A program made the translations under genes and the position numbers. From Croceicoccus pelagius (GTDB lineage Bacteria > Pseudomonadota > Alphaproteobacteria > Sphingomonadales > Sphingomonadaceae): a DNA stretch of 64,000 nt. The notes below the pieces were generated by a model. It did no database searches, was not told the DNA's origin, and worked only from the letters and a program-made list of their open reading frames with translations. Position 1 is the first letter of the stretch. Each line of letters opens with the position of its first letter. Location of the stretch: assembly GCF_001661915.1 (NCBI RefSeq), contig NZ_LYWY01000032.1, positions 124,001-188,000 on the forward strand. Direction: 5' to 3'. Shown here piece after piece: positions 1 through 64,000 of the stretch.

Positions 1-242
1 GCCTCGTCAGACAACCTGCGGATGGTGAGCGCGGCGACTCCGCCCTCGCCCAGGATGCGGTGTGCGGTGTCGACGATGCGCGTACGGCGCTCCCGCATGG
101 CCGGAGACGTGTAACGCCGGCGAGCGGGCTTCACTTTTTCGCCCTGAGTCTCCTGCACTGCAACATCGCCTGTCGGCACGATCGTCATTCCCCGTTTCAC
201 GACGTTTCTAATCCCATCGGGAGCAGTCAGGCAAATCGACAT
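1..242 (-). CDS. TetR-family transcriptional regulator, C-terminus cut by window edge
   Basis: Only the first ~80 residues are in the window. After a basic linker (PARRRYTSPAMRERR) comes a helix-turn-helix start of TetR type (IVDTAHRILGEGG then ALTIRRLSDEA). The start at 242 is preferred over the ATG at 188 because AAAGGGAG lies just upstream of it and the frame is continuous. The gene is divergent from the TonB receptor at 406, with a palindromic operator (277-290) between them, so it may be a local regulator. Its N-terminus resembles the TetR gene at 59.3-60.0 kb more than the paralogous pair at 17.4 and 33.2 kb. The ligand is unknown. Confidence 0.8.
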   Translation of the reverse strand, partial: MSICLTAPDGIRNVVKRGMTIVPTGDVAVQETQGEKVKPARRRYTSPAMRERRTRIVDTAHRILGEGGVAALTIRRLSDE

Positions 243-276
243 CACAACTCCCTTTCGCCATTGCGGCATAAACTAA

Positions 277-290
277 ACATACATGATTGT
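277..290. promoter_or_regulatory. Palindromic operator site 1 (ACATACATGATTGT)
   Basis: Half sites ACA and TGT flank a CATG core, with A-rich sequence on the left and a T run on the right. The site lies between the divergent truncated TetR gene and the TonB receptor gene. It is one of nine near-identical sites in the window (see findings). Confidence 0.7.
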
Positions 291-405
291 ATTTTTTATC
301 TTCACAAAAATGATCACATGCGTTCATTTATTGGACAGGCGAACAGCGCCGCACTGATTCGAGCCGCCAGCGACAGACATGGTGGCCGGAATGGGAGAGG
401 GTTTG

Positions 406-2751
406 ATGATCGGTAAGACACAGGCAAATTGCGCCCTGAAACTGTTGGCGACAGGGCTTCTGACCACGGCAAGCAGTCAGGTAATGGCCCAGACGGCCGC
501 GACCCAGGACACTACGGACAACGAACAACCGCAGGTCCAGCAGGCGCCATCGCGCGATGCAGGGCTTGAGGAAATCATCGTCACCGCACGCCGCGTGACG
601 GAATCACTGCAGGACACGCCAGTCGCGGTGACCGCGTTCACATCGGCGGCAATCGACGACAAGTTTGCGACCGACATTCGCGGCCTTGCAGGCGACGTGC
701 CCAACGTCGTCATCACCAACGTGCCGGGCTTCAACGCGGCCTCGATCGGCATTCGCGGCCAGTCCACCGGCGACATCATTCTAACGTTCGAACCGGCGGT
801 CGCCGTGGTCGTGGACGACTTCGTGCTCGCCCACGTGCAGACGCAGTTGTTCGATCTGTTCGACATCGACCGGATCGAAGTCCTGCGCGGTCCGCAGGGC
901 ACTCTGTTCGGCAAGAACACCGTCGGCGGTGTCGTGAACGTCATCACGAAAAAGCCCGAAGCCGGCTTTAGCGGCGAGGTTCGCCTTGGGTATTCGAGCT
1001 TCAACACCAAGGACGTGAAGCTCGCGCTCAACATCCCGCTGGCGGACAATCTCTATTTCCGTACGGCAGGTTCGTTCCAGGAAAGCGATGGGTACTACCG
1101 CCTGACCAAGAACAACGACGTCGACGGTATCCAGGGCGTGCCTGGCAACGGCCAGCGTTGGGGCGGATCGCGTTACTTCAGCAACCGCGCCAAGCTGCTC
1201 TGGGAACCGGGCCCAGCGAGCGAGCTCATGCTGACATACGAAATGCTGCGCGATCGCGGCGATTCGCCGCCGTCGGTGAACGAAACGCCCGAAGGCTTCC
1301 TGTTCGATGTGGTCGGCTTCCCCGGCATCCAGACGACAGGGGCCAGCCCTTTCGACACCGGCACCACGCTTTGCGAAGGGTCTGCCACCGATGCGACATG
1401 CCCCGGCACGCTCAGTGGCCACAGGGTCGATGTCGACGGCGTGTTCCTTCGCGGTGAGCATGGCATGGACGCAGGCACCGTTACCGTCGTCGGCGGCTGG
1501 CGGCGCGTGAAATCGCAGCTGCCTTCCGACTACACCGGCGAGAACGCCTACCTGTTCGTGTCCACCCGCGATGACGTGCGCGAACAGTACAGCGTGGAGG
1601 CGCGCTTCTCCTCCGACTTCTCGGACGTGTTCAAATTTACCGCCGGCGGCATGTACTGGGGCCAGACGCTGGACGCGAACGCGACCAGCTTCCTAGGCTT
1701 CCTCCGCTTCCTCGGCAGCCCCGGTTCGCTGACCGATCCGAACCTGTCCACCGCCGACTACAAGGTCGATTCCTACGCCGTCTTCGGCGAGGCGGAGTAC
1801 CAGGTCGCCGACCCGCTCGCAGTGTTCTTCGGTGCCCGTTACACCAAGGAAGAAAAGACCTTCTCGGTCCGCCCGCAGGTGCCGCGCTCGGTCGTCGAAG
1901 GTGGGTTCTGGCCGGAATATGGCGACAGCGCCAAGTTCGACCGTCCGACCATTCGTGCCGGTTATCGGTGGGACATCGCGCCGGGCATCAACAACTACTT
2001 CACCTACAGCCAGGGCTACAAGTCGGGCGGCTACAACGAACAGGCGATGTCGGCGACATCTGCCCTGCCGTTTGCCGAGGAAACTGCAGACAGCTTCGAA
2101 CTGGGCCTGAAAACCGAAACTGCCGACCGCCGCCTGCGCGTCAACGTTGCGGGCTTCTACGTGAAGTACAACGACCTGCAGCGCGACGCCGTCGTCCCCT
2201 TCATCGACCCGATCACCGGCCTTCCGGGGCAGGAGACGAAGACGACCAACGCCGGCAAGGCCGAGGTCTATGGCCTTGAGGTCGAGCTTTCGGCGAAACC
2301 GGTTGCAGGGCTTACGCTGGGCGCTGGCATGGGCTGGCAGAAGGCAAAGTACCTGGAGTTCTTCACCGACGTCGACGGCGACGGCATCAACGACGATGCG
2401 TCCTACCTTGGCCTGCGCAATGCGCCGGAACTGACGATGTCGGGCAATATCCGCTACGAATTCCCGCCGATGGACTGGGGCATCGTCGCGGTCACGGCCG
2501 ACGTGAACTATCAGTCGGAATACGAATCCGTGACGCTCAACGCCGACTATACGCAAGGCGAGGCTCGCACGCTTGTCGGCAGCAGCCTGTCATGGACCGA
2601 TCCGTCGGAGATGTACCGCATCGCGGTGTTCGGACGGAACCTGCTGGACGAACACTACCGCGTCAGCGCGAACTCGGTCGCGGGTCTGTTCAACTTCACC
2701 AACTATGCCCCGCCGCGTTCGTTCGGCATCGAGGGTTCGGCGAAGTTCTGA
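406..2751 (+). CDS. TonB-dependent outer membrane receptor
   Basis: Outer membrane beta-barrel that takes up a bulky or scarce substrate using TonB energy. A signal peptide (hydrophobic LLATGLLTTASS, ending VMAQ) is followed by the plug, which opens with EEIIVTARR near residue 55 and contains the family motif RIEVLRGPQGTLFGKNTVGG. A ~600-residue barrel ends in a terminal Phe (GSAKF), as outer membrane proteins usually do. Of several in-frame ATGs, 406 is chosen because GGGAGAGGG sits just before it; an ATG at 379 would add nine residues. About 781 aa, normal for the family. An operator of the window-wide palindrome family lies upstream, which suggests co-regulation with the oxygenase genes. 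The substrate is inferred, not visible. Confidence 0.95.
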   Translation: MIGKTQANCALKLLATGLLTTASSQVMAQTAATQDTTDNEQPQVQQAPSRDAGLEEIIVTARRVTESLQDTPVAVTAFTSAAIDDKFATDIRGLAGDVPNVVITNVPGFNAASIGIRGQSTGDIILTFEPAVAVVVDDFVLAHVQTQLFDLFDIDRIEVLRGPQGTLFGKNTVGGVVNVITKKPEAGFSGEVRLGYSSFNTKDVKLALNIPLADNLYFRTAGSFQESDGYYRLTKNNDVDGIQGVPGNGQRWGGSRYFSNRAKLLWEPGPASELMLTYEMLRDRGDSPPSVNETPEGFLFDVVGFPGIQTTGASPFDTGTTLCEGSATDATCPGTLSGHRVDVDGVFLRGEHGMDAGTVTVVGGWRRVKSQLPSDYTGENAYLFVSTRDDVREQYSVEARFSSDFSDVFKFTAGGMYWGQTLDANATSFLGFLRFLGSPGSLTDPNLSTADYKVDSYAVFGEAEYQVADPLAVFFGARYTKEEKTFSVRPQVPRSVVEGGFWPEYGDSAKFDRPTIRAGYRWDIAPGINNYFTYSQGYKSGGYNEQAMSATSALPFAEETADSFELGLKTETADRRLRVNVAGFYVKYNDLQRDAVVPFIDPITGLPGQETKTTNAGKAEVYGLEVELSAKPVAGLTLGAGMGWQKAKYLEFFTDVDGDGINDDASYLGLRNAPELTMSGNIRYEFPPMDWGIVAVTADVNYQSEYESVTLNADYTQGEARTLVGSSLSWTDPSEMYRIAVFGRNLLDEHYRVSANSVAGLFNFTNYAPPRSFGIEGSAKF

Positions 2752-2794
2752 TCGATGGCGCAGGGGCACTCTCCTTCCTCGCGCGCTACCGGTA

Positions 2795-2831
2795 CTCTCC
2801 CGGAACGGTCCCGTCGGCCGTTCCGGGAGAG
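2795..2831. terminator. Perfect 14-bp hairpin between convergent genes
   Basis: CTCTCCCGGAACGG, a 9-nt loop and the exact reverse complement lie between the TonB receptor stop (2751) and the stop of the convergent TPR gene (2842). There is no clear T run, so it is called a terminator-like stem from position and stability. Confidence 0.6.
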
Positions 2832-2841
2832 CTCGGCCGCG

Positions 2842-4356
2842 TCACGAAAGGCTGTGCGCCCGGCCCACGCCCTCTGGCACCAGATCGAAAGCAAAGCTGA
2901 TCCGATCCTCCTCACCGCCGAAGGGCAGCGTCGCGTGCCACAGGTACGAGGGGAACAGGATCAAGCGTCCCGTTCGCGGGGTGAAAACCTGCAAGGGTTG
3001 GGCGTTTCCGCCCAGTTCTTCCGGCAGGACACCGATGCCGAATGCTCCCTCGCGCCCGTCATCGGGGTTGCCGGTGAAGTCGGGGTAGTAGACCCCCGAC
3101 ATCCAGTTCGGCGCGTGGATGTGCGCGCCCACCTCTCCGCCGGGGCGCAGGATCGTGCCCCAGAGCGTGAGAGACCAGTGTTCGGGCAGAGCGCGCAGGA
3201 AGGGGTGGTTACCACCCAAGCCGCGCAGCCTGCCTACTTCCGCCGCGAGCCGCTCTCTCGCCAGATCGCCCAGCGCGGCGAGCGCGGGGGTCTGCGCGGC
3301 GGCGAGATCGTCGCTCTGCCGGCCCTGCCGCGTGACGAGGCCTTCCGGCTCCTCGGTCAGCGAGGGATGATTGCGAAGCTCGGCGACCAGCGCGGCGTTG
3401 AAATCCGCAATCGTTGCGAAACCGGAAACGGCATCGATATCGTGAACGGTCACGAAATGCTCGATGCCCATGAGCTGGGCCTGCGCGCCATGTTCGCCCA
3501 TCCGGCCCAGCGCAACCGTCGCCATGGCGAGCGGGGTGGTGACCGAAGGGGACGTCGCAAGCATCCGTTCGCACACGGCCAGCGCGTCACGCGGCCTGTC
3601 GGCGCGGATCAGGTTGCGGGCAAGGTTGATGCCCAGCGCATGGTTGGGGGCATCGGGATCGAAGCCGCTGCGCAGTGCGGCGGCGGCGGCGGCGAAGTCC
3701 CCCGCCTTTTCCTTGAGCAGGCCAAGCTGGTTGGCAGCACGCATATTCGAACCGGCGGCGAGCACTTCTTCCAGCACGCGCATCGCGCCTGCAGCATCGC
3801 CGGACTGCGCCAGCGCGTCGGCCATGTTGATCCGCGCCTCGGCCATTGCGGGCCGCGCGCAAATCGCACCGCGATAGGCCTCTACCGCCTCTTCGAAGCG
3901 CCCGGCACGGGCGAGCGCGATGCCGCGGTTGTTGCAGAAATCGGCATGGGCGGGATCGTCGACACCAGCCGGATCGAGACGCGCCAGCGCCTCATCATTC
4001 CGGCCAGCGGCCAGCAGGCACGAACCCATGTTGGCGATGGTCGCCCCGTGGCGAGGACGCAAGGCCAGCGCGGTCTCGAACGCGGCGAGAGCTTCATCGA
4101 ACCGGCCCAGCCGCTTCAGCGCGACAGCCAGGTTCTGATGCCGCGAGGGATTGTCCGCATCGGCATCGCGCGCGACGGCAAAAAGGCGAACCGCCTCGTC
4201 CCCGCGCCCCGTCCGCTGCGCCACCAGCGCCGCGACAGTCAGCGCCTCGGGATCGTCCGGCGCTTCGCCCAGCAGACGCTCTACCAACGGCACCGCATCG
4301 CCCGGCCTGGGCCCTTGGGCGAGGCGTGCTGCCTCGGCCAGCAAGTTATCGTCCAT
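2842..4356 (-). CDS. TPR protein with C-terminal putative 2OG-Fe(II) oxygenase domain
   Basis: 504 aa. The first ~300 residues are tetratricopeptide repeats (for example NLAVALKRLGRFDEALAAFE and NRGIALARAGRFEEAVEAY). The last ~200 match the putative 2OG-Fe(II) oxygenase family often found beside sphingomonad TonB receptors. Candidate iron ligands are in HIHAPNW and LWHATLPF, and a 2-oxoglutarate-binding Arg is in RISFAFD. It could hydroxylate a protein or small molecule; the substrate is unknown. It converges on the TonB receptor, and its start is only 17 bp from the divergent operon start at 4374. Confidence 0.85.
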   Translation of the reverse strand: MDDNLLAEAARLAQGPRPGDAVPLVERLLGEAPDDPEALTVAALVAQRTGRGDEAVRLFAVARDADADNPSRHQNLAVALKRLGRFDEALAAFETALALRPRHGATIANMGSCLLAAGRNDEALARLDPAGVDDPAHADFCNNRGIALARAGRFEEAVEAYRGAICARPAMAEARINMADALAQSGDAAGAMRVLEEVLAAGSNMRAANQLGLLKEKAGDFAAAAAALRSGFDPDAPNHALGINLARNLIRADRPRDALAVCERMLATSPSVTTPLAMATVALGRMGEHGAQAQLMGIEHFVTVHDIDAVSGFATIADFNAALVAELRNHPSLTEEPEGLVTRQGRQSDDLAAAQTPALAALGDLARERLAAEVGRLRGLGGNHPFLRALPEHWSLTLWGTILRPGGEVGAHIHAPNWMSGVYYPDFTGNPDDGREGAFGIGVLPEELGGNAQPLQVFTPRTGRLILFPSYLWHATLPFGGEEDRISFAFDLVPEGVGRAHSLS

Positions 4357-4373
4357 TTCGAAAGGCCCCTCTC

Positions 4374-4691
4374 ATGATCGCAGTCATCATGCATTTTCGC
4401 ACGAAGCCGGACAAGACGGAGCGCTTCGTCGAACTGGCCACCCAGCTTCAGGCCGACGTCCGCGCAAACGAGCCGGACACGCTTCATTTCCAGATCCTGC
4501 GCTCGCCCGAAGACCCGAACGTCTTCGCCTTCTACGAAACGTTCCGCGATCGCGCGGCGCAGAAAGCCCACGCCCAAATGCCCTATCACGTCGCAATGTC
4601 CGACGAGGGCTGGTCCTGCATCGACGGCGACGTCGACATCCGCAGCTTCGACCTTCTGGGTGAACCACACGTAAAAGGAGTCCACGCATGA
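4374..4691 (+). CDS. Antibiotic-biosynthesis-monooxygenase (ABM) domain protein
   Basis: 105 aa, a single dimeric ferredoxin-like ABM domain. It opens with MIAVIMHFRTKPDK and has the typical strand and helix pattern with HFQILRSPEDPNVFAFYE. Family members include small cofactor-free oxygenases and heme-degrading enzymes, but many have no known function. It starts a co-directional operon: its stop overlaps the next ATG by four bases (ATGA at 4688). The reading frame is open far upstream, but that part is antisense to the TPR gene. The ATG at 4374 fits the domain start, although its ribosome site (GAAAGG) is modest. Confidence 0.85.
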   Translation: MIAVIMHFRTKPDKTERFVELATQLQADVRANEPDTLHFQILRSPEDPNVFAFYETFRDRAAQKAHAQMPYHVAMSDEGWSCIDGDVDIRSFDLLGEPHVKGVHA

Positions 4692-5479
4692 TTTCATCGC
4701 TTGAAGGACGGGTCGCACTCGTCACCGGTTGCACTGGCGGTATCGGCCGTTCGATCTGTCAGGCCCTGGCCGAAGTGGGGGCCACCGTCGTCGGCGCGGA
4801 TCTTCCCGCCGATGGCGGCGACTGGGCCGACGACATCGCCAAGTCGGACTACATCCAACTGAACGTCACGGACGAAGCTTCGTGGGAAGCGGCGATCAAG
4901 CATGTCGAAGAAAAGCACGGCCGTCTCGACACGCTGGTCCACGTGGCCGGCATCGTCGTGGTCGACAAGCTTGAGACGACATCGCTGGCCGACTGGCGCA
5001 AGCAGATGGCGGTCAACGTCGACGGGGTGTTCCTCGGTTCGAAGGCGGCGGTGCAGATCATGAACCGGACAGGGCAGGACTTGCCGCACGGCGCTTCGAT
5101 GATCGTGATCTCGTCGGTCGCAGGCCTGATCGGATCGCCGCTCCACACCGGATACTGCGCATCGAAGGCTGCGGTGAACATGTTCGCCAAGGCCGCTGCG
5201 CTCGAATTTTCGGCGCTTGGCTACAAGGTCCGGTTCAACTCGATCCACCCCAGCGGCGTGAAGACCGGAATGGTCGATCACATCTTCCAGCGCTTCGTCG
5301 ACTGCGGCTTTGCCGAAACGGTCGAACAGGTAGCCGAAGGCATGGCACCCGCACACCCCATCGGCCGGATGGCCGACCCCATCGACATCGCCAAGGCCGT
5401 CCGTTTCCTCGCGTCTGACGAGGCCGGTTACATGCACGGATCCTCGCTGGTCGTGGATGGCGGTTTTACGGCGCAATGA
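4688..5479 (+). CDS. Short-chain dehydrogenase/reductase (SDR)
   Basis: 263 aa, classical SDR. The cofactor motif TGCTGGIG is near residue 14. An acidic residue after the second strand (GADLP) favours NAD. Other motifs are HVAG in the NNAG position, the catalytic Ser in ISSVAG, and the YCASK form of YxxxK near residue 157. It ends with VDGGFTAQ. It presumably oxidises a hydroxyl or reduces a keto group of the pathway substrate. It is coupled to the upstream ABM gene by ATGA and followed 31 bp later by the cupin gene. Confidence 0.92.
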   Translation: MISSLEGRVALVTGCTGGIGRSICQALAEVGATVVGADLPADGGDWADDIAKSDYIQLNVTDEASWEAAIKHVEEKHGRLDTLVHVAGIVVVDKLETTSLADWRKQMAVNVDGVFLGSKAAVQIMNRTGQDLPHGASMIVISSVAGLIGSPLHTGYCASKAAVNMFAKAAALEFSALGYKVRFNSIHPSGVKTGMVDHIFQRFVDCGFAETVEQVAEGMAPAHPIGRMADPIDIAKAVRFLASDEAGYMHGSSLVVDGGFTAQ

Positions 5480-5510
5480 CGCGACAAAACGACACCCGAG
5501 GAGAGCAGCA

Positions 5511-5969
5511 ATGACCGAACACAATCCCGGCAAGCTTGGCGATCTGATCGTCAACATCAACGACTGCAAGGAAGTGGAACTGGGTACCGGCACCACGATC
5601 CGTCTCCTGCGCTACAGCGAGGAAACGGGAGACTGGGTGCTCTGGGTCAAGATGGAGCCCGGCGCGACGTTCGCCCCGCACTGGCATCTGGGCCACGGTC
5701 AGTATTTCGTCACCAAGGGCGAACTGATCTACGACGTCGGCTCCGCGCCCGAAGGTACCTATGGCTACGAACCAATCGGATCGCGCCACAGCGAAGCGCG
5801 CTGCGAACAGGTGACCGAATACCTCTTCATGGGCCACGGCGCGGTCGCCTTCCTCGATGACGATGGCGAGATCCGCTTCATCCTCAACCACGAATTCCTG
5901 CGCGATGTTGCGCGCGGCGAAGTCGTCTCGAACGTGGCGAACGAGGGCCTTGAGGAGGCAGCCGAATGA
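5511..5969 (+). CDS. Cupin-domain protein
   Basis: 152 aa. A single cupin fold is indicated by the metal-binding motif PHWHLGHGQYFVTKGE around residues 48-64 and a second conserved block. The start at 5511 has GAGGAGAG upstream. Cupins of this size act as dioxygenases, isomerases or ring-product decarboxylases; which applies here is not visible. Its stop overlaps the start of the M24 gene (ATGA at 5966), so they are translationally coupled. Confidence 0.85.
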   Translation: MTEHNPGKLGDLIVNINDCKEVELGTGTTIRLLRYSEETGDWVLWVKMEPGATFAPHWHLGHGQYFVTKGELIYDVGSAPEGTYGYEPIGSRHSEARCEQVTEYLFMGHGAVAFLDDDGEIRFILNHEFLRDVARGEVVSNVANEGLEEAAE

Positions 5970-7267
5970 CCGAGCCGAACAACCCTCGGGCGGAGCGGCT
6001 GCGGCGCATGATGGGTGAGGAGGGTTACGACGCAGTCGTGCTCTCCCACCCGCACGACGTGCGCTATGCGGTCGGCTACCACTCGATCCTCGAACGCTGG
6101 GGCCAGATGGAAGCAATGGCGGCCGCCATCGTCTATGCCGATCCGGCCAAGCCACTCACTCTCGTCATTCCCGAGGCGAACCTCGGCCTTGTCGCGGTGC
6201 TGAACCAGGACGGTCCGGCCTGCACCTTTGCTGAAATCCGCACGTTCGAGATGCTGAACTTCTGCGAGGTCAGCCGCTATCTCGACCCCGACCGCGATGC
6301 GGGACAACTGGGCGAAGACGCGATGGCAATGGCGGACCTAATCAAGGGATCGTGCCAGCCGGACATCGCCGCCGCCGTTGCCTCGGCGCTTGCCGACAAC
6401 GGCATGGCCGGCAAACGCATCGGGTTCGACGAACACCGCATGTCGGCGCGCATTTCGAACCGCGTTCCGCACGAATATTCGGACGTTCTGGATTTCATGA
6501 TGCGCGTGCGCGTGGTGAAGACGGCCGAAGAACTGGATCGCTATCGCAAGGTCGGCAAGCTGGCCGACCGGATCATCGAATTTGCCGGAGGCGTCCTTTA
6601 CGAAGGCGCGGACTGGAACGACGTGCAGGCGAAGATCTGCGACTTCATGGTCCGCAACGAAGTCATCCCCGTCGACGAAGGTGCGATGCTGTTCGGCGGC
6701 GCGTACGAGCAGGACGAGTTCATCCCCGACCTGTTCCGCACGCGCGGTAACCGTTCGCTGCGCAAGGGCGACATCGTGATTCTGGAAACGCAGGGCATCC
6801 ACGACGGCTTCTGGGTCGACATCAACCGCACCGCCGTGATCGGCCCGCCGAGCGAGGAATACCAGCACCAGCACGACGTGCTGCGCGATGCCTTCGTGAA
6901 GATGGTGGACCAGCTTCGCCCTGGCATGAGCACTGCCGACCTGCCCGCCATCGGGTACGAGCACCTGAAGGCCAATGGCGTCGCCACGCCGGAAAAGCTG
7001 TTGGTGGTCGCACATGGCATCGGGCTCATGCCGCTCGAAATTCCGCTGCCTTATCCGGCTGCCGGTCTTGCCGGTGTGAAGGAAGGCTTCGTACTTGAAG
7101 AAGGCATGCTGCTCTCGCTCGACAGCCTCTACTTCGGTGCGAAAGTCGGGCCCTGCCACATGGAAAACGTCTACGCGATCACCTCGGGCGCGCCCGAGCC
7201 GATGTACGACGCCCCGCTTGAACTGATCGTCGCGCCACTGGCCGCCGAGACAGAGCCCGCGGAATAA
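5966..7267 (+). CDS. M24 (creatinase/Xaa-Pro dipeptidase) family protein with unusual metal-site residues
   Basis: 433 aa with a creatinase N-terminal domain (~1-150) and a pita-bread M24 domain (~180-420). The usual first metal Asp is replaced by Glu (LETQGIHDGFWVDINRT, about E274), while the second Asp in WVDINRT is present. The His is in VVAHGIG and a late Glu in CHMENVYA. The usual Glu of the EPG block appears as Asp (LSLDSLYFG). The metal site could still work, but this is not a standard prolidase. The family also includes creatinase and the DMSP lyase DddP, so a non-peptide substrate is possible given the catabolic operon. Confidence 0.88.
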   Translation: MTEPNNPRAERLRRMMGEEGYDAVVLSHPHDVRYAVGYHSILERWGQMEAMAAAIVYADPAKPLTLVIPEANLGLVAVLNQDGPACTFAEIRTFEMLNFCEVSRYLDPDRDAGQLGEDAMAMADLIKGSCQPDIAAAVASALADNGMAGKRIGFDEHRMSARISNRVPHEYSDVLDFMMRVRVVKTAEELDRYRKVGKLADRIIEFAGGVLYEGADWNDVQAKICDFMVRNEVIPVDEGAMLFGGAYEQDEFIPDLFRTRGNRSLRKGDIVILETQGIHDGFWVDINRTAVIGPPSEEYQHQHDVLRDAFVKMVDQLRPGMSTADLPAIGYEHLKANGVATPEKLLVVAHGIGLMPLEIPLPYPAAGLAGVKEGFVLEEGMLLSLDSLYFGAKVGPCHMENVYAITSGAPEPMYDAPLELIVAPLAAETEPAE

Positions 7268-7284
7268 GAACAAGAGGACGAGAG

Positions 7285-8289
7285 ATGACCACCACAGGCG
7301 AAAACGATCCGCGTCTCGAAAAATACCGGCGCATGCAGCGCATCCGCCAGTTCGAGGCAAAAGCGGAGAAGATCCATGCCGACGGGGAAATTCCCGGCGC
7401 GCTCCACACTTACGCGGGCATGGAAGCATCGGGCGTAGGCGCATGCATGGCCTTGCGTGACGACGATTACATGGTCGGCAACCATCGCAGCCACGGCCAC
7501 CCTATCGCCAAGGGCGCAAAATTGCGCCCCTTGATGGCCGAACTGCTCGGCAAGAAGACCGGCGTGTGCAGCGGCAAGGGCGGTTCAATGCACTTGTCCG
7601 ATTTCTCGATGGGCAGCCTTGGCGAAACCTCGATCGTCGGATCGGGAGGACCGGTTACGGCAGGCGCGGCGCTGGGCGCGAAGCTGCAGGGGCTGGACCG
7701 CGTGGCGCTCTGCTTCTTCGGTGACGGGGCCAGCAGCGAAGGCGCGATCCACGAAGGCATGAACCTTGCCGCCGTCTGGTCGCTGCCCGCGATCTTCGTG
7801 TGCGAGAACAACCGCTTCGGCATGTCAACGCCCACCAGCGACGCGGTAGCGGGCGAGAACGTCGCCGACCGTGCCCACGGCTATGGCATCCCCGGCGTGA
7901 TCGTGGACGGTCAGGACGTCGACGCGGTCGAGGCCGCAGTACGCGAGGCAGTCGACCGCGCGCGGGCCGGAAAGGGTCCGACGCTGATCGAGACCAAGAC
8001 CTACCGCTATGGCGACCACGCCGTGAACATGGGCCGCGAGCTTACCCCGCGCGGGCCGGAGCATGACGACTGGGTCAAGCGCGACCCGATCACGATCTAT
8101 CGCCAGCGGCTGATCGAGGCGGGCGTCACCGAGGCCGATCTCGACGCCATCGACAAGACGATCGCCGACGAGGTCGCAGACGCACTCCAGTTCGCGCGCG
8201 ACAGCGAATACCCCGTCTTCGAGGAAGCCTTCGACGACGTCTTCGTCGATCGCGTTCCCATCCCCGCCGAAGTCCAGGCCCACGCCTGA
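7285..8289 (+). CDS. Thiamine-diphosphate 2-oxoacid dehydrogenase E1, alpha subunit
   Basis: 334 aa, of the acetoin/pyruvate dehydrogenase E1-alpha type. The ThDP motif begins GDGASSEGAIHEG (near residue 146) and ends in FVCENN. HRSHGHPIAKG is also typical. It decarboxylates a 2-oxo acid (or cleaves a diketone) and passes the acyl group to a lipoyl domain. The start has AAGAGGACGAG upstream. It is followed by the beta subunit and a lipoyl protein, but no E2 acyltransferase or E3 is encoded nearby. Confidence 0.93.
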   Translation: MTTTGENDPRLEKYRRMQRIRQFEAKAEKIHADGEIPGALHTYAGMEASGVGACMALRDDDYMVGNHRSHGHPIAKGAKLRPLMAELLGKKTGVCSGKGGSMHLSDFSMGSLGETSIVGSGGPVTAGAALGAKLQGLDRVALCFFGDGASSEGAIHEGMNLAAVWSLPAIFVCENNRFGMSTPTSDAVAGENVADRAHGYGIPGVIVDGQDVDAVEAAVREAVDRARAGKGPTLIETKTYRYGDHAVNMGRELTPRGPEHDDWVKRDPITIYRQRLIEAGVTEADLDAIDKTIADEVADALQFARDSEYPVFEEAFDDVFVDRVPIPAEVQAHA

Positions 8290-8302
8290 GGAGGACCAGA
8301 CA

Positions 8303-9292
8303 ATGGCAAGAATCACGTTTCTAGAAGCGATCATGCAGGCGCAGCAGGAAGAAATGCAGCGCGACGACAAGGTCTTCATCATGGGTGAGGACGTGCGCTG
8401 CAACGTCTTCGGCACCACCACCGGCTTCGTCGATGCCTTCGGCGCGGAACGCGTGCGCGACACGCCGATCTCCGAAAACGGCTTCATCGGCGCGGCAGGC
8501 GGCGCGGCGATGGTGGGGATGCGCCCCATCGTCGATGCGACGATCTCGTCTTTCCTGTTTCCGGCGATGGACCAGATCTGTTCGATTATCGCGAAATCAC
8601 GTTATATCTACGGCGGTCAGGCGAAGCTGCCGCTCGTCATCCGGTCCTGCCTTTTCTACGGCAATTCGAACGCGGCGCAGCATTCGGACCGGCCCTATTC
8701 GATGTTCATGAATATGCCGGGCCTTAAGATCATCGCCCCCTCATGTGCCAGCGACATGAAGGGCCTGTTGAAGGCCGCCGTGCGCAGCGACGATCCCGTG
8801 CTCAGCTTCGAGGATTCGACCTGCTGGATGGCAAAGGACGAAGTGCCCGAGGGTGAACACATCATCCCGCTCGGCAAGGGCGACATCAAGCGCGAGGGCA
8901 GCGACGTCACTATCATCGGCGTGGCGGGCGGCGTGAACGTCGCGCTGAAGGCGGCCAAGGCGCTGGAGCAGGAAGGCATTTCCGCCGAAGTCATCGACCC
9001 GCGCACGCTGGTCCCGCTGGACCGCGAGCTGATCCTGCAATCGGTGCGCAAGACCGGCCGCGCGATCTGCGTCGACCCTGCCCACATGACCTGCAGCGCG
9101 GCCAGCGAAATCTCGGCCACGATCGTCGAGAACGCCTTCGATGCCCTGCGCGCACCGGTCCTGCGGGTCACCACTCCCGACACGCACCTGCCTTTCAGTC
9201 CGCATATCGAAAAGCCGCTCTACCCCTCGGTAGAACGCATCGTCGACGCGGCCCGCAAGGTCGTGGGCACCAAACAAACCCAACCCGCCTGA
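8303..9292 (+). CDS. Thiamine-diphosphate 2-oxoacid dehydrogenase E1, beta subunit
   Basis: 329 aa, partner of the alpha subunit 14 bp upstream. It has the transketolase pyrimidine-binding domain (FIMGEDVRCNVFGTTTGF, then SENGFIGAAGGAAMVGM) and a transketolase C-terminal domain (GVAGGVNVALKAAKALE, VIDPRTLVPLD). The start is supported by GAGGACCAGACA upstream. It should form an alpha2beta2 E1. The closest family relatives are acetoin dehydrogenase AcoB and pyruvate dehydrogenase PdhB; the substrate is not set by the sequence. Confidence 0.93.
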   Translation: MARITFLEAIMQAQQEEMQRDDKVFIMGEDVRCNVFGTTTGFVDAFGAERVRDTPISENGFIGAAGGAAMVGMRPIVDATISSFLFPAMDQICSIIAKSRYIYGGQAKLPLVIRSCLFYGNSNAAQHSDRPYSMFMNMPGLKIIAPSCASDMKGLLKAAVRSDDPVLSFEDSTCWMAKDEVPEGEHIIPLGKGDIKREGSDVTIIGVAGGVNVALKAAKALEQEGISAEVIDPRTLVPLDRELILQSVRKTGRAICVDPAHMTCSAASEISATIVENAFDALRAPVLRVTTPDTHLPFSPHIEKPLYPSVERIVDAARKVVGTKQTQPA

Positions 9293-9308
9293 GCCGGAAA
9301 GGAACACC

Positions 9309-9551
9309 ATGGCTGAATTCACGGTAGTCCTGCCCCAGTACGGAATGGGGATGCAGGATGGCGAAATCGTAAAGTGGCTCAAGGGCCCGGGGGACAGGGT
9401 CGCTGAAGGGGAAAACCTGGTCGAGGTCGAAGCGGCCAAGACCACGGTCGAAGTCCCTTCCCCCGTGTCCGGGACGGTGCTTCGCATCATCGCAGAAGAA
9501 GGCGAGACGGTGGACGTGCGCGCGCCGATCATGGTCATCGAGACCGAGTAG
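9309..9551 (+). CDS. Free-standing lipoyl-domain protein
   Basis: 80 aa, only a biotinyl/lipoyl domain. It opens with LPQYGMGMQDGEIVKW, the modified Lys lies in EAAKTTVEV, and it ends PIMVIE. In normal complexes this domain is the N-terminus of E2 and is followed by an E1/E3-binding domain and a catalytic core; here a stop codon comes right after the lipoyl fold. The next gene starts six bases later in another family. It may be the acyl carrier for the adjacent E1 and rely on an E2 or other acceptor elsewhere. Confidence 0.9.
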   Translation: MAEFTVVLPQYGMGMQDGEIVKWLKGPGDRVAEGENLVEVEAAKTTVEVPSPVSGTVLRIIAEEGETVDVRAPIMVIETE

Positions 9552-9556
9552 GACCA

Positions 9557-11932
9557 ATGGCGAAAGCGGAAAGCGTGGGCGGGGCGCAGCGGCGCCCACC
9601 CCTGTGGTCGCGCCTTCTCGCGGCGGTGTTCCTCGGCCTTGTCGGTCTTGCCCTACTGGGCGGAGGGGCGTGGCTGATCTCGCTTGGCGGGTCGGCCTAT
9701 TACGCCATTGCCGGCGCGGCCTGTCTCGCATCCGCTTTCCTCGTGTGGCGCGGCGACCATCGCGCCTTGCCGGTCTATGCCGCGCTGCTTGCAGGAACGC
9801 TCGTCTGGGCGGTCTGGGAAGTCGGGCTGACCTTCTGGCAACTCGTGCCGCGCCTGGCAGGGCCGGTGGTCATCGGGGTGGTCCTTGCCCTGCCCTTCGT
9901 CCAGCGCATGCTGGTGCGAAAGGGTCCGATAATGGCGCGCCTCCTGCCTGCCCTTGCGATAGGTGCGGCGGTTGCCGTCATGTCGGTCGCCTTCTTCCAG
10001 GTCCGCACTTACGACATGTCGCCGGGGGCCAGCCGCGTTGCCGCAGCCGTCTCCGACGATGGCCCCACCGACTGGACCGCATACGGCAGCAATGCGGCGG
10101 GCCTACGCCATTCGGGCGCTAACCAGATTACGCCCGCCAATGTCGCAAGCCTTGAACCTGCATGGTCGTTCGAGACCGGCGACACAAACGCCAAGCGCCC
10201 CGAGATCGGCCCCCCGATTTCATTCATGGCGACACCACTCATGGTGGACGACACCGTCTACTTCTGCTCGCCCACGGGGAAGGTCTTCGCGCTCGACGCC
10301 GATACGGGCAAGCCGGTCTGGACCCGCGATCCGCGCGCCGAAATCGGCAATGCGCAGATGCTGAATTGCCGCGGCGTGTCCTACCATGCCGATGCAAAAG
10401 AGGCGGGTCTTTGCTCCGCACGCATCCTTTCGATGACGGTCGATGGCCGTCTTCTTGCCAGCGATGCCAGGACTGGCAAGCCATGCCCCGATTTCGGCAA
10501 GAACGGCAGCATCGACCTGACTCAGGACCTTGGCTCGATCGACCCGCTGCGAAGCTATACCTCTTCGCCGCCCGCCATTATCGGCAATGTTGCAGTGCTC
10601 GGCTCTTACGTACGTGACAATTTCGACAAGGACGACCCGTCGGGCGTGGTTCGCGCGTTCGATGTTAAGAGCGGCAGGATGCTATGGGGTTGGGACAGCG
10701 GCAGGCCCGACGATGCGCCGCAGCCCGCAGCGGGAGAAGAATGGACCCGCGGTTCGCCCAACGCGTGGAGCGTGTTCAGCGCCGACCCTGACCTCGGCCT
10801 TGTCTACCTGCCCACCGGCAACGCCACGCCGGACCATGTCGGCACCCATCGCTCGCCCGATCTGGAACGCTATGCCAGTTCGATCGTCGCGCTCGACGTG
10901 GCGACCGGCAAAGTGCGCTGGAGCTTCCAGACCGTGCATCACGACATCTGGGACTACGACGTTCCGGCCCAACCGGTCCTGTTCGACCATCCATCGGCAA
11001 ACGGCCCCGTCCCCGCTCTGGCCGCACCGACCAAGCAGGGCGAGATCTTCATCCTCGACCGCCGCACCGGCAAGCCGCTGGTGCCCGTCGAAGAACGAGC
11101 CGTCCCACAAGGCAAACTGCCGGGTGAACGCTATTCCCCGACGCAGCCGTTCAACAGGAACTTCGCATCCTTTGCGCCGCCAGAACTGACCGAGGCTTCG
11201 ATGTGGGGCGCAACCCCGCTGGACCAGCTCTACTGTCGCATCCGGTTCCGCTCTCTCGATTACGAAGGGCTCTATACGCCCCCGTCGGAGCGCGGAACGA
11301 TCCAGTATCCCGGAACCTTCGGCACGCTCAACTGGGGCAGTGTGAGCATTGACACCGCACGCGAATTGATGATCGTGAACTCGGCGGCGATTCCGCAGGA
11401 AGTCCTGCTTTTCCCGCGTGACAGCGATGCCGACACGCCAGAGGAAGCGACCAGTTCGCACGCCCCCGGCTACCTGCCGCAGATCGGTACGAATTACGGG
11501 GTAAGCCTGTGGCCGATGCTGTCCCCGCTGGGCATTCCGTGCACTGCCCCGCCATGGGGGCACTTGTCCGCCGTGGACCTGAAGACCGGCAAGCTGGCAT
11601 GGAAACGCACCATCGGCACCAGCGAGGATGTCGCGCCGCTGGGCATCAAAATACCCGGCGCATTCAATCTTGGCGGATCGGTGACGACGGCGTCTGGCCT
11701 GACCTTTATCGGCGCGACCATCGACGATTACCTGCGCGCCTTCGATACCGAAACCGGCGAGGAGCTATGGAAGGGCCGCCTGCCCGCGGGGGGACAGGCG
11801 ACGCCGATCACTTACCGTTCGAAAAAGACGGGGCGGCAGTACGTCGTGATCGCAGCCGGTGGTCACATGTACATGGGCACAACGCCCGGCGACCATGTCG
11901 TCGCCTTCGCGCTTCCGGAGGGCAACGACTGA
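9557..11932 (+). CDS. Membrane-bound PQQ-dependent dehydrogenase (glucose/quinate dehydrogenase type)
   Basis: 791 aa. About five hydrophobic segments fill the first ~150 residues, as in membrane glucose dehydrogenase, and an eight-bladed PQQ propeller follows in the periplasm. Family features include DWTAYGSNAAGLRHSG at the start of the propeller, HHDIWDYDVPAQPVLFDHP around the active site, and a C-terminal PITYRSKKTGRQYVVIAAGG. It would oxidise an alcohol or sugar-like substrate and pass electrons to ubiquinone. It is the last gene of the operon and converges on the VOC gene with a 13-bp gap. Confidence 0.93.
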   Translation: MAKAESVGGAQRRPPLWSRLLAAVFLGLVGLALLGGGAWLISLGGSAYYAIAGAACLASAFLVWRGDHRALPVYAALLAGTLVWAVWEVGLTFWQLVPRLAGPVVIGVVLALPFVQRMLVRKGPIMARLLPALAIGAAVAVMSVAFFQVRTYDMSPGASRVAAAVSDDGPTDWTAYGSNAAGLRHSGANQITPANVASLEPAWSFETGDTNAKRPEIGPPISFMATPLMVDDTVYFCSPTGKVFALDADTGKPVWTRDPRAEIGNAQMLNCRGVSYHADAKEAGLCSARILSMTVDGRLLASDARTGKPCPDFGKNGSIDLTQDLGSIDPLRSYTSSPPAIIGNVAVLGSYVRDNFDKDDPSGVVRAFDVKSGRMLWGWDSGRPDDAPQPAAGEEWTRGSPNAWSVFSADPDLGLVYLPTGNATPDHVGTHRSPDLERYASSIVALDVATGKVRWSFQTVHHDIWDYDVPAQPVLFDHPSANGPVPALAAPTKQGEIFILDRRTGKPLVPVEERAVPQGKLPGERYSPTQPFNRNFASFAPPELTEASMWGATPLDQLYCRIRFRSLDYEGLYTPPSERGTIQYPGTFGTLNWGSVSIDTARELMIVNSAAIPQEVLLFPRDSDADTPEEATSSHAPGYLPQIGTNYGVSLWPMLSPLGIPCTAPPWGHLSAVDLKTGKLAWKRTIGTSEDVAPLGIKIPGAFNLGGSVTTASGLTFIGATIDDYLRAFDTETGEELWKGRLPAGGQATPITYRSKKTGRQYVVIAAGGHMYMGTTPGDHVVAFALPEGND

Positions 11933-11945
11933 GCGGGCGAACGGG

Positions 11946-12479
11946 TCAGAGCGCCTTGCGCTTCGTCTTGCCGTCCCAGTTGCGGACTTCGCCGCGGATC
12001 ATTTCGAATGTCTCGAACATGGCGTCGTAAGGCTGGATGATCTCGACGATCGGGCTCAGCCCCGGCTTGGCTGTGTCGAGATAGGCAAAGCGCGAAAGCG
12101 GCAGCGTGCCTTCCAGCAGAACCGGAACGCCCCGCGCCCGCGCATCGGCCATCACCGCGTCGTAGTCTTCGACGAACGTGCCGAAATGGTGGATGCCGCT
12201 CTGCCCCGATTCGAGGAATTCGCGGTATGTGGAAGCGGCTGTTCCCGGCTGGATCAATTCGATCATCGTGTCGCCGCTGTAGGATACGCCTACGCCTGCG
12301 AAGACCGGGTGATCGTTTGGCACTTTCTCCTCGCGCACGGCCAGTTCCTCGAATGGCAGGGGAATCGGGAATTCGAAGAAAGGCCCCACGCCCATCTTCG
12401 TCGTCCAGTGCTCGATCGCGGCGCCCAAATCGGGCACGACATAGGCTACCTGGAACGTTGTGCCGTAGATTTTGCTCAT
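11946..12479 (-). CDS. VOC-superfamily (glyoxalase/dioxygenase-like) protein
   Basis: 177 aa, two beta-alpha-beta-beta-beta modules (FQVAYVVPDLGAAIEHW at the start, GIHHFGTFVEDYDAVMADA in the second half). The start at 12479 is preferred because GGGAGAG lies upstream. An upstream in-frame ATG (12542) falls inside the palindromic operator. The family covers glyoxalases, extradiol dioxygenases and epimerases, so the reaction is open. It is divergent from the tandem Rieske genes and shares operator site 2. Confidence 0.85.
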   Translation of the reverse strand: MSKIYGTTFQVAYVVPDLGAAIEHWTTKMGVGPFFEFPIPLPFEELAVREEKVPNDHPVFAGVGVSYSGDTMIELIQPGTAASTYREFLESGQSGIHHFGTFVEDYDAVMADARARGVPVLLEGTLPLSRFAYLDTAKPGLSPIVEIIQPYDAMFETFEMIRGEVRNWDGKTKRKAL

Positions 12480-12534
12480 CTTCGTCTCTCCCGTGCTGCG
12501 CCCTGTCGTGTGCATGACGCTTGTCACTTGCAAA

Positions 12535-12548
12535 ACAATCATGACTGT
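12535..12548. promoter_or_regulatory. Palindromic operator site 2 (ACAATCATGACTGT)
   Basis: It lies in the 180-bp divergent promoter region between the VOC gene and the first tandem Rieske gene. The flanks AAA and TTTTT extend the dyad. Same consensus as the other eight sites. Confidence 0.75.
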
Positions 12549-12659
12549 TTTTTAATGACAGTCCAGCCCCCGCAGAGTCGGCCACCGAAAACAGGTCGCA
12601 TGCGGGACCGGTCCCGGATCGGATTTCCGGAGAAGAATCCCATTGGAGAGGGATACCTG

Positions 12660-14012
12660 ATGAAGCTCGATTTCGATGATTGGAACATCCACGTCGGCAC
12701 GCCGCACCCGTTCAACGGCCGTGCGCCCAAGATCGACAACGGTACCGGTCGCCCCGACCCGCGCCGCTATTACGACCGCGAATTCATGCGCGAGGAGTGG
12801 GAGAAGGTCTTCTGCAAGTCTTGGCTGCTCGCCGGCCACATTTCCGATATTCCGGAGGCTGGCGACTTCTTCCGGTTCGACATCGGCCCGGAAAGCTTCA
12901 TCATCGTTCGCGGCGAAGATGGTGGGGTAAAGGCGCACTACAACGTGTGCCCGCACCGCGGCAGCCAGCTGGTGACGACCGATTTCGGATCGGTGGACCA
13001 GTTCACCTGCCCCTTCCATTCCTGGAAATTCGACCTTGAAGGCAAGAACGTTGCCGTCACCGATGAAGAAACCTTCCGTCCCGAAGTGCTGTGCCACGGG
13101 CACGACCTGTCCTCTGTCCGCTGCGAAGTGGCATGCGGGCTGGTCTTCATCTCGATGGACGCCGATATCGAGCCGTTGAAGGAATGGCTCGCGCCGATCC
13201 TGCCACAGCTTGAACTCTACGACATGGACAAGATGTACGTCGTCCAGCATCGCCGTTCCGACTGGGGCGCGAACTGGAAGGGCGGCGTCGACGCCTTTGC
13301 AGAGATCTATCACCTGCACGCCGTGCATCCTCAGACCCAGTGCCTGATGGACGATCGCACCCAGATCGACCTGTGGCCCGGCGGCCTTTCGCGCCAGTTC
13401 GTGCCGTTTGCACAGCCTGCCGAACGCTATCACGATCAGGAAACGGTGAACCCCGGCATCCAGCTCATGCTGCGCGATGCAGGCATCGATCCCGAAACCT
13501 ACCAAGGCACCGCCGCCGAAACGCGTGAGGCCGTGCAGAAGGCAAAGCGCAAGCGGTCCGACGAACTCGGGCTCGGCTATGAAAAGTTCAGCGACAGCCA
13601 GCTTTCGGATTCGGTTGTCTATTCGCTGTTCCCGAACGCTCAGATCGGCTGCCACCCCGAGGCGATCTTCCTGCACCGGTTCATCCCGCACGAAAGCGAC
13701 CCGAACCAGTTCACCTACGACACCTGCATCCTTTACCGCCACGTCGACGCGCCCGGTTATCGCGCGCCTGCGTGGATGGGTTTGAGCGACGAAACCGACC
13801 TGTCGGGCAAGACGCGCCCGGAAATCGTGCACACTGGCCTTGGCGAACCGCCGGGCCTTGGCGAAGTGCTGGACCAGGATTCCGATCTCCTGCCCATCGT
13901 GCAGCAGGGTGCGAAGTCGCGCGGATTCCGCGGACCGTTGTGGAGCGAGCAGGAAGGACGCCTGCGCCACTTCCACGGCGAGCTCGACCGCCGCATGGAG
14001 AAGGGCTCGTGA
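12660..14012 (+). CDS. Rieske non-heme iron oxygenase, alpha subunit (tandem copy 1)
   Basis: 450 aa. The Rieske [2Fe-2S] ligands are in NVCPHRG and CPFHSW (about residues 98-122). The mononuclear iron motif is EIYHLHAVH near residue 220, with a likely Asp ligand in LDQDSDLLPIVQ near the C-terminus. It hydroxylates or dihydroxylates a ring substrate using electrons from a ferredoxin and reductase, neither of which is encoded here. GGAGAGGG precedes the ATG. It overlaps copy 2 by four bases (GTGA at 14009). There is no beta-subunit gene beside it. Confidence 0.95.
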   Translation: MKLDFDDWNIHVGTPHPFNGRAPKIDNGTGRPDPRRYYDREFMREEWEKVFCKSWLLAGHISDIPEAGDFFRFDIGPESFIIVRGEDGGVKAHYNVCPHRGSQLVTTDFGSVDQFTCPFHSWKFDLEGKNVAVTDEETFRPEVLCHGHDLSSVRCEVACGLVFISMDADIEPLKEWLAPILPQLELYDMDKMYVVQHRRSDWGANWKGGVDAFAEIYHLHAVHPQTQCLMDDRTQIDLWPGGLSRQFVPFAQPAERYHDQETVNPGIQLMLRDAGIDPETYQGTAAETREAVQKAKRKRSDELGLGYEKFSDSQLSDSVVYSLFPNAQIGCHPEAIFLHRFIPHESDPNQFTYDTCILYRHVDAPGYRAPAWMGLSDETDLSGKTRPEIVHTGLGEPPGLGEVLDQDSDLLPIVQQGAKSRGFRGPLWSEQEGRLRHFHGELDRRMEKGS

Positions 14013-15355
14013 ACTACGATCCGCGCAGCTGGGCGGTCCACAAAGGGTCCGACCATCCCTTCGACCAGCCGGCCCCCGCCATCGACAACGGGGCCGAACG
14101 GCTAGACCCTTCCCGCTACACCTCGAAGGCTTTCTTTGAGGCGGAATGGGAGAAGGTCTTTACCAAGACCTGGCTGCTGGCCGCGCCTGCCAGCGATCTT
14201 CAGGAACCGGGCGACTGGGTGAAGGTCGACATCGGGCGTGAAAGCTTCATCGTCGTTCGCGGCGAGAATGGCGCGGTACATGCACACTACAACGTGTGCC
14301 CACATCGCGGCAGTCAGCTGGTCACGACCGACATGGGTAGCCAGGACAGCTTCACCTGTCCGTTTCATTCCTGGCGCTTCGGCATCGACGGCAAGAACGA
14401 GAAGATCACCGACGAGGAGACCTTCCGCCCCGAAGTGCTGTGCCACGGCACCGACCTCACCTCGGTCCGCGCCGAGGAAGCGGTGGGCCTCGTCTTCATC
14501 TCGATGAGCGACGACGTCCCGCCGCTCAAGGAATTCCTCGCCCCGATCCTCGACATGCTGGAGACTTATCGCATCGACCTGATGCACGTCGTGCAGCATC
14601 GCCGGTCGGACTGGGCGGCGAACTGGAAGGGCGGGATCGATGCTTTCTACGAAAGCTATCACCTCCACGCGATCCATCCGCAAACGATGGGCGTGATCGA
14701 CGATCGCACGCACATCGATCTCTTTCCGAACGCCCTGTCGCGTCAGTTCGTGCCGATGGCGCAGCCCAATTCGCACTTCCCCGATCAGGAAGGCATCAAT
14801 CCGGGCATCGCCATGCTGCTCGCCGATGCGGGCGTGGACCCGGATACGTTCGACGGAACCGCTATGGAAAGTCGTGCCGCCGTGGCCCAGGCCAAGCGGG
14901 AGCGGGCGGAAAGGATCGGTCTCGACTATTCGCACTTCTCGGACGCGCAGTTGACCGATGCGACGATCTTCGGAATTTTCCCGAACATCCAGATCGGCTG
15001 TCACCCCGAGGCGGTGTTCCTGCACCGCTTCAACCCGCACGAAAGCGACCCCGAGCAGTTCACCTACGAAACGACGATCATGTACCGCCACGTCGATGCG
15101 CCCGGATATGGCGCGCCGGGCTGGATGGGGCTTGGCGACGATGTCGACGTGACCGGCGCGACGCGGCCCGAAGTCGTGCACACCGGCCTTGGCGAACCGC
15201 CGGGCATGGGTGAAGTGCTGGATCAGGATTCCGACCTGCTGCCGATCGTACAGAAGGGCGCAAGGTCACGCGGGTTCAACGGCCCGCTGTGGTGCGAACA
15301 GGAAGCGCGTCTGCGCCACTTCCACACCGAACTGGATCGCTGGCTCGCCAAGTAG
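14009..15355 (+). CDS. Rieske non-heme iron oxygenase, alpha subunit (tandem copy 2)
   Basis: 448 aa, strongly similar to the preceding gene along its whole length (shared blocks include EETFRPEVLCHG, VQHRRSDW and HTGLGEPPG). Rieske ligands are in NVCPHRG and CPFHSW, and the iron motif is ESYHLHAIH. It starts with GTG overlapping the upstream stop, so the two are translationally coupled and could form a hetero-oligomer or act on successive intermediates. Tandem duplication is the simple origin. A triple terminator-like repeat follows. Confidence 0.95.
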   Translation: MNYDPRSWAVHKGSDHPFDQPAPAIDNGAERLDPSRYTSKAFFEAEWEKVFTKTWLLAAPASDLQEPGDWVKVDIGRESFIVVRGENGAVHAHYNVCPHRGSQLVTTDMGSQDSFTCPFHSWRFGIDGKNEKITDEETFRPEVLCHGTDLTSVRAEEAVGLVFISMSDDVPPLKEFLAPILDMLETYRIDLMHVVQHRRSDWAANWKGGIDAFYESYHLHAIHPQTMGVIDDRTHIDLFPNALSRQFVPMAQPNSHFPDQEGINPGIAMLLADAGVDPDTFDGTAMESRAAVAQAKRERAERIGLDYSHFSDAQLTDATIFGIFPNIQIGCHPEAVFLHRFNPHESDPEQFTYETTIMYRHVDAPGYGAPGWMGLGDDVDVTGATRPEVVHTGLGEPPGMGEVLDQDSDLLPIVQKGARSRGFNGPLWCEQEARLRHFHTELDRWLAK

Positions 15356-15382
15356 AGAGCCAGCCAAATAGCCACCTCCCTG

Positions 15383-15419
15383 GCCCTGCCTTCCCCGTCG
15401 GAAGGCAGGGCATTTTTTT
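15383..15419 (+). terminator. Rho-independent terminator after the tandem Rieske genes
   Basis: A 12-bp perfect stem (GCCCTGCCTTCC/GGAAGGCAGGGC) with loop CCGTC is followed by ATTTTTTT. It stands 28 bp after the stop codon at 15355 and is the first unit of the repeat described next. Confidence 0.88.
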
Positions 15420-15492
15420 GGCCTGGCCCTGCCTCCCCGTCGGAAGGCAGGGCATCTTTTTGGCCTAGCCCCGCCCCATCGGGAGGGAGGGC
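15383..15492. repeat. Three tandem ~42-43-bp hairpin units
   Basis: The terminator sequence recurs with stems beginning at 15383, 15426 and 15468, each followed by CATTTT- or CATCTTTT-like tracts. Unit 2 keeps a 9-bp stem. Unit 3 is decayed (GCCCCGCC paired with GGGAGGGAGGGC). The array fills the gap between convergent genes ending at 15355 and 15511. Confidence 0.8.
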
Positions 15493-15510
15493 ATTTTGGG
15501 AAGCTTGCGG

Positions 15511-16263
15511 TCAGAAAGGACGGATCGTCACGCCATTGTCGATGACGAGTTCGGCCCCGTTCACAAAGCGGGATTCGTCGCTGGCGAGATAGAGGACCAG
15601 AGCGGCGACATCCTTGGGGGCACCGGGCGTACCGGGCGGCAGAACCCCTTCCGCCACGGGCTGTGCATCGCGCCCTTCGGCGGTCTGAACCATCGGCGTC
15701 TCGATCGCGCCGGGGTGAACCGAATTGCAGCGGATCTTGTAACCCTTTTCCTGGCACATCACCGCGACCGACTTGGTCATGGAACGCACCGCACCCTTCG
15801 CCGCGGAATAGGCGAAGAAGATCGGATAGCCGAGCAGCGCGCCAGTCGAGCTCATGTTGATGATCGAGCCGCCATCGTTCTCGTTCATCAGGGGAATGGC
15901 GTACTTCATGCCGAGGAAAACCCCGTCGGTCATGATCGCGTTGACCCAGCGGAACTTTTCGAGGCTGGTATCCTCGACATCGGCATTCAGCACCACGCCT
16001 GCGTTGTTCACGAGGATGTCGAGACGACCGAACTTCGCCTTGATCTCGGCCATGACCGACTGCCACTGCTCTTCGCTCGATACGTCGAGCGCAAGAGCGA
16101 TCGCACCGCCTCCGATGCGGTCGGCAACGGCTTGCGCGGTTTCCTGTTTTACATCGGTGACGACTACGATCGCCCCTTCGGCGGCGAGCGCCTCGCTGTC
16201 GGCAGCGCCGAGTCCCGAACCGCCACCCGTGACGAGCGCAACCTTGCCTTCTACGCGGCCCAT
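15511..16263 (-). CDS. Short-chain dehydrogenase/reductase (SDR)
   Basis: 250 aa classical SDR. TGGGSGLG is the nucleotide motif and an Asp in VVVTDV favours NAD. NNAG is intact, the catalytic Ser lies in NMSSTG and YSAAK is the YxxxK motif. It ends with VIDNGVTIRPF. AGAGGAGAGGATT precedes the ATG. It follows the SDR at 16.3 kb by 60 bp on the same strand and is probably in that operon under operator site 3. Confidence 0.92.
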   Translation of the reverse strand: MGRVEGKVALVTGGGSGLGAADSEALAAEGAIVVVTDVKQETAQAVADRIGGGAIALALDVSSEEQWQSVMAEIKAKFGRLDILVNNAGVVLNADVEDTSLEKFRWVNAIMTDGVFLGMKYAIPLMNENDGGSIINMSSTGALLGYPIFFAYSAAKGAVRSMTKSVAVMCQEKGYKIRCNSVHPGAIETPMVQTAEGRDAQPVAEGVLPPGTPGAPKDVAALVLYLASDESRFVNGAELVIDNGVTIRPF

Positions 16264-16323
16264 AATCCTCTCCTCTTCATGATGATCCGCGCTGTCTCGC
16301 GGTTACTCGAAAGCGGGCAGGGC

Positions 16324-17286
16324 TCAGGCGGCCCCGTCCTCGCTGAAATAGTCGGGCATCCCGGCCGGCCAGACGACGCCCCACTGGGCCTGTCCGCCGT
16401 CTAGGATGATCAGATCGCCATTGATGAAGCGCGCCGCGGGCGATGCGAGATAGGCGATCATTTCCGCCACGTCCCACGCGTTGCCGCGTTCTTTCATCGG
16501 ATTCGCCTTGTGGAAGCGGGCCAGTGCTTCTTCGGGATACATGCGGAATCCTTCGGTTTCGATCACGCCGGGGCCGATGCAGTTGACGCGGATGTTCCAC
16601 TGCGCCCACTCGGTCGCCAGTGTCTTCGACAGGTAGATCACGCCCGCTCGCGCCGCACAGGTATGCGCGGCCTGCGGCATGCCGCGTTCGACGTTGGCGA
16701 CGATATTGACGATGTTGCCGGGCTTGCCATCCTCGCGCCAGCGCCTGGCCGCTTCCTGCATCATCCACCAGGTCCCGTTGAGGTTGGTGTCGATGACGGC
16801 CAGCCAGCCCTTGCGCGAAAAGTCGATCGCGTCCTGGGGGAACTGCCCGCCCGCATTGTTGACCAGCGTGTCGAGCCCGCCGAAATGGTCGTGCACTTTG
16901 CCGATCATCGCCTCGACCGCCTCGGCATCGCGGATGTTGGTGCCGAGCGCGAGGATGTCGCTGCCGATTTCGTCCTTGACGAGCTTAACCGTGGTTTCCA
17001 GCTTCTCCTCGTTGCGGCCGCAGATGGCGACTTGCGCGCCCAGTTTTGCCGCGAGGTAGGCGGTCGCCTTCCCCATGCCGCTGCCGCCGCCGGAGATGAG
17101 CACGGTCTTTCCCGCAAGCATGTCATCACGGTAGATCGTCTGCTGCTGCTTGAGGTCTTCTTCGTCGAGGCCGCGCTTGGGCCTCTCGCTCGTGACGTCT
17201 TCGGGCCGGAAAATTTTCGGCTTGTACGATCCTGCGTTCAAGGCGTGTTCCTTGCTTGTTTTATCAGGTGCCTGAAGTCGTGGCAT
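16324..17286 (-). CDS. SDR of 2,4-dienoyl-CoA reductase type
   Basis: 320 aa from the ATG at 17286, which has GGAGAAGG just upstream; an ORF start at 17334 would overlap operator site 3. SGGGSGMG binds the cofactor and NNAGGQFPQD is typical of dienoyl-CoA reductases. The usual YxxxK is replaced by HTCAARAG, a pattern known in the dienoyl-CoA reductase branch where the classical Tyr is missing. It is expected to reduce a conjugated dienoyl-CoA, but a ~35-residue N-terminal extension of unknown role precedes the Rossmann fold. Confidence 0.88.
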   Translation of the reverse strand: MPRLQAPDKTSKEHALNAGSYKPKIFRPEDVTSERPKRGLDEEDLKQQQTIYRDDMLAGKTVLISGGGSGMGKATAYLAAKLGAQVAICGRNEEKLETTVKLVKDEIGSDILALGTNIRDAEAVEAMIGKVHDHFGGLDTLVNNAGGQFPQDAIDFSRKGWLAVIDTNLNGTWWMMQEAARRWREDGKPGNIVNIVANVERGMPQAAHTCAARAGVIYLSKTLATEWAQWNIRVNCIGPGVIETEGFRMYPEEALARFHKANPMKERGNAWDVAEMIAYLASPAARFINGDLIILDGGQAQWGVVWPAGMPDYFSEDGAA

Positions 17287-17330
17287 CCAACCTTCTCCGT
17301 CGGCAACGGTAACGCCGAACCACCAAAAAG

Positions 17331-17344
17331 ACAAACAAGATTGT
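17331..17344. promoter_or_regulatory. Palindromic operator site 3 (ACAAACAAGATTGT)
   Basis: One mismatch in the CATG core (CAAG); half sites ACA and TGT are intact. It sits between the stop of the TetR gene (17381) and the start of the SDR at 17286, so it would control the two-SDR operon on the minus strand. Confidence 0.6.
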
Positions 17345-17380
17345 TTTATTATTGTGAGCCGCCGATGACGACATCAGCGC

Positions 17381-18031
17381 TCAGCCCATCGGCGGCATCA
17401 GTGCTCTGATCTGGTTTTCAAGATGGTTCAGCATGGGCGGCACCTGATCGGCCGACATGGCGCCGGTCTGAAGCTGGATCGCCATCCCTTCGAGTATCGT
17501 CTGCGACAGACGCATTGCAAGGTCGAACTTTTCCGGCGAACTGCGCCATTCGGGAAAGAGCGATTCGGCCTGCGTGTTGAACCGGTCGCGGAACTCTTCC
17601 TGCAGCGGCTCCATGATGCCGGCGAGATCCTTGTCCGTGCGCGCAGCGATTGCCAGTTCGTGAAAGGCGATGAAGCCCGGCTTCTGGACTTGCGTCCAGT
17701 AAGTCTCGACTAGGTTGTCGACGTCGTGTTCGGTCTCGCCCGCGGCGCGGCGGAAGGCGCGCAGACGCTTTTCGTGCAATTCGCGGATCGTCGCCTTGAT
17801 CAACGCGGCACCGTTTTCGAAGTGGTGCATCATCGCCCCGCGCGATAGCCCCGCCTCTTCCGCGACGCGCGGCGTGGTGGTCCTGGCATAACCGTATTTG
17901 ACGAGGCAGCGCACAGTCGCATCGATCAGGCGCTTGCGCGTCTGCGCGGCCTTGGCAGCCTGCAGCGTCCCGCCGCCTGCCTTGGCTGTCGACGTGCTGC
18001 TGTCGTTGGTGCGCGTGCGCGATGTGCTCAT
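17381..18031 (-). CDS. TetR-family repressor, paralog A; candidate regulator of the palindrome regulon
   Basis: 216 aa. The N-terminal HTH has recognition region TTTPRVAEEAGLSRGAMMHHFEN (split by helix turns), followed by an all-helical ligand domain. It is clearly paralogous to the TetR at 33.2 kb across its whole length, with near-identical recognition helices (GLSRGAMxHHFEN) and QVQKPxFxAFxELA in the ligand domain. Operator site 4 lies between it and the divergent acyl-CoA ligase, which fits autoregulation. The inducer is probably a pathway CoA ester or the substrate, by analogy only. Confidence 0.93.
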   Translation of the reverse strand: MSTSRTRTNDSSTSTAKAGGGTLQAAKAAQTRKRLIDATVRCLVKYGYARTTTPRVAEEAGLSRGAMMHHFENGAALIKATIRELHEKRLRAFRRAAGETEHDVDNLVETYWTQVQKPGFIAFHELAIAARTDKDLAGIMEPLQEEFRDRFNTQAESLFPEWRSSPEKFDLAMRLSQTILEGMAIQLQTGAMSADQVPPMLNHLENQIRALMPPMG

Positions 18032-18182
18032 GCCGGTTCGATTCCAGTTTCTCGGTGCGGGTAGTCCCTCGAACTGATTTCACGAGAAGCTTTATGCCGC
18101 AATTGATCCTTAAGGGCAGCAGGGCGGAAAGCGCAAGCATCGGCCCGACGCCACGATCGCAGCGATCCGCCGCAAGAAACAT

Positions 18183-18196
18183 TCATGCATGATTGT
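18183..18196. promoter_or_regulatory. Palindromic operator site 4 (TCATGCATGATTGT)
   Basis: It lies in the 251-bp divergent region between TetR paralog A and the acyl-CoA ligase gene. The left half site is TCA instead of ACA; flanking A and T tracts are present. Confidence 0.65.
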
Positions 18197-18282
18197 ATTT
18201 TTCTTATTGGCTGATAAGCTTCGCGTCAAACAGCCACCGGTGCTGCGACGAACGGCACGGCGGGAAAGTTGGGAGAGACACG

Positions 18283-19920
18283 ATGGGCGAAAACGGGCCT
18301 GTGCTTACCATGGGCGAGATGATCCAGACCTCGGCCGAACGATTCGGCGAACGGGACGCGATCATCTTTCCGGACCAGAGACTGACCTACACCGAACTCA
18401 ACGAACAGGCTCGCGCATGGGCGCGTGCTTTGATTGCGCTTGGCGTAAAGCCGGGTGAGAATGTGGGCATCCTGCTGCCGACCTGCATCGACTTCATCAC
18501 CGCGTTCTACGGGATCACCATGACCGGCGCGGTCGCAGTGCCGATCAACGCACGCTATCAGGCGAGCGAGCTTGGCTACGTCACGGCCAACGCCGATCTC
18601 GTCACGATCATCACCACCGGCAAAGTGGCCGAAAACCTCGACTTCGGAGAGCGTCTGGAGGCAGCCCTCCCCTCGCTCAAGTCGGCCAGCGATCCGCGCC
18701 ATCTGTCGCTGGACGAAGCGCCGGTGCTGCGCAACGTGATATGCCTCGACGACGACTGCGCGCCTTACCTGCTGTCGGCAAAGGATGCGCTGGCGGGCGG
18801 CGATGTCGTGACCCCTAGCGAACTCGACAAGCGGATCGAGGATGTCGATCCGCAGGACACCTCGATGATCCTCTATACCTCGGGAACGACGGCGAACCCG
18901 AAGGGCGCGATGATCTCGCACCGCGCGCAAGTCGCCAACAGCCGCAACCTCGGCGTGCGGTACGAATGCGGCATCGAAGACAAGGTCTGGTCGCCGCTGC
19001 CGATCTTCCACATCGCGGGCATCCTGCCGATGACGATGATCCTCGACATCGGCGGCGCCTACATGACCATCCCGCGTTTCGATGCGGGCGTGGGCCTCGA
19101 AATGCTGGGCCGCGAAGGAGCGACGATCGCCTATCCCAGCTTCGTCACGATCATGCAGGACCTGATCACGCACCCGACGTTCAAGGACACGGACCTTTCG
19201 AAGCTTCGGGTCATGAACTCGAACTTCGCGGTGCAGCCCGAATGGATCAAGAACGCGGTGGCCGAAGCCATGCCCCACACCACGCAAGTCGGCACTTATG
19301 GCCTGACCGAGGCGGCGGGCACTGTTTCGACCAGCCGCCTGTCCGATAGCTACGAAGTGCGCACGGGCCGCTGCGGCACCCCGATCGAGGAATGGGACGT
19401 GCGTATCGTAAACCCGGAAACCGGCAACGATTGCGCCCCCGGTGAACACGGCGAGATCGTCCTCAACGGCCCCAACCGGCTGAAAGGGTACTATAACGAT
19501 CCCGAAAAGACCGCCGAGGCGATCCGCGACGGCTGGTTCCACACCGGCGACATCGGATCGATCGATGCGGACGGCAACGTCATGTTCCATGGCCGCCTGA
19601 AAGACATGCTGAAGGTCGGCGGCGAGAATGTCGCCGCGGCAGAGATCGAGGCGATGCTGCAGACGCATCCGGCGGTGAAGCTGGCGCAAGTCGTCGGTCT
19701 GCCCGACGACCGCTATGTCGAAGTGCCCGCCGCCTTTGTCGAGCTGGCCGAGGGGCAGAGCGCGAGCGAGGCCGAACTGATCGAGCACTGCAAGGGCAAA
19801 ATCAGCTCGTTCAAGATCCCGCGTCACATCCGGTTTGTCGAGGAATGGCCAATGTCGACCTCGAAGATACAGAAATTCCGCCTCCGCGATGAACTGGTGC
19901 AGGAGTTGCAGGCGGCGTGA
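18283..19920 (+). CDS. Acyl-CoA synthetase (AMP-forming ligase)
   Basis: 545 aa ANL-superfamily ligase. The AMP-binding P-loop is ILYTSGTTANPKGAMISH near residue 205. GTYGLTEAAG is the A5 motif, HTGDIGSIDADGNV and GRLKDMLKVGGENV are the A7/A8 blocks, and the C-terminal Lys is in SKIQKF. It activates a carboxylic acid to its CoA thioester, likely the entry or side-chain step. The ATG at 18283 has GGGAGAG upstream; the frame stays open to 18193, but that would start inside operator site 4. Confidence 0.95.
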   Translation: MGENGPVLTMGEMIQTSAERFGERDAIIFPDQRLTYTELNEQARAWARALIALGVKPGENVGILLPTCIDFITAFYGITMTGAVAVPINARYQASELGYVTANADLVTIITTGKVAENLDFGERLEAALPSLKSASDPRHLSLDEAPVLRNVICLDDDCAPYLLSAKDALAGGDVVTPSELDKRIEDVDPQDTSMILYTSGTTANPKGAMISHRAQVANSRNLGVRYECGIEDKVWSPLPIFHIAGILPMTMILDIGGAYMTIPRFDAGVGLEMLGREGATIAYPSFVTIMQDLITHPTFKDTDLSKLRVMNSNFAVQPEWIKNAVAEAMPHTTQVGTYGLTEAAGTVSTSRLSDSYEVRTGRCGTPIEEWDVRIVNPETGNDCAPGEHGEIVLNGPNRLKGYYNDPEKTAEAIRDGWFHTGDIGSIDADGNVMFHGRLKDMLKVGGENVAAAEIEAMLQTHPAVKLAQVVGLPDDRYVEVPAAFVELAEGQSASEAELIEHCKGKISSFKIPRHIRFVEEWPMSTSKIQKFRLRDELVQELQAA

Positions 19921-19937
19921 GAAGACCTATATAAAAG

Positions 19938-19951
19938 TCAGTCATGACTGT
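19938..19951. promoter_or_regulatory. Palindromic operator site 5 (TCAGTCATGACTGT)
   Basis: It begins 18 bases after the ligase stop and lies ahead of the SDR at 20055. The core AGTCATGACT is a perfect 10-bp palindrome. A TATATAAAAG stretch overlaps its left side and could be the -10 region. Confidence 0.72.
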
Positions 19952-20054
19952 TTTTATCTTGCGTCGGGAGCGCCGCCGCTTCTAAGGCAAACATTGAACG
20001 AGGGGCGAGATGCGGGGATACGCCGCACCGCCGGAGAAGCAAGGAACTGATAAC

Positions 20055-20816
20055 ATGGATCTTGGACTGCAGGGGAAGAAGGCCATTCTGGTCGGCGCGG
20101 CGCGCGGCATCGGTTACGCCGTTGCCGAAATTCTCGCCCGCGAAGGCTGCGACATCGCCCTTACCGCGCGCAGCGAGGACAGCGTCAAGGACGCGGTCGC
20201 GGAACTTGGCAAGTATGGCACCAAGGTTGTCGGCAAGCCTGCCAACGCGAAGAACGCCGACGAATACAAGGCATGGTTCGAATGGGCGATCGAGGAGCTC
20301 GAAGGCGTCGATATCATGATTCCCTTCACTTCCGCCGGCGGCGGGATGGGGTCCGAGAAGTATTGGCACAACGCTTTCGAGGTCGACCTCATGGGCGCCG
20401 TCCGCGCGGTCGAGGCCGTCGTCCCCACGATGACCGAACAGCAGCGCGGGTCGATCGTCCTCATCGGCACGACCTCTATCCTCGAGGCGATGGGCGGTCC
20501 GCAGGCCTATAACGCGCTAAAGGCCTCGATCGCCACTTACGGCAAGCAGCTTGCCCTGCATCACGGCAAGGACGGCATTCGCGTCAACGTCGTGTCCCCC
20601 GGCCCGATCGAATTCGAAGGCGGCAACTGGGACATGATCAAGGGCACAATGGAAAAGTTCTACAACGCCCAGGTCCGCCAGCAGCCGATGGGCCGCCTCG
20701 GCCGTCCCGAAGAGGTTGCCAAGGCGATCACGTTCCTCGCCAGCGATGCGGCGAGCTGGTGCAACGGCTCCCACCTCGTCGTCGACGGGGGCTACACGAA
20801 CCGGACGCACTTCTGA
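20055..20816 (+). CDS. Short-chain dehydrogenase/reductase (SDR)
   Basis: 253 aa. GAARGIG binds the cofactor, with TARSED after the second strand suggesting NADP. The NNAG position reads TSAGG, Ser is in LIGTTSI, and YNALK gives YxxxK. It ends VVDGGYTNRTHF. Start at 20055 with AAGGA upstream; a longer in-frame form from 20010 lacks a better ribosome site. Its stop overlaps the next start (TGATG at 20815), coupling it to the Rieske gene. It is the first gene of the operon under operator site 5. Confidence 0.92.
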   Translation: MDLGLQGKKAILVGAARGIGYAVAEILAREGCDIALTARSEDSVKDAVAELGKYGTKVVGKPANAKNADEYKAWFEWAIEELEGVDIMIPFTSAGGGMGSEKYWHNAFEVDLMGAVRAVEAVVPTMTEQQRGSIVLIGTTSILEAMGGPQAYNALKASIATYGKQLALHHGKDGIRVNVVSPGPIEFEGGNWDMIKGTMEKFYNAQVRQQPMGRLGRPEEVAKAITFLASDAASWCNGSHLVVDGGYTNRTHF

Positions 20817-22183
20817 TGAAAAAGCACGTCATGGGATGGGATCCGGCGGCGATGGACGCGCTTCGCGTCGTCGATGTGCCGCGCGTCGATCCCGAGACGA
20901 CGGGCAACGGCACGCCGGTCGAGAAAGCGCCGGACCCCGAGCTTGGCACCGACATCATTCCCGCCGCCCGTTACTACTCGCCCGAATTCATGGCGATGGA
21001 GTGGGAGAAAGTCTGGACCAAGACCTGGCTTCTGGGCGGGCGGTCGGACGACCTGAAAGAGGCCGGCGACTACATCTGCACCGAGATCGGCAAGGAATCC
21101 GTCCTGATCGTGCGGCAGGTGGACGGTTCGGTCCGCTGCTTCCCCAACGTATGCCTCCATCGCGGCAACCGCCTGCGCCCAGAAGGTCGCGGCAATGCCG
21201 AGAAGTTCCAGTGCATGTATCACCACTGGACGTACGGCCTCGACGGGAAGCTCGAACATATTCCCGACTTGTGCACTTTTCTGCAGGGCGGCCCTCCGGG
21301 AATGTCGGCCCAGCCGCTGCCGTGTGTCGAGTGGAACAGCTTCGTCTGGTTCTCGCTCAACCCCGACGTCGAGCCGTTCGACGACTTCATCGACCCGCTG
21401 AAGCAGCATCTTGAACCGTATCACCCCGAACGCATGGCGTGGAAACGCGACATCACGGTCGAGTGGGATTGCAACTGGAAGACGTCGGTCGACGCGTTCA
21501 ACGAGACTTATCACGTGCAGGGCATCCACCCGCAGCTGAAGTGGTATCTCGACGACATCAACGTCCAGATCGACTGTTACGGCAAGCACAACCGCTACCT
21601 GATCCCGTTCGCCGCGATCAGCCCGCGCGTCCACATGCCGAGCCAGATCCCGCCCGCGATCTACGAGATCATGGTCAACGCCGGAATGGACCCCGCCGAA
21701 TACGAAGGCCGCGTGTCCGACATCCGTGTCGACGTCCAGAAGTTCAAGCGCGAGCATGGCCCGGCACAGGGCAAGGACTATTCGGAGCTGAACGACGATC
21801 AGCTGACCGACGATTATCACTACATGATCTTCCCGAACGTGGCCGTGAACGTCCACAGCGACGATATCATGCTGTTCCGCCAGCGCCCGCACGCGACCGA
21901 CCCGAACAAGATGTACTACGACATCTGGATGTTCGAGCTCGTCCCCGAAGGCGAGGAATGGCCCGAACGCGTGAAGCACAAGCGCTTCAAGCACGGCGAC
22001 AAGTCGATCGGGCAGGTCCTCGACCAGGATGCCTTCAACCTGCCGACCGTGCAGACGGGAATGCAATCCGAATACTTCCCCGGCCTTTGGATCGGCGATC
22101 AGGAACAGCGCATCCGGCACTTCCACAAGGTGCTGGACGACTACATCTACGGCCCCGGACAGAAGACCGCGGACGACCTTTAA
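20816..22183 (+). CDS. Rieske non-heme iron oxygenase, alpha subunit
   Basis: 455 aa. Rieske ligands are in NVCLHRG and CMYHHW. The catalytic iron motif is ETYHVQGIH near residue 235, with an acidic ligand likely in LDQDAFNLPTVQ. It differs clearly from the tandem pair at 12.7-15.4 kb, with a longer N-terminus and LHRGNRLRPEG around the cluster. It is coupled to the SDR before it and followed by an acyl-CoA dehydrogenase, so it probably acts on a CoA-linked or ring-bearing intermediate. No reductase partner is encoded nearby. Confidence 0.94.
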   Translation: MKKHVMGWDPAAMDALRVVDVPRVDPETTGNGTPVEKAPDPELGTDIIPAARYYSPEFMAMEWEKVWTKTWLLGGRSDDLKEAGDYICTEIGKESVLIVRQVDGSVRCFPNVCLHRGNRLRPEGRGNAEKFQCMYHHWTYGLDGKLEHIPDLCTFLQGGPPGMSAQPLPCVEWNSFVWFSLNPDVEPFDDFIDPLKQHLEPYHPERMAWKRDITVEWDCNWKTSVDAFNETYHVQGIHPQLKWYLDDINVQIDCYGKHNRYLIPFAAISPRVHMPSQIPPAIYEIMVNAGMDPAEYEGRVSDIRVDVQKFKREHGPAQGKDYSELNDDQLTDDYHYMIFPNVAVNVHSDDIMLFRQRPHATDPNKMYYDIWMFELVPEGEEWPERVKHKRFKHGDKSIGQVLDQDAFNLPTVQTGMQSEYFPGLWIGDQEQRIRHFHKVLDDYIYGPGQKTADDL

Positions 22184-22209
22184 GACTTGCCCGACGCAGG
22201 ACCCCAGAC

Positions 22210-23370
22210 ATGAATTTCTCGCTTACAGAAGACCAGCGGCAGCTGCAGGAAGCCGCACGCGATTTTGCCCAGGGCGAACTGCCTGCCATCGCCGCCGAAC
22301 TGGAACGCGACAACAAGCCGCCCAGCCGCGAACTGGTGAAGCGTTTTGCCGAACTCGGCTTTCTCGGCATCAACGTGTCGAGCGATCTGGGTGGGCTTGG
22401 CCTCGGCAATATCGAGGCGCTGATCGTGCTGGAGGAATTCGGCAAGATTTCCTCTGCCATCGGCTTTCCGGTCTTCGAAAGCTCGGTCGGCCCCGTGCGC
22501 GCGATCGAACACTTCGCCTCCGACGAGCTGAAGCAGCGCGTCGTCCCGGCCGTCTGCGCGGGCGACATGGTCGTCGCGGTCTCGATGTCCGAACCCGATG
22601 CGGGTTCGGCGCTCACCGACCTCAAGACCAAGGGTGTCGTGAAGGGCGACAAGATCGTCATCAACGGTACCAAGCGCTGGTGTTCGGGCGGCGGCCATGC
22701 CGATGCCTATGTGGTCTATTGCCGCCTCTCCGACGATCCGGGTGCCAAGGGCATCGGCGCGGTGCTGGTCGAAAAGGACGCGCCGGGCCTGTCGTTCGGC
22801 CCGAACGAGCAGCTCATGGGCTTTCGCGGCGTGCCTTCGTCCGATCTCAACTTCGACGATTGCGAAGTGCCGGTCGGCAACGTCATCGTGCCCGCTGGCG
22901 GCTTCAAGAAACTGATGGAAGCCTTCGACCTCGAACGCTGCGGCAATGCGACGATGTCGCTGGCGCAGGCATCGGGCGCGCTGGAGGACGTTTGCGAATA
23001 CGTCCAGGAACGCAAACAGTTCGGCAAGCCGATTGCCGAGTTTCAGGCCGTGCAGCTCAAGCTAGCCGAAATGCAGATGAAGTGCGAAGCCGCCCGCCTC
23101 CTCATCTGGCGCGCCGCTTCGCAGGCAGAAGACGGTCTGCCCTCGGTGCTCCACAGCTCGACCGGCAAGTGCTTTGCCAACACGATCTCGCGCGAGGTCA
23201 CGGGAGATGCGATGCAGCTCATGGGCGCCTACGGCTATTCCAAGGAATTCCCGATGGAACGCCGCCTGCGCGATGCGTGGGGCTGGGGCATCGCCGGTGG
23301 TGCGATCGATATTCAGAAGGTCAACATCGCGTCTGCCATGCTGGGCCGCCGGTTCGACCAGCGGAAGTGA
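22210..23370 (+). CDS. Acyl-CoA dehydrogenase
   Basis: 386 aa flavoprotein. It has the N-terminal helical domain, the FAD/substrate motif VSMSEPDAGSALTDLKT, and RKQFGKPIAEFQAVQLKLAEM in the C-terminal domain. The usual catalytic Glu before the C-terminal GT/S block is not seen (GIAGGAIDIQK). A Glu is present at the alternative position used by isovaleryl- and long-chain acyl-CoA dehydrogenases (FDLERCGNA). It would introduce a double bond into a CoA ester. Start ATG at 22210 with AGGA upstream. It ends at a hairpin shared with the convergent MaoC gene. Confidence 0.94.
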   Translation: MNFSLTEDQRQLQEAARDFAQGELPAIAAELERDNKPPSRELVKRFAELGFLGINVSSDLGGLGLGNIEALIVLEEFGKISSAIGFPVFESSVGPVRAIEHFASDELKQRVVPAVCAGDMVVAVSMSEPDAGSALTDLKTKGVVKGDKIVINGTKRWCSGGGHADAYVVYCRLSDDPGAKGIGAVLVEKDAPGLSFGPNEQLMGFRGVPSSDLNFDDCEVPVGNVIVPAGGFKKLMEAFDLERCGNATMSLAQASGALEDVCEYVQERKQFGKPIAEFQAVQLKLAEMQMKCEAARLLIWRAASQAEDGLPSVLHSSTGKCFANTISREVTGDAMQLMGAYGYSKEFPMERRLRDAWGWGIAGGAIDIQKVNIASAMLGRRFDQRK

Positions 23371-23375
23371 TATCA

Positions 23376-23397
23376 GGCACCGCTAGCGCGCGGTGCC
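23376..23397. terminator. Hairpin overlapping convergent gene ends
   Basis: GGCACCGC, loop TAGCGC and GCGGTGCC form an 8-bp perfect stem. It starts six bases after the acyl-CoA dehydrogenase stop and covers the stop codon of the MaoC gene on the other strand. No T run; terminator function is inferred. Confidence 0.5.
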
Positions 23398-23880
23398 GAC
23401 CATCCTTGCACGCCCTTCGCGGGTGTAGACGAGATTGATGCTGGTAAACGTAACGCACTCGGTCCCATCCTCCAGCATCACGGCATAGCGCGTCAGCGCC
23501 GTGCCGCGGTCGTCGCGGGTCTTCGAAGGTTCAAGGCTTATGATCTCGCTCGTCACGTGGATCGTGTCGCCTGCGCGGATCGCGCGTTTCAGGCGCAGTT
23601 CGTCCCAGCCCACGCCGCAGACGAAGTCGATGTCCCAGTTGATCTCGTGGTCCATCTGCCGCCACAGGGCGAGCACGTAGATGCCGCTGGCGACGACTTC
23701 GCCGAAAACCGAATCCTTTGCCGCGTCGGCATCGGCATGGAACCACTGCGGGTCGTACTTTCGGGCGAAATCGATCATCTCTTCCGCCGTCACGGTCCGG
23801 CTTTTCGATACGCGTTTTTCGCCGACGGCCAGGTCCTCGAACGTGCGATAGGGCTCGCGCGCTTCGTATGTGTCGATCAC
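23383..23880 (-). CDS. MaoC-like hydratase (hot-dog fold)
   Basis: 165 aa. The hydratase-2 signature region reads FARKYDPQWFHADADAAKDSVFGEVVASG, where Asp and His of the catalytic motif are present (D-P-x-x-F/W-H). It likely hydrates an enoyl-CoA in the (R) sense. The start is GTG at 23880 overlapping the upstream stop (GTGA), with AAGGA before it. An ATG at 23946 would run into the upstream gene. It is the last gene of a minus-strand operon that begins at 27.4 kb. Confidence 0.88.
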   Translation of the reverse strand: MIDTYEAREPYRTFEDLAVGEKRVSKSRTVTAEEMIDFARKYDPQWFHADADAAKDSVFGEVVASGIYVLALWRQMDHEINWDIDFVCGVGWDELRLKRAIRAGDTIHVTSEIISLEPSKTRDDRGTALTRYAVMLEDGTECVTFTSINLVYTREGRARMVGTAR

Positions 23881-24848
23881 AGCTTTCCTTCTCGTTTTGA
23901 GTCCAGCATCCGGACCAGCCCCTGCTGGCTGACGCTGGCGACGCATGTCCCGTCGCGTCTGAAAATGTTGCCCCGCCCATACGACAAGGCATTGCCGGCG
24001 GCAGGCGACTCCAAGGTGTAAAGCAGCCAGTCGTCGACGCGGAACAGGTCATGAAACCACACCGCGTGGTCGAGGCTGGAGGTCTGAAGCCGGTCATTCG
24101 ACCAGTCGATCCCCATGGGGCCGAGGCCGGTATGAATGATGTGCATGTCGGATGCATATGCGAGCCAGCGCTGGTGCACATAATGCGGCCCGTCGATGGT
24201 GCCCTTGAAGCGGAACCAGAACTGGCGGCAAGGAGCGAGCCTTCTGCTATTGCGGAAGGGGAACGGCTGAACCGGCCGCCAGTCGATCTGCTGCCTGCGA
24301 AGCCAGAACGGGCCGTGCCGTGCCGGCAGGTCCTTGGAAAGCCGCGCAAGGATATCGGCCAGCGGTTCAAGCGTTTCCGGATCGGGCACGTCGGGCATCG
24401 GGATCGAGTGGCCGGCGCTGTCCTCGTCCACCTTGAACGATGCCATCATCCGCATCAGCGGGGCATCGCCCTGCGTCATCCTCACCGCACGCGTGGCAAA
24501 GCTGCGCCCGTCGGTCTCGCGCGTCACCTCGATCTCGTTCACTGCGTCGGTCAGACCCGGCTTCATGTAATAGGCGTGAAAGCTGTGCGCGATCTTCTGA
24601 TCGGGCACCGTGCGCCGCGCGGCATCGAGGCACTGTGAAAGGATCGCCCCACCGAACAGCCGCAGCAGGCCGCTGCGGACTGGAGCGACACTGAACCGGT
24701 CCGGCGCGGTCTCGACAAAGTCGAACAGACGCTCACGCTCGTCCAGCGGGTTATCGGGGTACGGGTTCTGATCGCTCACGACGTTCGCATAGGCCCCGCC
24801 CGCCCCGTCTGCCAAGCCGGGTCCATTCACCAAACCGGGACCCTCCAT
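23877..24848 (-). CDS. Acyl-CoA thioesterase II (TesB-like)
   Basis: 323 aa double hot-dog protein. Residues matching the TesB active-site triad are present: Asp in YASDMHII, Ser/Thr in QTSSLDHAVWFHD, and Gln in SVSQQGLVRM. It would release free acids from CoA esters, to recycle CoA or drain stalled intermediates. The first ~20 residues are Gly-rich, so the true start may be slightly downstream. It overlaps the VOC gene stop (TGATG) and the MaoC start (GTGA). Confidence 0.9.
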   Translation of the reverse strand: MEGPGLVNGPGLADGAGGAYANVVSDQNPYPDNPLDERERLFDFVETAPDRFSVAPVRSGLLRLFGGAILSQCLDAARRTVPDQKIAHSFHAYYMKPGLTDAVNEIEVTRETDGRSFATRAVRMTQGDAPLMRMMASFKVDEDSAGHSIPMPDVPDPETLEPLADILARLSKDLPARHGPFWLRRQQIDWRPVQPFPFRNSRRLAPCRQFWFRFKGTIDGPHYVHQRWLAYASDMHIIHTGLGPMGIDWSNDRLQTSSLDHAVWFHDLFRVDDWLLYTLESPAAGNALSYGRGNIFRRDGTCVASVSQQGLVRMLDSKREGKL

Positions 24849-25315
24849 CAGGCAAACTGCTGTTTCTCGAACGCGAAGGCGCAGTCGGGATCGACGATCT
24901 GCAGAATCTCCACGACATTACCGTCGCAGTCGCGGCCATAAGTCGCGCGCGTCGCCGCGCTGCCGCCGGGCGGGCAGTTGAACTCCATGCCCAGCGCCTT
25001 CAGCCGCTCGTACTCCGCGAAGACATCGTCGCAATAGAGGCACAGGTGCGTGATGCCGCGATCGCACATGCGCGGGCGCACGTCCTGCGGATCGTTGCTG
25101 GCATATTCGAAGACCTCGATATGCAGGTTGCCCAACCGGATCATCGCGTATTTCGCCTGGCTGTCCTTCAGGCCCACCATCGTGTCGATACGCTCGTTCC
25201 CCGGGTCCCATCCGCCACCGCCCGCGCGCTCGAACCCGAACCAGCGTTCGTAATGATCGATGAAGCGTTCTAGGTCGGGGGTCGAGATCGCGAGATGGTG
25301 GACCCCGCGGATCAT
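24848..25315 (-). CDS. VOC-superfamily protein
   Basis: 155 aa. Opens with MIRGVHHLAISTPDLERFIDHY. A likely metal His is in GNLHIEVFEY and a second in ITHLCLYCDD, with VVEIL at the end of the fold. The layout matches methylmalonyl-CoA epimerase-like or glyoxalase-like members. The ATG at 25315 overlaps the SDR stop (ATGA), so it is coupled to that gene. In a CoA-ester operon an epimerase role is plausible but unproven. Confidence 0.88.
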   Translation of the reverse strand: MIRGVHHLAISTPDLERFIDHYERWFGFERAGGGGWDPGNERIDTMVGLKDSQAKYAMIRLGNLHIEVFEYASNDPQDVRPRMCDRGITHLCLYCDDVFAEYERLKALGMEFNCPPGGSAATRATYGRDCDGNVVEILQIVDPDCAFAFEKQQFA

Positions 25316-26115
25316 TCTGCCGGTTCCGCGGCGCGAGCGGCCTTCACCGCGGTCACGATCTCGCGGTTGGTGGGGTTGCGGCGCAGCGTCAGGCCGCCGT
25401 TCACCTGCAGGACCTGCCCGCTCATGAAACAGGCATCGCTCGCCAGCCAGGCCACGGCCTCCGCAATGTCCTCGCTCGTGCCCACGCGGCCCAGCGGGTA
25501 TTCCCTGGCGAACGTGTCGACGATCGCCTCGTTCTTCGACGCCGCCTCGGTCATCGGCGTGACGGTGAAACCCGGCGCGACCGAATTCGCGCGGATACCG
25601 CGATGGCCGAATTCGTTGGCCACACAGCGGATGACGTGATCGGCCCCCGCCTTCGTGCCCATGTATGCAGCGTGATCTTCCAGCATGATCGACGCCGTGG
25701 CCGACGAAATCTGGATCAGCGAACCCCCGTCGTTCATCACGCGCAGCATCGCCTGGTAGAACAGGAACGCGCCCGTGAACTGGAGCGCGGCCATCTTTTC
25801 GACCTCTTCCTTGGTGTTCTTGAGGAATGGCTTCAATAGCCCCCACCCCGTCGCGTTCACCGCGATGTCGAGCCCCCCGAACCCTTCGACCGCCGAATTG
25901 GCAAGTCGGGCGAGGTCTTCCTCGCTGGTAAGGTCGCAATCGGCGACCGCAATCCCGCCGATTTCTTCGGCGAGCGCCTCCAGCGGCCCGGCATTGCGGC
26001 CAGCGACGACGACTTTCGCGCCGTCGCTCGCCAGCCTGCGCGCGATGACTTGCGCCATGTTGTCAGGGTTCGCCGCGCCCATGACGACGGCGACCTTTCC
26101 GTCCAGATTGGCCAT
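25312..26115 (-). CDS. SDR with FabI-like nucleotide motif
   Basis: 267 aa. The cofactor loop reads MGAANPDNMAQVIA in place of TGxxxGIG, resembling enoyl-ACP reductase (divergent SDR). The catalytic residues look classical: Ser in QISSATAS and YMGTK for YxxxK. It continues to a normal SDR end (LQVNGGLTLRRN) plus a short tail. The start at 26115 is backed by GGAGG seven bases upstream. It lies between the Rieske gene and VOC gene in a coupled operon. Confidence 0.9.
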   Translation of the reverse strand: MANLDGKVAVVMGAANPDNMAQVIARRLASDGAKVVVAGRNAGPLEALAEEIGGIAVADCDLTSEEDLARLANSAVEGFGGLDIAVNATGWGLLKPFLKNTKEEVEKMAALQFTGAFLFYQAMLRVMNDGGSLIQISSATASIMLEDHAAYMGTKAGADHVIRCVANEFGHRGIRANSVAPGFTVTPMTEAASKNEAIVDTFAREYPLGRVGTSEDIAEAVAWLASDACFMSGQVLQVNGGLTLRRNPTNREIVTAVKAARAAEPAE

Positions 26116-26161
26116 GTAAGGCCTCCTCTCCAATTAATGTGCCGCCAGCCTTTTCGGCCGA

Positions 26162-27388
26162 TCAGTCTTTCTGAACCCAGTCACTCAGCACCTGTTCGAC
26201 CCGCGCGTGTTCAGGCACGCGGTTGAGGCCGATGCGGCGATCCAGTTCCTCGTGCCAGTGATAGATGCGGCGCTCCTGGTAATTGAGCGGCATGCCCTTG
26301 AAGCCGGGGCTTTCCAGCGATTCCTGAATCTGCGGCGCGTACTGCAGGTCCTCGTAAAGAATACGCTCCCAGTTGCTGAGGCGCGTGGGCCAGAGCGGGT
26401 GCGGATTCTCCGGATCGTGATCGGGCGCGAGCCAGCTTGAAACCACCCGCGACTTTCGCGGCCCGAGCGGCCAGAACTGCAGGATCGGAATACCCGTCGG
26501 TGCCGGCGGCATCACGAAGTTCGGGTAGATCTGGTAGCTGACGTTGTTCTTGGCCGGAAACTCGGTGATCGAGGGGATTTCCGGCATTCCCACCGTCCCC
26601 GGATCGACCCAGTCGGGACGGCGGTTCGGCGTCGCCATGCGGCTGTGCCCGTTGGGCCAGAGCGTGACGATCATCGCGCGGTGATCGAGGAAACGGTCCA
26701 CCGTGTCGATGTGTATCGACTTCAGGTGGTAGACTTCAAGGAAGGCATCGAGCAGCACCTTGACGTTGCAGTCCACCTCGTACTCGCGGCTGTCGACGAG
26801 ACGCAGCTTGTCGAGCTCGAACTGCTCCAGCTGCTTCGCCATCGGGCCGATGTGGTCCATCAGCGGCTCTGCATCGTCGTCCTTGTTCACGAAGATCATC
26901 GAACCGAGCATTTCGCAGCGCACCTGCACGAGACTGCGGCACGAGAAGTCGAGATCGACGAAGTCGCGCTTGTCGCGCACCGCCGTCAGCTTGCCGTCGA
27001 GCGTATAGCTCCACCCGTGATAACCGCACACGAAGCCGCGGTCCTTGCCGCTGTCCTCGGTGACCAGCGGCGCACCGCGGTGCTGGCAGGTGTTGTAGAA
27101 CGCCTTATACTCATCCTGCAGCGTGCGCACGACGATGATCGGCACGCCCGAATTGCGCCACAGGAACCACGAGCCCTTTTCGGGAAGCTGGTCGACATGA
27201 CCGGCATAGAGCCAGGCCTTGTCCCACATCATTTCCTTTTCGAGCCGCAGAAATTCGGCGTCGGTGTAACGGCTGCCGGGAATGTCCGGCAGATTCGGGA
27301 AACCTTCGGGCGGGCCCTTGCGGTCCCGTTCGTAATCCATACGCGCGAAGTCGTTTTCCGGTTTTTGGTTCGTAACCAGATCGAGCAT
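26162..27388 (-). CDS. Rieske non-heme iron oxygenase, alpha subunit
   Basis: 408 aa. Rieske ligands are in NTCQHRG and CGYHGW. The catalytic motif is EVYHLKSIH near residue 225. It is the classical short alpha-subunit type, different from the tandem pair and from the gene at 20.8 kb. GGGAGAAG precedes the ATG. It is the first gene of a five-gene minus-strand operon (Rieske, SDR, VOC, thioesterase, MaoC) under operator site 6. No beta subunit or electron-transfer gene is adjacent. Confidence 0.94.
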   Translation of the reverse strand: MLDLVTNQKPENDFARMDYERDRKGPPEGFPNLPDIPGSRYTDAEFLRLEKEMMWDKAWLYAGHVDQLPEKGSWFLWRNSGVPIIVVRTLQDEYKAFYNTCQHRGAPLVTEDSGKDRGFVCGYHGWSYTLDGKLTAVRDKRDFVDLDFSCRSLVQVRCEMLGSMIFVNKDDDAEPLMDHIGPMAKQLEQFELDKLRLVDSREYEVDCNVKVLLDAFLEVYHLKSIHIDTVDRFLDHRAMIVTLWPNGHSRMATPNRRPDWVDPGTVGMPEIPSITEFPAKNNVSYQIYPNFVMPPAPTGIPILQFWPLGPRKSRVVSSWLAPDHDPENPHPLWPTRLSNWERILYEDLQYAPQIQESLESPGFKGMPLNYQERRIYHWHEELDRRIGLNRVPEHARVEQVLSDWVQKD

Positions 27389-27451
27389 CGATGTCTTCTC
27401 CCATGCATCGTGCGAGCGCCTTGGAGGCGGCGCTACGATAATCTATTAAAA

Positions 27452-27465
27452 ACATACATGACTGT
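27452..27465. promoter_or_regulatory. Palindromic operator site 6 (ACATACATGACTGT)
   Basis: It sits 64 bp before the Rieske start at 27388 and upstream of the divergent TetR at 27603. It is identical to site 7 at 32333, with AAAA before and TTTT after. Confidence 0.75.
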
Positions 27466-27562
27466 TTTTGATTCGTCACGCACGATGGTTGCGAAGGTAC
27501 CTCTTCCAGGTGTAAAACGTCAACATTGGGTGCACCGGGTCCCAGATATACGGACAATTCTG

Positions 27563-27578
27563 CCAAACGCCGGTTTGG
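27563..27578. promoter_or_regulatory. Inverted repeat CCAAAC-GCCG-GTTTGG before a TetR gene
   Basis: Six-base arms with a 4-nt spacer, 25 bp before the TTG start of the TetR at 27603. It differs from the window-wide palindrome, so it is a candidate autoregulatory site for this TetR. Confidence 0.4.
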
Positions 27579-27602
27579 TGGAATCGTTTTTGGAGAGGTT
27601 CG

Positions 27603-28232
27603 TTGGACGCCAATAGCCTGGACAACATCTCTCATGCCGATCCGGCGCAGAGGAAAGATCGGGAGGACCGCTGGCAGCAGGTCGTTGCGGTTTCTGCCGC
27701 TCTCTTTGCCGAGAAGGGATACGAGGCGACTTCCCTGCGTGAAATTGCCGAGCGTGTCGGCATGCTCAAGGGCAGCCTCTATCACTACATCAACGGCAAG
27801 AGCGACCTACTGGTCCACGTCCTGCGCGAGGCACATTCACGCGGTGTGCTGGTTCTCACCGGTATAGCGGAACGCGAGGGTCGGGCCCTGGAACGGCTGG
27901 AAGACGTCATCACGGCCCATGCCAGGTACATCTTCACCGAACGCGTCTTTACCGCCGGTTTCATCGAGGCGCACCGCCATCTGACGCCCGATCGTGCGCG
28001 CGAGTTCGACCTTGCCGAGCGCAACTATCGCAAGGCGGTAGAACGGCTGATTGCGCGAGGTCAGGCCGAGGGCGAGTTGCGCCACGATATCGACCCGAAA
28101 GTCAGCGCGCTTTGTCTGCTGGGCTTTTTGAACTCGCTCCACGGCTGGGCAAAGCCTGCCAGCGGACTCACCACCCGGCGGCTTTGCGATCATGCGCTCG
28201 TCATGGGTCTCGGCGGGCTTCGGAAGGCCTGA
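27603..28232 (+). CDS. TetR-family regulator
   Basis: 209 aa. The HTH is KGYEATSLREIAERVGMLKGSLYHYINGKSDLL (in two helices), typical of TetR members that control fatty acid and CoA-ester catabolism. TTG start at 27603 with GGAGAGG just upstream. Its recognition helix (MLKGSLYHY) differs from the two palindrome-linked TetRs, so it probably binds a different operator, perhaps the CCAAAC inverted repeat. It is divergent from the Rieske operon and converges on the crotonase gene. Confidence 0.92.
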   Translation: MDANSLDNISHADPAQRKDREDRWQQVVAVSAALFAEKGYEATSLREIAERVGMLKGSLYHYINGKSDLLVHVLREAHSRGVLVLTGIAEREGRALERLEDVITAHARYIFTERVFTAGFIEAHRHLTPDRAREFDLAERNYRKAVERLIARGQAEGELRHDIDPKVSALCLLGFLNSLHGWAKPASGLTTRRLCDHALVMGLGGLRKA

Positions 28233-28243
28233 TGGTGCGCGGA

Positions 28244-29014
28244 TCAGTCCTTCCCGAAGGAGGCTCCGCGCTTTTCGGCATAGGCGGTAACGCCCTCTCG
28301 GCTGTCGGCGCTGTCCAGCGTCGCCTTGCCCCATGCATTGCCCAGCGCCAGCGCCTGTTCGATCGAGACGCCGGTCGAGAGATCGTACAACTCGCGTCCG
28401 TTGCGGATCGCCTGCCAGCTGTTTTCCAGCATCCCGCCAGTCACCGCCAGCGTGCGCTCCATCAGCTCGTCCCCCGGCACGACTTCGGTCACGACGCCAA
28501 GGTCGTAAAGACGCCGCGCAGGGAACAATTCGCCGGTCATGATCATCGCCAGCGCAGTCGCGCGCGGAACCTGCTGCGCCAGCCGCTGAATGCCGCCGGC
28601 AAATGCGAACAGACCGCGCTTCACCTCGCTCACGCCCATCAGCGCATGTTCGGCGGCGAAGACCATGTCGCAGGCCATCATGATCTCGAACCCGCCCGCG
28701 ACTGCCGTGCCATTGATCGCGGCGATCAGCGGCTTGTCGCGCTTGCGCTCGGTAATGCCGCCAAAGCCCCTGCCCGGGATCAACCCGTGACCCGCGCCGT
28801 GTTCGGCCGCTTCTTTCAGGTCCATGCCTGCACAGAACGCCCGGTCGCCCGTGCCGGTGATGACCATCGCGCCGATCGCGTCGTCGGCCTCCGCCTCGGT
28901 AACCGCCGCATCGAGCGCGGCAGATGTCGCGGCATCGAGCGAATTGCTTGCCTTCGGCCTGTCGATCCGCAGCACGCGGACCTTGCCGTGCGTTTCAGTG
29001 ACGAGACCCGTCAT
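28244..29014 (-). CDS. Enoyl-CoA hydratase/isomerase (crotonase family)
   Basis: 256 aa. The oxyanion hole is formed by NSLDAATSAAL and AFCAGMDLKE, and VAGGFEIMMACDMVFA is the crotonase signature. The two classical hydratase Glu residues are not both obvious (GVSEVKRGLFAFAGG keeps one). It could be a hydratase, isomerase or hydrolase. AGGAG lies upstream of the ATG. Divergent from the VOC gene at 29041 with only 26 bp between starts. Confidence 0.92.
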   Translation of the reverse strand: MTGLVTETHGKVRVLRIDRPKASNSLDAATSAALDAAVTEAEADDAIGAMVITGTGDRAFCAGMDLKEAAEHGAGHGLIPGRGFGGITERKRDKPLIAAINGTAVAGGFEIMMACDMVFAAEHALMGVSEVKRGLFAFAGGIQRLAQQVPRATALAMIMTGELFPARRLYDLGVVTEVVPGDELMERTLAVTGGMLENSWQAIRNGRELYDLSTGVSIEQALALGNAWGKATLDSADSREGVTAYAEKRGASFGKD

Positions 29015-29040
29015 GATCCTGTTCTCCTGGAGTGTGTTTC

Positions 29041-29505
29041 TTGAAAAGCTTTGCCAACCTGCATCACCATGGCCGTATCGTGACTGACATCGCGGCCTCC
29101 ATCACGGCGCTCGAAAGCGATCTCGGCATGACTTTCGCGCCTGTGCGCAAGTTCGATCCGATCCGTGTCTGGCTTCCCGAAGACGGCTGGGGCGAGGCGC
29201 ATATCGCGGTCACTTATTCGCGCGTCGGTCCGATCCACCTCGAACTGATCGAGATGCTGGCCCCCGGTCCTTACGAGGTGTTGAAGGCGGTCGCCACCGA
29301 TCATGTCGGCGCGTGGGTGGCAAACGTGGGTGACGAGGTAGAGGCCCTGATGGCCGATGGCTGGGACCTCGTCATGGCAGGTGCCTCGCCCAAGCATCGC
29401 TATGGGCAGATGGCGTACCTTTCGAAGGACGGCGGGCCGGTGCTGGAACTGGTGGGGGAACCGATCCGCCCGATGATCGAGGAATGGATCGCCTCGACGG
29501 GCTGA
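29041..29505 (+). CDS. VOC-superfamily protein
   Basis: 154 aa from a TTG at 29041. GGAG lies ten bases upstream; an alternative GTG at 29032 is too close to that site. Opens LKSFANLHHHGRIVTDI and has VGPIHLELIEM and GGPVLELVG at the fold ends, much like the VOC protein at 11.9 kb. Function unassigned (epimerase or lyase-like are possible). Confidence 0.8.
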   Translation: MKSFANLHHHGRIVTDIAASITALESDLGMTFAPVRKFDPIRVWLPEDGWGEAHIAVTYSRVGPIHLELIEMLAPGPYEVLKAVATDHVGAWVANVGDEVEALMADGWDLVMAGASPKHRYGQMAYLSKDGGPVLELVGEPIRPMIEEWIASTG

Positions 29506-29533
29506 AAGGCCCGCCACGATCACACCCGCAACC

Positions 29534-30685
29534 TCACAAAGTCGCCATGCTGCCGAGGACGACGGTGGCCTGACTGGACAGGGTGCCGCCGTTGCCGTGC
29601 GCGAGGGCAAGGTTCACATCTTCAAGCTGGTTCGCCGCCTCGCCGCGGATCTGGCGCGCGGCTTCGATGATCGCGAAGAGGCCGTACATGCCGGGATGGC
29701 AATAGGACAGGCCGCCGCCATTGGTGTTGACCGGCAGGCTTCCGCCCGGCGCGATCGCCCCCGATGCCACGAAAGGCCCACCCTCACCCTTGGCGCAGAA
29801 ACCGAGGTCTTCGAGAAACAGGATCGTATTGATCGTGAAGGCGTCGTAAAGCTGCACGGTGTCGAAGTCCGCAGGCTTCACCCCGGCCATCTCCATCGCC
29901 CGCGCGCCCGATTCCCGCGCGCCCGTCATGGTGAGGTCTTCTGCCTGCGACACCGAATTCCACCAAGCCGCAGCAGCAGAGCCCAGCACCGGCACCGGCA
30001 CCTTCGCACAGTCTTTTGCCCTGTCCATCCGCGTCATCACGATAGCGGCGGCGCCATCGGTCACAAGGCAGCAATCGGCTTTGGAAATCGGCGTGCTGAT
30101 CATGCGGGCCGAAAGACAGTCCTCCATGGTCAGCGGGCCACGCGCAAAAGCCTCGGGATTGGTCTGCGCCCATGCCCGAGCCGCCAGTGCGACCGATGCC
30201 AATTCCTCGCGCGTCGTGCCGAAGACATGCATGTGGCGCGCCGCTGCCAGCGCATAGTGGCTCAGCGGGTAGAGCGGCTCGTAAGGCGCGTCCCACTGGT
30301 CGTTCGTGATCTTGATCTGCAGCTTCCCGCCGCTCGTCCGCTGGTTCGAACCGTAAGCGATCAGCGCGCAGTCGATGTACCCCGCCTCCAGCGCAAGCGC
30401 GGCGCTGGCGACGTGGCTCATGAAGGCCGACCCGCCGGTGCGATTGTTGTCCGTATAGCGCGGCCTGATCCCGAGATATTGGGCAAGGGACAGCCCCGCG
30501 AAGAAGTCTGTAGGCTGGCAGACATAAAGCGCATCGACATCGGCCAGCGTGAGCCCCGCATCGTCGAGCGCCATCAACCCGGCCTTCGCGGTCAGCTCCA
30601 TCGAGGTATGGCCGGGAGCCTCGCCGACGCCATATGTCGCCAGGCCAGCAATCGCGGTTCCTCCGCGCGGGAATACGTCGCTCAT
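29534..30685 (-). CDS. Thiolase-like protein (lipid-transfer/SCP-x thiolase branch) without the nucleophilic Cys
   Basis: 383 aa thiolase fold. The usual active Cys position reads NRTGGSAFMSH, with Ser/Ala instead of Cys. The late region has YDAFTINTILFLEDLGFC and GGLSYCHPGMYGLF. This pattern fits the Ltp2-like retro-aldolase branch, which cleaves side chains of CoA-linked steroids and works with a DUF35 partner, such as the gene just upstream. Start overlaps the DUF35 stop (ATGA at 30685). The Ltp2-like reaction is inference from family and context. Confidence 0.88.
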   Translation of the reverse strand: MSDVFPRGGTAIAGLATYGVGEAPGHTSMELTAKAGLMALDDAGLTLADVDALYVCQPTDFFAGLSLAQYLGIRPRYTDNNRTGGSAFMSHVASAALALEAGYIDCALIAYGSNQRTSGGKLQIKITNDQWDAPYEPLYPLSHYALAAARHMHVFGTTREELASVALAARAWAQTNPEAFARGPLTMEDCLSARMISTPISKADCCLVTDGAAAIVMTRMDRAKDCAKVPVPVLGSAAAAWWNSVSQAEDLTMTGARESGARAMEMAGVKPADFDTVQLYDAFTINTILFLEDLGFCAKGEGGPFVASGAIAPGGSLPVNTNGGGLSYCHPGMYGLFAIIEAARQIRGEAANQLEDVNLALAHGNGGTLSSQATVVLGSMATL

Positions 30686-31050
30686 GCTGCCTCCCCTGCG
30701 AGCCGGAACAGCAAGACCGGTTCCTCGCCGCTCCTGTCGACGAAGGCCTCAACCTCCTGCCCGATCCCGAGCGTATCGGGCGAGGCGTCCTCGACCCGGC
30801 TCATCAGCCGCGCACCTTCAGCGAGATCGACCAGAACGACATTGTAAGGTTCTTGCGGCGGCTTGCGCTGGATCCAGGTCAGCGAATAGATCGTGCCCCT
30901 GCCCGAACCCTCGAACCATTCGAGCCCGCCCTCGCCCGTGCCGGGGGTGGCCACGCGCGGCGGGAAGACGGCCTTGCCGTGGGCCGTGCGCTGCAACAGC
31001 AAGCGCCCCTCGGCCAGCGCCTCACGCCATTCCGCTTCGGGTCCCTTCAC
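30682..31050 (-). CDS. DUF35/OB-fold partner protein with degenerate zinc ribbon
   Basis: 122 aa. The OB-fold half (GTIYSLTWIQRKPPQEPYNVVLVDLAEG) is clear. The rubredoxin-like zinc ribbon before it keeps its framing (LLLQRTAHGKAVFPPRVATPG) but all four Cys are gone. DUF35 proteins pair with thiolase-like aldolases, matching the coupled downstream gene. It starts with GTG overlapping the CoA-transferase stop (GTGA) and ends in ATGA with the thiolase. Confidence 0.85.
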   Translation of the reverse strand: MKGPEAEWREALAEGRLLLQRTAHGKAVFPPRVATPGTGEGGLEWFEGSGRGTIYSLTWIQRKPPQEPYNVVLVDLAEGARLMSRVEDASPDTLGIGQEVEAFVDRSGEEPVLLFRLAGEAA

Positions 31051-32264
31051 GCCGCGACACCTGCCTTTGCAACCGCGCCCTTGGCGACGAGATCCTCGAT
31101 CTCGGCCTCACTGAAGCCTGCATCGCGCAGGATCGTCTCGCCGTCGCCGCCCAGTCCGGGGCCGGGATCGCCGATCGCGCCGGGAGTGTCGGAAAAGCTG
31201 GTCGGGATGCCCGGGAAACGGATCGTGCCCATATCGGTATGACGCTCGTCCCAGAAGCCGGTTTCTTCCAGATGCGGGTCGACCAGCAGATCCTCAAGGC
31301 TCGCGATCGCGGTCGCGGGGATATGCGCGCGGCGGAACAGTTCGACCCACTCCTCTGTCGTGCGCGTTTCCAGCACACGCGCAACCTGGGCCAGCACCTT
31401 GCCGATATTCTGCGTGCGCGTCCGCATCGAGGCGTAGATCGGGTCCTTCGACCATTCGGGATGGCCAAGCTCTGCAAAGAAGTTCTGCCAGTGCCGGTCG
31501 TTGTAGATCATGACCCCGATATAGCCGTTCGACGTGCGATAGGGACGCCGCGCCTCCGACGTGGCACGCGGATATTCGGGCGGACCCTGCGGCGGCACGA
31601 AGAGCGAGCCGCAAAGGTGTTCGACCATTGTGAAGGATACCAGCGTCTCGAACATCGGGACCTCGATCTCCTGCCCGCGCCCCGTCTTCTCGCGCGCATA
31701 GAGCGCGGCCATGACGGAATAGGCGCCGGTCAGTCCGGCAACCTTGTCCGCGATCACTGTCGCCGTATAGGTCGGCACGCCGTCCGACAGCTTGGCCTGA
31801 AGATCGACGATGCCGGATGCGGCCTGCACGATGTCGTCATACGCCGGGTAGTCGCGATAGGGGCCATTTCGCGAAAAGCCGTACATGTTGGCGTAAATGA
31901 TACGATCGTTCGCCCCGCGCAGGGCCGCGTAATCGAGGCCAAGCCGCCCGATCGCGCTGGCCCGCATAGAATGGATGAAAACGTCCGTCTCACCCGCCAA
32001 CCGCAGGAGCGTATTGCGCCCTTCAGGGTTCTTCAGGTCGAGCACGATCGAGCGCTTGCCGCGATTGACGTTCAGGAACATCGCACCGCGCGAATGGTCC
32101 GGCCCCGGCGGAATAAAGCGCGTTGTATCGCCTTGCGGGCTCTCCACCTTGATGACGTCGGCGCCAAGATCGGCGAAGATCTGGGTCGCGTAAGGCCCCA
32201 TCAGCACGCTGGTCAGGTCCAGCACCTTCACGCCGGCCAATGGCCCCTTGCCGCGTCCGCTCAC
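31047..32264 (-). CDS. Class III CoA transferase (CaiB/BaiF family)
   Basis: 405 aa from GTG at 32264, which has GGAGAAG upstream; the longer frame starting at 32336 runs through operator site 7. GPLAGVKVLDLTSVLMGPYATQ is the family N-terminus. A likely catalytic Asp is in VIADKVAGLTGAYSVMAALYAR. GRGQEIEVPMFE follows. It moves CoA from a donor to a pathway acid, an ATP-free way to activate an intermediate. It is the first gene of the CoA-transferase/DUF35/thiolase operon. Confidence 0.93.
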   Translation of the reverse strand: MSGRGKGPLAGVKVLDLTSVLMGPYATQIFADLGADVIKVESPQGDTTRFIPPGPDHSRGAMFLNVNRGKRSIVLDLKNPEGRNTLLRLAGETDVFIHSMRASAIGRLGLDYAALRGANDRIIYANMYGFSRNGPYRDYPAYDDIVQAASGIVDLQAKLSDGVPTYTATVIADKVAGLTGAYSVMAALYAREKTGRGQEIEVPMFETLVSFTMVEHLCGSLFVPPQGPPEYPRATSEARRPYRTSNGYIGVMIYNDRHWQNFFAELGHPEWSKDPIYASMRTRTQNIGKVLAQVARVLETRTTEEWVELFRRAHIPATAIASLEDLLVDPHLEETGFWDERHTDMGTIRFPGIPTSFSDTPGAIGDPGPGLGGDGETILRDAGFSEAEIEDLVAKGAVAKAGVAA

Positions 32265-32332
32265 AAGTCTTCTCCACGCATCACGTTGTTCTCTTCCCCG
32301 CCCGTCTAGCGCAGAACCGTCCGCAAAAAAAG

Positions 32333-32346
32333 ACATACATGACTGT
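32333..32346. promoter_or_regulatory. Palindromic operator site 7 (ACATACATGACTGT)
   Basis: It lies in the divergent region between the CoA transferase (minus) and the TIM-barrel gene (plus). Identical to site 6. The poly-A before and T run after extend the dyad. Confidence 0.75.
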
Positions 32347-32377
32347 CTTTTCGTGTTAGCCGAAAGGAAAGCTGCAA

Positions 32378-32395
32378 GCCCCCTTCGAAGGGGGC
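32378..32395. repeat. Perfect 18-bp palindrome in a 5' leader
   Basis: GCCCCCTTCGAAGGGGGC, 30 bp before the GTG of the TIM-barrel gene. It could fold in the mRNA leader or bind a dimeric regulator. It is not followed by a T run, so it is not called a terminator. Confidence 0.5.
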
Positions 32396-32425
32396 AAGAA
32401 TGGCACTATCGAGAGGACCCGCCAA

Positions 32426-33229
32426 GTGAGCGACCGTTTCCCGCTTTCGCTGCACCACCTGACCGCGCTCGACGCAACGCCCGCGCAACTGGTCGAACTT
32501 GCCCAGGACAGCGGGTGCGCGCACGTCTGCCTGTTCACCTACGTGCCGGAGGCCGCTCGGGACGCGTTTGCGATGGTCATGCCGGACGACGTTCCGGCCC
32601 TGAAGGCGGTGATGGACAAGTGCGGGATAACTGCCTGCAACCTTGAGGTCTTCCCGCTCGACGGTACCGATGATGCAGCAGGCTTTGCCTCTGCGCTTCA
32701 AACCGGAGCCGCACTGGGCGCGACGCGGGCTACAGCGCATATTCACGAAGTTGCGGACGAAGCCGAAGCCATCGCACGATTTGCGGCGTTCTGCGACTTG
32801 GCCAAAGAACACGGCATCGTCGCCGGGCTAGAGTTCAATGCCTTCTCCGCCGTGAACGATATCGAGAGCGCGGCGCGCATCGTACACGGGGCCGGACGGG
32901 CGAACGGACAACTTGTATGCGATGCATTGCATCTGTTCCGCAACGGCGGGACGGTCGAGGCCGTTGCTGCGCAAGCCGACATCATCGGCTATGCCCAGTT
33001 CTGCGACGGGCCGATGGAGCGCGACCGATCCGAGTGGTGGCGTGAGGCAGTCGGCACCCGCGAACTGGCGGGCTGCGGGGAATTTCCGCTGAGCGAGCTT
33101 GCAGAAGTGCTTCGGGAGGGAACGGTCATCGAAGTCGAAATACCGCGAAAGGCCGAAATGAAAGCAGGCATACCCGCTGCCGACCGCGTCAGGGCAGCCG
33201 TCACGGCAGTAAGATCCGTGCTTCCTTAA
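32426..33229 (+). CDS. Sugar-phosphate isomerase/epimerase-like TIM-barrel protein
   Basis: 267 aa, AP-endonuclease-2/xylose-isomerase-like barrel. Recognisable positions are LEVFPLDG, ATAHIHEVAD, LEFNAFSAV (metal Glu), LVCDALHLFRNGG and EVEIPR. Members include isomerases and hydrolases of ring-cleavage products. GTG start with GAGAGGA upstream. Its stop shares a TTAA with the stop of the convergent TetR, so the two ends overlap by four bases. Confidence 0.85.
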   Translation: MSDRFPLSLHHLTALDATPAQLVELAQDSGCAHVCLFTYVPEAARDAFAMVMPDDVPALKAVMDKCGITACNLEVFPLDGTDDAAGFASALQTGAALGATRATAHIHEVADEAEAIARFAAFCDLAKEHGIVAGLEFNAFSAVNDIESAARIVHGAGRANGQLVCDALHLFRNGGTVEAVAAQADIIGYAQFCDGPMERDRSEWWREAVGTRELAGCGEFPLSELAEVLREGTVIEVEIPRKAEMKAGIPAADRVRAAVTAVRSVLP

Positions 33230-33858
33230 GTAGCCTTTGGCCGCATATCGATGATCTTGGCCTCCAGCATCTTGAGCAGGTGCGGGACCATGCCCTTTTC
33301 CAACGCGCCGGTCGAAAGGCTGGTCGCCATCCCCTCCATAAGCGTCTGCGATAGCGCGATGGCCTTGGCAAAATCGTCGGGCGCGGAGTGCCATTCGGGA
33401 TAGAGCGCGATCGCCTCGCTCATGAAGCGTTCGCGATATTCTGTCTGTAGCGGGCGCATGATCTCGGCAAGGACTTCGTCGGTGCGAGCCGCCATCGCCA
33501 GTTCCTGGAAGGCCAAGAAAGCCGGCTTCTGCACCTGCTTCCAATAGGCATAGACCATCGTCGCCGGTTCGTGGTCGCCGGCTTCCGACGACCTGCGGAA
33601 CGCGCGCAAGCGACGCTCGTGCAGTTCCACGATCGTCGCGCGAATCAGCGTCGCGCTGTTTTCGAAATGATGCAGCATCGCGCCGCGCGACAGGCCCGCC
33701 TCGGATGCGACCAGCGGCGTCGTCGTGCGCGCATAGCCTACCTTGACGAGGCACTGGATCGTCGCCTCGATCAGCCGCCCACGTGTCTGCGCGCTCTTGA
33801 TCGACTGGCGGGTCGGTGCTTGCTCTTCGCCTGCGGCTTTCTTTGTTCTTGTTGCCAC
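33226..33858 (-). CDS. TetR-family repressor, paralog B; candidate regulator of the palindrome regulon
   Basis: 210 aa, GTG start with GGGAG upstream. Same architecture as paralog A (17.4 kb): HTH with VASEAGLSRGAMLHHFEN, then QVQKPAFLAFQELAMAARTDE in the ligand domain. The recognition helices differ at one position only (MM versus ML). Operator site 8 is ~78 bp upstream of its start and has no other gene to serve, which argues for autorepression. Confidence 0.93.
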   Translation of the reverse strand: MATRTKKAAGEEQAPTRQSIKSAQTRGRLIEATIQCLVKVGYARTTTPLVASEAGLSRGAMLHHFENSATLIRATIVELHERRLRAFRRSSEAGDHEPATMVYAYWKQVQKPAFLAFQELAMAARTDEVLAEIMRPLQTEYRERFMSEAIALYPEWHSAPDDFAKAIALSQTLMEGMATSLSTGALEKGMVPHLLKMLEAKIIDMRPKAT

Positions 33859-33935
33859 TAGAGGCTCCCGAATTGTCGCCGGCCCCGCACTTGCAGGGCC
33901 GTTTTCTTTTCCGGCGCCTCTCCTACGCCAGTTAA

Positions 33936-33949
33936 TCAGTCATGATTGT
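33936..33949. promoter_or_regulatory. Palindromic operator site 8 (TCAGTCATGATTGT)
   Basis: It lies between the DUF808 gene stop (34004) and TetR paralog B (start 33858). The T run that follows is on the plus strand, as in the other sites. The likely target is the TetR promoter. Confidence 0.72.
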
Positions 33950-34003
33950 TTTTTTGCTCGCACTCGTCAATCCGTCGCGTGAATTTGCCCCCGATCGACA
34001 CCG

Positions 34004-34948
34004 TCAGTGACCGTCGCCGCCGATCTTCACGACCTTGTGGAGCACGAAAACGATTATGACGCCAAGGACAAGGCCCAAAATAGCCGAAGACGCCGCATAG
34101 GCGATCCATCCCAGCACGTTGCCCAAAGCGCCAGTCGTCATCTCGACGTGATGTTCGATCCCGTCGACCACCTCGTAGAGCGTGTGGAAGCCCAGATCGT
34201 GCGTGCCGTGTAACACGATCCCGCCGCCAACCCAGAGCATCGCGATCGTGCCGACGAACGAAAGCGTCGTAAGCAGGCGAGGCATCGCGGCGAGCAGGAA
34301 ATGGCCAAACTTCTGCGCGGCCTTTGAAGACTTCTTGGCCAGATGGAGGCCGATGTCGTCCATCTTCACAATGAGGCCCACGGCGCCGTAAACGACAACC
34401 GTGAACATCACGCCGATGATCGCGAGAACGATGGCCCGCTGCCACAAGGACACGTCCGCAATCTCGTTCAGGGTAATCGCCATGATCTCGGCAGAGAGGA
34501 TGAGATCGGTGCGGATCGCGCCGGATGTCCGCTTTTTTTCAAACTCGGCCATGTTCTCGGGCTCGTCCTCAAGCGTCTCGCCATGCTTGGCGCCGCCGAG
34601 TTTCTCGACAACCTTTTCCGCGCCCTCGTAGCAGAGGAACAGTCCGCCCAGCATCAGGATCGGGGTGATCGCGACGGGCAGAAACTCGCTCAGCAACAGC
34701 GCTGCAGGAAGCAGGATCAGCAGCTTGTTGCGCAGCGACCCCTTGGTGATCTTCCAGATGATCGGAAGTTCGCGCGCAGGCGTGATGCCGGTGACGTAGC
34801 TTGGCGTCACCGCCGCATCGTCGATCACGACGCCTACCGCCTTTGAACCAGCCTTGGAGGCCGCGACGCTGACGTCGTCCATGCTGGAGGCTGCGGCGCG
34901 GGCAATAAGGGCAACGTCGTCGAGAAGCGCGACCAGACCTGAGGGCAA
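34004..34948 (-). CDS. DUF808 family inner membrane protein (YedI-like)
   Basis: 314 aa with several transmembrane helices (LLILLPAALLLSEF, AIVLAIIGVMFTVVVYGAVG, LLTTLSFVGTIAMLWVGGGI, ILGLVLGVIIVFVLH). The N-terminus MPSGLVALLDDVALIARAAA and the DDAAVTP block are family signatures. Function unknown. TTG start with AAAGGA upstream. It lies between the catabolic island and the housekeeping block with no coupled neighbour. Confidence 0.88.
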   Translation of the reverse strand: MPSGLVALLDDVALIARAAASSMDDVSVAASKAGSKAVGVVIDDAAVTPSYVTGITPARELPIIWKITKGSLRNKLLILLPAALLLSEFLPVAITPILMLGGLFLCYEGAEKVVEKLGGAKHGETLEDEPENMAEFEKKRTSGAIRTDLILSAEIMAITLNEIADVSLWQRAIVLAIIGVMFTVVVYGAVGLIVKMDDIGLHLAKKSSKAAQKFGHFLLAAMPRLLTTLSFVGTIAMLWVGGGIVLHGTHDLGFHTLYEVVDGIEHHVEMTTGALGNVLGWIAYAASSAILGLVLGVIIVFVLHKVVKIGGDGH

Positions 34949-35049
34949 CGGTAATCCTTTCGAACCAAGTTCTGCAGGGCAGACGGTTCGACCGGCCCCA
35001 AGTTCCCGTTGTTAACCGGTGCCCGTAAAAAGGCAAACGCCCTTGCCAA

Positions 35050-35080
35050 AACGAAAGGGGCGGCCCCGCAGGGCCGCCCC
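35050..35080 (-). terminator. Terminator of rpmE
   Basis: GGGGCGGCCC, loop and GGGCCGCCCC form a 10-bp perfect stem. Read on the minus strand it is followed by TTTCGTTTT and lies ~50 bp after the rpmE stop. Confidence 0.82.
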
Positions 35081-35128
35081 ATCGTATCTTCTGCCCCGGC
35101 GGGGCACCTCTTCCCTCGCGGGAGGAGA

Positions 35129-35353
35129 TTACTTCTTGAGCTTGAGGCCGCCGAAGCGCTGGTTGAAGCGGGCGACGCGACCGCCTTCGTTCACCACGCG
35201 GTTGCCGCCGGTCCATGCCGGGTGGCTCGTCGGGTCGATTTCGAGCGTCAGCGTGTCACCTTCGCTGCCCCAGGTGGAGCGCGTTTCGAACACGGTGCCG
35301 TCGGTCATCTGCACCTTGATCATGTGGTAGTCGGGGTGGGTATCGGCCTTCAT
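35129..35353 (-). CDS. rpmE: 50S ribosomal protein L31 (Cys-free form)
   Basis: 74 aa. [19 protein letters not shown] and [20 protein letters not shown] are the L31 blocks. It contains no Cys, so it is the zinc-independent (C-) form. GGAG lies upstream of the ATG at 35353. Its placement after fabZ is unusual compared with the Enterobacterial order. Confidence 0.95.
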
Positions 35354-35480
35354 CACTAATCTCCGTCGATGCGCCGGTTCCGACCGGCGGCACGGTGTGT
35401 CTTTCTGGAAAGCGGCGCGCTTAACCGCGAATCGATTCAAAAGCAAGCGAAGCGGCGAGTGGCGCCGCCTTCGCCTGTCC

Positions 35481-35924
35481 TTACTTCTCGATCATTGCGG
35501 TGAACTCGGCCTCACACGTGACGTTGCCGTCGATCGAGGCGGTGCCGGCGAACTTGCAGATGCGCGCGCGCTTGTGAACGAAGCTTACCTTGAGGTCGAG
35601 CAAGTGGCCGGGCGTGACCGGCGCACGAAACTTCGCGTTGTCGATCGCGAGGAAGTAGACCAGCTTGCCCGAACCTTCGAGGCCCAGAGCCTTGATCGCC
35701 AGCAGGCCGGCGGCCTGTGCCAGCGCCTCTACCTGAAGCACGCCCGGCATGATCGGACGGCCCGGGAAGTGGCCCTGAAAGAAATCCTCGTTGAACGAGA
35801 CGGCCTTGACCGCGTGGATCTCCGATTCCGGGTCAAGCGATACGACCCGGTCGACCAGCAGCATCGGATACCGATGCGGCAGGAGTTCGAGAACCTTTTC
35901 GAGTTCGAAACCCGTCTCGCTCAT
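35481..35924 (-). CDS. fabZ: 3-hydroxyacyl-ACP dehydratase FabZ
   Basis: 147 aa hot-dog dehydratase. Catalytic motif [20 protein letters not shown] with the active His near residue 53 and Glu in VEALAQ. It dehydrates 3-hydroxyacyl-ACP in fatty acid synthesis. It follows skp by 11 bp. The lpxD gene that normally separates them in LPS-making bacteria is absent. Confidence 0.97.
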
Positions 35925-35935
35925 CGATGTGCTCC

Positions 35936-36592
35936 TTAGCGGCCGCCGGGAGCGGCAGCGTTGCCCTGCTGCGCGGCAGCGGCCTGCTGTGCTTCGGCCT
36001 GACGCTGTGCAGCCGGCTTCCAGTCAGCGGGCGGGACCAGCTGTGCCTGCGGGAGCATGCGGTTAAGCTCGGTCAGGACGTCCTGGTTGAGGTTGTAGGC
36101 CTGATCAGCCGAAACGACGGCAGCCGGGTTCAGGACAAGCGTGATCTTGCGGCGCTTTTGCGCTGCGTCCATCGCGGCGGGCAGCTTGTCGCTGATCTGT
36201 TCGAGGACATAGGCGCGCGAGATGGCGACCGGCTGAAGCAGGCGGTTCAGTTCCGCTTCGCCCGACTGCTGGATGCGCTGGATCTGCTGGGCCTGCTGCT
36301 GCAGCGAAGCCTGATTCGGCGATGCGGCCTGGCTGTCGGTCTGGTACTTCTGGAGCAGCGGATCAAGCTGGGCCTGGATCTGGACGCGGCGCTGTTCGGC
36401 AGCGTCGATCTGGGCCTTGTAGGTCGTCGGACGCTGCTGTTCGGCAAGCTTGTAGGCGGCCGAGTTCACGACGATGGCATCGGGGTTGGCAACCGCGATG
36501 CCGGGGACCGTCTGCGCCGAGGCGGTGACCGGCAAGGCGACGGGCGCGGCAGCGGCAAGTGCTGCGGCGAGGATCTTGTGCGAGGTCTTCAT
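35936..36592 (-). CDS. skp: OmpH/Skp-type periplasmic chaperone
   Basis: 218 aa. A signal peptide ([20 protein letters not shown]) precedes a Gln- and Ala-rich coiled-coil helix pair ([20 protein letters not shown] and [19 protein letters not shown]). It escorts unfolded outer membrane proteins to BamA, encoded just upstream (stop and start overlap, ATGA at 36592). The Gln/Ala/Pro-rich tail is longer than in E. coli Skp. Symbol by position and fold. Confidence 0.92.
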
Positions 36593-39249
36593 CAGAATTG
36601 CGTTCCTACGTTGAAGCTGAATGTCTTCGGGTCGTCGCCTTCTTCCTTGAGGAGGACCCGCGAGAAGTCGAGGCGCAGCGGTCCGAAAGGCGAGTTCCAG
36701 CTGACACCGATACCGACAGAAACACGCGGCTTGGGCGTGTCGCCGAGGTACTCTTCTGTAAAAGGTGAGATGAACAGGGTATTATTGGTCTCACCATCAG
36801 GGGCGACCGGATCGTTGGTGTAAACCGGCGAGGAGAGCGGATCGCCGTTGGCGTCCACCGTCTGGATGTAAAGCGGGGACGAGATGGTGTTCACGTTCGG
36901 ATCCTTGAGACCCCATACGGCGCCGATGTCGGCAAAGATCGAGGGACGCAGGCCCAGTTCGCGCGCGCCCGAGCCCAGCGGGATCTCAAGCTCTGCACGG
37001 CCCTTGTAGTACATCTTGCCGCCAAGCGCGTCGTCGACCCAGTTCTTGCGGTCTTCGTCGACGATCGTGAAATTGCCGTCATCGTCGGCCAGCAGGCGCT
37101 TGCGCACGACGCGCGGGCCGATGCCGCGGATATCGAAGCCGCGGAGGTCAGGCTCGCCCAGAAAGAAACGGTCGGTCAGGCGGACGTCGTCCGTCCCGTC
37201 GAGGTTCCGGTCTTTCAGCGCCTTTATGTAACCACCTTCGGCCGCGAGCGAGAACACGAAGTTGCCCAGCACCGAGAAGTACTTCGACCCGTTAAGGCGC
37301 AGGCGCGCATAGTTCACGTTGCCGCCGAGACCCGCATAGTCGGCGTTGGCGACGATGCGTTCGCCCTTGCTGGGACGGATGCGGTTGTTGAGCGTGTCGT
37401 AGATGAGGCTCGCACCGAGGATCGAGCTGGTGCGCTTGCCAAGGGCGTCGCAAAGGTAGCGGCCAGCAACCAGCGGATCGCACTCTGCTACGCCGTCGCC
37501 GTTCAGATCGCGGAAATAGCGCTGACCCAGCGTCACGTCTTCGAGGTTGAGCGTATAGCGCCCGATCAGCGTCATATATTCGCTGAGCGGCGTACCGGCC
37601 CGCAGCGAGAACCCGGTGGTCGAGTTCTCGTATGTGTTGTTACGGTCGGAATTGAAGTAGTTGAAGCTGTTGTAGTCGCGGCGATAGACGTCCGCACCGA
37701 ACGAGATGTTCGAGTTGAACATGTAGGGTTCGGTAAAGCTGACCTGCGCCGATTTGGAATAGCGCGAATAGTTCAGCGACAGGCCGACCGTCTGGCCGCG
37801 TCCGCGGAAGTTGCGCTGCTGGATCGAGCCCTGGAGGATGAAGCTTTCGAGGCTGGAGAAACCGGCCGAGAGCTGAAGCTCGCCGGTCGGCTTTTCCTCG
37901 ACGTTGGCGACCAGCTTGATGCGGTCCGGCTGGCTGCCCGGCTGCTGCTCGATCTCGAAGTTTTCCTGGAAATAGCCCAGCGAGTTGATGCGCGCGGTCG
38001 AACGACGGACCTGCAGCGAGTTGAAGGCATCGCCTTCGGTCAGACGGAATTCGCGCCGCACGACCTTGTCCTGCGTCAGCGTGTTGCCATTGACGTCGAT
38101 CGATTCGACATAGACGCGCGGAGCGTTGCCGATGCGGAAGACGACGTCCATCGTCCGCTCGTCCTTGTTCCGGTTGTAGTCCGGCTCGACCTGGGCGAAG
38201 GCATAGCCGAACGCGCCGATCGTTTCCGACAGGCCCTCGATCGTGTCTTCGACGGTCTGCGCATTGTACCAGTCGCCCGCCTTCATCGGCAGGTTGCTGG
38301 TCAGGCGATCGGAATCGAAGTCGCGGATTTCGCTGTCGACCGTGACGTCGCCGAACTTGTAGCGCTCACCCTCTTCCACCACGTAAGTGATGATGAAGTC
38401 CTTCTTGTCGGGCGTAAGCTCGGCAACGGCGGACACGACGCGGAAATCGACGTAACCTTCGGTAAGGTAGAACTGGCGCAGCTTCTGCTGGTCGAAGGCC
38501 AGCTTGTCGGGGTCGTAGCTGGTGCCGCCCTTGATGAACGACAGGAAGCCGGTCTGCTTGGTCAGCATCTCGCCGCGCAGTTCACCGTCTGAGAACTCCT
38601 CGTTCCCGATGATGTTGATCTGGCGGACCTTCGACTTGGGGCCTTCCTTGATCTCGAAGACGATGTCGACGCGGTTCTGGTCCAGCGTGACGGCCTTCGG
38701 CTCGACCGTGGCGGCAAAGCGGCCCTGGCGCTTGTAAAGCTCGATGATGCGGTTGACGTCGGCGCGCACCTTGGAACGGGTATAGATCTGGCGCGGCGCG
38801 AGCTTGATCTCGGGCAGGATCTTGTCGTTCTTGAGGCGCTTGTTGCCCTCAAGGATGATGCGGTTGATGATCGGATTCTCGACCACCTGGATAACGACGT
38901 TGCCCGCTTCTTCGCGGATCTTCACGTCCGAGAACAGCTCGGTCGCGTAGAGGTCCTTCAGTGCCTCGTCAGCGGCAGCAGCGGTATAGACGTCGCCGGG
39001 GCGCATCTTGATGTAGGACAGGATCGTCTGCGGCTCGAGGCGCTGCGCACCTGCGACAGCGATCTGGCGAACGATCGTCTGGTCCGGAACGACGGGCGCA
39101 GCGGCTTCACCTTCGGGCTGGACGGCGACGGGCTGTGCTTCCTGTGCCAGCAGCGGGGTCGGCGCAAGGGCCGTTCCCGACAAAAGCACGGTGAACAAGC
39201 CGGCGCGGTATGCCGAGAAACGCGGCGATCCAACTGCCATTGCGGCCAT
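36592..39249 (-). CDS. bamA: Outer membrane protein assembly factor BamA
   Basis: 885 aa. After a signal peptide come five POTRA repeats (for example IVRQIAVAGAQRLEPQTILSYI and YVESIDVNGNTLTQDKVVRREF) and a 16-strand barrel. It ends FSFNVGTQF with the terminal Phe. It inserts outer membrane beta-barrels. The ATG at 39249 is chosen for GGAAGG upstream and for the signal peptide that follows; the longer frame adds 58 basic residues before it. A little longer than E. coli BamA. Followed by skp. Confidence 0.97.
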   Translation of the reverse strand: MAAMAVGSPRFSAYRAGLFTVLLSGTALAPTPLLAQEAQPVAVQPEGEAAAPVVPDQTIVRQIAVAGAQRLEPQTILSYIKMRPGDVYTAAAADEALKDLYATELFSDVKIREEAGNVVIQVVENPIINRIILEGNKRLKNDKILPEIKLAPRQIYTRSKVRADVNRIIELYKRQGRFAATVEPKAVTLDQNRVDIVFEIKEGPKSKVRQINIIGNEEFSDGELRGEMLTKQTGFLSFIKGGTSYDPDKLAFDQQKLRQFYLTEGYVDFRVVSAVAELTPDKKDFIITYVVEEGERYKFGDVTVDSEIRDFDSDRLTSNLPMKAGDWYNAQTVEDTIEGLSETIGAFGYAFAQVEPDYNRNKDERTMDVVFRIGNAPRVYVESIDVNGNTLTQDKVVRREFRLTEGDAFNSLQVRRSTARINSLGYFQENFEIEQQPGSQPDRIKLVANVEEKPTGELQLSAGFSSLESFILQGSIQQRNFRGRGQTVGLSLNYSRYSKSAQVSFTEPYMFNSNISFGADVYRRDYNSFNYFNSDRNNTYENSTTGFSLRAGTPLSEYMTLIGRYTLNLEDVTLGQRYFRDLNGDGVAECDPLVAGRYLCDALGKRTSSILGASLIYDTLNNRIRPSKGERIVANADYAGLGGNVNYARLRLNGSKYFSVLGNFVFSLAAEGGYIKALKDRNLDGTDDVRLTDRFFLGEPDLRGFDIRGIGPRVVRKRLLADDDGNFTIVDEDRKNWVDDALGGKMYYKGRAELEIPLGSGARELGLRPSIFADIGAVWGLKDPNVNTISSPLYIQTVDANGDPLSSPVYTNDPVAPDGETNNTLFISPFTEEYLGDTPKPRVSVGIGVSWNSPFGPLRLDFSRVLLKEEGDDPKTFSFNVGTQF

Positions 39250-39465
39250 CAAGAAACCTTCCGTCCAATATGGGTATGTCCGTCCCCGACGAACATCCCG
39301 GATACGTCCCCCGCCCAGCCGGTCACTAACCGTCCCGGCGCGTCGCAGCCCTGTGCCCGATGGAGGCGGCACTATCAAGCCGCAGCCGTGTCCTTTTCCG
39401 CGATTCACCGCCACGAGCACCAAAGGTTCGCGGCCCTTTCCCGACGAGCCGAGGGCCCTGCCGGG

Positions 39466-40575
39466 TCAGAATATGTCGAGTGAGGAAATATCGAGGATCG
39501 TCACGAACACCATGAGGCTCAGAACAAGAGCCAGCCCCGTGCGGAAAGCCAGTTCCTGGCCCCGCGGTGAAACCGGCCGGCGGCGGACGGCCTCGATCGC
39601 ATAGAAAGCGAGGTGCCCACCGTCGAGGACGGGGATTGGCAGGAGGTTAATGAATGCCAAGTTAATTGAAATCATGGCGACGAAGCCGATGTAGGCATAC
39701 CAGCCCTGGATCAGCTGTTCGCCCGAGTATTTCGCGATCTTCACCGGCCCGCCCAGTTCGTCGAGCGAGCGCCTGCCGGTGATGATCTGCCACAGGCCGA
39801 CCGCCGACATCTTCATGATCGCGTAAGTCTGCGAAACGCCCTCGCCCACGGCCTCGACCGGGCCGACTTCGTCGATACGCATTTCGCGCGCACCGATGCC
39901 GAGGCGGCCCATGCGGAACTCGTTGCCGAAGCGATCGACCTCGACATGGGTGCCCAGCGTTATGTCGGCGCTCTTTTCCGCGCCGTCGTGGAGCCAGGTG
40001 ACGCGAACCGTCTCACCCGGATAGGCCATAACGGACTGCTGGATGTCCTCGAAGCTGTCGATGCGGCTCCCGTCGAGCGTCAGGATGCGGTCGCCAAGGT
40101 CGATCCCGGCTGCGGCAGCAGGCGATTCTTCGAGAATCTCGCCAACGACCGGTTCGGCGACGACTTTGCCGAACGCCATCATGAACCCTGCGATGATGAC
40201 GATCGCGACGATCAGGTTCGTGACCGGCCCCGCCGCGACGATCGCCGCGCGCGCGCCCAGCCCCTTGGACTGGAATGTCTGGTTCCGCTCTTCCTCGGGC
40301 AGTTCCAGCCACTCGTCGGTGGGCTGGCTGGCGGGGTTCATGTCGCCTGCAAACTGGACATAGCCGCCCAGCGGCAGGGCCGAGAGCTTCCAGCGCGTGC
40401 CGCGCTTGTCGGTAAATCCTGCGATTTCCTTGCCGAAGCCGACGGAAAACGCCTCGGCCTTCACGCCGAAGAAGCGGCCAACGAGATAGTGGCCCAGTTC
40501 GTGTACGACGACGAGCGGCGCCAGCACGACGATGAAGCCGATGATCGCGGTCAGAAGATTAGGACTGTCGAACAT
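39466..40575 (-). CDS. rseP: Site-2 protease RseP (membrane zinc metalloprotease)
   Basis: 369 aa. HELGH zinc motif in VVVHELGHYL near residue 25, a PDZ domain (~120-210), and the second metal motif NLLPIPVLDGGHL. It cleaves anti-sigma factors and signal peptide remnants in the membrane. Start ATG at 40575 stands one base after the dxr stop. A single PDZ is evident. Confidence 0.96.
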   Translation of the reverse strand: MFDSPNLLTAIIGFIVVLAPLVVVHELGHYLVGRFFGVKAEAFSVGFGKEIAGFTDKRGTRWKLSALPLGGYVQFAGDMNPASQPTDEWLELPEEERNQTFQSKGLGARAAIVAAGPVTNLIVAIVIIAGFMMAFGKVVAEPVVGEILEESPAAAAGIDLGDRILTLDGSRIDSFEDIQQSVMAYPGETVRVTWLHDGAEKSADITLGTHVEVDRFGNEFRMGRLGIGAREMRIDEVGPVEAVGEGVSQTYAIMKMSAVGLWQIITGRRSLDELGGPVKIAKYSGEQLIQGWYAYIGFVAMISINLAFINLLPIPVLDGGHLAFYAIEAVRRRPVSPRGQELAFRTGLALVLSLMVFVTILDISSLDIF

Positions 40576-40576
40576 T

Positions 40577-41731
40577 TCAGACGCGTTCCAGCAATTCCCC
40601 GGCGCGGCGCCGTGCATCGGCATCGGCGGCGATGACTTCATCGAGTGTGTTCGGCGCTGGCGGAATGCCCAGGCCGAGGACCTGTTCGCACTGTGCCACA
40701 ATCCGAGTGAACTTGATCTTACCGGCAAGAAAAGCAGCCACGGCCACTTCATTCGCGGCATTAAGGACCGCGGGCGCGGCCCCGCCCGCTTCTGCACATT
40801 CGCGTGCGACGCGCGTGGCGGGGAACATGTGCTCGTCCGGTGCGCGGAACGTCAGCGTGCCGATGGCAGCGAGGTCCAGCGGCGCGCAGGGCGTATCCAT
40901 GCGCTGCGGCCATGCCAGCGCCGAGGCGATGGGCACGCGCATATCGGAAGGGCCAAGCTGTGCCAGCGTGGAGCCGTCGCGGTACTCGACCATCGAGTGC
41001 ACGATCGACTGCGGATGGACGATGATGCGCAGACGCTCCAGCCCGACGGGGAACAGGTGGTAGGCCTCGATGAATTCGAGTCCCTTGTTCATCATCGTGG
41101 CAGAATCGACGCTGATCTTGGCGCCCATGTCCCAGTTAGGATGCGCCACGGCCTGTGCAGGCGTTGCCGCCTCGATCTGCTCACGCGTGGCATCGCGGAA
41201 CGGACCGCCGCTGGCCGTCAGCGTAATCCAGCGCACGTTGGCCAGATCCTCGCCCTCAAGGCACTGGAAGATCGCATTGTGTTCGGAATCGACCGGCAGC
41301 AAGGTCGCGCCGTGTTTTGCGACGGCGGCTGTCATGACTTCGCCCGCGCTGACCAGCGCTTCCTTGTTGGCGAGCGCGATGGTCCCGCCCTGCTCGATCG
41401 CAGCCATCGTGGGGGCCAGCCCTGCGCAGCCGACGATCGCGGCAACTGTGATGTCGGCCCCGCGTGCAGCGGCTTCGTTCAGGGCATCGGGTCCGCCAGC
41501 CGCCTCGACCCCGCTTCCGGCAAGCGCCTCGCGCAAATCGGACAGGCAGCTTTCGTCACCGACGACCGCGACTTCGGCTTCGAACTCCCGTGCAAGCTTC
41601 GCCAGCTCCACCGCGCTGCAATTCGCTGTCAATGCGACGACGCGCCAGTTGCCACGGTTGCGGCGGACGAGATCCAGCGTGGAAGCGCCGACCGAACCTG
41701 TCGCGCCCAGAACCGTAATGCTGCGCGTCAT
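40577..41731 (-). CDS. dxr: 1-deoxy-D-xylulose-5-phosphate reductoisomerase
   Basis: 384 aa. GATGSVG binds NADPH near the N-terminus. VDSEHNAIFQCLEG and TASGGPF carry the metal- and substrate-binding residues. It makes MEP in the isoprenoid pathway. Its start overlaps the cdsA stop by four bases. Confidence 0.97.
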   Translation of the reverse strand: MTRSITVLGATGSVGASTLDLVRRNRGNWRVVALTANCSAVELAKLAREFEAEVAVVGDESCLSDLREALAGSGVEAAGGPDALNEAAARGADITVAAIVGCAGLAPTMAAIEQGGTIALANKEALVSAGEVMTAAVAKHGATLLPVDSEHNAIFQCLEGEDLANVRWITLTASGGPFRDATREQIEAATPAQAVAHPNWDMGAKISVDSATMMNKGLEFIEAYHLFPVGLERLRIIVHPQSIVHSMVEYRDGSTLAQLGPSDMRVPIASALAWPQRMDTPCAPLDLAAIGTLTFRAPDEHMFPATRVARECAEAGGAAPAVLNAANEVAVAAFLAGKIKFTRIVAQCEQVLGLGIPPAPNTLDEVIAADADARRRAGELLERV

Positions 41732-42513
41732 GTGGCGACCTGTGCCAGCACGCCGATCAGGATCGCGACCGGAAGCATCCCGTCAACGCGGTCGAAGACG
41801 CCGCCGTGTCCGGGGATCAGGGTAGAGCTGTCCTTCACCTTGGCGCGGCGCTTCATCCAGCTTTCGAAGAAGTCGCCCGCCTGCGCCAGAACAGCCAGAA
41901 CCGCCCCCGCCGCGATGGCCGAGGCGATCAGTTCAGGTCCGCCGAACATGACGAAGTAGGTCTCATGTGTCGCGCCGCTGCTGACCGTATCCCCCATGCC
42001 CGTCGCCCACATGTGCGAGCTAAACATAAAGAGCAGCAATGCCAGCGTGGCACCAACCACGCCGCCGCCCAGTCCCGCCCAGGTCTTGGACGGGCTGATG
42101 GCAGGGGCGATCTTCGGGCCACCGATGGTGCGCCCCGCAAAATAGGCGAAGGTGTCGACGAAGGCGGTGACAAGGATCGCAAAGACGACCAACATCGAGG
42201 GTATCGTGACCATCAGGTATGCGGCAACGCCCATGTAAGCCGCACCTGCCAGCATCCAGACCAGCGACTTCGCACCGGAGAACCCGAGTTCGGCCGACAT
42301 GCGCCGCACGATGCGCTGCCATTCCCAGTAGGCTGCCCCCGCGACCAGAACGATCAGCGCGTCGAGCAGCAATCCGCCAACCCACAGGCAAATCGCGGCA
42401 ACGGCGACCATGACAACTGCTGAAATCGCGCGTGCGCCCAGATCGGTATTGCGCGGACCTTCGGGGCGGACGTGGCCGAGCTCTACCGGCCCCGGCTGTT
42501 CAGCGTCCGCCAT
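41728..42513 (-). CDS. cdsA: Phosphatidate cytidylyltransferase
   Basis: 261 aa, about seven membrane helices. The CDP-diglyceride synthetase signature is SWMKRRAKVKDSSTLIPGHGG followed by VFDRVDG. It makes CDP-diacylglycerol for pssA and others. ATG at 42513 lies within the last codons of uppS (14-bp overlap), with GGAG upstream. Confidence 0.97.
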   Translation of the reverse strand: MADAEQPGPVELGHVRPEGPRNTDLGARAISAVVMVAVAAICLWVGGLLLDALIVLVAGAAYWEWQRIVRRMSAELGFSGAKSLVWMLAGAAYMGVAAYLMVTIPSMLVVFAILVTAFVDTFAYFAGRTIGGPKIAPAISPSKTWAGLGGGVVGATLALLLFMFSSHMWATGMGDTVSSGATHETYFVMFGGPELIASAIAAGAVLAVLAQAGDFFESWMKRRAKVKDSSTLIPGHGGVFDRVDGMLPVAILIGVLAQVAT

Positions 42514-43228
42514 AGCGACGCTCCCGTCCTGCAAAGTGGTCGAGCGCCTCGCGAAAGTGCGCGGGGCTGAAATCGGGCCAGAGCACATCAGTAAAATAAA
42601 GCTCGGCATAGGCGGCCTGCCAAAGCAGGAAGTTCGACAGGCGCACTTCCCCGCTTGTGCGGATCAGCAGGTCGAGCGGCGGCATGTCCGCCGTGTCGAG
42701 ATGGCGCGCGATGGCCTCTTCCGTAATTTCGCCCTCTTCCGCCGCAGCCCGCGCCGCGCGGACGATTTCGGCCTGCGCGCCATAGTTCAGCGCGATGGCC
42801 AGCGTAACCTTGTTGTTGCCTGCCGTACGCGCCAGCGCGCCGTCGATCAGTTTGACCGCCTCATCATCGAAAACCGAGTAGTCGCCCACGATCTTCAGTT
42901 TCACGCCGGCTTGCGCAATCTCATCCAGATCGTTGCGGATGAAGTGCTTCATCAGCGCGGTCAGATCCGCGATCTCGTCCGCCGGGCGGCCCCAGTTCTC
43001 GGTGCTGAAGGCATAGAGCGTCAGCGCCTCGACAGGGTTCTCGCGCAGCGAACGTACGAGGTTGCGAACCGCCTCGACGCCCTTCTTGTGGCCCATCGCG
43101 CGTGGCAGCAGACGCTTTTTCGCCCAGCGCCCATTGCCGTCCATGATGATCGCGACGTGGCGCGGACCGCCACGCGTCCCTGCGCCAGAACCTGACGCCG
43201 GCGCCTTCGAGGGCGCGGAACTGCTCAC
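42500..43228 (-). CDS. uppS: Undecaprenyl diphosphate synthase
   Basis: 242 aa cis-prenyltransferase. [12 protein letters not shown] near residue 28, STENWGRP, and [21 protein letters not shown] with family residues. It makes the lipid carrier for cell-wall synthesis. GTG start overlaps the frr stop (GTGA at 43228). Confidence 0.97.
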
Positions 43229-43782
43229 TGGGTGAGGATTTCCTTTTCCTTCGCCTCTGCGGCCTTGTCGGCCTCGGCGACGTACTTGTCGGTCAGCTTC
43301 TGGACCTCATCCTCGGAACGTTTGCGATCGTCCTCGGAGATTTCCTTCTTCTTCTCGTCTTCCTTCAGCGATTCCATGCCGTCGCGGCGCACGTTGCGGA
43401 TCGCGATCTTGGCCTGTTCGGCATACTTGCCGGCCAGCTTGGCAAGGTCCTTGCGACGCTCTTCGGTAAGGTCCGGCATCGGCAGGCGCAGGGTCTGGCC
43501 GTCGATCATCGGGTTGAGGCCGAGGTTCGCGTGGGCAATGCCCTTTTCGACCGCAGTGACGTTCGACTTGTCCCACACCTGCACCGACAGCATCCGCGGT
43601 TCTGGCGCGGAGACGGTGGCCACCTGGTTCAGCGGCATCATCGCGCCGTAGACTTCGACCACGACGGGATCGAGCAGCGAGACGTTGGCGCGGCCCGTAC
43701 GCAGGCCGGAAAGATCGCTTTTCAGCGATTCGACGGCGCCGTTCATGCGGCGTTCGATGTCGGCCTTGTCGTATTTGGCCAT
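43225..43782 (-). CDS. frr: Ribosome recycling factor
   Basis: 185 aa, full-length. Family blocks include [33 protein letters not shown] and [14 protein letters not shown]. It splits post-termination ribosomes with EF-G. Lies 24 bp after pyrH. Confidence 0.98.
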
Positions 43783-43806
43783 GATCGGTCCTCTCTAATT
43801 CAAGCT

Positions 43807-44538
43807 TCAGGCCCGGCGCAGTTCCGTCCGGACGATGGTCTGGGTACCTTCTCCTGCCAGCACGCGGGCAAGATTGCCCCGCTCGCGGATGGAGAAGACG
43901 ACGATGGGGATGTCGTTGTCGCGGCACAAGGCCACGGCGCTTGCGTCCATGACTTTCAGGTTATCCGCAAGCACGGTGTCGTAATCGATATGGTCGAAGC
44001 GCGTGGCGGTCGGATCCTTCTTGGGATCGGCGTTGTAGACGCCGTCGACGCTGGTGCCCTTGAAAAGGGCGTCGCACTTCATTTCGGCGGCACGCAGTGC
44101 GGCGCCGGAATCGGTAGTGAAATAAGGTGCGCCCACGCCCGCTGCGAAGATCACGACGCGGCCCTTTTCAAGGTGCCGTTCGGCGCGGCGGCGGATCACC
44201 GGTTCGCAGACCTGGTCCATCTGGATCGCTGACTGGACGCGCGTTTCCACGCCCAGCTTTTCAAGCGCGGACTGCATGGCCAGCGCGTTCATTACGGTCG
44301 CCAGCATGCCCATGTAATCGGCCTGCGCGCGGTCCATCCCCTGCGCTGCGCCCGCCATACCGCGGAAGATGTTGCCACCACCGATGACAAGACAGATTTC
44401 GAGCCCCGTTTCCTTCGCCGCCTTCACTTCCTCGGCCAGCTTGGCGACGAAGTCGGTATCGATGCCGAACTGCTGATCGCCCATCAGCACCTCGCCCGAA
44501 AGTTTCAGGAGAATACGCTTGGTATCGGCAAGAAGCAT
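43807..44538 (-). CDS. pyrH: UMP kinase
   Basis: 243 aa, amino acid kinase fold. [22 protein letters not shown] and [17 protein letters not shown] are the UMP-kinase blocks. It makes UDP from UMP. The ATG at 44538 lacks an obvious Shine-Dalgarno site. In related genomes it follows tsf directly; here a ~3.2-kb segment separates them. Confidence 0.96.
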
Positions 44539-44654
44539 GGCAGGGTCGGTTCTCGAATTGGTGAGGGGCCGCCATGCCTTAGTGTCGCGCGCCGCCAATG
44601 CCAAGCGCGCTTTGTCCGAAATTGCCCCATCGGCGCAGCACTGCGCCGCACACG

Positions 44655-44915
44655 CTACTGCGCGGCGCGGCGTCCCTTGACCCAGCGCCACAGCCCCCAG
44701 ACAATCGCGATGTTGAGCAGCGGCGTCAGCACGAAGGGCATGACACCTTCCACGCCCATGCGGTCGGCCAGAATATTCCACGGCAGACCCAGCGGCAGAA
44801 GGAACACGGCCGACAGGGGATCCTGCTCCTGCCCGAACAGTCCGAACGTGCCGATGATCAACAGTGCAAGCGCCGCCAGATAGAGCGCGACATAGATACC
44901 CAAGAGCCACTTCAT
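44655..44915 (-). CDS. Small membrane protein, paralog of the gene at 45.6 kb
   Basis: 86 aa with about two to three hydrophobic segments ([37 protein letters not shown]). It shares MKWL, a central GLPWxxxxD/F stretch and an NIxIxWxxx end with the protein at 45647-45910. Function unknown. It lies 50 bp after the AhpD-like gene on the same strand. Confidence 0.7.
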
Positions 44916-44964
44916 CGCAGCAAGTCCCCCGCCACCAAACATGATGGCGGGGGCATAGCAGATG

Positions 44965-45504
44965 TCAGGCCGCTTCGCTAAGGGGGCCGCCGATGCTGCA
45001 GGCCATGTCGACGCCAAGCACGTGGGCAACGCGGCCCATCGCCATCCATGCGGCGGTGGCATAAGTCAGCTCGACAATCTCGGCGTCGGAAAGGTGCTGC
45101 TTGATTTCGGTCCAGAAAGCCTCGTCACGGGCGAGGCCCTGCGGGTCCTGGCCCATGCGCTGCGAATAGCGCACTGCGATGCGCTCACGATCCGAAAGCG
45201 CCGAAAGGTCGCCGTTGAGCACGGCCTGATACATCGCCTCGTCGGGATGTTCGTCCTGCTCCAGAACGCCTGCATCGAGACCGATCGCCCGCAGGTCGCG
45301 TTCGGAGCGCCAGTTCTTGCACACGACGCAGCCGTTGATAACCGCGGTAGCAATGCGGCACGCCTCGAACATGCGCAGCGGCAGCGTGGAGAACCGGTAA
45401 GGCGCCATGGCAAAGCCGTCCGCCGCCTTGATGATCTCGGGCGAATACTGAGCCGCAAGGCTGGGAATCGGGGAATTCGGCTGGGGATCCAGGGCAACGC
45501 GCAT
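44965..45504 (-). CDS. Carboxymuconolactone decarboxylase/AhpD-like protein
   Basis: 179 aa. The AhpD-like core has a redox CxxC (NGCVVCKNW) near residue 60, followed by LSDAEIVELTYATAAWMAMGR. Such proteins act as peroxidase partners or ring-lactone decarboxylases. The ATG at 45504 has GGAGAGAG upstream. Operator site 9 sits ~117 bp upstream, linking it to the aromatic/steroid-like regulon although its neighbours are housekeeping. Confidence 0.88.
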   Translation of the reverse strand: MRVALDPQPNSPIPSLAAQYSPEIIKAADGFAMAPYRFSTLPLRMFEACRIATAVINGCVVCKNWRSERDLRAIGLDAGVLEQDEHPDEAMYQAVLNGDLSALSDRERIAVRYSQRMGQDPQGLARDEAFWTEIKQHLSDAEIVELTYATAAWMAMGRVAHVLGVDMACSIGGPLSEAA

Positions 45505-45620
45505 GATGCTCTCTCCGGTAAGCGGGGGCCTCGTTGTCGTCTCTTGCGGACCGGCCCTCCCGTCGGGCGGCGCCTCGCCGCTCCGTTCTACGGGCAAGGC
45601 TACGCAGACCCCGCAAAGAG

Positions 45621-45634
45621 TCAATCATGTTTGT
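45621..45634. promoter_or_regulatory. Palindromic operator site 9 (TCAATCATGTTTGT)
   Basis: Half sites TCA/TGT and CATG are kept; the right spacer is TT instead of AC/AT. It lies between the stop of a small membrane gene (45647) and the AhpD-like gene it would control, followed by TTTT. Confidence 0.58.
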
Positions 45635-45646
45635 TTTTACCGGAAG

Positions 45647-45910
45647 CTAGTCCTCGCGGCTCTCGATCAGGTCGGCGGCCAGCCACAGAATGCCGACATT
45701 GATCGCCGGGACCAGCATGGCCGCGACCGATCCGGTCGTGGTCTTCGGATCGAAGAACATGGTCCACGGCAAGCCGATGTACTGCAGGAACTTGCCGGCA
45801 AGCGTTTCCTCGCCTGACCCAGTCGTGCCGATGTATCCCACCGTCGCAGCCAGATCGAGCCCGAGCGCGACGAGATAGACAGCGGTAAAAAGGCGAACCA
45901 GCCACTTCAT
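45647..45910 (-). CDS. Small membrane protein, paralog of the gene at 44.7 kb
   Basis: 87 aa. MKWLVRLFTAVYLVALGLDLAA is an N-terminal helix; GLPWTMFFDP and VPAINVGILWLAADLIE follow. It flanks the AhpD-like gene with its paralog. Function unknown. Confidence 0.7.
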   Translation of the reverse strand: MKWLVRLFTAVYLVALGLDLAATVGYIGTTGSGEETLAGKFLQYIGLPWTMFFDPKTTTGSVAAMLVPAINVGILWLAADLIESRED

Positions 45911-46201
45911 GATCGTCCCCCCGAACGACCGCGACCCTGCGGCAAAGCATACCAGATCTGGCGAGCATCGGTAAGCGTAAGCCGAACAATTCGAACATCG
46001 GGCTGTCCGGCACGGCGAAAGGCTCTCTTTGGCAGAAAATGGATAACGGCCTCGACGCGGGACCCTGGGAATGTCAAATGACGCTCTTCAACACGCGTCG
46101 ATCAGGGGATCGGCGTATCATCGGGGTGCGCACATACGTAGAGTGGCAGTTGGTAGCTTCGATCTTACGATCGCGCCGGACATGCCGAGTTCAGGGTTTG
46201 A

Positions 46202-47413
46202 GTGACTGATAACATTACAAAAAAGACGAATATTGTCCGATTGAACGGGCGCGAATTATACCAGTTCGTGCGCTATTACGCGGTCGCTGCTCTCAACACG
46301 GCTTTCGGGTACGGTATCTTCGCCGCGTTCATTGCACTGGGCGTCAACATCTTCGTCGCGCAGATTCTCGGCCGGATCATCGGCACGACTTTCAACTATT
46401 TCACGTATGGCAAGCTGGTTTTCCGGTCATACCACTTCAGCCTGCGCCGCTTCATCCTGGCCTATATCGGCAATTATCTCGTCGCGCTCGCCCTCCTGGC
46501 TGTCGCTGTGAAGGTAATCGCCAATCCCTACGTCGCCGGTTTCTCGGCAATGCTGACCGCTTCGCTAATCAACTTCGTGGTGCTTCGCCTGTGGGTGTCG
46601 CGCAAGAAGGACGGTGAGGACTACACCCCCTACCCGATCAACTGGGCGTTCCTGCCAGAATGGATGCTGCTGGTGAAGGATACCGTCCGTCACTTCATCT
46701 TCTGGGTGATCGAAGGCGCGATGTCGGTCGGCTGGGTTCGCTCGCTCTGGAAGATGCTGATCGGTCGCCGCATCGCCGATTCCATTCAGAAGGCAGACCG
46801 GCTTTTCATCCATATTCCCAAGAACGGCGGAACCTCGGTCGCCAAAATTCTCTACGGACGCAACCTGCCCCACTTTTCCAAGAGCTTCTACGACAGCATG
46901 CTCGGAGACGAGATCGAGGGCTGCGAAAGTTTTGCCGTCCTGCGCGACCCGGTGGACAGGTTTCTCTCGGCGTTCCGCTTCATGGCAAGCGGCGGGACCG
47001 ACGTCATCCTGGTTTCGCGGTTCGAGCAGAAGCGGCTCAAATACCTGCACTCGCTTCCGCAGTTCGTCGACTTCCTGACCGAAGAGCCCGAGCGCATGGC
47101 GATCGCCCTGCCATTCATGCCGCAGACCTACTTCACGATGAAGGACGGCGAAGTCGCAGTGGACCGGCTTTTCGCGCAGGACCGTAATGGCCAGTTCCCG
47201 CAGGAGATGGTCGACTGGCTTGGGGTGGAGCAAGTACCCTACGTCAACAAGACGAAGGCCAAGGTGCCCCAGCTCGATCCGAAACTGCGCGAAAAGATTC
47301 GCGCGCTCTATGCCGACGACGTGAAGCTTTACGAAGCGGTACTGGCGCAAGGCCGCGCGATCGATTTCGAAAAGGACGACGTCCCGCGCGCGATCCTGAA
47401 ACTCGCGGCCTGA
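46202..47413 (+). CDS. GtrA-like membrane domain fused to a sulfotransferase-like domain
   Basis: 403 aa. Residues ~10-135 are a GtrA domain with four helices (YAVAALNTAFGYGIFAAFIAL through LINFVVLRLWVSRK). After a linker and amphipathic helices the rest resembles PAPS-dependent sulfotransferases: FIHIPKNGGTSVAKIL near residue 200 matches the 5'-phosphosulfate loop (HIPKxGGTS), and VLRDPVDRFLSAF near 245 matches the 3'-phosphate motif. GtrA proteins handle undecaprenyl-linked sugars, so a role in modifying a lipid-linked glycan is suggested. GTG start. Not coupled to neighbours. Confidence 0.85.
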   Translation: MTDNITKKTNIVRLNGRELYQFVRYYAVAALNTAFGYGIFAAFIALGVNIFVAQILGRIIGTTFNYFTYGKLVFRSYHFSLRRFILAYIGNYLVALALLAVAVKVIANPYVAGFSAMLTASLINFVVLRLWVSRKKDGEDYTPYPINWAFLPEWMLLVKDTVRHFIFWVIEGAMSVGWVRSLWKMLIGRRIADSIQKADRLFIHIPKNGGTSVAKILYGRNLPHFSKSFYDSMLGDEIEGCESFAVLRDPVDRFLSAFRFMASGGTDVILVSRFEQKRLKYLHSLPQFVDFLTEEPERMAIALPFMPQTYFTMKDGEVAVDRLFAQDRNGQFPQEMVDWLGVEQVPYVNKTKAKVPQLDPKLREKIRALYADDVKLYEAVLAQGRAIDFEKDDVPRAILKLAA

Positions 47414-47437
47414 CGCCGCGCAAATCCGGATGAAGAC

Positions 47438-47466
47438 GGGCCGGGGAACGCAGTGTTCTCCGGCCC
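47438..47466 (+). terminator. Terminator after the GtrA-sulfotransferase gene
   Basis: GGGCCGGGGAAC and GTTCTCCGGCCC pair with one mismatch and are followed by TTTCC. It begins 24 bp after the stop codon. Confidence 0.75.
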
Positions 47467-47726
47467 TTTCCGTATGTCCGGCACTTTGGGTGGCACGAAC
47501 CTTGCTGCGCCGCGTCACTCGCCGGCTTCGGGCGCGTCAATTATCTGGAGCGGCATGTATCGGTTCCGTTCGGAATAGAACGGCTTCACCTCGGTCGCGC
47601 GCCAGATCGGATGCGAAGAACTGAGCCGACTGCGCCCCGCCAAGTCGCAAGGCAAAGAAAAAGGGCCGGGAAACCCGCAGGTCTTCCGGCCCTTTTTAAA
47701 TTCTCGCCTGCGGAAGGCGGAAAGAA
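47467..47726. other. Intergenic stretch between convergent transcripts
   Basis: 260 bp between the plus-strand terminator and the tsf stop. Its right part (47658-47697) is the tsf terminator. A ~40-codon frame on the minus strand (about 47517-47640, ending ...YMPLQIIDAPEAGE) has no good start or ribosome site; it may be a gene remnant. Nothing else is recognised. Confidence 0.4.
47658..47697 (-). terminator. Bidirectional terminator after tsf
   Basis: AAAAAGGGCCGG, then a loop region, then CCGGCCCTTTTT. It reads as a stem followed by TTTTT on both strands and lies ~30 bp after the tsf stop. Confidence 0.85.
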
Positions 47727-48650
47727 TCAGCCGCCGACGGCAGCTGCGACTTCTGCTGCGAAGTCGCTTTCTTCCTTCTCGATGCCTTCGCCGAGCTGGA
47801 AGCGGACATAGTCCTTCAGCACGATCTTCGCGCCTGCATCCTTACCAGCCTGATCGACGACCTGCTGGATCGGGGTCTTGTTGTCCATGACGAAGACCTG
47901 CGACAGCAGCGCGTTTTCCTTGGCGTACTTGGCGACGGCGCCTTCGACCATCTTTTCCTGCACGTTCTCGGGCTTACCGCTTTCGGCAGCCTTTTCGCGG
48001 GCGATCGAACGCTCGCGCTCAATCACTTCGGCGTCGAGGCCTTCAGCGGTCAGCGCCTGCGGGAAAGCGGCGGCGATGTGCATCGCAAGCTGCTTGCCCA
48101 GCGATTCCAGAACGTCGGCCGAAGCTTCCGATTCGAGAGCGACGAGAACGCCGATCTTACCGAGGTTCGGAGCAGCAGCGTTGTGCACGTAAGGAACGAC
48201 GACGCCCTGATCGACCGTGACGGTCTTCATGCGGCGAACCTGCTGGTTCTCGCCGATGGTGGCGACGTTGTCGGTCAGCTTGTCCGAAACGGTGCCGCCG
48301 CCCGGATAGGCAGCAGCCTTGAGCGCTTCGACGTCGTCGCCGTCAACGCCCAGAGCAGCTTCGGTGGTCTTGCGCACGAAGTCCTGGAACTGGTCGTTCT
48401 TGGCAACGAAGTCCGTTTCCGAGTTCACTTCGACGGCAACGCCGCGGGTGCCTTCAACGGCGACGCCAACGAGGCCTTCTGCCGCGGTGCGGCTGGACTT
48501 CTTGGCAGCGGCAGCAAGGCCCTTGGCGCGCAGGAAGTCGACAGCGGCTTCCATGTCTCCGTCGGTCTCGGTCAGAGCCTTCTTGCAATCCATCATGCCC
48601 GCGCCGGTCTTCTCGCGCAGGGTCTTCACGTCAGCGGCGGTGTAAGCCAT
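47727..48650 (-). CDS. tsf: Elongation factor Ts
   Basis: 307 aa. [21 protein letters not shown] near the N-terminus is the EF-Ts signature. [15 protein letters not shown] follows, and the C-terminal dimerisation part is complete. Nucleotide exchange factor for EF-Tu. It is 131 bp after rpsB. Confidence 0.98.
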
Positions 48651-48780
48651 CGCGTCGTTCCTCTTTCATTTGAATGTGCAGCCGGGTGGCAGCAACTGCG
48701 ACCCGGCGCACGAAACAGCAAAACATGACGGGGTCGTGACGCGTGAGGTGCGCCCGGCCCCGTCAGAAGGCATCAATGCC

Positions 48781-49533
<753 letters not shown>

Positions 49534-49881
49534 AGTCATTTCCTTTCCGGTTGAGCCTCTGGAAGACGGATGACCGCGGCGGCGCTTGGGCCGACCGTGG
49601 CACCGGTATGTGTGCCTTCCATGTGGATTTCGCCTGAACGCCCGGGAATCGGAAAATTCCAATCCCCAAGAAACAGACGCGGGCGCCCTTAGCGCGGGCG
49701 ACGGTAAAAGAAAACCCCTGATGGTCGGGGCGTCGGATCCGGCCTGAAAGCTGCTGGATCTTGACAGATAGGAACAAAAGGAGAACAAGGCGAATCGGAA
49801 AGACTAGCTATCCGAGTCGGTTTCCATTCGGCGCCTGCACCTTCTAGCGGAACAGGCATTGGAACAAAAGGGGGTCATACA
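49534..49881. other. rpsB upstream region, possible structured leader
   Basis: 348 bp between rpsB (minus) and a small plus-strand gene. Immediately upstream of rpsB lies a GC-rich segment (49561-49620) whose ends GGAAG/CTTCC can pair, which could fold in the rpsB leader. A TTGACA at 49761-49766 lacks a good partner -10. No gene is recognised. Confidence 0.3.
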
Positions 49882-50136
49882 ATGTCGGACATCATTTCCG
49901 GTCTGGTCGCATTCTTCTTCGTCGCCGCTGCCATGGGTGGTTGCGTGCTCGTCGGTAGCCTGCTGTTCGACCTGCTCCCCGTTTTGCGTGACGGCGACGA
50001 TCGCCTACGCCAGCCGCTGGTCTTTCCCGAAGTGAGCGAAAAGCCCGTCGTCCGCGCACCGGCGAACGTCTACCGCATTGCCCCCGCCGGCCGGGTAGCG
50101 CTTCCCGTTACGGCACCGCTGCGCGCTGCCGCCTGA
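49882..50136 (+). CDS. Small single-pass membrane protein
   Basis: 84 aa. One N-terminal helix (IISGLVAFFFVAAAMGGCVLVGSLLF) and a Pro/Ala-rich tail. GGGGG lies upstream. The last 28 bp overlap the antisense 3' end of pssA. No family recognised. Confidence 0.6.
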   Translation: MSDIISGLVAFFFVAAAMGGCVLVGSLLFDLLPVLRDGDDRLRQPLVFPEVSEKPVVRAPANVYRIAPAGRVALPVTAPLRAAA

Positions 50137-50938
50137 CCTTCGCGTAACGGAACACACCGACAGGCAACAGCAGCAAATAGATCGCAGAGACTACGACCAG
50201 CGTCCACCACGGTTCAAGGAACAGGAACGCACCCAGCAGGCCGACGAGGGCAATCAGTTCGAGCCGCACCGACCGGCTCGGCTTGATCGAGGTCCAGCTG
50301 AGCGTCGCCAGGTTCGAGATCATCAGGAACGCGGTCACGATCACCCACGGGAAGACCAACAGGGGATCGCGGAAGATGTCGAGCTCTGTCGCCTTCCAGA
50401 GATAGAGCGGCAGGAACGCAACGCCCGCACCGACAGGCGCGGGGATGCCCGTCAGGAAACCCGCCGACTTGTGCGGCTGTTCCTCCACATCGATCTGGGC
50501 GTTGAACCGCGCCAGACGCAACATACAGCATAGCGCGAGCGCCAGCGCAGCGAACCAGCCCAGGCGCGGCAGGTCCTGAAGCGACCAGGCAAACAGGATT
50601 AGCGCGGGCGCGACACCGAAGGAAAGCGAGTCGGCAAGACTGTCGAGCTCGGCCCCGAACCGGCTCTGCGCCTTCAGAAGACGGGCGATACGGCCATCGA
50701 TACCGTCGAGCGTCCCTGCGACAAGAACGGCAAGAACCGCACGGTCCCAGTCGCCGGCCATTCCGAAGCGGATGCCGGTCAGCCCGATGCACAGCGCGGC
50801 TGCGGTAATGGCATTGGGCACGACTGCACGCATGGTAAGACCGCGCGAACGGCGGGCTGGCACGGCACGTTCGCCATGCGTGACGCGCGGACCGACATCG
50901 CCGGGTTCAGCCATCCGGTCGTCCTGTTCTTCCATCAC
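50108..50938 (-). CDS. pssA: CDP-diacylglycerol--serine O-phosphatidyltransferase
   Basis: 276 aa. The CDP-alcohol phosphatidyltransferase motif is [20 protein letters not shown] followed by [11 protein letters not shown]. About seven membrane helices. It makes phosphatidylserine. GTG start at 50938 overlaps the psd stop; an ATG at 50935 is nearly as good. With psd it forms the phosphatidylethanolamine pathway. Confidence 0.96.
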
Positions 50939-51684
50939 AGGCGAACCCCTTCCAGCATCGGTATTGCGCCGACTTCGGCAAGCACGGTCTCACCCGCAAC
51001 AGTCTTCTGACCCTTGAGCACTTTCGGTTCTGTCCCTGCTGGAAGATAGACGTCGACGCGGCTGCCGAAGCGGATCAGGCCGACCCGCTGTCCGGTGCCG
51101 ACCATGTCGCCAGGCTTTACAAATGGAACGATGCGCCGTGCGATCAGGCCCGCGATCTGCGTAAAGGCAACCTGTACGCCATCCTGCCGTTCGACAAGGA
51201 AATGCTGGCGCTCATTGTCTTCACTCGCCTTGTCGAGATCGGCATTGAGGAACTTGCCGGGGATATAGACCACCCGGCGGACGGTGCCCGCAATGGGCGA
51301 GCGATTGATGTGAACGTCGAACACGCTCATGAAAATGGATACGCGCGTGACTGGTTCCGGCGACATGCCCCGGGACTCGCCGCCATCGTCCAGCTGCAAT
51401 TCGGGCGGCGGGGGCACTTGCGTGATCAGAGTGACGAGCCCGTCGGCGGGCGCGACGATCGCATTTTCGGTTTGCGGCACGATGCGCTGCGGATCACGGA
51501 AGAAGGCGAGCACGCCCAGCGTCAGGAAGGCGAGCGGCCATGCCAGCGTCTCCCAGGCCATGATCGCGCAGCCGAAAGATGCCGCCGCAGTAATTAGGCC
51601 GAACTTGCGGCCCTCGGGGTGGATCGTCGGCCAGCTCCAGCCAGCCTCGCCGCGTCCGCGATTGTCGAGAATTTCTCCTGCCAT
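50935..51684 (-). CDS. psd: Phosphatidylserine decarboxylase proenzyme (short form)
   Basis: 249 aa, membrane-linked. The self-cleaving site is in [16 protein letters not shown], where the Ser becomes the pyruvoyl group. [11 protein letters not shown] carries family residues. It converts phosphatidylserine to phosphatidylethanolamine and is coupled to pssA. Confidence 0.96.
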
Positions 51685-51855
51685 CGCCGTTGTCTAGGCG
51701 GCTGGATTGCAAGCGGCAAGCCAAGTGACGCGATCTCCCATCACGAACCGCTTCCACAGCACGACCTTGCAGACACTCTCTCAAGATACGAGAATCCGTT
51801 TGCGTTTTTATTAAGTGATCCTTATTAGACTGGCAAAAGTGAGTGGGAGGATGCA

Positions 51856-54084
51856 ATGAACCTGGAAAATTCGATGGGATCGGTACGCGCTGCGAAAGGG
51901 CTCTTGCTGGGCACGACGCTGCTCTGGACAATGCCGGCACTGGCTCAGGACACAGACCAACAGGCCGCCGGACCATTAGAGACGAATGCCATCGTCGTCA
52001 CCGCGCAGCGTCGCGCCCAAAGGCTGGAGGAGGTCCCTCTCGCGATTACCGCACAGACCGGCGCGCAGTTGAGCGAAGCGGGCGTCGACGACATCCGCGA
52101 TCTCGGCAATGTCGTGCCGGGCCTGACTTTCACCACGCAAGGCGCATTCGCCGCACCGACCATACGCGGCGTACAGTCCACCGTCGCCATCGCAGGCGCG
52201 GATTCGCCGGTCGCCATCTACGTCGACGGGGTCTATCAGCCCAACCAGCTCGCCAACGTGTTCGAGCTTGCCGACATCGAACGGCTCGAAGTGCTGAAAG
52301 GGCCGCAAGGCACGCTGTTCGGCCGCAACGCCACTGCCGGCGCCGTCGTCATCCACACGAAGAAGCCCAGTTTCACGACGACCGGATCGATCGAGGTGAG
52401 CGAAGGGCTGTACTTCGGCGGAAGTTCGAAGACCTCGACCGACACGACCGTGAAGGGTTTTGTGTCGACGCCGCTTATCCCCGACGTCGTCGCGGCGAGC
52501 CTTTCGGGCTTCTACGAATATATCGACGGATACCTGACCGACGACCGCACGGGAAATCGCACCGGACGTGTCGACAAGTGGAACCTGGGCCTCAAGTTCC
52601 TGATCCAGCCTGCCGACAATCTCGAATTCCTCGTCAGCGGATCGATGAGCGACAGGACCGACTTCGCCGCGATGGCGACCCAGCCGCTGGACGGTAATTC
52701 GAATTCTCAATTCTATCCCGACGCGGTTGTCCCGACAGAGCCCTGGCACGTCGCCACCGAACTCGAACGCGGCGGCAACCCGACCCGAACGAAGCACAAG
52801 GCGCTTTCACTGAAGGGTACACTCGACCTCGACGAGGTCGGCACGCTCACCTCGATCACCGCGTGGCAGGACATCAAGGCCCGCATCACGGTCGACATCG
52901 ACGCGGCCTATTCGCCGCAGTGTACTGCCGTCTTCGCCTGCATCATCTACGACGAGGACTATCCCGAGGAGACCTTCCAACAGGAACTGTCCTTCGCCTC
53001 CGAACAGTTCGGGGCCTTCAGCTTCGTGGCCGGCGCGTTCTATTATCGCGACAGCCACTTCATGGGGAACGGCATCCAGCCGCTCCTGCGCGCCGACGGC
53101 AGCGTCGATCCAAGCGAGACTTATGCGGTCGAGTTCGATGCCACTATCAAGACGCGTGCGTGGGCCGCATTCGGCGAAGTGAACCTCGACGTCAGCGACA
53201 GACTGCACCTCATCGGCGGCCTTCGTTACAGCCGCGAAAAGCGGTTCGGCATCGGCGATGCGGTTCCCTACTTCCCGACGACCGGCGCAGTCATCTCGGA
53301 TTCGTGGACGCCGCGGCTTTCGGTCCGGTACGACGTAGCGCCCGACTGGAACGTTTATGCGACTTATTCGAAGGGTTTCAAAAGCGCGGTGCTCGATACC
53401 ACCGGCCAGTCGAACAACTTCGCCGCGCCCGAGACCATCACCAGCTACGAAGTCGGCGCAAAGGGCAATTTCGACGCCTTCTCCTTCTCGCTCGCCGCGT
53501 TCTATTACGACTACACAGACCTTCAGGTTCAGTTCTTCGACGGCAGCGCCACGATCCTTGCCAATGCCGCCGATGCGACGATCTATGGCCTCGACGGGGA
53601 ATTCACGGTCCAGCTTAGCGACAGCTTCAGTCTGCGTGCGGTCGGTTCATGGCTGCCGGAGGCGAAGTACGACACGTTCGAAAACGGCGTCGCGTTTGCC
53701 CTGCCCAACACGCCGGGAGGCATGAGCCAGGTCGTGCTCGATGCCAGCGGCGAGCGCTTGTTGAAGGCGGCCAAGTTCGCCGGCTCGCTGGCGCTCAGCT
53801 ACGAAGGAACGCTCGGCTCGGGCGAAATGGATGGCAACCTGACCGTCGCCCATTCCAGCGCCTATTCCTTCGACCTGCTGGGCCGCGTGAGGACCGGACC
53901 CTATACGACGGTGAACGCGCAGCTCGGCTATCGTCCCGGCGGCGGGCCGCTTCGCCTCGCCATCTATGGCAAGAACATCACGAACGAGGCTTATTTCACC
54001 AGCGCACTGCTGGGCAATCAGGCGGATGCGCCGGTCTATGCGCCGCCGCGCCAGCTGGGTGTCAGGCTGCAGTATGATTTCTGA
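51856..54084 (+). CDS. TonB-dependent outer membrane receptor
   Basis: 742 aa. Signal peptide ending MPALAQ, plug with AIVVTAQRRAQRLEEVPLAI, and RLEVLKGPQGTLFGRNATAG. The barrel ends GVRLQYDF with terminal Phe. GGGAGG precedes the ATG at 51856. It faces a TetR gene and a hydratase/ligase operon, so it probably imports that pathway's substrate. There is no copy of the palindromic operator upstream. Confidence 0.95.
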   Translation: MNLENSMGSVRAAKGLLLGTTLLWTMPALAQDTDQQAAGPLETNAIVVTAQRRAQRLEEVPLAITAQTGAQLSEAGVDDIRDLGNVVPGLTFTTQGAFAAPTIRGVQSTVAIAGADSPVAIYVDGVYQPNQLANVFELADIERLEVLKGPQGTLFGRNATAGAVVIHTKKPSFTTTGSIEVSEGLYFGGSSKTSTDTTVKGFVSTPLIPDVVAASLSGFYEYIDGYLTDDRTGNRTGRVDKWNLGLKFLIQPADNLEFLVSGSMSDRTDFAAMATQPLDGNSNSQFYPDAVVPTEPWHVATELERGGNPTRTKHKALSLKGTLDLDEVGTLTSITAWQDIKARITVDIDAAYSPQCTAVFACIIYDEDYPEETFQQELSFASEQFGAFSFVAGAFYYRDSHFMGNGIQPLLRADGSVDPSETYAVEFDATIKTRAWAAFGEVNLDVSDRLHLIGGLRYSREKRFGIGDAVPYFPTTGAVISDSWTPRLSVRYDVAPDWNVYATYSKGFKSAVLDTTGQSNNFAAPETITSYEVGAKGNFDAFSFSLAAFYYDYTDLQVQFFDGSATILANAADATIYGLDGEFTVQLSDSFSLRAVGSWLPEAKYDTFENGVAFALPNTPGGMSQVVLDASGERLLKAAKFAGSLALSYEGTLGSGEMDGNLTVAHSSAYSFDLLGRVRTGPYTTVNAQLGYRPGGGPLRLAIYGKNITNEAYFTSALLGNQADAPVYAPPRQLGVRLQYDF

Positions 54085-54093
54085 GATCGTGGA

Positions 54094-54120
54094 GGCGCGC
54101 GCGCGGACCGCGCGCGCGCC
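54094..54120. terminator. Near-perfect 27-bp GC palindrome between convergent stops
   Basis: GGCGCGCGCGCGG, one A, and its exact reverse complement lie between the TonB receptor stop (54084) and the TetR stop (54122). It forms a very stable hairpin but has no T run on either strand. Confidence 0.5.
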
Positions 54121-54121
54121 C

Positions 54122-54751
54122 TCATTTCGTGGCGAGCCCGATCAGCAGCGTCTCCACGAAACTGCGCGCCTGTTGTTCGACATCGACCGGCCTGCCGGCA
54201 AACGAAGTACGCATGGCCACGTGTTCCAGCCCGCCGAAGAGCATGTCGCGCACCATCGGTGCATCGAGGTCGGCGCGAAGTTCGCCTGTCGCGATCCCGG
54301 CCTCGACCGCTTCGACCACCGTGTTCGCAAACCGGCGGTTGAGCTTGTGCAGCGGCGATCCGGCGTAGTCCTGCCAGCGCAGTTCCTGGTAGAACACGCG
54401 GTGAAGGCGCGGCGTGTCGTCCATGCCGCGCAAGTAGCTCGTGGCGATCAGAACAAGCCGCTGGCGCGCCGTCGTCGCACCGTCCAACTTTGCCATCAGG
54501 CTGGTGATGAACGGCTCTGCCCATTCGGTCAGGACCTGGTTGATCAGCGCCTGCTTGCTGTCGAAATAGCGATAGACCAAGGCCTCGGACACGTGAGCGC
54601 GGGCCGCGATGCGGGCCATCGACACGCCCGAAAGGCCCTTGGCTTCCAGCATCTCGCGCGCCGCCGCGATGATCTCGGTCGGGCGGTCGTTCTTTCGCCT
54701 GCGCCAGGCAGGGCCATCCTTGGCCGTATCGGACAACGGTTGCGTCGACAT
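54122..54751 (-). CDS. TetR-family regulator
   Basis: 209 aa from ATG 54751. HTH GLSGVSMARIAARAHVSEALVYRYFDSKQALI. Regulates an unknown set, most likely the divergent hydratase/ligase operon and perhaps the TonB receptor. The ribosome site is weak. Confidence 0.92.
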   Translation of the reverse strand: MSTQPLSDTAKDGPAWRRRKNDRPTEIIAAAREMLEAKGLSGVSMARIAARAHVSEALVYRYFDSKQALINQVLTEWAEPFITSLMAKLDGATTARQRLVLIATSYLRGMDDTPRLHRVFYQELRWQDYAGSPLHKLNRRFANTVVEAVEAGIATGELRADLDAPMVRDMLFGGLEHVAMRTSFAGRPVDVEQQARSFVETLLIGLATK

Positions 54752-54858
54752 GCGTGGAAAGAGGGCTCCGAACGGGGACAGGTCAAAGCACCTTATTTCA
54801 TTCGCGGCGCCAGATTGGCAAGTTCGCCAGCGAAACAATGCCGGAAGGGACGTGCTTG

Positions 54859-55281
54859 ATGAGCGAATTTCCGATGGCGTTGGCATCGGGCACCTTCCGC
54901 CTCGATGCCGCGCTCGACGACAGGACGAGGCTCAGTTGCCGCTCCGAACCTCGTTCGGGCAGCGAGGCGCATCCGATCTTCGCCTTCGTCGCGGCCCTGC
55001 GCGGGGCCGGAACGTCGATCGAGACGCTGTGCTCGCTTTGCGGATGTTCGATCGCGGACGGGCCCGTCCTTGCTTCCTGTGACATCCAGTATCTCGCCCC
55101 CATGCCGGTAGAACAGACTTATCGCGTCGACGCGCGCATTGCAGAGCGTATCGAAAAGCCCAGCCGCCGTTTCGGGCAAGCCGTCCATGCCTTTGTCGAG
55201 TTTTCGATAGGACGCGGCGAGGACGAGTGCGCCAGAGTGCGTCTCCACATCATCATGCCAAGGAGTGCGGATCATGGGTGA
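54859..55281 (+). CDS. MaoC-type hydratase, small subunit (FAS1-like dehydratase N-half)
   Basis: 140 aa hot-dog protein with a conserved HPIFAFVAALRGAGTSIETL block and CDIQYLAPMPVEQTY. Together with the next gene it looks like a split (heterodimeric) enoyl-CoA hydratase of the MaoC family. GGAAGGGA precedes the ATG. Overlaps the MaoC partner by eight bases. Confidence 0.75.
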   Translation: MSEFPMALASGTFRLDAALDDRTRLSCRSEPRSGSEAHPIFAFVAALRGAGTSIETLCSLCGCSIADGPVLASCDIQYLAPMPVEQTYRVDARIAERIEKPSRRFGQAVHAFVEFSIGRGEDECARVRLHIIMPRSADHG

Positions 55282-55648
55282 AGACCCTTCGTGGAAACTC
55301 AATGATGTCTCCGCGTCGGAGATGGTGTTCTGGGCGGATCTGCTGGACGATCCGAACCCGATCCATTCGGATCCAGAGGCGGCTCGGCGGCTGGGGTTCG
55401 GCAACCGGACGGTGAATCCGGGGCCGGTGAACCTGGCCTATGTGTTGAACCTCGTCGCGCAGGAATTCGGCGGGACCACGCCATCGCGGATCACCGCTCG
55501 CTTTCTCGGCAACGTGATGGCAGGCGACGACGTCACAGCCACGCTTGTTGAGCACACAGATAGCGGTGGCTCGGCAGTCCTGTCACGCAACGGCGACGAA
55601 GTCGTGCTGCAGGCGGACTTCACCATGCCCGAGGACCCCGCATCATGA
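55274..55648 (+). CDS. MaoC-type hydratase, catalytic subunit
   Basis: 124 aa. DLLDDPNPIHSDPEAARRLGFG carries the hydratase-2 Asp/His motif, and RTVNPGPVNLAYVLNLV the next block. AAGGAG lies eight bases upstream of the ATG. Coupled to the preceding hot-dog gene and to the ligase (ATGA at 55645). Confidence 0.85.
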   Translation: MGEDPSWKLNDVSASEMVFWADLLDDPNPIHSDPEAARRLGFGNRTVNPGPVNLAYVLNLVAQEFGGTTPSRITARFLGNVMAGDDVTATLVEHTDSGGSAVLSRNGDEVVLQADFTMPEDPAS

Positions 55649-57129
55649 TGGCGGGTGCGACGATCTTCGGGCTCATCGAAACCCGTGCTTCCGCCGACCC
55701 CGGTGCGATCGCGCTGGATGACGGGGCGGTAGAGCTTTCCTATGCCGATCTGGTCGATCGGGTCGGGCAGATCGCCGCCGGTCTGGCGGCGCTGGGCGTT
55801 GCGCGCGGTGACCGGGTGGCGATCCTGTCCGAGAACTCGATGCGCTACACGCTGCTGCAGCTGGCCTGCGCGCGCTTCGGGGCGATCGCCGCCTGTCAGA
55901 ACTGGCGCCTGTCGGTGGAGGAGCTGAAGCACTGCGTCTCGCTGGTCGAGCCGAAGCTGCTGTTTTTTTCCGAACGCTATCGCGAAGTGGCCGGCCAGAT
56001 CGAGCCCGAGTGCCCGGCGATGTCGATGGCCGATATCCCGCTGGCCGACCCGCTTCCCGCCACGGCACAGACCGACGACCCGTGGCTCATCATCTATACC
56101 AGCGGCACGACGGGCCTGCCCAAAGCCGCGGTCATATCGCAACGCGCCGAGATCGCGCGGATGTGCACGTTGCGGCTAGACCTCGGGCTGGAGAAGTCGG
56201 ACGGCTTCATCGCCTGGGCCCCGATGTTCCACATGGGCGGGACCGAGCATACGATGGCAACGTTGATGGCAGGCGGGCGCGCTTTCATCATCGACGGTTA
56301 CGACCCTCGGCGCATCGCGGACATCCTTGCGCAGCACGCCATCGGCTGGCTCCTGCTCGTGCCTTCGACGATCACGCCGCTGGTCGATGTGATCAGGGCG
56401 GGCGAGACCGCGCCGCGCTCGATCAAGGCCGTCGGCTGCATGGCCGACCTCTGCCCCGAGGTAGAAGTTGCTGCGGCCATCGAGACGTTTGGCGCGCCCT
56501 TCCTCAACAGCTTCGGCGCGACCGAGACCGGCCTCGGCCCGCTGTCGGGCAATCTGGTCCGGACCCGTTCGGACACGTCGGATCTCTCGAAAGATCTCAG
56601 CTCGCTTTACGAACTCCGCATAGCGGACGAGAGCGGCGCGCCTTGTGGTCATGGCATTGTCGGCGAAGCGCTTGTACGCGGGCCGTGTCTGTTTGACGGA
56701 TACTGGAATGCGGACGCGGCCAATGCCGAGGCTTTCCGCGACGACTGGTTCCGCATGGGCGACCTGTTTTCGCAGCGGCCCGATGGGCGGTTCGAGTATG
56801 CGGGCCGGTCGAAGTACCTCATCAAGTCGGGAGGCGAGAACATCTATCCAGCCGAGATCGAGCGCGTCCTGCTGTCCGATCCCCGCGTCGAACAGGCCGT
56901 CGTCGTCAGGCAACCCGACGAGCGATGGGGCGAGGTGCCTGTCGCGATCCTCGTCGCATCGGGGATGACCGAGGACGAAGCCCACGCCATGCTCGAAGCG
57001 CGGCTTGCGCGCTACAAGCTGCCCCGCCGCTATATCTTCGTAAAGGAGCGGGACCTCGGCCTCAATGTCAGCGGCAAGGCCGACCGGACAGCCCTCGAGA
57101 ACCGTCTCGAAGAACTGGCCGGCGCCTGA
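55645..57129 (+). CDS. Acyl-CoA synthetase (AMP-forming ligase)
   Basis: 494 aa. LIIYTSGTTGLPKAAVISQR is the P-loop near residue 150. NSFGATETGLGPLSG, FRMGDLFSQRPDG and SKYLIKSGGENIYPAEIE follow; the C-terminal Lys is in NVSGKADR. It activates an acid to CoA for the hydratase pair. It ends at the stop shared with the convergent SnoaL-like gene. Confidence 0.95.
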   Translation: MMAGATIFGLIETRASADPGAIALDDGAVELSYADLVDRVGQIAAGLAALGVARGDRVAILSENSMRYTLLQLACARFGAIAACQNWRLSVEELKHCVSLVEPKLLFFSERYREVAGQIEPECPAMSMADIPLADPLPATAQTDDPWLIIYTSGTTGLPKAAVISQRAEIARMCTLRLDLGLEKSDGFIAWAPMFHMGGTEHTMATLMAGGRAFIIDGYDPRRIADILAQHAIGWLLLVPSTITPLVDVIRAGETAPRSIKAVGCMADLCPEVEVAAAIETFGAPFLNSFGATETGLGPLSGNLVRTRSDTSDLSKDLSSLYELRIADESGAPCGHGIVGEALVRGPCLFDGYWNADAANAEAFRDDWFRMGDLFSQRPDGRFEYAGRSKYLIKSGGENIYPAEIERVLLSDPRVEQAVVVRQPDERWGEVPVAILVASGMTEDEAHAMLEARLARYKLPRRYIFVKERDLGLNVSGKADRTALENRLEELAGA

Positions 57130-57672
57130 TCAGGCGATAGGCAGGCTCGCGAAGTCGGGATGGTCGGTCCCCGTCGCGCCGATGGTGTTGAGCGCCGAGA
57201 GGTCGCCGGTGATCGCGGTGTCGGGCAGGTCGGTCCCGGCGACGAGGATGTGCTTGCGCCCGGCAATGGCCCAGCGCCCGTCACGCTTTTCCATCCGGTC
57301 GTTGTAAAACCCGAAGAAGCCGGTCAGCCGTGAATCCTCTGTGCTCGCCACACCGTCAGTAGCAAGCGACAGGTTGTATCCGGTGACCCGCGCGCTGTTG
57401 CCCTCTATCGCGGTGCGCAGCTGCGAAGTGAAGTGCCAGCGCCGCCCCATGCTGCGCTCGACCTCCATCAGGATCGGCTTGAAATCGGCCCCGCTGCCCT
57501 TGAAGAATCCGTAGTCGATTTCGGCATCGTCCCAGAACACGCGGTCGAGCGTCCCATCGTCGAGCCAGTCGAGCGCGAGCGAATAATCTGCAAGCACGCG
57601 GGCGATCGCCTGCTCGTCTTCCAGGGTGGCAATACGCGCTTCGAGCGCGGCCAGGCGGCCCTCTTCAGTCAC
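57130..57672 (-). CDS. SnoaL-like (NTF2-fold) protein
   Basis: 180 aa from GTG 57672 with AGGAG upstream. LEARIATLEDEQAIARVLADYSLALDW is the family N-terminal helix. Asp and Tyr in FWDDAEIDYGFF occupy the pocket region. SnoaL-like proteins are cyclases, isomerases, lyases or hydroxylase beta subunits. Confidence 0.85.
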   Translation of the reverse strand: MTEEGRLAALEARIATLEDEQAIARVLADYSLALDWLDDGTLDRVFWDDAEIDYGFFKGSGADFKPILMEVERSMGRRWHFTSQLRTAIEGNSARVTGYNLSLATDGVASTEDSRLTGFFGFYNDRMEKRDGRWAIAGRKHILVAGTDLPDTAITGDLSALNTIGATGTDHPDFASLPIA

Positions 57673-57766
57673 ATTCTTCTCCTGTTTTTCAGCATCGTAC
57701 CCGAGCTTTTCCGGCCGCGCTACCAATTCGATCATGCGATACCATATTGATCGCTGCAACAAAATC

Positions 57767-57778
57767 ATAATATATTAT
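57767..57778. promoter_or_regulatory. AT palindrome ATAATATATTAT between divergent genes
   Basis: A 12-bp perfect palindrome in the gap between the SnoaL-like gene (GTG 57672) and the aldehyde dehydrogenase (57830). Candidate operator or -10 region; no second copy noticed elsewhere in the window. Confidence 0.4.
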
Positions 57779-57829
57779 CGAATTGATTGACCCGCAAACC
57801 ATGCGGGCTGCGAGCGGGAGCGCGATCAG

Positions 57830-59335
57830 ATGAACATGGCCAGCGAGAAGTACCGGATAGACCCCAAGGCGACCGAGTGGGTCACACGCGGGCATGGCGT
57901 GTTCGTCGATGGCGAACTGTCGCACGGCAACGGTGAGGTACTGGCCGTGATCGACCCCGCAACCGGAGAGCAAATCGGCACGGTTGCTGCGGCATCAATC
58001 GCCGAAACCGATCGCGCTGTCGCAGCGGCGCGCAAGGCTTTCGACGATGGTCGCTGGCGACTGATGGACAGCGACCAGCGCAGCCAGGTCATGTGGCGGC
58101 TGGCTGAACTGATCGCTCGCGATGGCGAGGCGCTGGCCGCGACGGAGGTGCTGGACAACGGAATGCCGCTGCCCTTCGCGCAGTGGGAAGTGGACGCGAT
58201 GGGCAAGTGGCTGCGCCATTTCGCGGGGATGACGCGCACAATCACCGGAAGCAACGCCAGCCAGGCCATGTCGTCTGAGGCTGCCGAGTTCCACGCCTAT
58301 TCGCGCAAGGAACCGGTCGGTGTCGCGGCGCTGATCGTTCCGTGGAACGCGCCGGCGGGCAACCTCACGATCAAGCTGGCCCCTGCCCTTGCCGCGGGAT
58401 GTTCGGTGGTCATCAAGCCTGCCGAGGATACCAGCGTCAGCGCGCTGCGGATCGCGGAGCTGGCGAAGGAAGCCGGCGTGCCGGACGGCGTCATCAACAT
58501 CGTCACCGGACGCGGGCATGACATCGGCGCTCATCTTGTCTGGCATCCCGATGTCGACAAGATCAGCTTTACCGGATCGACCGACACCGGCCGCCGGATT
58601 GCGGCAAGCGCGGGCCATGATCTCAAGCGCATCACGCTGGAACTGGGCGGAAAATCACCGGTCATGGTCTTCGACGACTGCGACGTCGAAACCGCGATCC
58701 CGCAAGTGGCGATGGCGATTTTCGCAAACACCGGACAGGTTTGCTTCGCCGGATCGCGTCTCTTCGTGCAGTCCGGCGTCTATGACCGCATCATCGAGGG
58801 CGTAGCCGAGTTCGCGAAGGGTCTGACCGTGGGCTCGGGCTTCGAGGAGGGCGTCCTGCTCGGCCCGTTGATCTCGTCCAAACAGCTCGACCGCGTGACG
58901 GAATTCCTCGCATCGGGCAAGCAATGCGGGGCAAGCGTCGTCACAGGCGGTGAGGCGATTTCGGGTGGCGGTTACTTTGTCGAACCGACGGTCTTCGCCA
59001 ATGTCGATGCCGACGCCCAGATCGCGCGCGAAGAAATCTTCGGGCCGGTCCTGGTCGCCAACCGCATCGATGACGAGTCCGAAATGCTGCGCCTTGCCAA
59101 CGACACCCGCTATGGCCTCGGCGCGGGCATCTTTACGCGCGACGTCGGCAGGTTGCATCGGCTGGCGGCGCGGCTTCAGGCGGGGAACGTCTGGGCCAAT
59201 TGCTATGGCAACGTCCACCCGACCCTGCCGTTCGGCGGATTCAAAGAATCAGGTATCGGGCGCGAGATGAGTAACGAAGGCCTCGACGCGTTTCTCGAGA
59301 CCAAGTCGGTCTATGTCGACGTGACGGCTCGCTAG
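57830..59335 (+). CDS. NAD(P)-dependent aldehyde dehydrogenase
   Basis: 501 aa. PWNAPAGNLTIKLAPALAAG, the catalytic Glu in LELGGKSPVMVFDDCD, and the catalytic Cys in NTGQVCFAGSRLFVQ. It oxidises an aldehyde to the acid that the ligase could activate. ATG at 57830 with GGGAG upstream. It converges on a TetR gene. Confidence 0.95.
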   Translation: MNMASEKYRIDPKATEWVTRGHGVFVDGELSHGNGEVLAVIDPATGEQIGTVAAASIAETDRAVAAARKAFDDGRWRLMDSDQRSQVMWRLAELIARDGEALAATEVLDNGMPLPFAQWEVDAMGKWLRHFAGMTRTITGSNASQAMSSEAAEFHAYSRKEPVGVAALIVPWNAPAGNLTIKLAPALAAGCSVVIKPAEDTSVSALRIAELAKEAGVPDGVINIVTGRGHDIGAHLVWHPDVDKISFTGSTDTGRRIAASAGHDLKRITLELGGKSPVMVFDDCDVETAIPQVAMAIFANTGQVCFAGSRLFVQSGVYDRIIEGVAEFAKGLTVGSGFEEGVLLGPLISSKQLDRVTEFLASGKQCGASVVTGGEAISGGGYFVEPTVFANVDADAQIAREEIFGPVLVANRIDDESEMLRLANDTRYGLGAGIFTRDVGRLHRLAARLQAGNVWANCYGNVHPTLPFGGFKESGIGREMSNEGLDAFLETKSVYVDVTAR

Positions 59336-59348
59336 TCCGAACTTTCCG

Positions 59349-60050
59349 TCAGTCCGCCTCGGTCGCCGCGACGCGCTTCGCGGCGGCATCGGCCCGTTCG
59401 AGCGCCTCGGTCCGAGCAGGTTCGGCAAGGATGGGCGCGACCGCGAGGAAGAACGCGCTTTTCAACGCGTCGGCCACGCTCTCGTCCTTCAGCGAACGCT
59501 GCATCCAGTTTAGGAAGACCGAGTATTCGAGGTCGACCTGCCGCTCGCAGGCGATTGCCGGGTCGATACGCGGATCGAGCTGCCCTGCATCTTGCATCGC
59601 GCCAAGAAAATGTTCGACCCTGCCGATTGCGACCGATCGCATGGAAAGGCGCGCGCGGGCATCGATCGTCGGGCTGAAATAGAGCTGCATGATCGCGCGG
59701 GCATATTCGGGATCGCGGTGCAGTTCGGTGACGATCCAGTCGTACTCGGCCTCCACCGCGTCGAAGGTCGCGGGCCTGCCAACGCCATCGAGGTGGTCGG
59801 CGATCCCGTCCATGTGCTCGACAATGGACTGGTAGATCACGCCTTCCTTGCTTTCGAACCCACGGTATATCGTGCTGGGCGCGACTTCGGCCAGTTCGCT
59901 GAGTCGGTTGATCGTCATCGCCTCGACCCCGCCTTCGGCAAGGATCTGGTGCGCGAATTTCAGGATTCGCACACGCCGTTCCGCCATGCGGGGACTGTCG
60001 TATCGGGTGCGCGGACTGGTGCCCGTCTCTTCGGATGTGATCGCATTCAT
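59349..60050 (-). CDS. TetR-family regulator
   Basis: 233 aa from ATG 60050 (an ATG at 60068 is possible). HTH VEAMTINRLSELAEVAPSTIYRGFESKEGV. Its lead-in SPRMAERRVRI resembles the truncated TetR at the left edge. It is divergent from the PQQ dehydrogenase with an inverted repeat between them. Confidence 0.9.
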   Translation of the reverse strand: MNAITSEETGTSPRTRYDSPRMAERRVRILKFAHQILAEGGVEAMTINRLSELAEVAPSTIYRGFESKEGVIYQSIVEHMDGIADHLDGVGRPATFDAVEAEYDWIVTELHRDPEYARAIMQLYFSPTIDARARLSMRSVAIGRVEHFLGAMQDAGQLDPRIDPAIACERQVDLEYSVFLNWMQRSLKDESVADALKSAFFLAVAPILAEPARTEALERADAAAKRVAATEAD

Positions 60051-60102
60051 CGGCTCCGACCCTAGCATGAATGACGCGTTCCACCACCCAGATAACCCTT
60101 GC

Positions 60103-60145
60103 TTTTAAGCGCAGCCCACTTAAAACGATAACGAGATTGCGTTTT
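60103..60145. promoter_or_regulatory. Overlapping inverted repeats before the PQQ dehydrogenase
   Basis: TTTTAAG (60103-60109) pairs with CTTAAAA (60119-60125), and AAAACG (60122-60127) with CGTTTT (60140-60145). The repeats lie between the divergent TetR and PQQ dehydrogenase genes and are candidate TetR operators. Confidence 0.45.
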
Positions 60146-60171
60146 GACGCAGCACTGAGAGAGGTTGAGTG

Positions 60172-62262
60172 ATGCTGAAGGCCTATTTGCGCCGTGCAGC
60201 CAGGGTCGTGCCCACGGGAATCTGCGCCGGTCTGGGTGCCCTTTTGCTGTCAGGATGTTCGACATCCGAAGCCGCGCCGGATGCCGATAACGGCTGGCCG
60301 ACACATGGTGGAAACTACGCCGAGCAGCGTTACGGGACGAGCGATCAGATCTCTGCCGAAAATGTCGGCGGGTTGAAGCTGGCCTGGTATCACGACCTTT
60401 CGACGAGCCGAGGGCAGGAAGCGACGCCGCTGATCGTCGATGGCGTGCTTTATACCACGACGGCGTGGAGCATGGCCGTGGCCGTCGATGCCGCGACGGG
60501 GGAAGAACTGTGGAGCTACGACCCCGAAGTGCCGGGCGAGGTCGCCATCCGCGCCTGTTGCGACGTGGTAAACCGCGGCCCGGCCTTCGCTGCGGGCAAG
60601 CTGTTCATCTCCACCCTAGACGGCAGGCTCATCGCGCTCGACGCCAAGTCGGGTGAGCCGGTATGGACGACCATGACGGTCGATGCCGACAAGGACTACA
60701 CCATCACCGGCGCTCCGCGTGCGGCGGCGGGGCTGGTCTATATCGGTAATGGTGGCGCCGAACTGGGCGTGCGCGGCTATGTCTCCGCATACGATCAGGA
60801 GACGGGCGAACTGGCATGGCGGTTCTACACCGTGCCGGGCGACCCCAACGTAAAGGACGGCGCGGCCTCTGACGAGATTATCGAGAAACTGGCCCGCAAG
60901 ACGTGGTCGGGCGATGCCTATTACGAGTATGGCGGCGGCGGCACGGTGTGGGATTCGATCGTCTATGACGAGGATCTGGACCGCATCTACATCGGCACCG
61001 GCAACGGCAGCCCTTGGACCCACGCGACCCGGTCCGAAGGCAAAGGCGACAACCTGTTCTTGTCCTCGATCGTCGCGCTCGACGCCAAGACCGGCAAATA
61101 TATCTGGCACTACCAGGAAGTGCCCGCCGAAAACTGGGACTTCACCGCAACCCAGCAGATCGTGCTCGACACGATCGAGTGGGAAGGAAAGCCGCGGCAG
61201 GTCATTCTCCACGCGCCGAAGAACGGGTTCTTCTACGTCATCGACCGGACGGACGGCACGCTTCTGAGCGCCGAGAAATTCGCCGATGCCAACTGGGCCG
61301 ACCATATCGACATGAAAACCGGCAGGCCGGTCGAGGCCGAAGGCGCGCGCTATGAAGACGCCCCGTTCCTTGCGAGCATAGGGGGCAGCGGGGCGCACAA
61401 CTGGCACCCGATGTCGTGGGACCCGGTGAACCACGTCATGTACATTCCGGCACAGCAGGTGCCGTTCCTTTACGTCAAGGATCGCAAGTTCAAGTACACG
61501 CCGGGCACGTGGAACCTGGGCGTCGACATGCTCTCCACCCCGTTACCCGAAACGCCGACCGACATCGCGGCGATGAAGGAAGCGCTTCAGGGATCTCTGC
61601 TGGCATGGGATCCAATCGCGCAGAAAGAAGTGTGGCGCGTGCCCCACGGCGCCCCATGGAACGGCGGCGCGCTGGCGACGGCAGGCGGGCTTGTGTTCCA
61701 GGGGCTCGCCGACGGCACCTTCCGCGCCTACAACAGCAAGGACGGGACAGAGCTCTGGAAGTTCGACGCGCAGTCGGCGATCCTTGGCGGGCCGGTCAGC
61801 TATACGCTCAACGGAAAGCAGTACATCGCCGTCATGGCAGGCAACGGCGGTGGCTTCCCGCTCACCCTGCCGCAGTTCGACGGGCCGAAGCCCGCGCTGA
61901 ACGGTCGTATCCTCGCCTTCACGCTGGACGGCGCGGCCAAGCTTCCGGCCAAGCCGACCGAGCTTGCCCCGCTCAACCCAGACAGCGCGAAGTTCAGCGA
62001 TCAACAGGTCGCAACGGGCAAGGCGAAGTTCGCCGCGAACTGCGCCTCGTGCCACGGCATGGGCACACTTTCGGCAGGCATCGTGCCCGATCTCAAGCGG
62101 TCGGCCGCGCTGTCCGATGCGGACCTGTGGCAGGAAATCGTGATCGGCGGTCTGCTGCAGCAACGCGGCATGGTCAGCTTCAAACAGCGGCTGTCCCCTG
62201 AAGAAGCCGAATCGATTCGCGCCTACGTCAGCCGCGAAGCGGCCAGGCGCAAAGCCCCCTGA
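60172..62262 (+). CDS. Quinohemoprotein alcohol dehydrogenase (PQQ plus cytochrome c), predicted lipoprotein
   Basis: 696 aa. A PQQ propeller with the vicinal disulfide Cys-Cys in IRACCDVVNRG, catalytic Asp in ENWDFTATQQ, and GGSGAHNWHP. A C-terminal cytochrome c domain has the heme motif CASCH. The signal ends in a lipobox LLLSGC, so it is anchored as a lipoprotein. ATG 60172 with AGAGAGG upstream; a GTG at 60169 is less likely. It oxidises an alcohol and passes electrons to the cytochrome chain. Confidence 0.94.
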   Translation: MLKAYLRRAARVVPTGICAGLGALLLSGCSTSEAAPDADNGWPTHGGNYAEQRYGTSDQISAENVGGLKLAWYHDLSTSRGQEATPLIVDGVLYTTTAWSMAVAVDAATGEELWSYDPEVPGEVAIRACCDVVNRGPAFAAGKLFISTLDGRLIALDAKSGEPVWTTMTVDADKDYTITGAPRAAAGLVYIGNGGAELGVRGYVSAYDQETGELAWRFYTVPGDPNVKDGAASDEIIEKLARKTWSGDAYYEYGGGGTVWDSIVYDEDLDRIYIGTGNGSPWTHATRSEGKGDNLFLSSIVALDAKTGKYIWHYQEVPAENWDFTATQQIVLDTIEWEGKPRQVILHAPKNGFFYVIDRTDGTLLSAEKFADANWADHIDMKTGRPVEAEGARYEDAPFLASIGGSGAHNWHPMSWDPVNHVMYIPAQQVPFLYVKDRKFKYTPGTWNLGVDMLSTPLPETPTDIAAMKEALQGSLLAWDPIAQKEVWRVPHGAPWNGGALATAGGLVFQGLADGTFRAYNSKDGTELWKFDAQSAILGGPVSYTLNGKQYIAVMAGNGGGFPLTLPQFDGPKPALNGRILAFTLDGAAKLPAKPTELAPLNPDSAKFSDQQVATGKAKFAANCASCHGMGTLSAGIVPDLKRSAALSDADLWQEIVIGGLLQQRGMVSFKQRLSPEEAESIRAYVSREAARRKAP

Positions 62263-62350
62263 CGGCCCGATACCGACGCATCATCACGCCGCGCGACAGC
62301 AATCGTGCGGCATGATCCGTCGTATCTGCGCTATGTCTGAAGAGCGGCGG

Positions 62351-62374
62351 TGGTGGCAGGGCTTGAATCGAACC
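62351..62374 (-). other. tRNA 3'-end-like fragment, possible attachment site
   Basis: On the minus strand it reads GGTTCGATTCAAGCCC then TGCCACCA, like a tRNA T-loop, acceptor strand and CCA. The sequence to its right cannot complete a tRNA, and spacing to CCA is one base short of standard. This fits a duplicated tRNA end left by integration to the right. Confidence 0.38.
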
Positions 62375-62653
62375 GGAAAAATAACGCTTTGATATCAATT
62401 CTGTTCTTGGAACGAACAGAGACCTTCCCCCACACTCTCCCCCACATTTTCGTTCATTTAACGAAGGTTCGGTTCAGCGTTTTGGCCGAAAAGCTGAATA
62501 AATGGGCGGTTCCCGAAGCGCCTGAATGCAGCATAATGGCACGCGCTGACACTGTCCAATTGCGAGTTGGCGGCCTGGTCGAAACGTTTCTTTCCCGAAG
62601 CCAAATTGGCGGGATCGGAATGCGATGTGAGCGATTGCCGCACAGCAGCATAT
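62375..62653. other. Gap between attachment-like site and lipoprotein gene
   Basis: Contains the inverted repeat CTGTTC/GAACAG (62401-62419) and two CCCCCACA repeats (62427 and 62439) but no convincing gene. Confidence 0.4.
62427..62446. repeat. Direct repeats CCCCCACA x2, integrase arm-site-like
   Basis: Two copies 12 bp apart, ~55 bp from the tRNA-like fragment. Such paired repeats beside a core site are typical of tyrosine-recombinase arm sites; this is inference. Confidence 0.35.
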
Positions 62654-63328
62654 TCAAACCACAATAATGCTATCCTCTTCGGTAAAGTCATGCTGTTCGC
62701 AGTGAGATTGGGGGCTTGCAACCTTGTTTTCAATCTCCCGCATGACCTCAATCACGTGCGGCTCGGCGCGGGCAAATATCTCCGGATCAATTGCGATACG
62801 CAGCCGTTCGGCTCGCTCCTCATCACGGGCGACTAGAAATAGCTCGTCGGTTCCAGCGGCTAGAGAAGCCAGGAGAGGCCAGTCAACACTGATATGGAAA
62901 GGGCCTCCAGATCGCTGGTAAGGGGAACTAAGATCAGCATTGCCGTATCGCCGTTCATTAGCATCCACACGGAATTCGAGAGATAGCTCATCATCTACAT
63001 CGCGATTCCGGCCATCGATCTGCCATATGTGCCACATTACATTGGCATAGCCGTTATTGATCTCGAATTGCTGGCTCGAATCCATATACCACGCCGCAGT
63101 AATCCAAGGGTTTTGATAGCTGCCATCACCTGCATCCCATTTGACGTAGCCTTCGGGGCCTTCGCCATCACGTATCCGCATTGTGACCTCGACAAGCCCG
63201 AACGATCCTGCCTTTTGTGAAGAGCAAACAAAGCCAAGCTTTGAACGGACGTGCGCATTTTCATCCTGGCCGGAATGCGCGCACGAAGCGACAAGCAAGC
63301 CTGTCGCCACAACGATCCAGTGCTTCAC
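62654..63328 (-). CDS. Hypothetical lipoprotein
   Basis: 224 aa. Signal ending in lipobox LLVASC. No family recognised; the middle is rich in Trp, Asp and Glu. GTG start with GGGGAGG upstream. Lies inside the presumed element. Confidence 0.7.
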   Translation of the reverse strand: MKHWIVVATGLLVASCAHSGQDENAHVRSKLGFVCSSQKAGSFGLVEVTMRIRDGEGPEGYVKWDAGDGSYQNPWITAAWYMDSSQQFEINNGYANVMWHIWQIDGRNRDVDDELSLEFRVDANERRYGNADLSSPYQRSGGPFHISVDWPLLASLAAGTDELFLVARDEERAERLRIAIDPEIFARAEPHVIEVMREIENKVASPQSHCEQHDFTEEDSIIVV

Positions 63329-63360
63329 GCCTACCTCCCCTAGAAGATGACCATGACTGG

Positions 63361-63615
63361 CTAGTTTGTAGCCGAAGTTTCCTCAACATTACTGAATTTC
63401 TGGCCGACCGCCTCTGGAACATAGTCTCGATTGCAATTCCTGTTGATCAATTGATGCAAGCTGGCAGTGGTGATGCGTGTTGCTTTGCCGATCTTCACCG
63501 TTTCGAGTTCACCGCTGGAGATCAACTCATAGAGCTTCGTGCGCCCAACGCCGATCATGCGGGCAGCGTCATTGACTCTAACGCAGATCGGCTCGACAGG
63601 TTGCTGAGCACTCAT
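63361..63615 (-). CDS. Excisionase-type HTH protein
   Basis: 84 aa. VRVNDAARMIGVGRTKLYEL, then ISSGELETVKIGKATRI, is the MerR-like HTH17 fold of excisionases. Coupled to the AlpA gene (ATGA at 63612). Likely a directionality factor or small regulator of the element. Confidence 0.85.
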   Translation of the reverse strand: MSAQQPVEPICVRVNDAARMIGVGRTKLYELISSGELETVKIGKATRITTASLHQLINRNCNRDYVPEAVGQKFSNVEETSATN

Positions 63616-63818
63616 TCTGCCGGTTCCTCTTCACGATAGTGAGCGGGATCGGCGATCCAGCGATTAATAGCTGACTCGTGCCAGCCCGCCCCATGGACGC
63701 TGATCTTCACCTGTGACGGGAAAGTCCCCTCGGCGATCTTGCGATAGATGGTAGAGCGGGAAAGGCCGGTACGGTTGAGCACGGTCTTCAAACGGATGAT
63801 GCGTTCAGTATTGGACAT
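63612..63818 (-). CDS. AlpA-family regulator
   Basis: 68 aa. RLKTVLNRTGLSRSTIYRKI, then AEGTFPSQVKIS, is the AlpA signature (prophage/element regulator). It heads a two-gene unit with the HTH protein. Confidence 0.88.
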   Translation of the reverse strand: MSNTERIIRLKTVLNRTGLSRSTIYRKIAEGTFPSQVKISVHGAGWHESAINRWIADPAHYREEEPAE

Positions 63819-63920
63819 TGGGCTTTCTCATTCTGACACTGGCAGCCCCTCGGCGGAACATAATGAGAACTTTTTGATGGGACTCAAGGGCTAATTCCGA
63901 GCTAGATCGGCCCAAAGATC

Positions 63921-64000
63921 ATGTCGGCAGCTACAGCGGGAACGCTACGGACATTGCGGGACCGATATGGAAGCAAGCCTTCTCAGAATCTGCCCGCAAA
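63921..64000 (+). CDS. Possible partial gene running off the right edge
   Basis: An ATG at 63921 opens a frame that stays open to the window end (26 codons, starting MSAATAGTLRTLRDRYG). Ribosome site is weak and no family is seen. Nothing else is recognised in 63819-63920. Confidence 0.22.
   Translation, partial: MSAATAGTLRTLRDRYGSKPSQNLPA

Follow-up and report, generated by a model that had tools for sequence, protein, structure and literature searches.

A family of 22-bp palindromes as likely operators of a TetR-controlled catabolic regulon in Croceicoccus pelagius

Introduction

The genome region of Croceicoccus pelagius analysed here, a stretch of 64 kb (the window), raises the question whether a set of near-identical palindromes ahead of its catabolic genes represents the operators of one regulon, and which protein would bind them. 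A first-pass annotation had described nine 14-mers and inferred common control. We consider it quite probable, based on the comparative evidence given below, that all nine function as operators in a single TetR-type repressor system, with TetR A and/or its paralogue TetR B as the binding protein.

Results

The palindrome and its places in the window

The pattern WCANNCATGWNTGT has 13 strand matches in the window at nine start positions, corresponding to eight separate sites (277, 12535, 18179/18183, 19938, 27452, 32333, 33936 and 45621); 18179/18183 are two overlapping 14-mers inside one 18-bp sequence. Only 0.06 matches per window are expected by chance, and none of 100 shuffles got to 13. 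Eight of the nine described 14-mers fit the pattern, whereas the one at 17331 (ACAAACAAGATTGT) has one mismatch, with the centre CAAG instead of CATG. Its score of 32.1 with a matrix from other genera lies inside the 27.1-44.5 range of the other window sites, and counterparts exist ahead of the same SDR gene in the loci L061-L064. The top nine window places by this matrix are exactly the nine sites (27.1-44.5), and the best remaining non-overlapping place reaches -4.9. It must be mentioned that the sites used to build the matrix and the model R1 had initially been chosen with the window-derived pattern, therefore the core is not independent of the window.

The A tracts to the left and T tracts to the right are mostly present as described, but their nature is that of outer palindrome arms, reverse complements of each other; their symmetrised information, taken over positions -4 to -1, ranges from 0.85 to 2.14 bits. 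Core and tracts form one palindrome of about 22 bp, AAAAACAnnCATGnnTGTTTTT, which is the sole part common to the sites, the flanks being different. The sites are as follows.

Site 1: 273..294 (core 277-290), between tetR D (-) and TonB receptor gene (+); pattern, matrix, genome model
Site 2: 12531..12552 (core 12535-12548), between VOC gene (-) and Rieske-Rieske operon (+); pattern, matrix
Site 3: 17327..17348 (core 17331-17344, CAAG centre), upstream of SDR-SDR operon (-); E 0.2, weakest of the 12 genome sites
Site 4: 18175..18200 (overlapping cores 18179-18192 and 18183-18196), between tetR A (-) and acyl-CoA ligase (+); pattern, matrix, genome model
Site 5: 19934..19955 (core 19938-19951), upstream of SDR-Rieske-acyl-CoA dehydrogenase operon (+); pattern, matrix, genome model
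Site 6: 27448..27469 (core 27452-27465), between Rieske-SDR-VOC-thioesterase-MaoC operon (-) and tetR C (+); pattern, matrix, genome model
Site 7: 32329..32350 (core 32333-32346), between CoA transferase-OB fold-thiolase operon (-) and TIM-barrel gene (+); pattern, matrix, genome model
Site 8: 33932..33953 (core 33936-33949), upstream of tetR B (-); pattern, matrix, genome model
Site 9: 45617..45638 (core 45621-45634), upstream of carboxymuconolactone-decarboxylase/AhpD-like gene (-); pattern, matrix, genome model

According to the gene caller, eight of the nine sites lie between genes. Long ORFs overlapping sites were found again: at 12535 the Rieske ORF (gene caller and longest ORF) runs through the site, and at 17331 the longest ORF begins inside it. 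Their true starts are probably downstream of the site; the L061 counterparts begin 116 bp downstream of it and 97 bp away from it, respectively. The neighbouring genes, with predicted operon extents, are listed below.

379..2751 (+), TonB-dependent receptor, predicted target of site 1
11946-12542 (-), ORF of the VOC gene; true start probably downstream of site 2 (L061 counterpart 27 bp away)
11895..14012 (+), ORF with Rieske oxygenase alpha subunit, predicted target; true start probably downstream of 12535
14009..15355 (+), Rieske oxygenase alpha subunit, predicted target operon
15511..17334 (-), two SDR genes (15511-16263; 16324-17334), predicted target operon; true start of 16324-17334 probably downstream of the site
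18193..19920 (+), acyl-CoA ligase, predicted target; true start probably further downstream (the L061 counterpart begins 98 bp from the site)
20055..23370 (+), SDR, Rieske oxygenase and acyl-CoA dehydrogenase, predicted target operon
23383..27388 (-), Rieske, SDR, VOC, acyl-CoA thioesterase and MaoC, predicted target operon
29534..32264 (-), CoA transferase, OB-fold protein and thiolase, predicted target operon
32426..33229 (+), TIM-barrel protein, predicted target
44965..45504 (-), carboxymuconolactone-decarboxylase/AhpD-like protein, predicted target (ORF 44965-45624, E 4.9e-4, under the Pfam curated cut-off)

Sites across the genome

The genome model search, in which 150 of 306 candidates were scored, resulted in 12 sites and none further up to E 10. 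In addition to the nine in the window, these are C25:116494 and C25:116565, approximately 7.5 kb left of the window and ahead of a TonB receptor, and, on another contig, C37:178300, which has a KstD-like gene on one side and a TonB receptor on the other. Nine members was hence an undercount, and C37:183694 is perhaps one more, weak site. A looser pattern with one mismatch found 38 genome places compared to 13 for its control, and a looser pattern with arms and two mismatches found 17, four of them outside the regulon. The whole-genome scan proposed earlier shows a motif largely confined to promoters of these functions; a random distribution inside genes, named as the opposing outcome, is not what the genome shows.

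Candidate regulators

Four TetR-type genes have sites ahead of them (18183 for tetR A, 33936 for tetR B, 27452 for tetR C and 277 for tetR D), so that A and B each have the palindrome upstream of their own gene.

TetR A: 17381..18031 (-), 216 aa, likely cognate regulator
TetR B: 33226..33858 (-), 210 aa, paralogue of A
TetR C: 27603..28232 (+), TetR_C_24 type
tetR D: C25:123460-124188 (-), just left of the window

An N-terminal TetR_N helix-turn-helix domain (PF00440) was found over the cut-off in all three window proteins, with E 3.8e-12 for A, 4e-10 for B and 3.6e-14 for C. TetR B shares 79% identity with TetR A in the HTH part and 54% in the remainder. Among the named NCBIfam TetR equivalogs (BetI, ScbR-like, MtrR, AcrR, KstR), no match of A, B or C reaches the curated cut-off, with best scores of 45.8 vs 150 for A, 39.4 vs 201.3 for B and 74.1 vs 150 for C. 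Sorting A-type from B-type sites by the inner bases, done by eye, gave no clear split.

Comparison with related genomes

Of 14 genomes of the genus, eight encode an A/B-type TetR, and each of these carries 16-27 strand matches at E<=1; the other six lack such a TetR and have no match. The probability of this split by chance is 1 in 3003 if genomes are treated as independent. Comparison with relatives makes it very likely that the regulator of the sites is TetR A, its sister TetR B, or both. At the family level, 18 genomes with A/B-type TetR carry a mean of 7.2 pattern matches compared to 1.13 in 230 without (no A/B-type TetR at E<=1e-40; Mann-Whitney p 4.7e-11). With the genus left out, 14 genomes with A/B-type TetR have a mean of 5.6 (p 1.5e-8). 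Nonetheless, 14 of the 230 genomes without A/B-type TetR carry 4-8 pattern matches.

Of the 75 named A/B-type tetR loci, 63 have a site no more than 360 bp upstream and 12 are without. Few or no matches were obtained with 19 of 20 permuted matrices, while one gave 73. Paralogues with a diverged recognition helix (G017b, G150b, G083b, G056b) have no full upstream site, and neither have G118b, G189b, G073 and G173, whose helix is near-normal. Furthermore, a dyad scan blind to the motif, applied to 27 tetR upstream regions of 18 other genomes (seven of the 27 from the window's genus), ranked ACA-N8-TGT first (12 observed vs 0.78 expected) and AAA-N14-TTT second; eight of the 27 regions contain no 14-mer above 8 of 10 fixed bases. 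Across the family and in other genera, similar gene families follow the sites. Outside called genes are 111 of 114 matrix matches (31 loci), and the three in-gene matches include 12535 and its L062 counterpart; for the PP1Y record, a stretch without annotated genes, gene calls made in this analysis were used. In the plasmid cluster of Sphingobium sp. RAC03, all nine matches are intergenic, with only 1677 of 30588 bases being intergenic. Promoter restriction, recurrence in other genera and co-occurrence in the genus thus argue for the proposed catabolic regulon, putatively under TetR A/B.

Promoter layout

Among 183 promoters, the sequence TANNNT is placed at offset 32 in 15 cases and at offset 33 in a further 12, with a background of 0.88 per offset. 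Only these 27 of 183 have it at offsets 32-33, hence the layout with the palindrome arm as -35 box fits part of the promoters, in which 16-17 bp separate the arm and the -10 box. This layout is weak at most window sites, and 17331 and 45621 alone of the nine have it clearly; at site 9 (45621) a TTGACT-16-TAGCCT promoter can be read off the arm. In promoters with this spacing the operator would cover the -35 box, and repression is therefore the likely mode of control. Promoters with CTTGWC before the core would have another geometry than the arm-as-(-35) one, as the operator would cover -10.

Discussion

We propose that dimers of TetR A and/or TetR B dock on the palindrome, which in the catabolic promoters would be situated on the -35 region and in part of them would provide, with its TTGTTT-like arm, the -35 box itself. 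Bound TetR would therefore shut one promoter, or both of a divergent pair, and would keep down its own production as well. TetR may be released by the substrate or by a metabolite of the pathway, so that uptake by TonB receptors, ring oxidation by Rieske oxygenases, SDR reactions and CoA-thioester steps would be switched on together.

Near-identical sequence at many places could also result from a dispersed repeat or from chance matches without regulatory role. Against this stand the palindrome shared without its flanks, the 111 of 114 matches outside called genes, the places kept across genera and the few or absent matches with shuffles and 19 of 20 permuted matrices, and we regard its probability as negligible. 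The sites ahead of tetR C and tetR D would be compatible with another binder (one of these two or an unlinked protein) having A and B as mere targets. But, among the eight site-bearing genomes of the genus, TetR C is present in four and TetR D in seven, whereas the A/B type occurs in all eight, and the A/B type is the sole annotated TetR in the 30.6-kb RAC03 stretch. Another binder is hence improbable; C or D in this role became less likely with the presence/absence test, and TetR C probably belongs among the targets rather than controlling the operator.

The majority of TetR proteins are repressors. This speaks against the assumption that TetR A/B binds the sites, represses its own gene and activates the catabolic promoters, and so does the coincidence of the arm with the -35 hexamer at 16-17 bp spacing, where a bound dimer would block sigma. 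In favour of activation, the operator centre lies near -38 with the peak -10 box, close to a class II activator position, and CTTGWC is found 20 bp before the core in six of 129 oriented promoters. Moreover, the TetR-type protein LuxR of V. harveyi is reported to be both activator and repressor (PMC2628434). Activation is in our view unlikely, though the most serious of these alternatives, and repression by TetR A and/or B is the reading followed here.

By sequence, the best solved relative of TetR A is TtgR (E 2.6e-13, residues 27-134), which controls efflux pumps; the match is confined to the DNA-binding part and the beginning of the remainder. The NCBIfam matches of A and B are far under their cut-offs, and TetR C matches the KstR model weakly (33.8 vs cut-off 280). 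KstR and KstR2 are TetR repressors of cholesterol catabolism in mycobacteria and rhodococci, i.e. in other bacteria, and resemble the present case by two TetR regulators in one catabolism, a palindromic motif in several promoters and a regulon defined by motif, expression and conservation; they act independently (PMC3068626), whereas a single operator appears to be common to A and B. In the sphingomonad Caenibius tardaugens, the TetR protein EGO55_16300 of the bile-salt clusters likewise belongs to a catabolic cluster with palindromes as proposed operators, but these palindromes, ATAGGGCCATTG and GCATGCGGGATGC (PMC12882949), are unlike the operator here. The sphingomonad repressor PheR of Sphingobium sp. 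SHPJ-2, whose loss raises catabolic and TonB-receptor genes, is in PMC13273656 discussed as a member of the IclR family with the minimal motif GCAACG, unlike the TetR-type A/B.

A wider reading can be offered only tentatively. Sister repressors with nearly the same DNA-reading but diverged sensing domains would share one operator and integrate two signals via the same 12 sites; single palindromes would serve divergent pairs, each arm being one promoter's -35; the operator would also govern two unrelated tetR genes (C and D) as a small cascade; and the module, on plasmids in at least two genera, would degrade an alicyclic or terpenoid-like compound. A steroid or bile-salt pathway was considered, hinted at by the KstD-like gene beside the C37 site and by a MAG labelled Novosphingobium sp. 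Chol11 with an A-type TetR, but is not claimed. KshA_C (PF19298) had no match in the own genome, a search with a weak control (one of 14 control genomes matched, none over the cut-off), and the published C. tardaugens palindromes differ; the Rieske proteins scanned carry Ring_hydroxyl_A. For lignin dimers or resin acids as substrate, the papers searched gave nothing fitting. Among the papers searched in the open PMC literature, neither the motif (four spellings) nor, in the text available there, a regulon of such make-up was found.

Control of this kind is well known, and the proposed regulon would be a new case of it. Counted by hand and with predicted extents, as many as 18 transcription units, spread over two contigs, would be tied to one regulator pair, among them three genes for TonB receptors and four or five for Rieske oxygenases. 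Such a regulon would delimit a whole unnamed pathway in Sphingomonadales, and the substrate of that pathway may be traced directly through the compound that frees a 30-bp site of TetR A or TetR B.

Predicted operator sites in the window and the genome

In the window, the strict pattern (A/T)CAnnCATG(A/T)nTGT gives 13 strand matches at nine start positions, compared to 0.06 expected from dinucleotide shuffles. Eight of the nine places reported by the first-pass annotation (277, 12535, 17331, 18183, 19938, 27452, 32333, 33936 and 45621) fit this 14-mer, but 17331 carries CAAG instead of CATG; at 18179-18196 two 14-mers overlap. The flanking A and T tracts are mostly present, but they are not a separate feature: they form the palindrome's own outer arms. 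In 38 sites from other genera, with both strands counted, the information at positions -4 to -1 ahead of the core is 0.85 to 2.14 bits, and A is the most frequent base throughout. A matrix built from other-genera sites scores the nine sites at 27.1-44.5 and the best non-overlapping place in the window, at 63291, at -4.9; its training sites were initially chosen by the window's own pattern, hence its core is not independent of the window.

Unlike the matrix scan, a dyad scan to which the motif was not supplied is an independent test of the predicted operator. It covered all trimer dyads with gaps of 0-17 in 27 regions upstream of A/B-type tetR genes (relatives of TetR A and TetR B), with expectations from 40 shuffle rounds. 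The regions came from 18 other genomes; the window's genus accounts for four of these genomes and seven of the regions. The top dyad was ACA-N8-TGT (12 regions versus 0.78 expected), followed by AAA-N14-TTT (15 versus 2.40). The best 14-mer per region had all ten fixed bases in 10 of the 27 regions, nine in 9 and at most eight in 8.

The strict pattern has 16 strand matches in the whole genome (3.30 Mb, 40 contigs): 15 fall within C25:116494-169634 on the window's contig and one at C37:178300 on another. A reversed control pattern has none. At one mismatch, ACANNCATGNNTGT is noisy, because it found 38 places versus 13 for the control. A longer pattern including the arms, with at most two mismatches, found 17 versus 1: the 12 sites, C37:183691, and four outside the predicted regulon (C25:248317, C10:9443, C15:1477 and C30:39257). 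R1, a sequence-only model trained on both strands of 33 sites from other genera, found 12 places in the genome, namely the nine window sites, C25:116487, C25:116558 and C37:178293, and no further one up to E 10, with 150 of 306 first-look candidates scored.

The two predicted operators at C25:116494-116578 (L013:11495-11579), left of the window, are spaced 71 bp from each other. A SnoaL-type gene flanks them on one side, and on the other stands a TonB receptor heading a Rieske and PQQ-dehydrogenase stretch; this pair is a predicted part of the same regulon. The distant site at C37:178293-178316 (L014:8301) is flanked by a TonB receptor gene and by the gene of a KstD-like FAD dehydrogenase, whose closest solved relative is a 3-oxosteroid 1-dehydrogenase (E 5e-91). 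A second, weaker site on that contig, C37:183694, has a Rieske gene on one side and an FMN-oxidoreductase gene on the other; it is a possible thirteenth member (matrix score 25.8).

The probable regulator

Two paralogous candidate regulator genes lie in the window:
17381-18031, TetR A, paralogue of TetR B
33226-33858, TetR B, paralogue of TetR A

Their products share 79% identity over the 47-residue HTH part and 54% elsewhere, and fall in tree groups of 29 (A) and 10 (B) rows, both with 100/99 support. At E<=1e-40, A/B-type TetR is present in 8 of 14 Croceicoccus genomes, which have 16-27 strand matches of R1 at E<=1, and absent from the other six, none of which has any; the cluster's CoA transferase splits likewise across the 14. 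One A/B-type TetR seems enough for the predicted operator set, since four of the eight genomes have just one. TetR C (27603-28232) and TetR D (left of the window) are poorer candidates, because they occur in only 4 and 7 of the eight.

Among 249 family genomes, our own set aside, the same cut-off gives a mean of 7.2 strict matches in 18 genomes with A/B-type TetR versus 1.13 in 230 without (p 4.7e-11), although 14 of the 230 still have at least four; minus the genus, 14 genomes with the regulator average 5.6 (p 1.5e-8). A site lies within 360 bp upstream of the A/B-type tetR in 63 of 75 named loci. These loci (860 kb), some of them from genomes already used in training the matrix, contain 187 matrix matches of score at least 20; of 20 column-permuted matrices, one gave 73 and each of the other 19 gave 0-8. 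Genomes of genus g89 (G153, G203, G089, G243) have 3-8 strict matches, and at E<=1e-40 they lack a TetR of the A/B type; G089 does contain a distant one, at 29% identity. These matches are perhaps a related operator.

Promoter layout

In a non-redundant set of 183 oriented promoters, 15 have a TANNNT that starts at offset 32 and 12 have one at offset 33, with a lesser peak at offsets 36-37 (8 and 4), against an upstream background of 0.88 per offset. Since the TTGTTT arm starts at offset 10, a spacing of 16-17 bp separates it from the -10 box, which places the arm at the -35 position, as in:
17331, TTGTCT-17-TACCGT
45621, TTGACT-16-TAGCCT
C25:116494, a short way left of the window, TTGTTT-16-TATCGT

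Most other window sites have no good -10 box at the expected place. In 6 of 129 promoters CTTGWC stands 20 bp before the core, so that the operator would cover the -10 box. Repression is the best reading of the operator's action, and activation a less likely one.

Predicted regulon content and plasmid-borne modules

Scanning 31 loci yielded 114 matches of score at least 20 (place 277 counted twice, in two overlapping loci), with none in L087. Three of the 114 fall inside called genes (12535, its L062 counterpart and L078:15477); a random scatter of sites inside genes was not seen. Recurrent neighbours are divergent tetR/ligase or tetR/SDR pairs, Rieske, VOC/Rieske, CoA transferase with thiolase, and SnoaL or monooxygenase genes adjoining TonB receptors. 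Many tetR-SDR and TonB-receptor intergenic regions (L065, L066, L067, L069, L070, L074, L076, L180) hold a pair of predicted operators spaced by about 70-120 bp, each probably serving its own promoter.

Comparison with Pfam, NCBIfam and PDB placed the cluster proteins in broad classes only. The scanned Rieske proteins are of the Ring_hydroxyl_A type; a search of our genome for KshA_C, with a weak control, gave no match. Among the papers listed by searches of the open PMC literature, none described a comparable operator or regulon. In the window, the stretch 4374-11932 holds genes named by eye as SDR, cupin, M24 peptidase-like, E1 alpha/beta, lipoyl and PQQ dehydrogenase; it has no operator of its own, yet E1/E2 genes are annotated inside the module of Sphingobium sp. 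RAC03.

TetR matches occur in five plasmid records from three genera; we examined two of these records. The stretch of the Novosphingobium sp. PP1Y megaplasmid has six sites of score at least 15. On RAC03 plasmid pBSY17_1 the annotated genes form a compact module, and all nine sites of score at least 10 are intergenic, where intergenic sequence makes up only 1677 of 30588 bases; none stands directly before the CoA transferase gene. Much of the module, including a 2-oxo acid dehydrogenase complex, lies there in one cluster (L180, 836071-866658), and this compact plasmid cluster suggests horizontal spread of the module.
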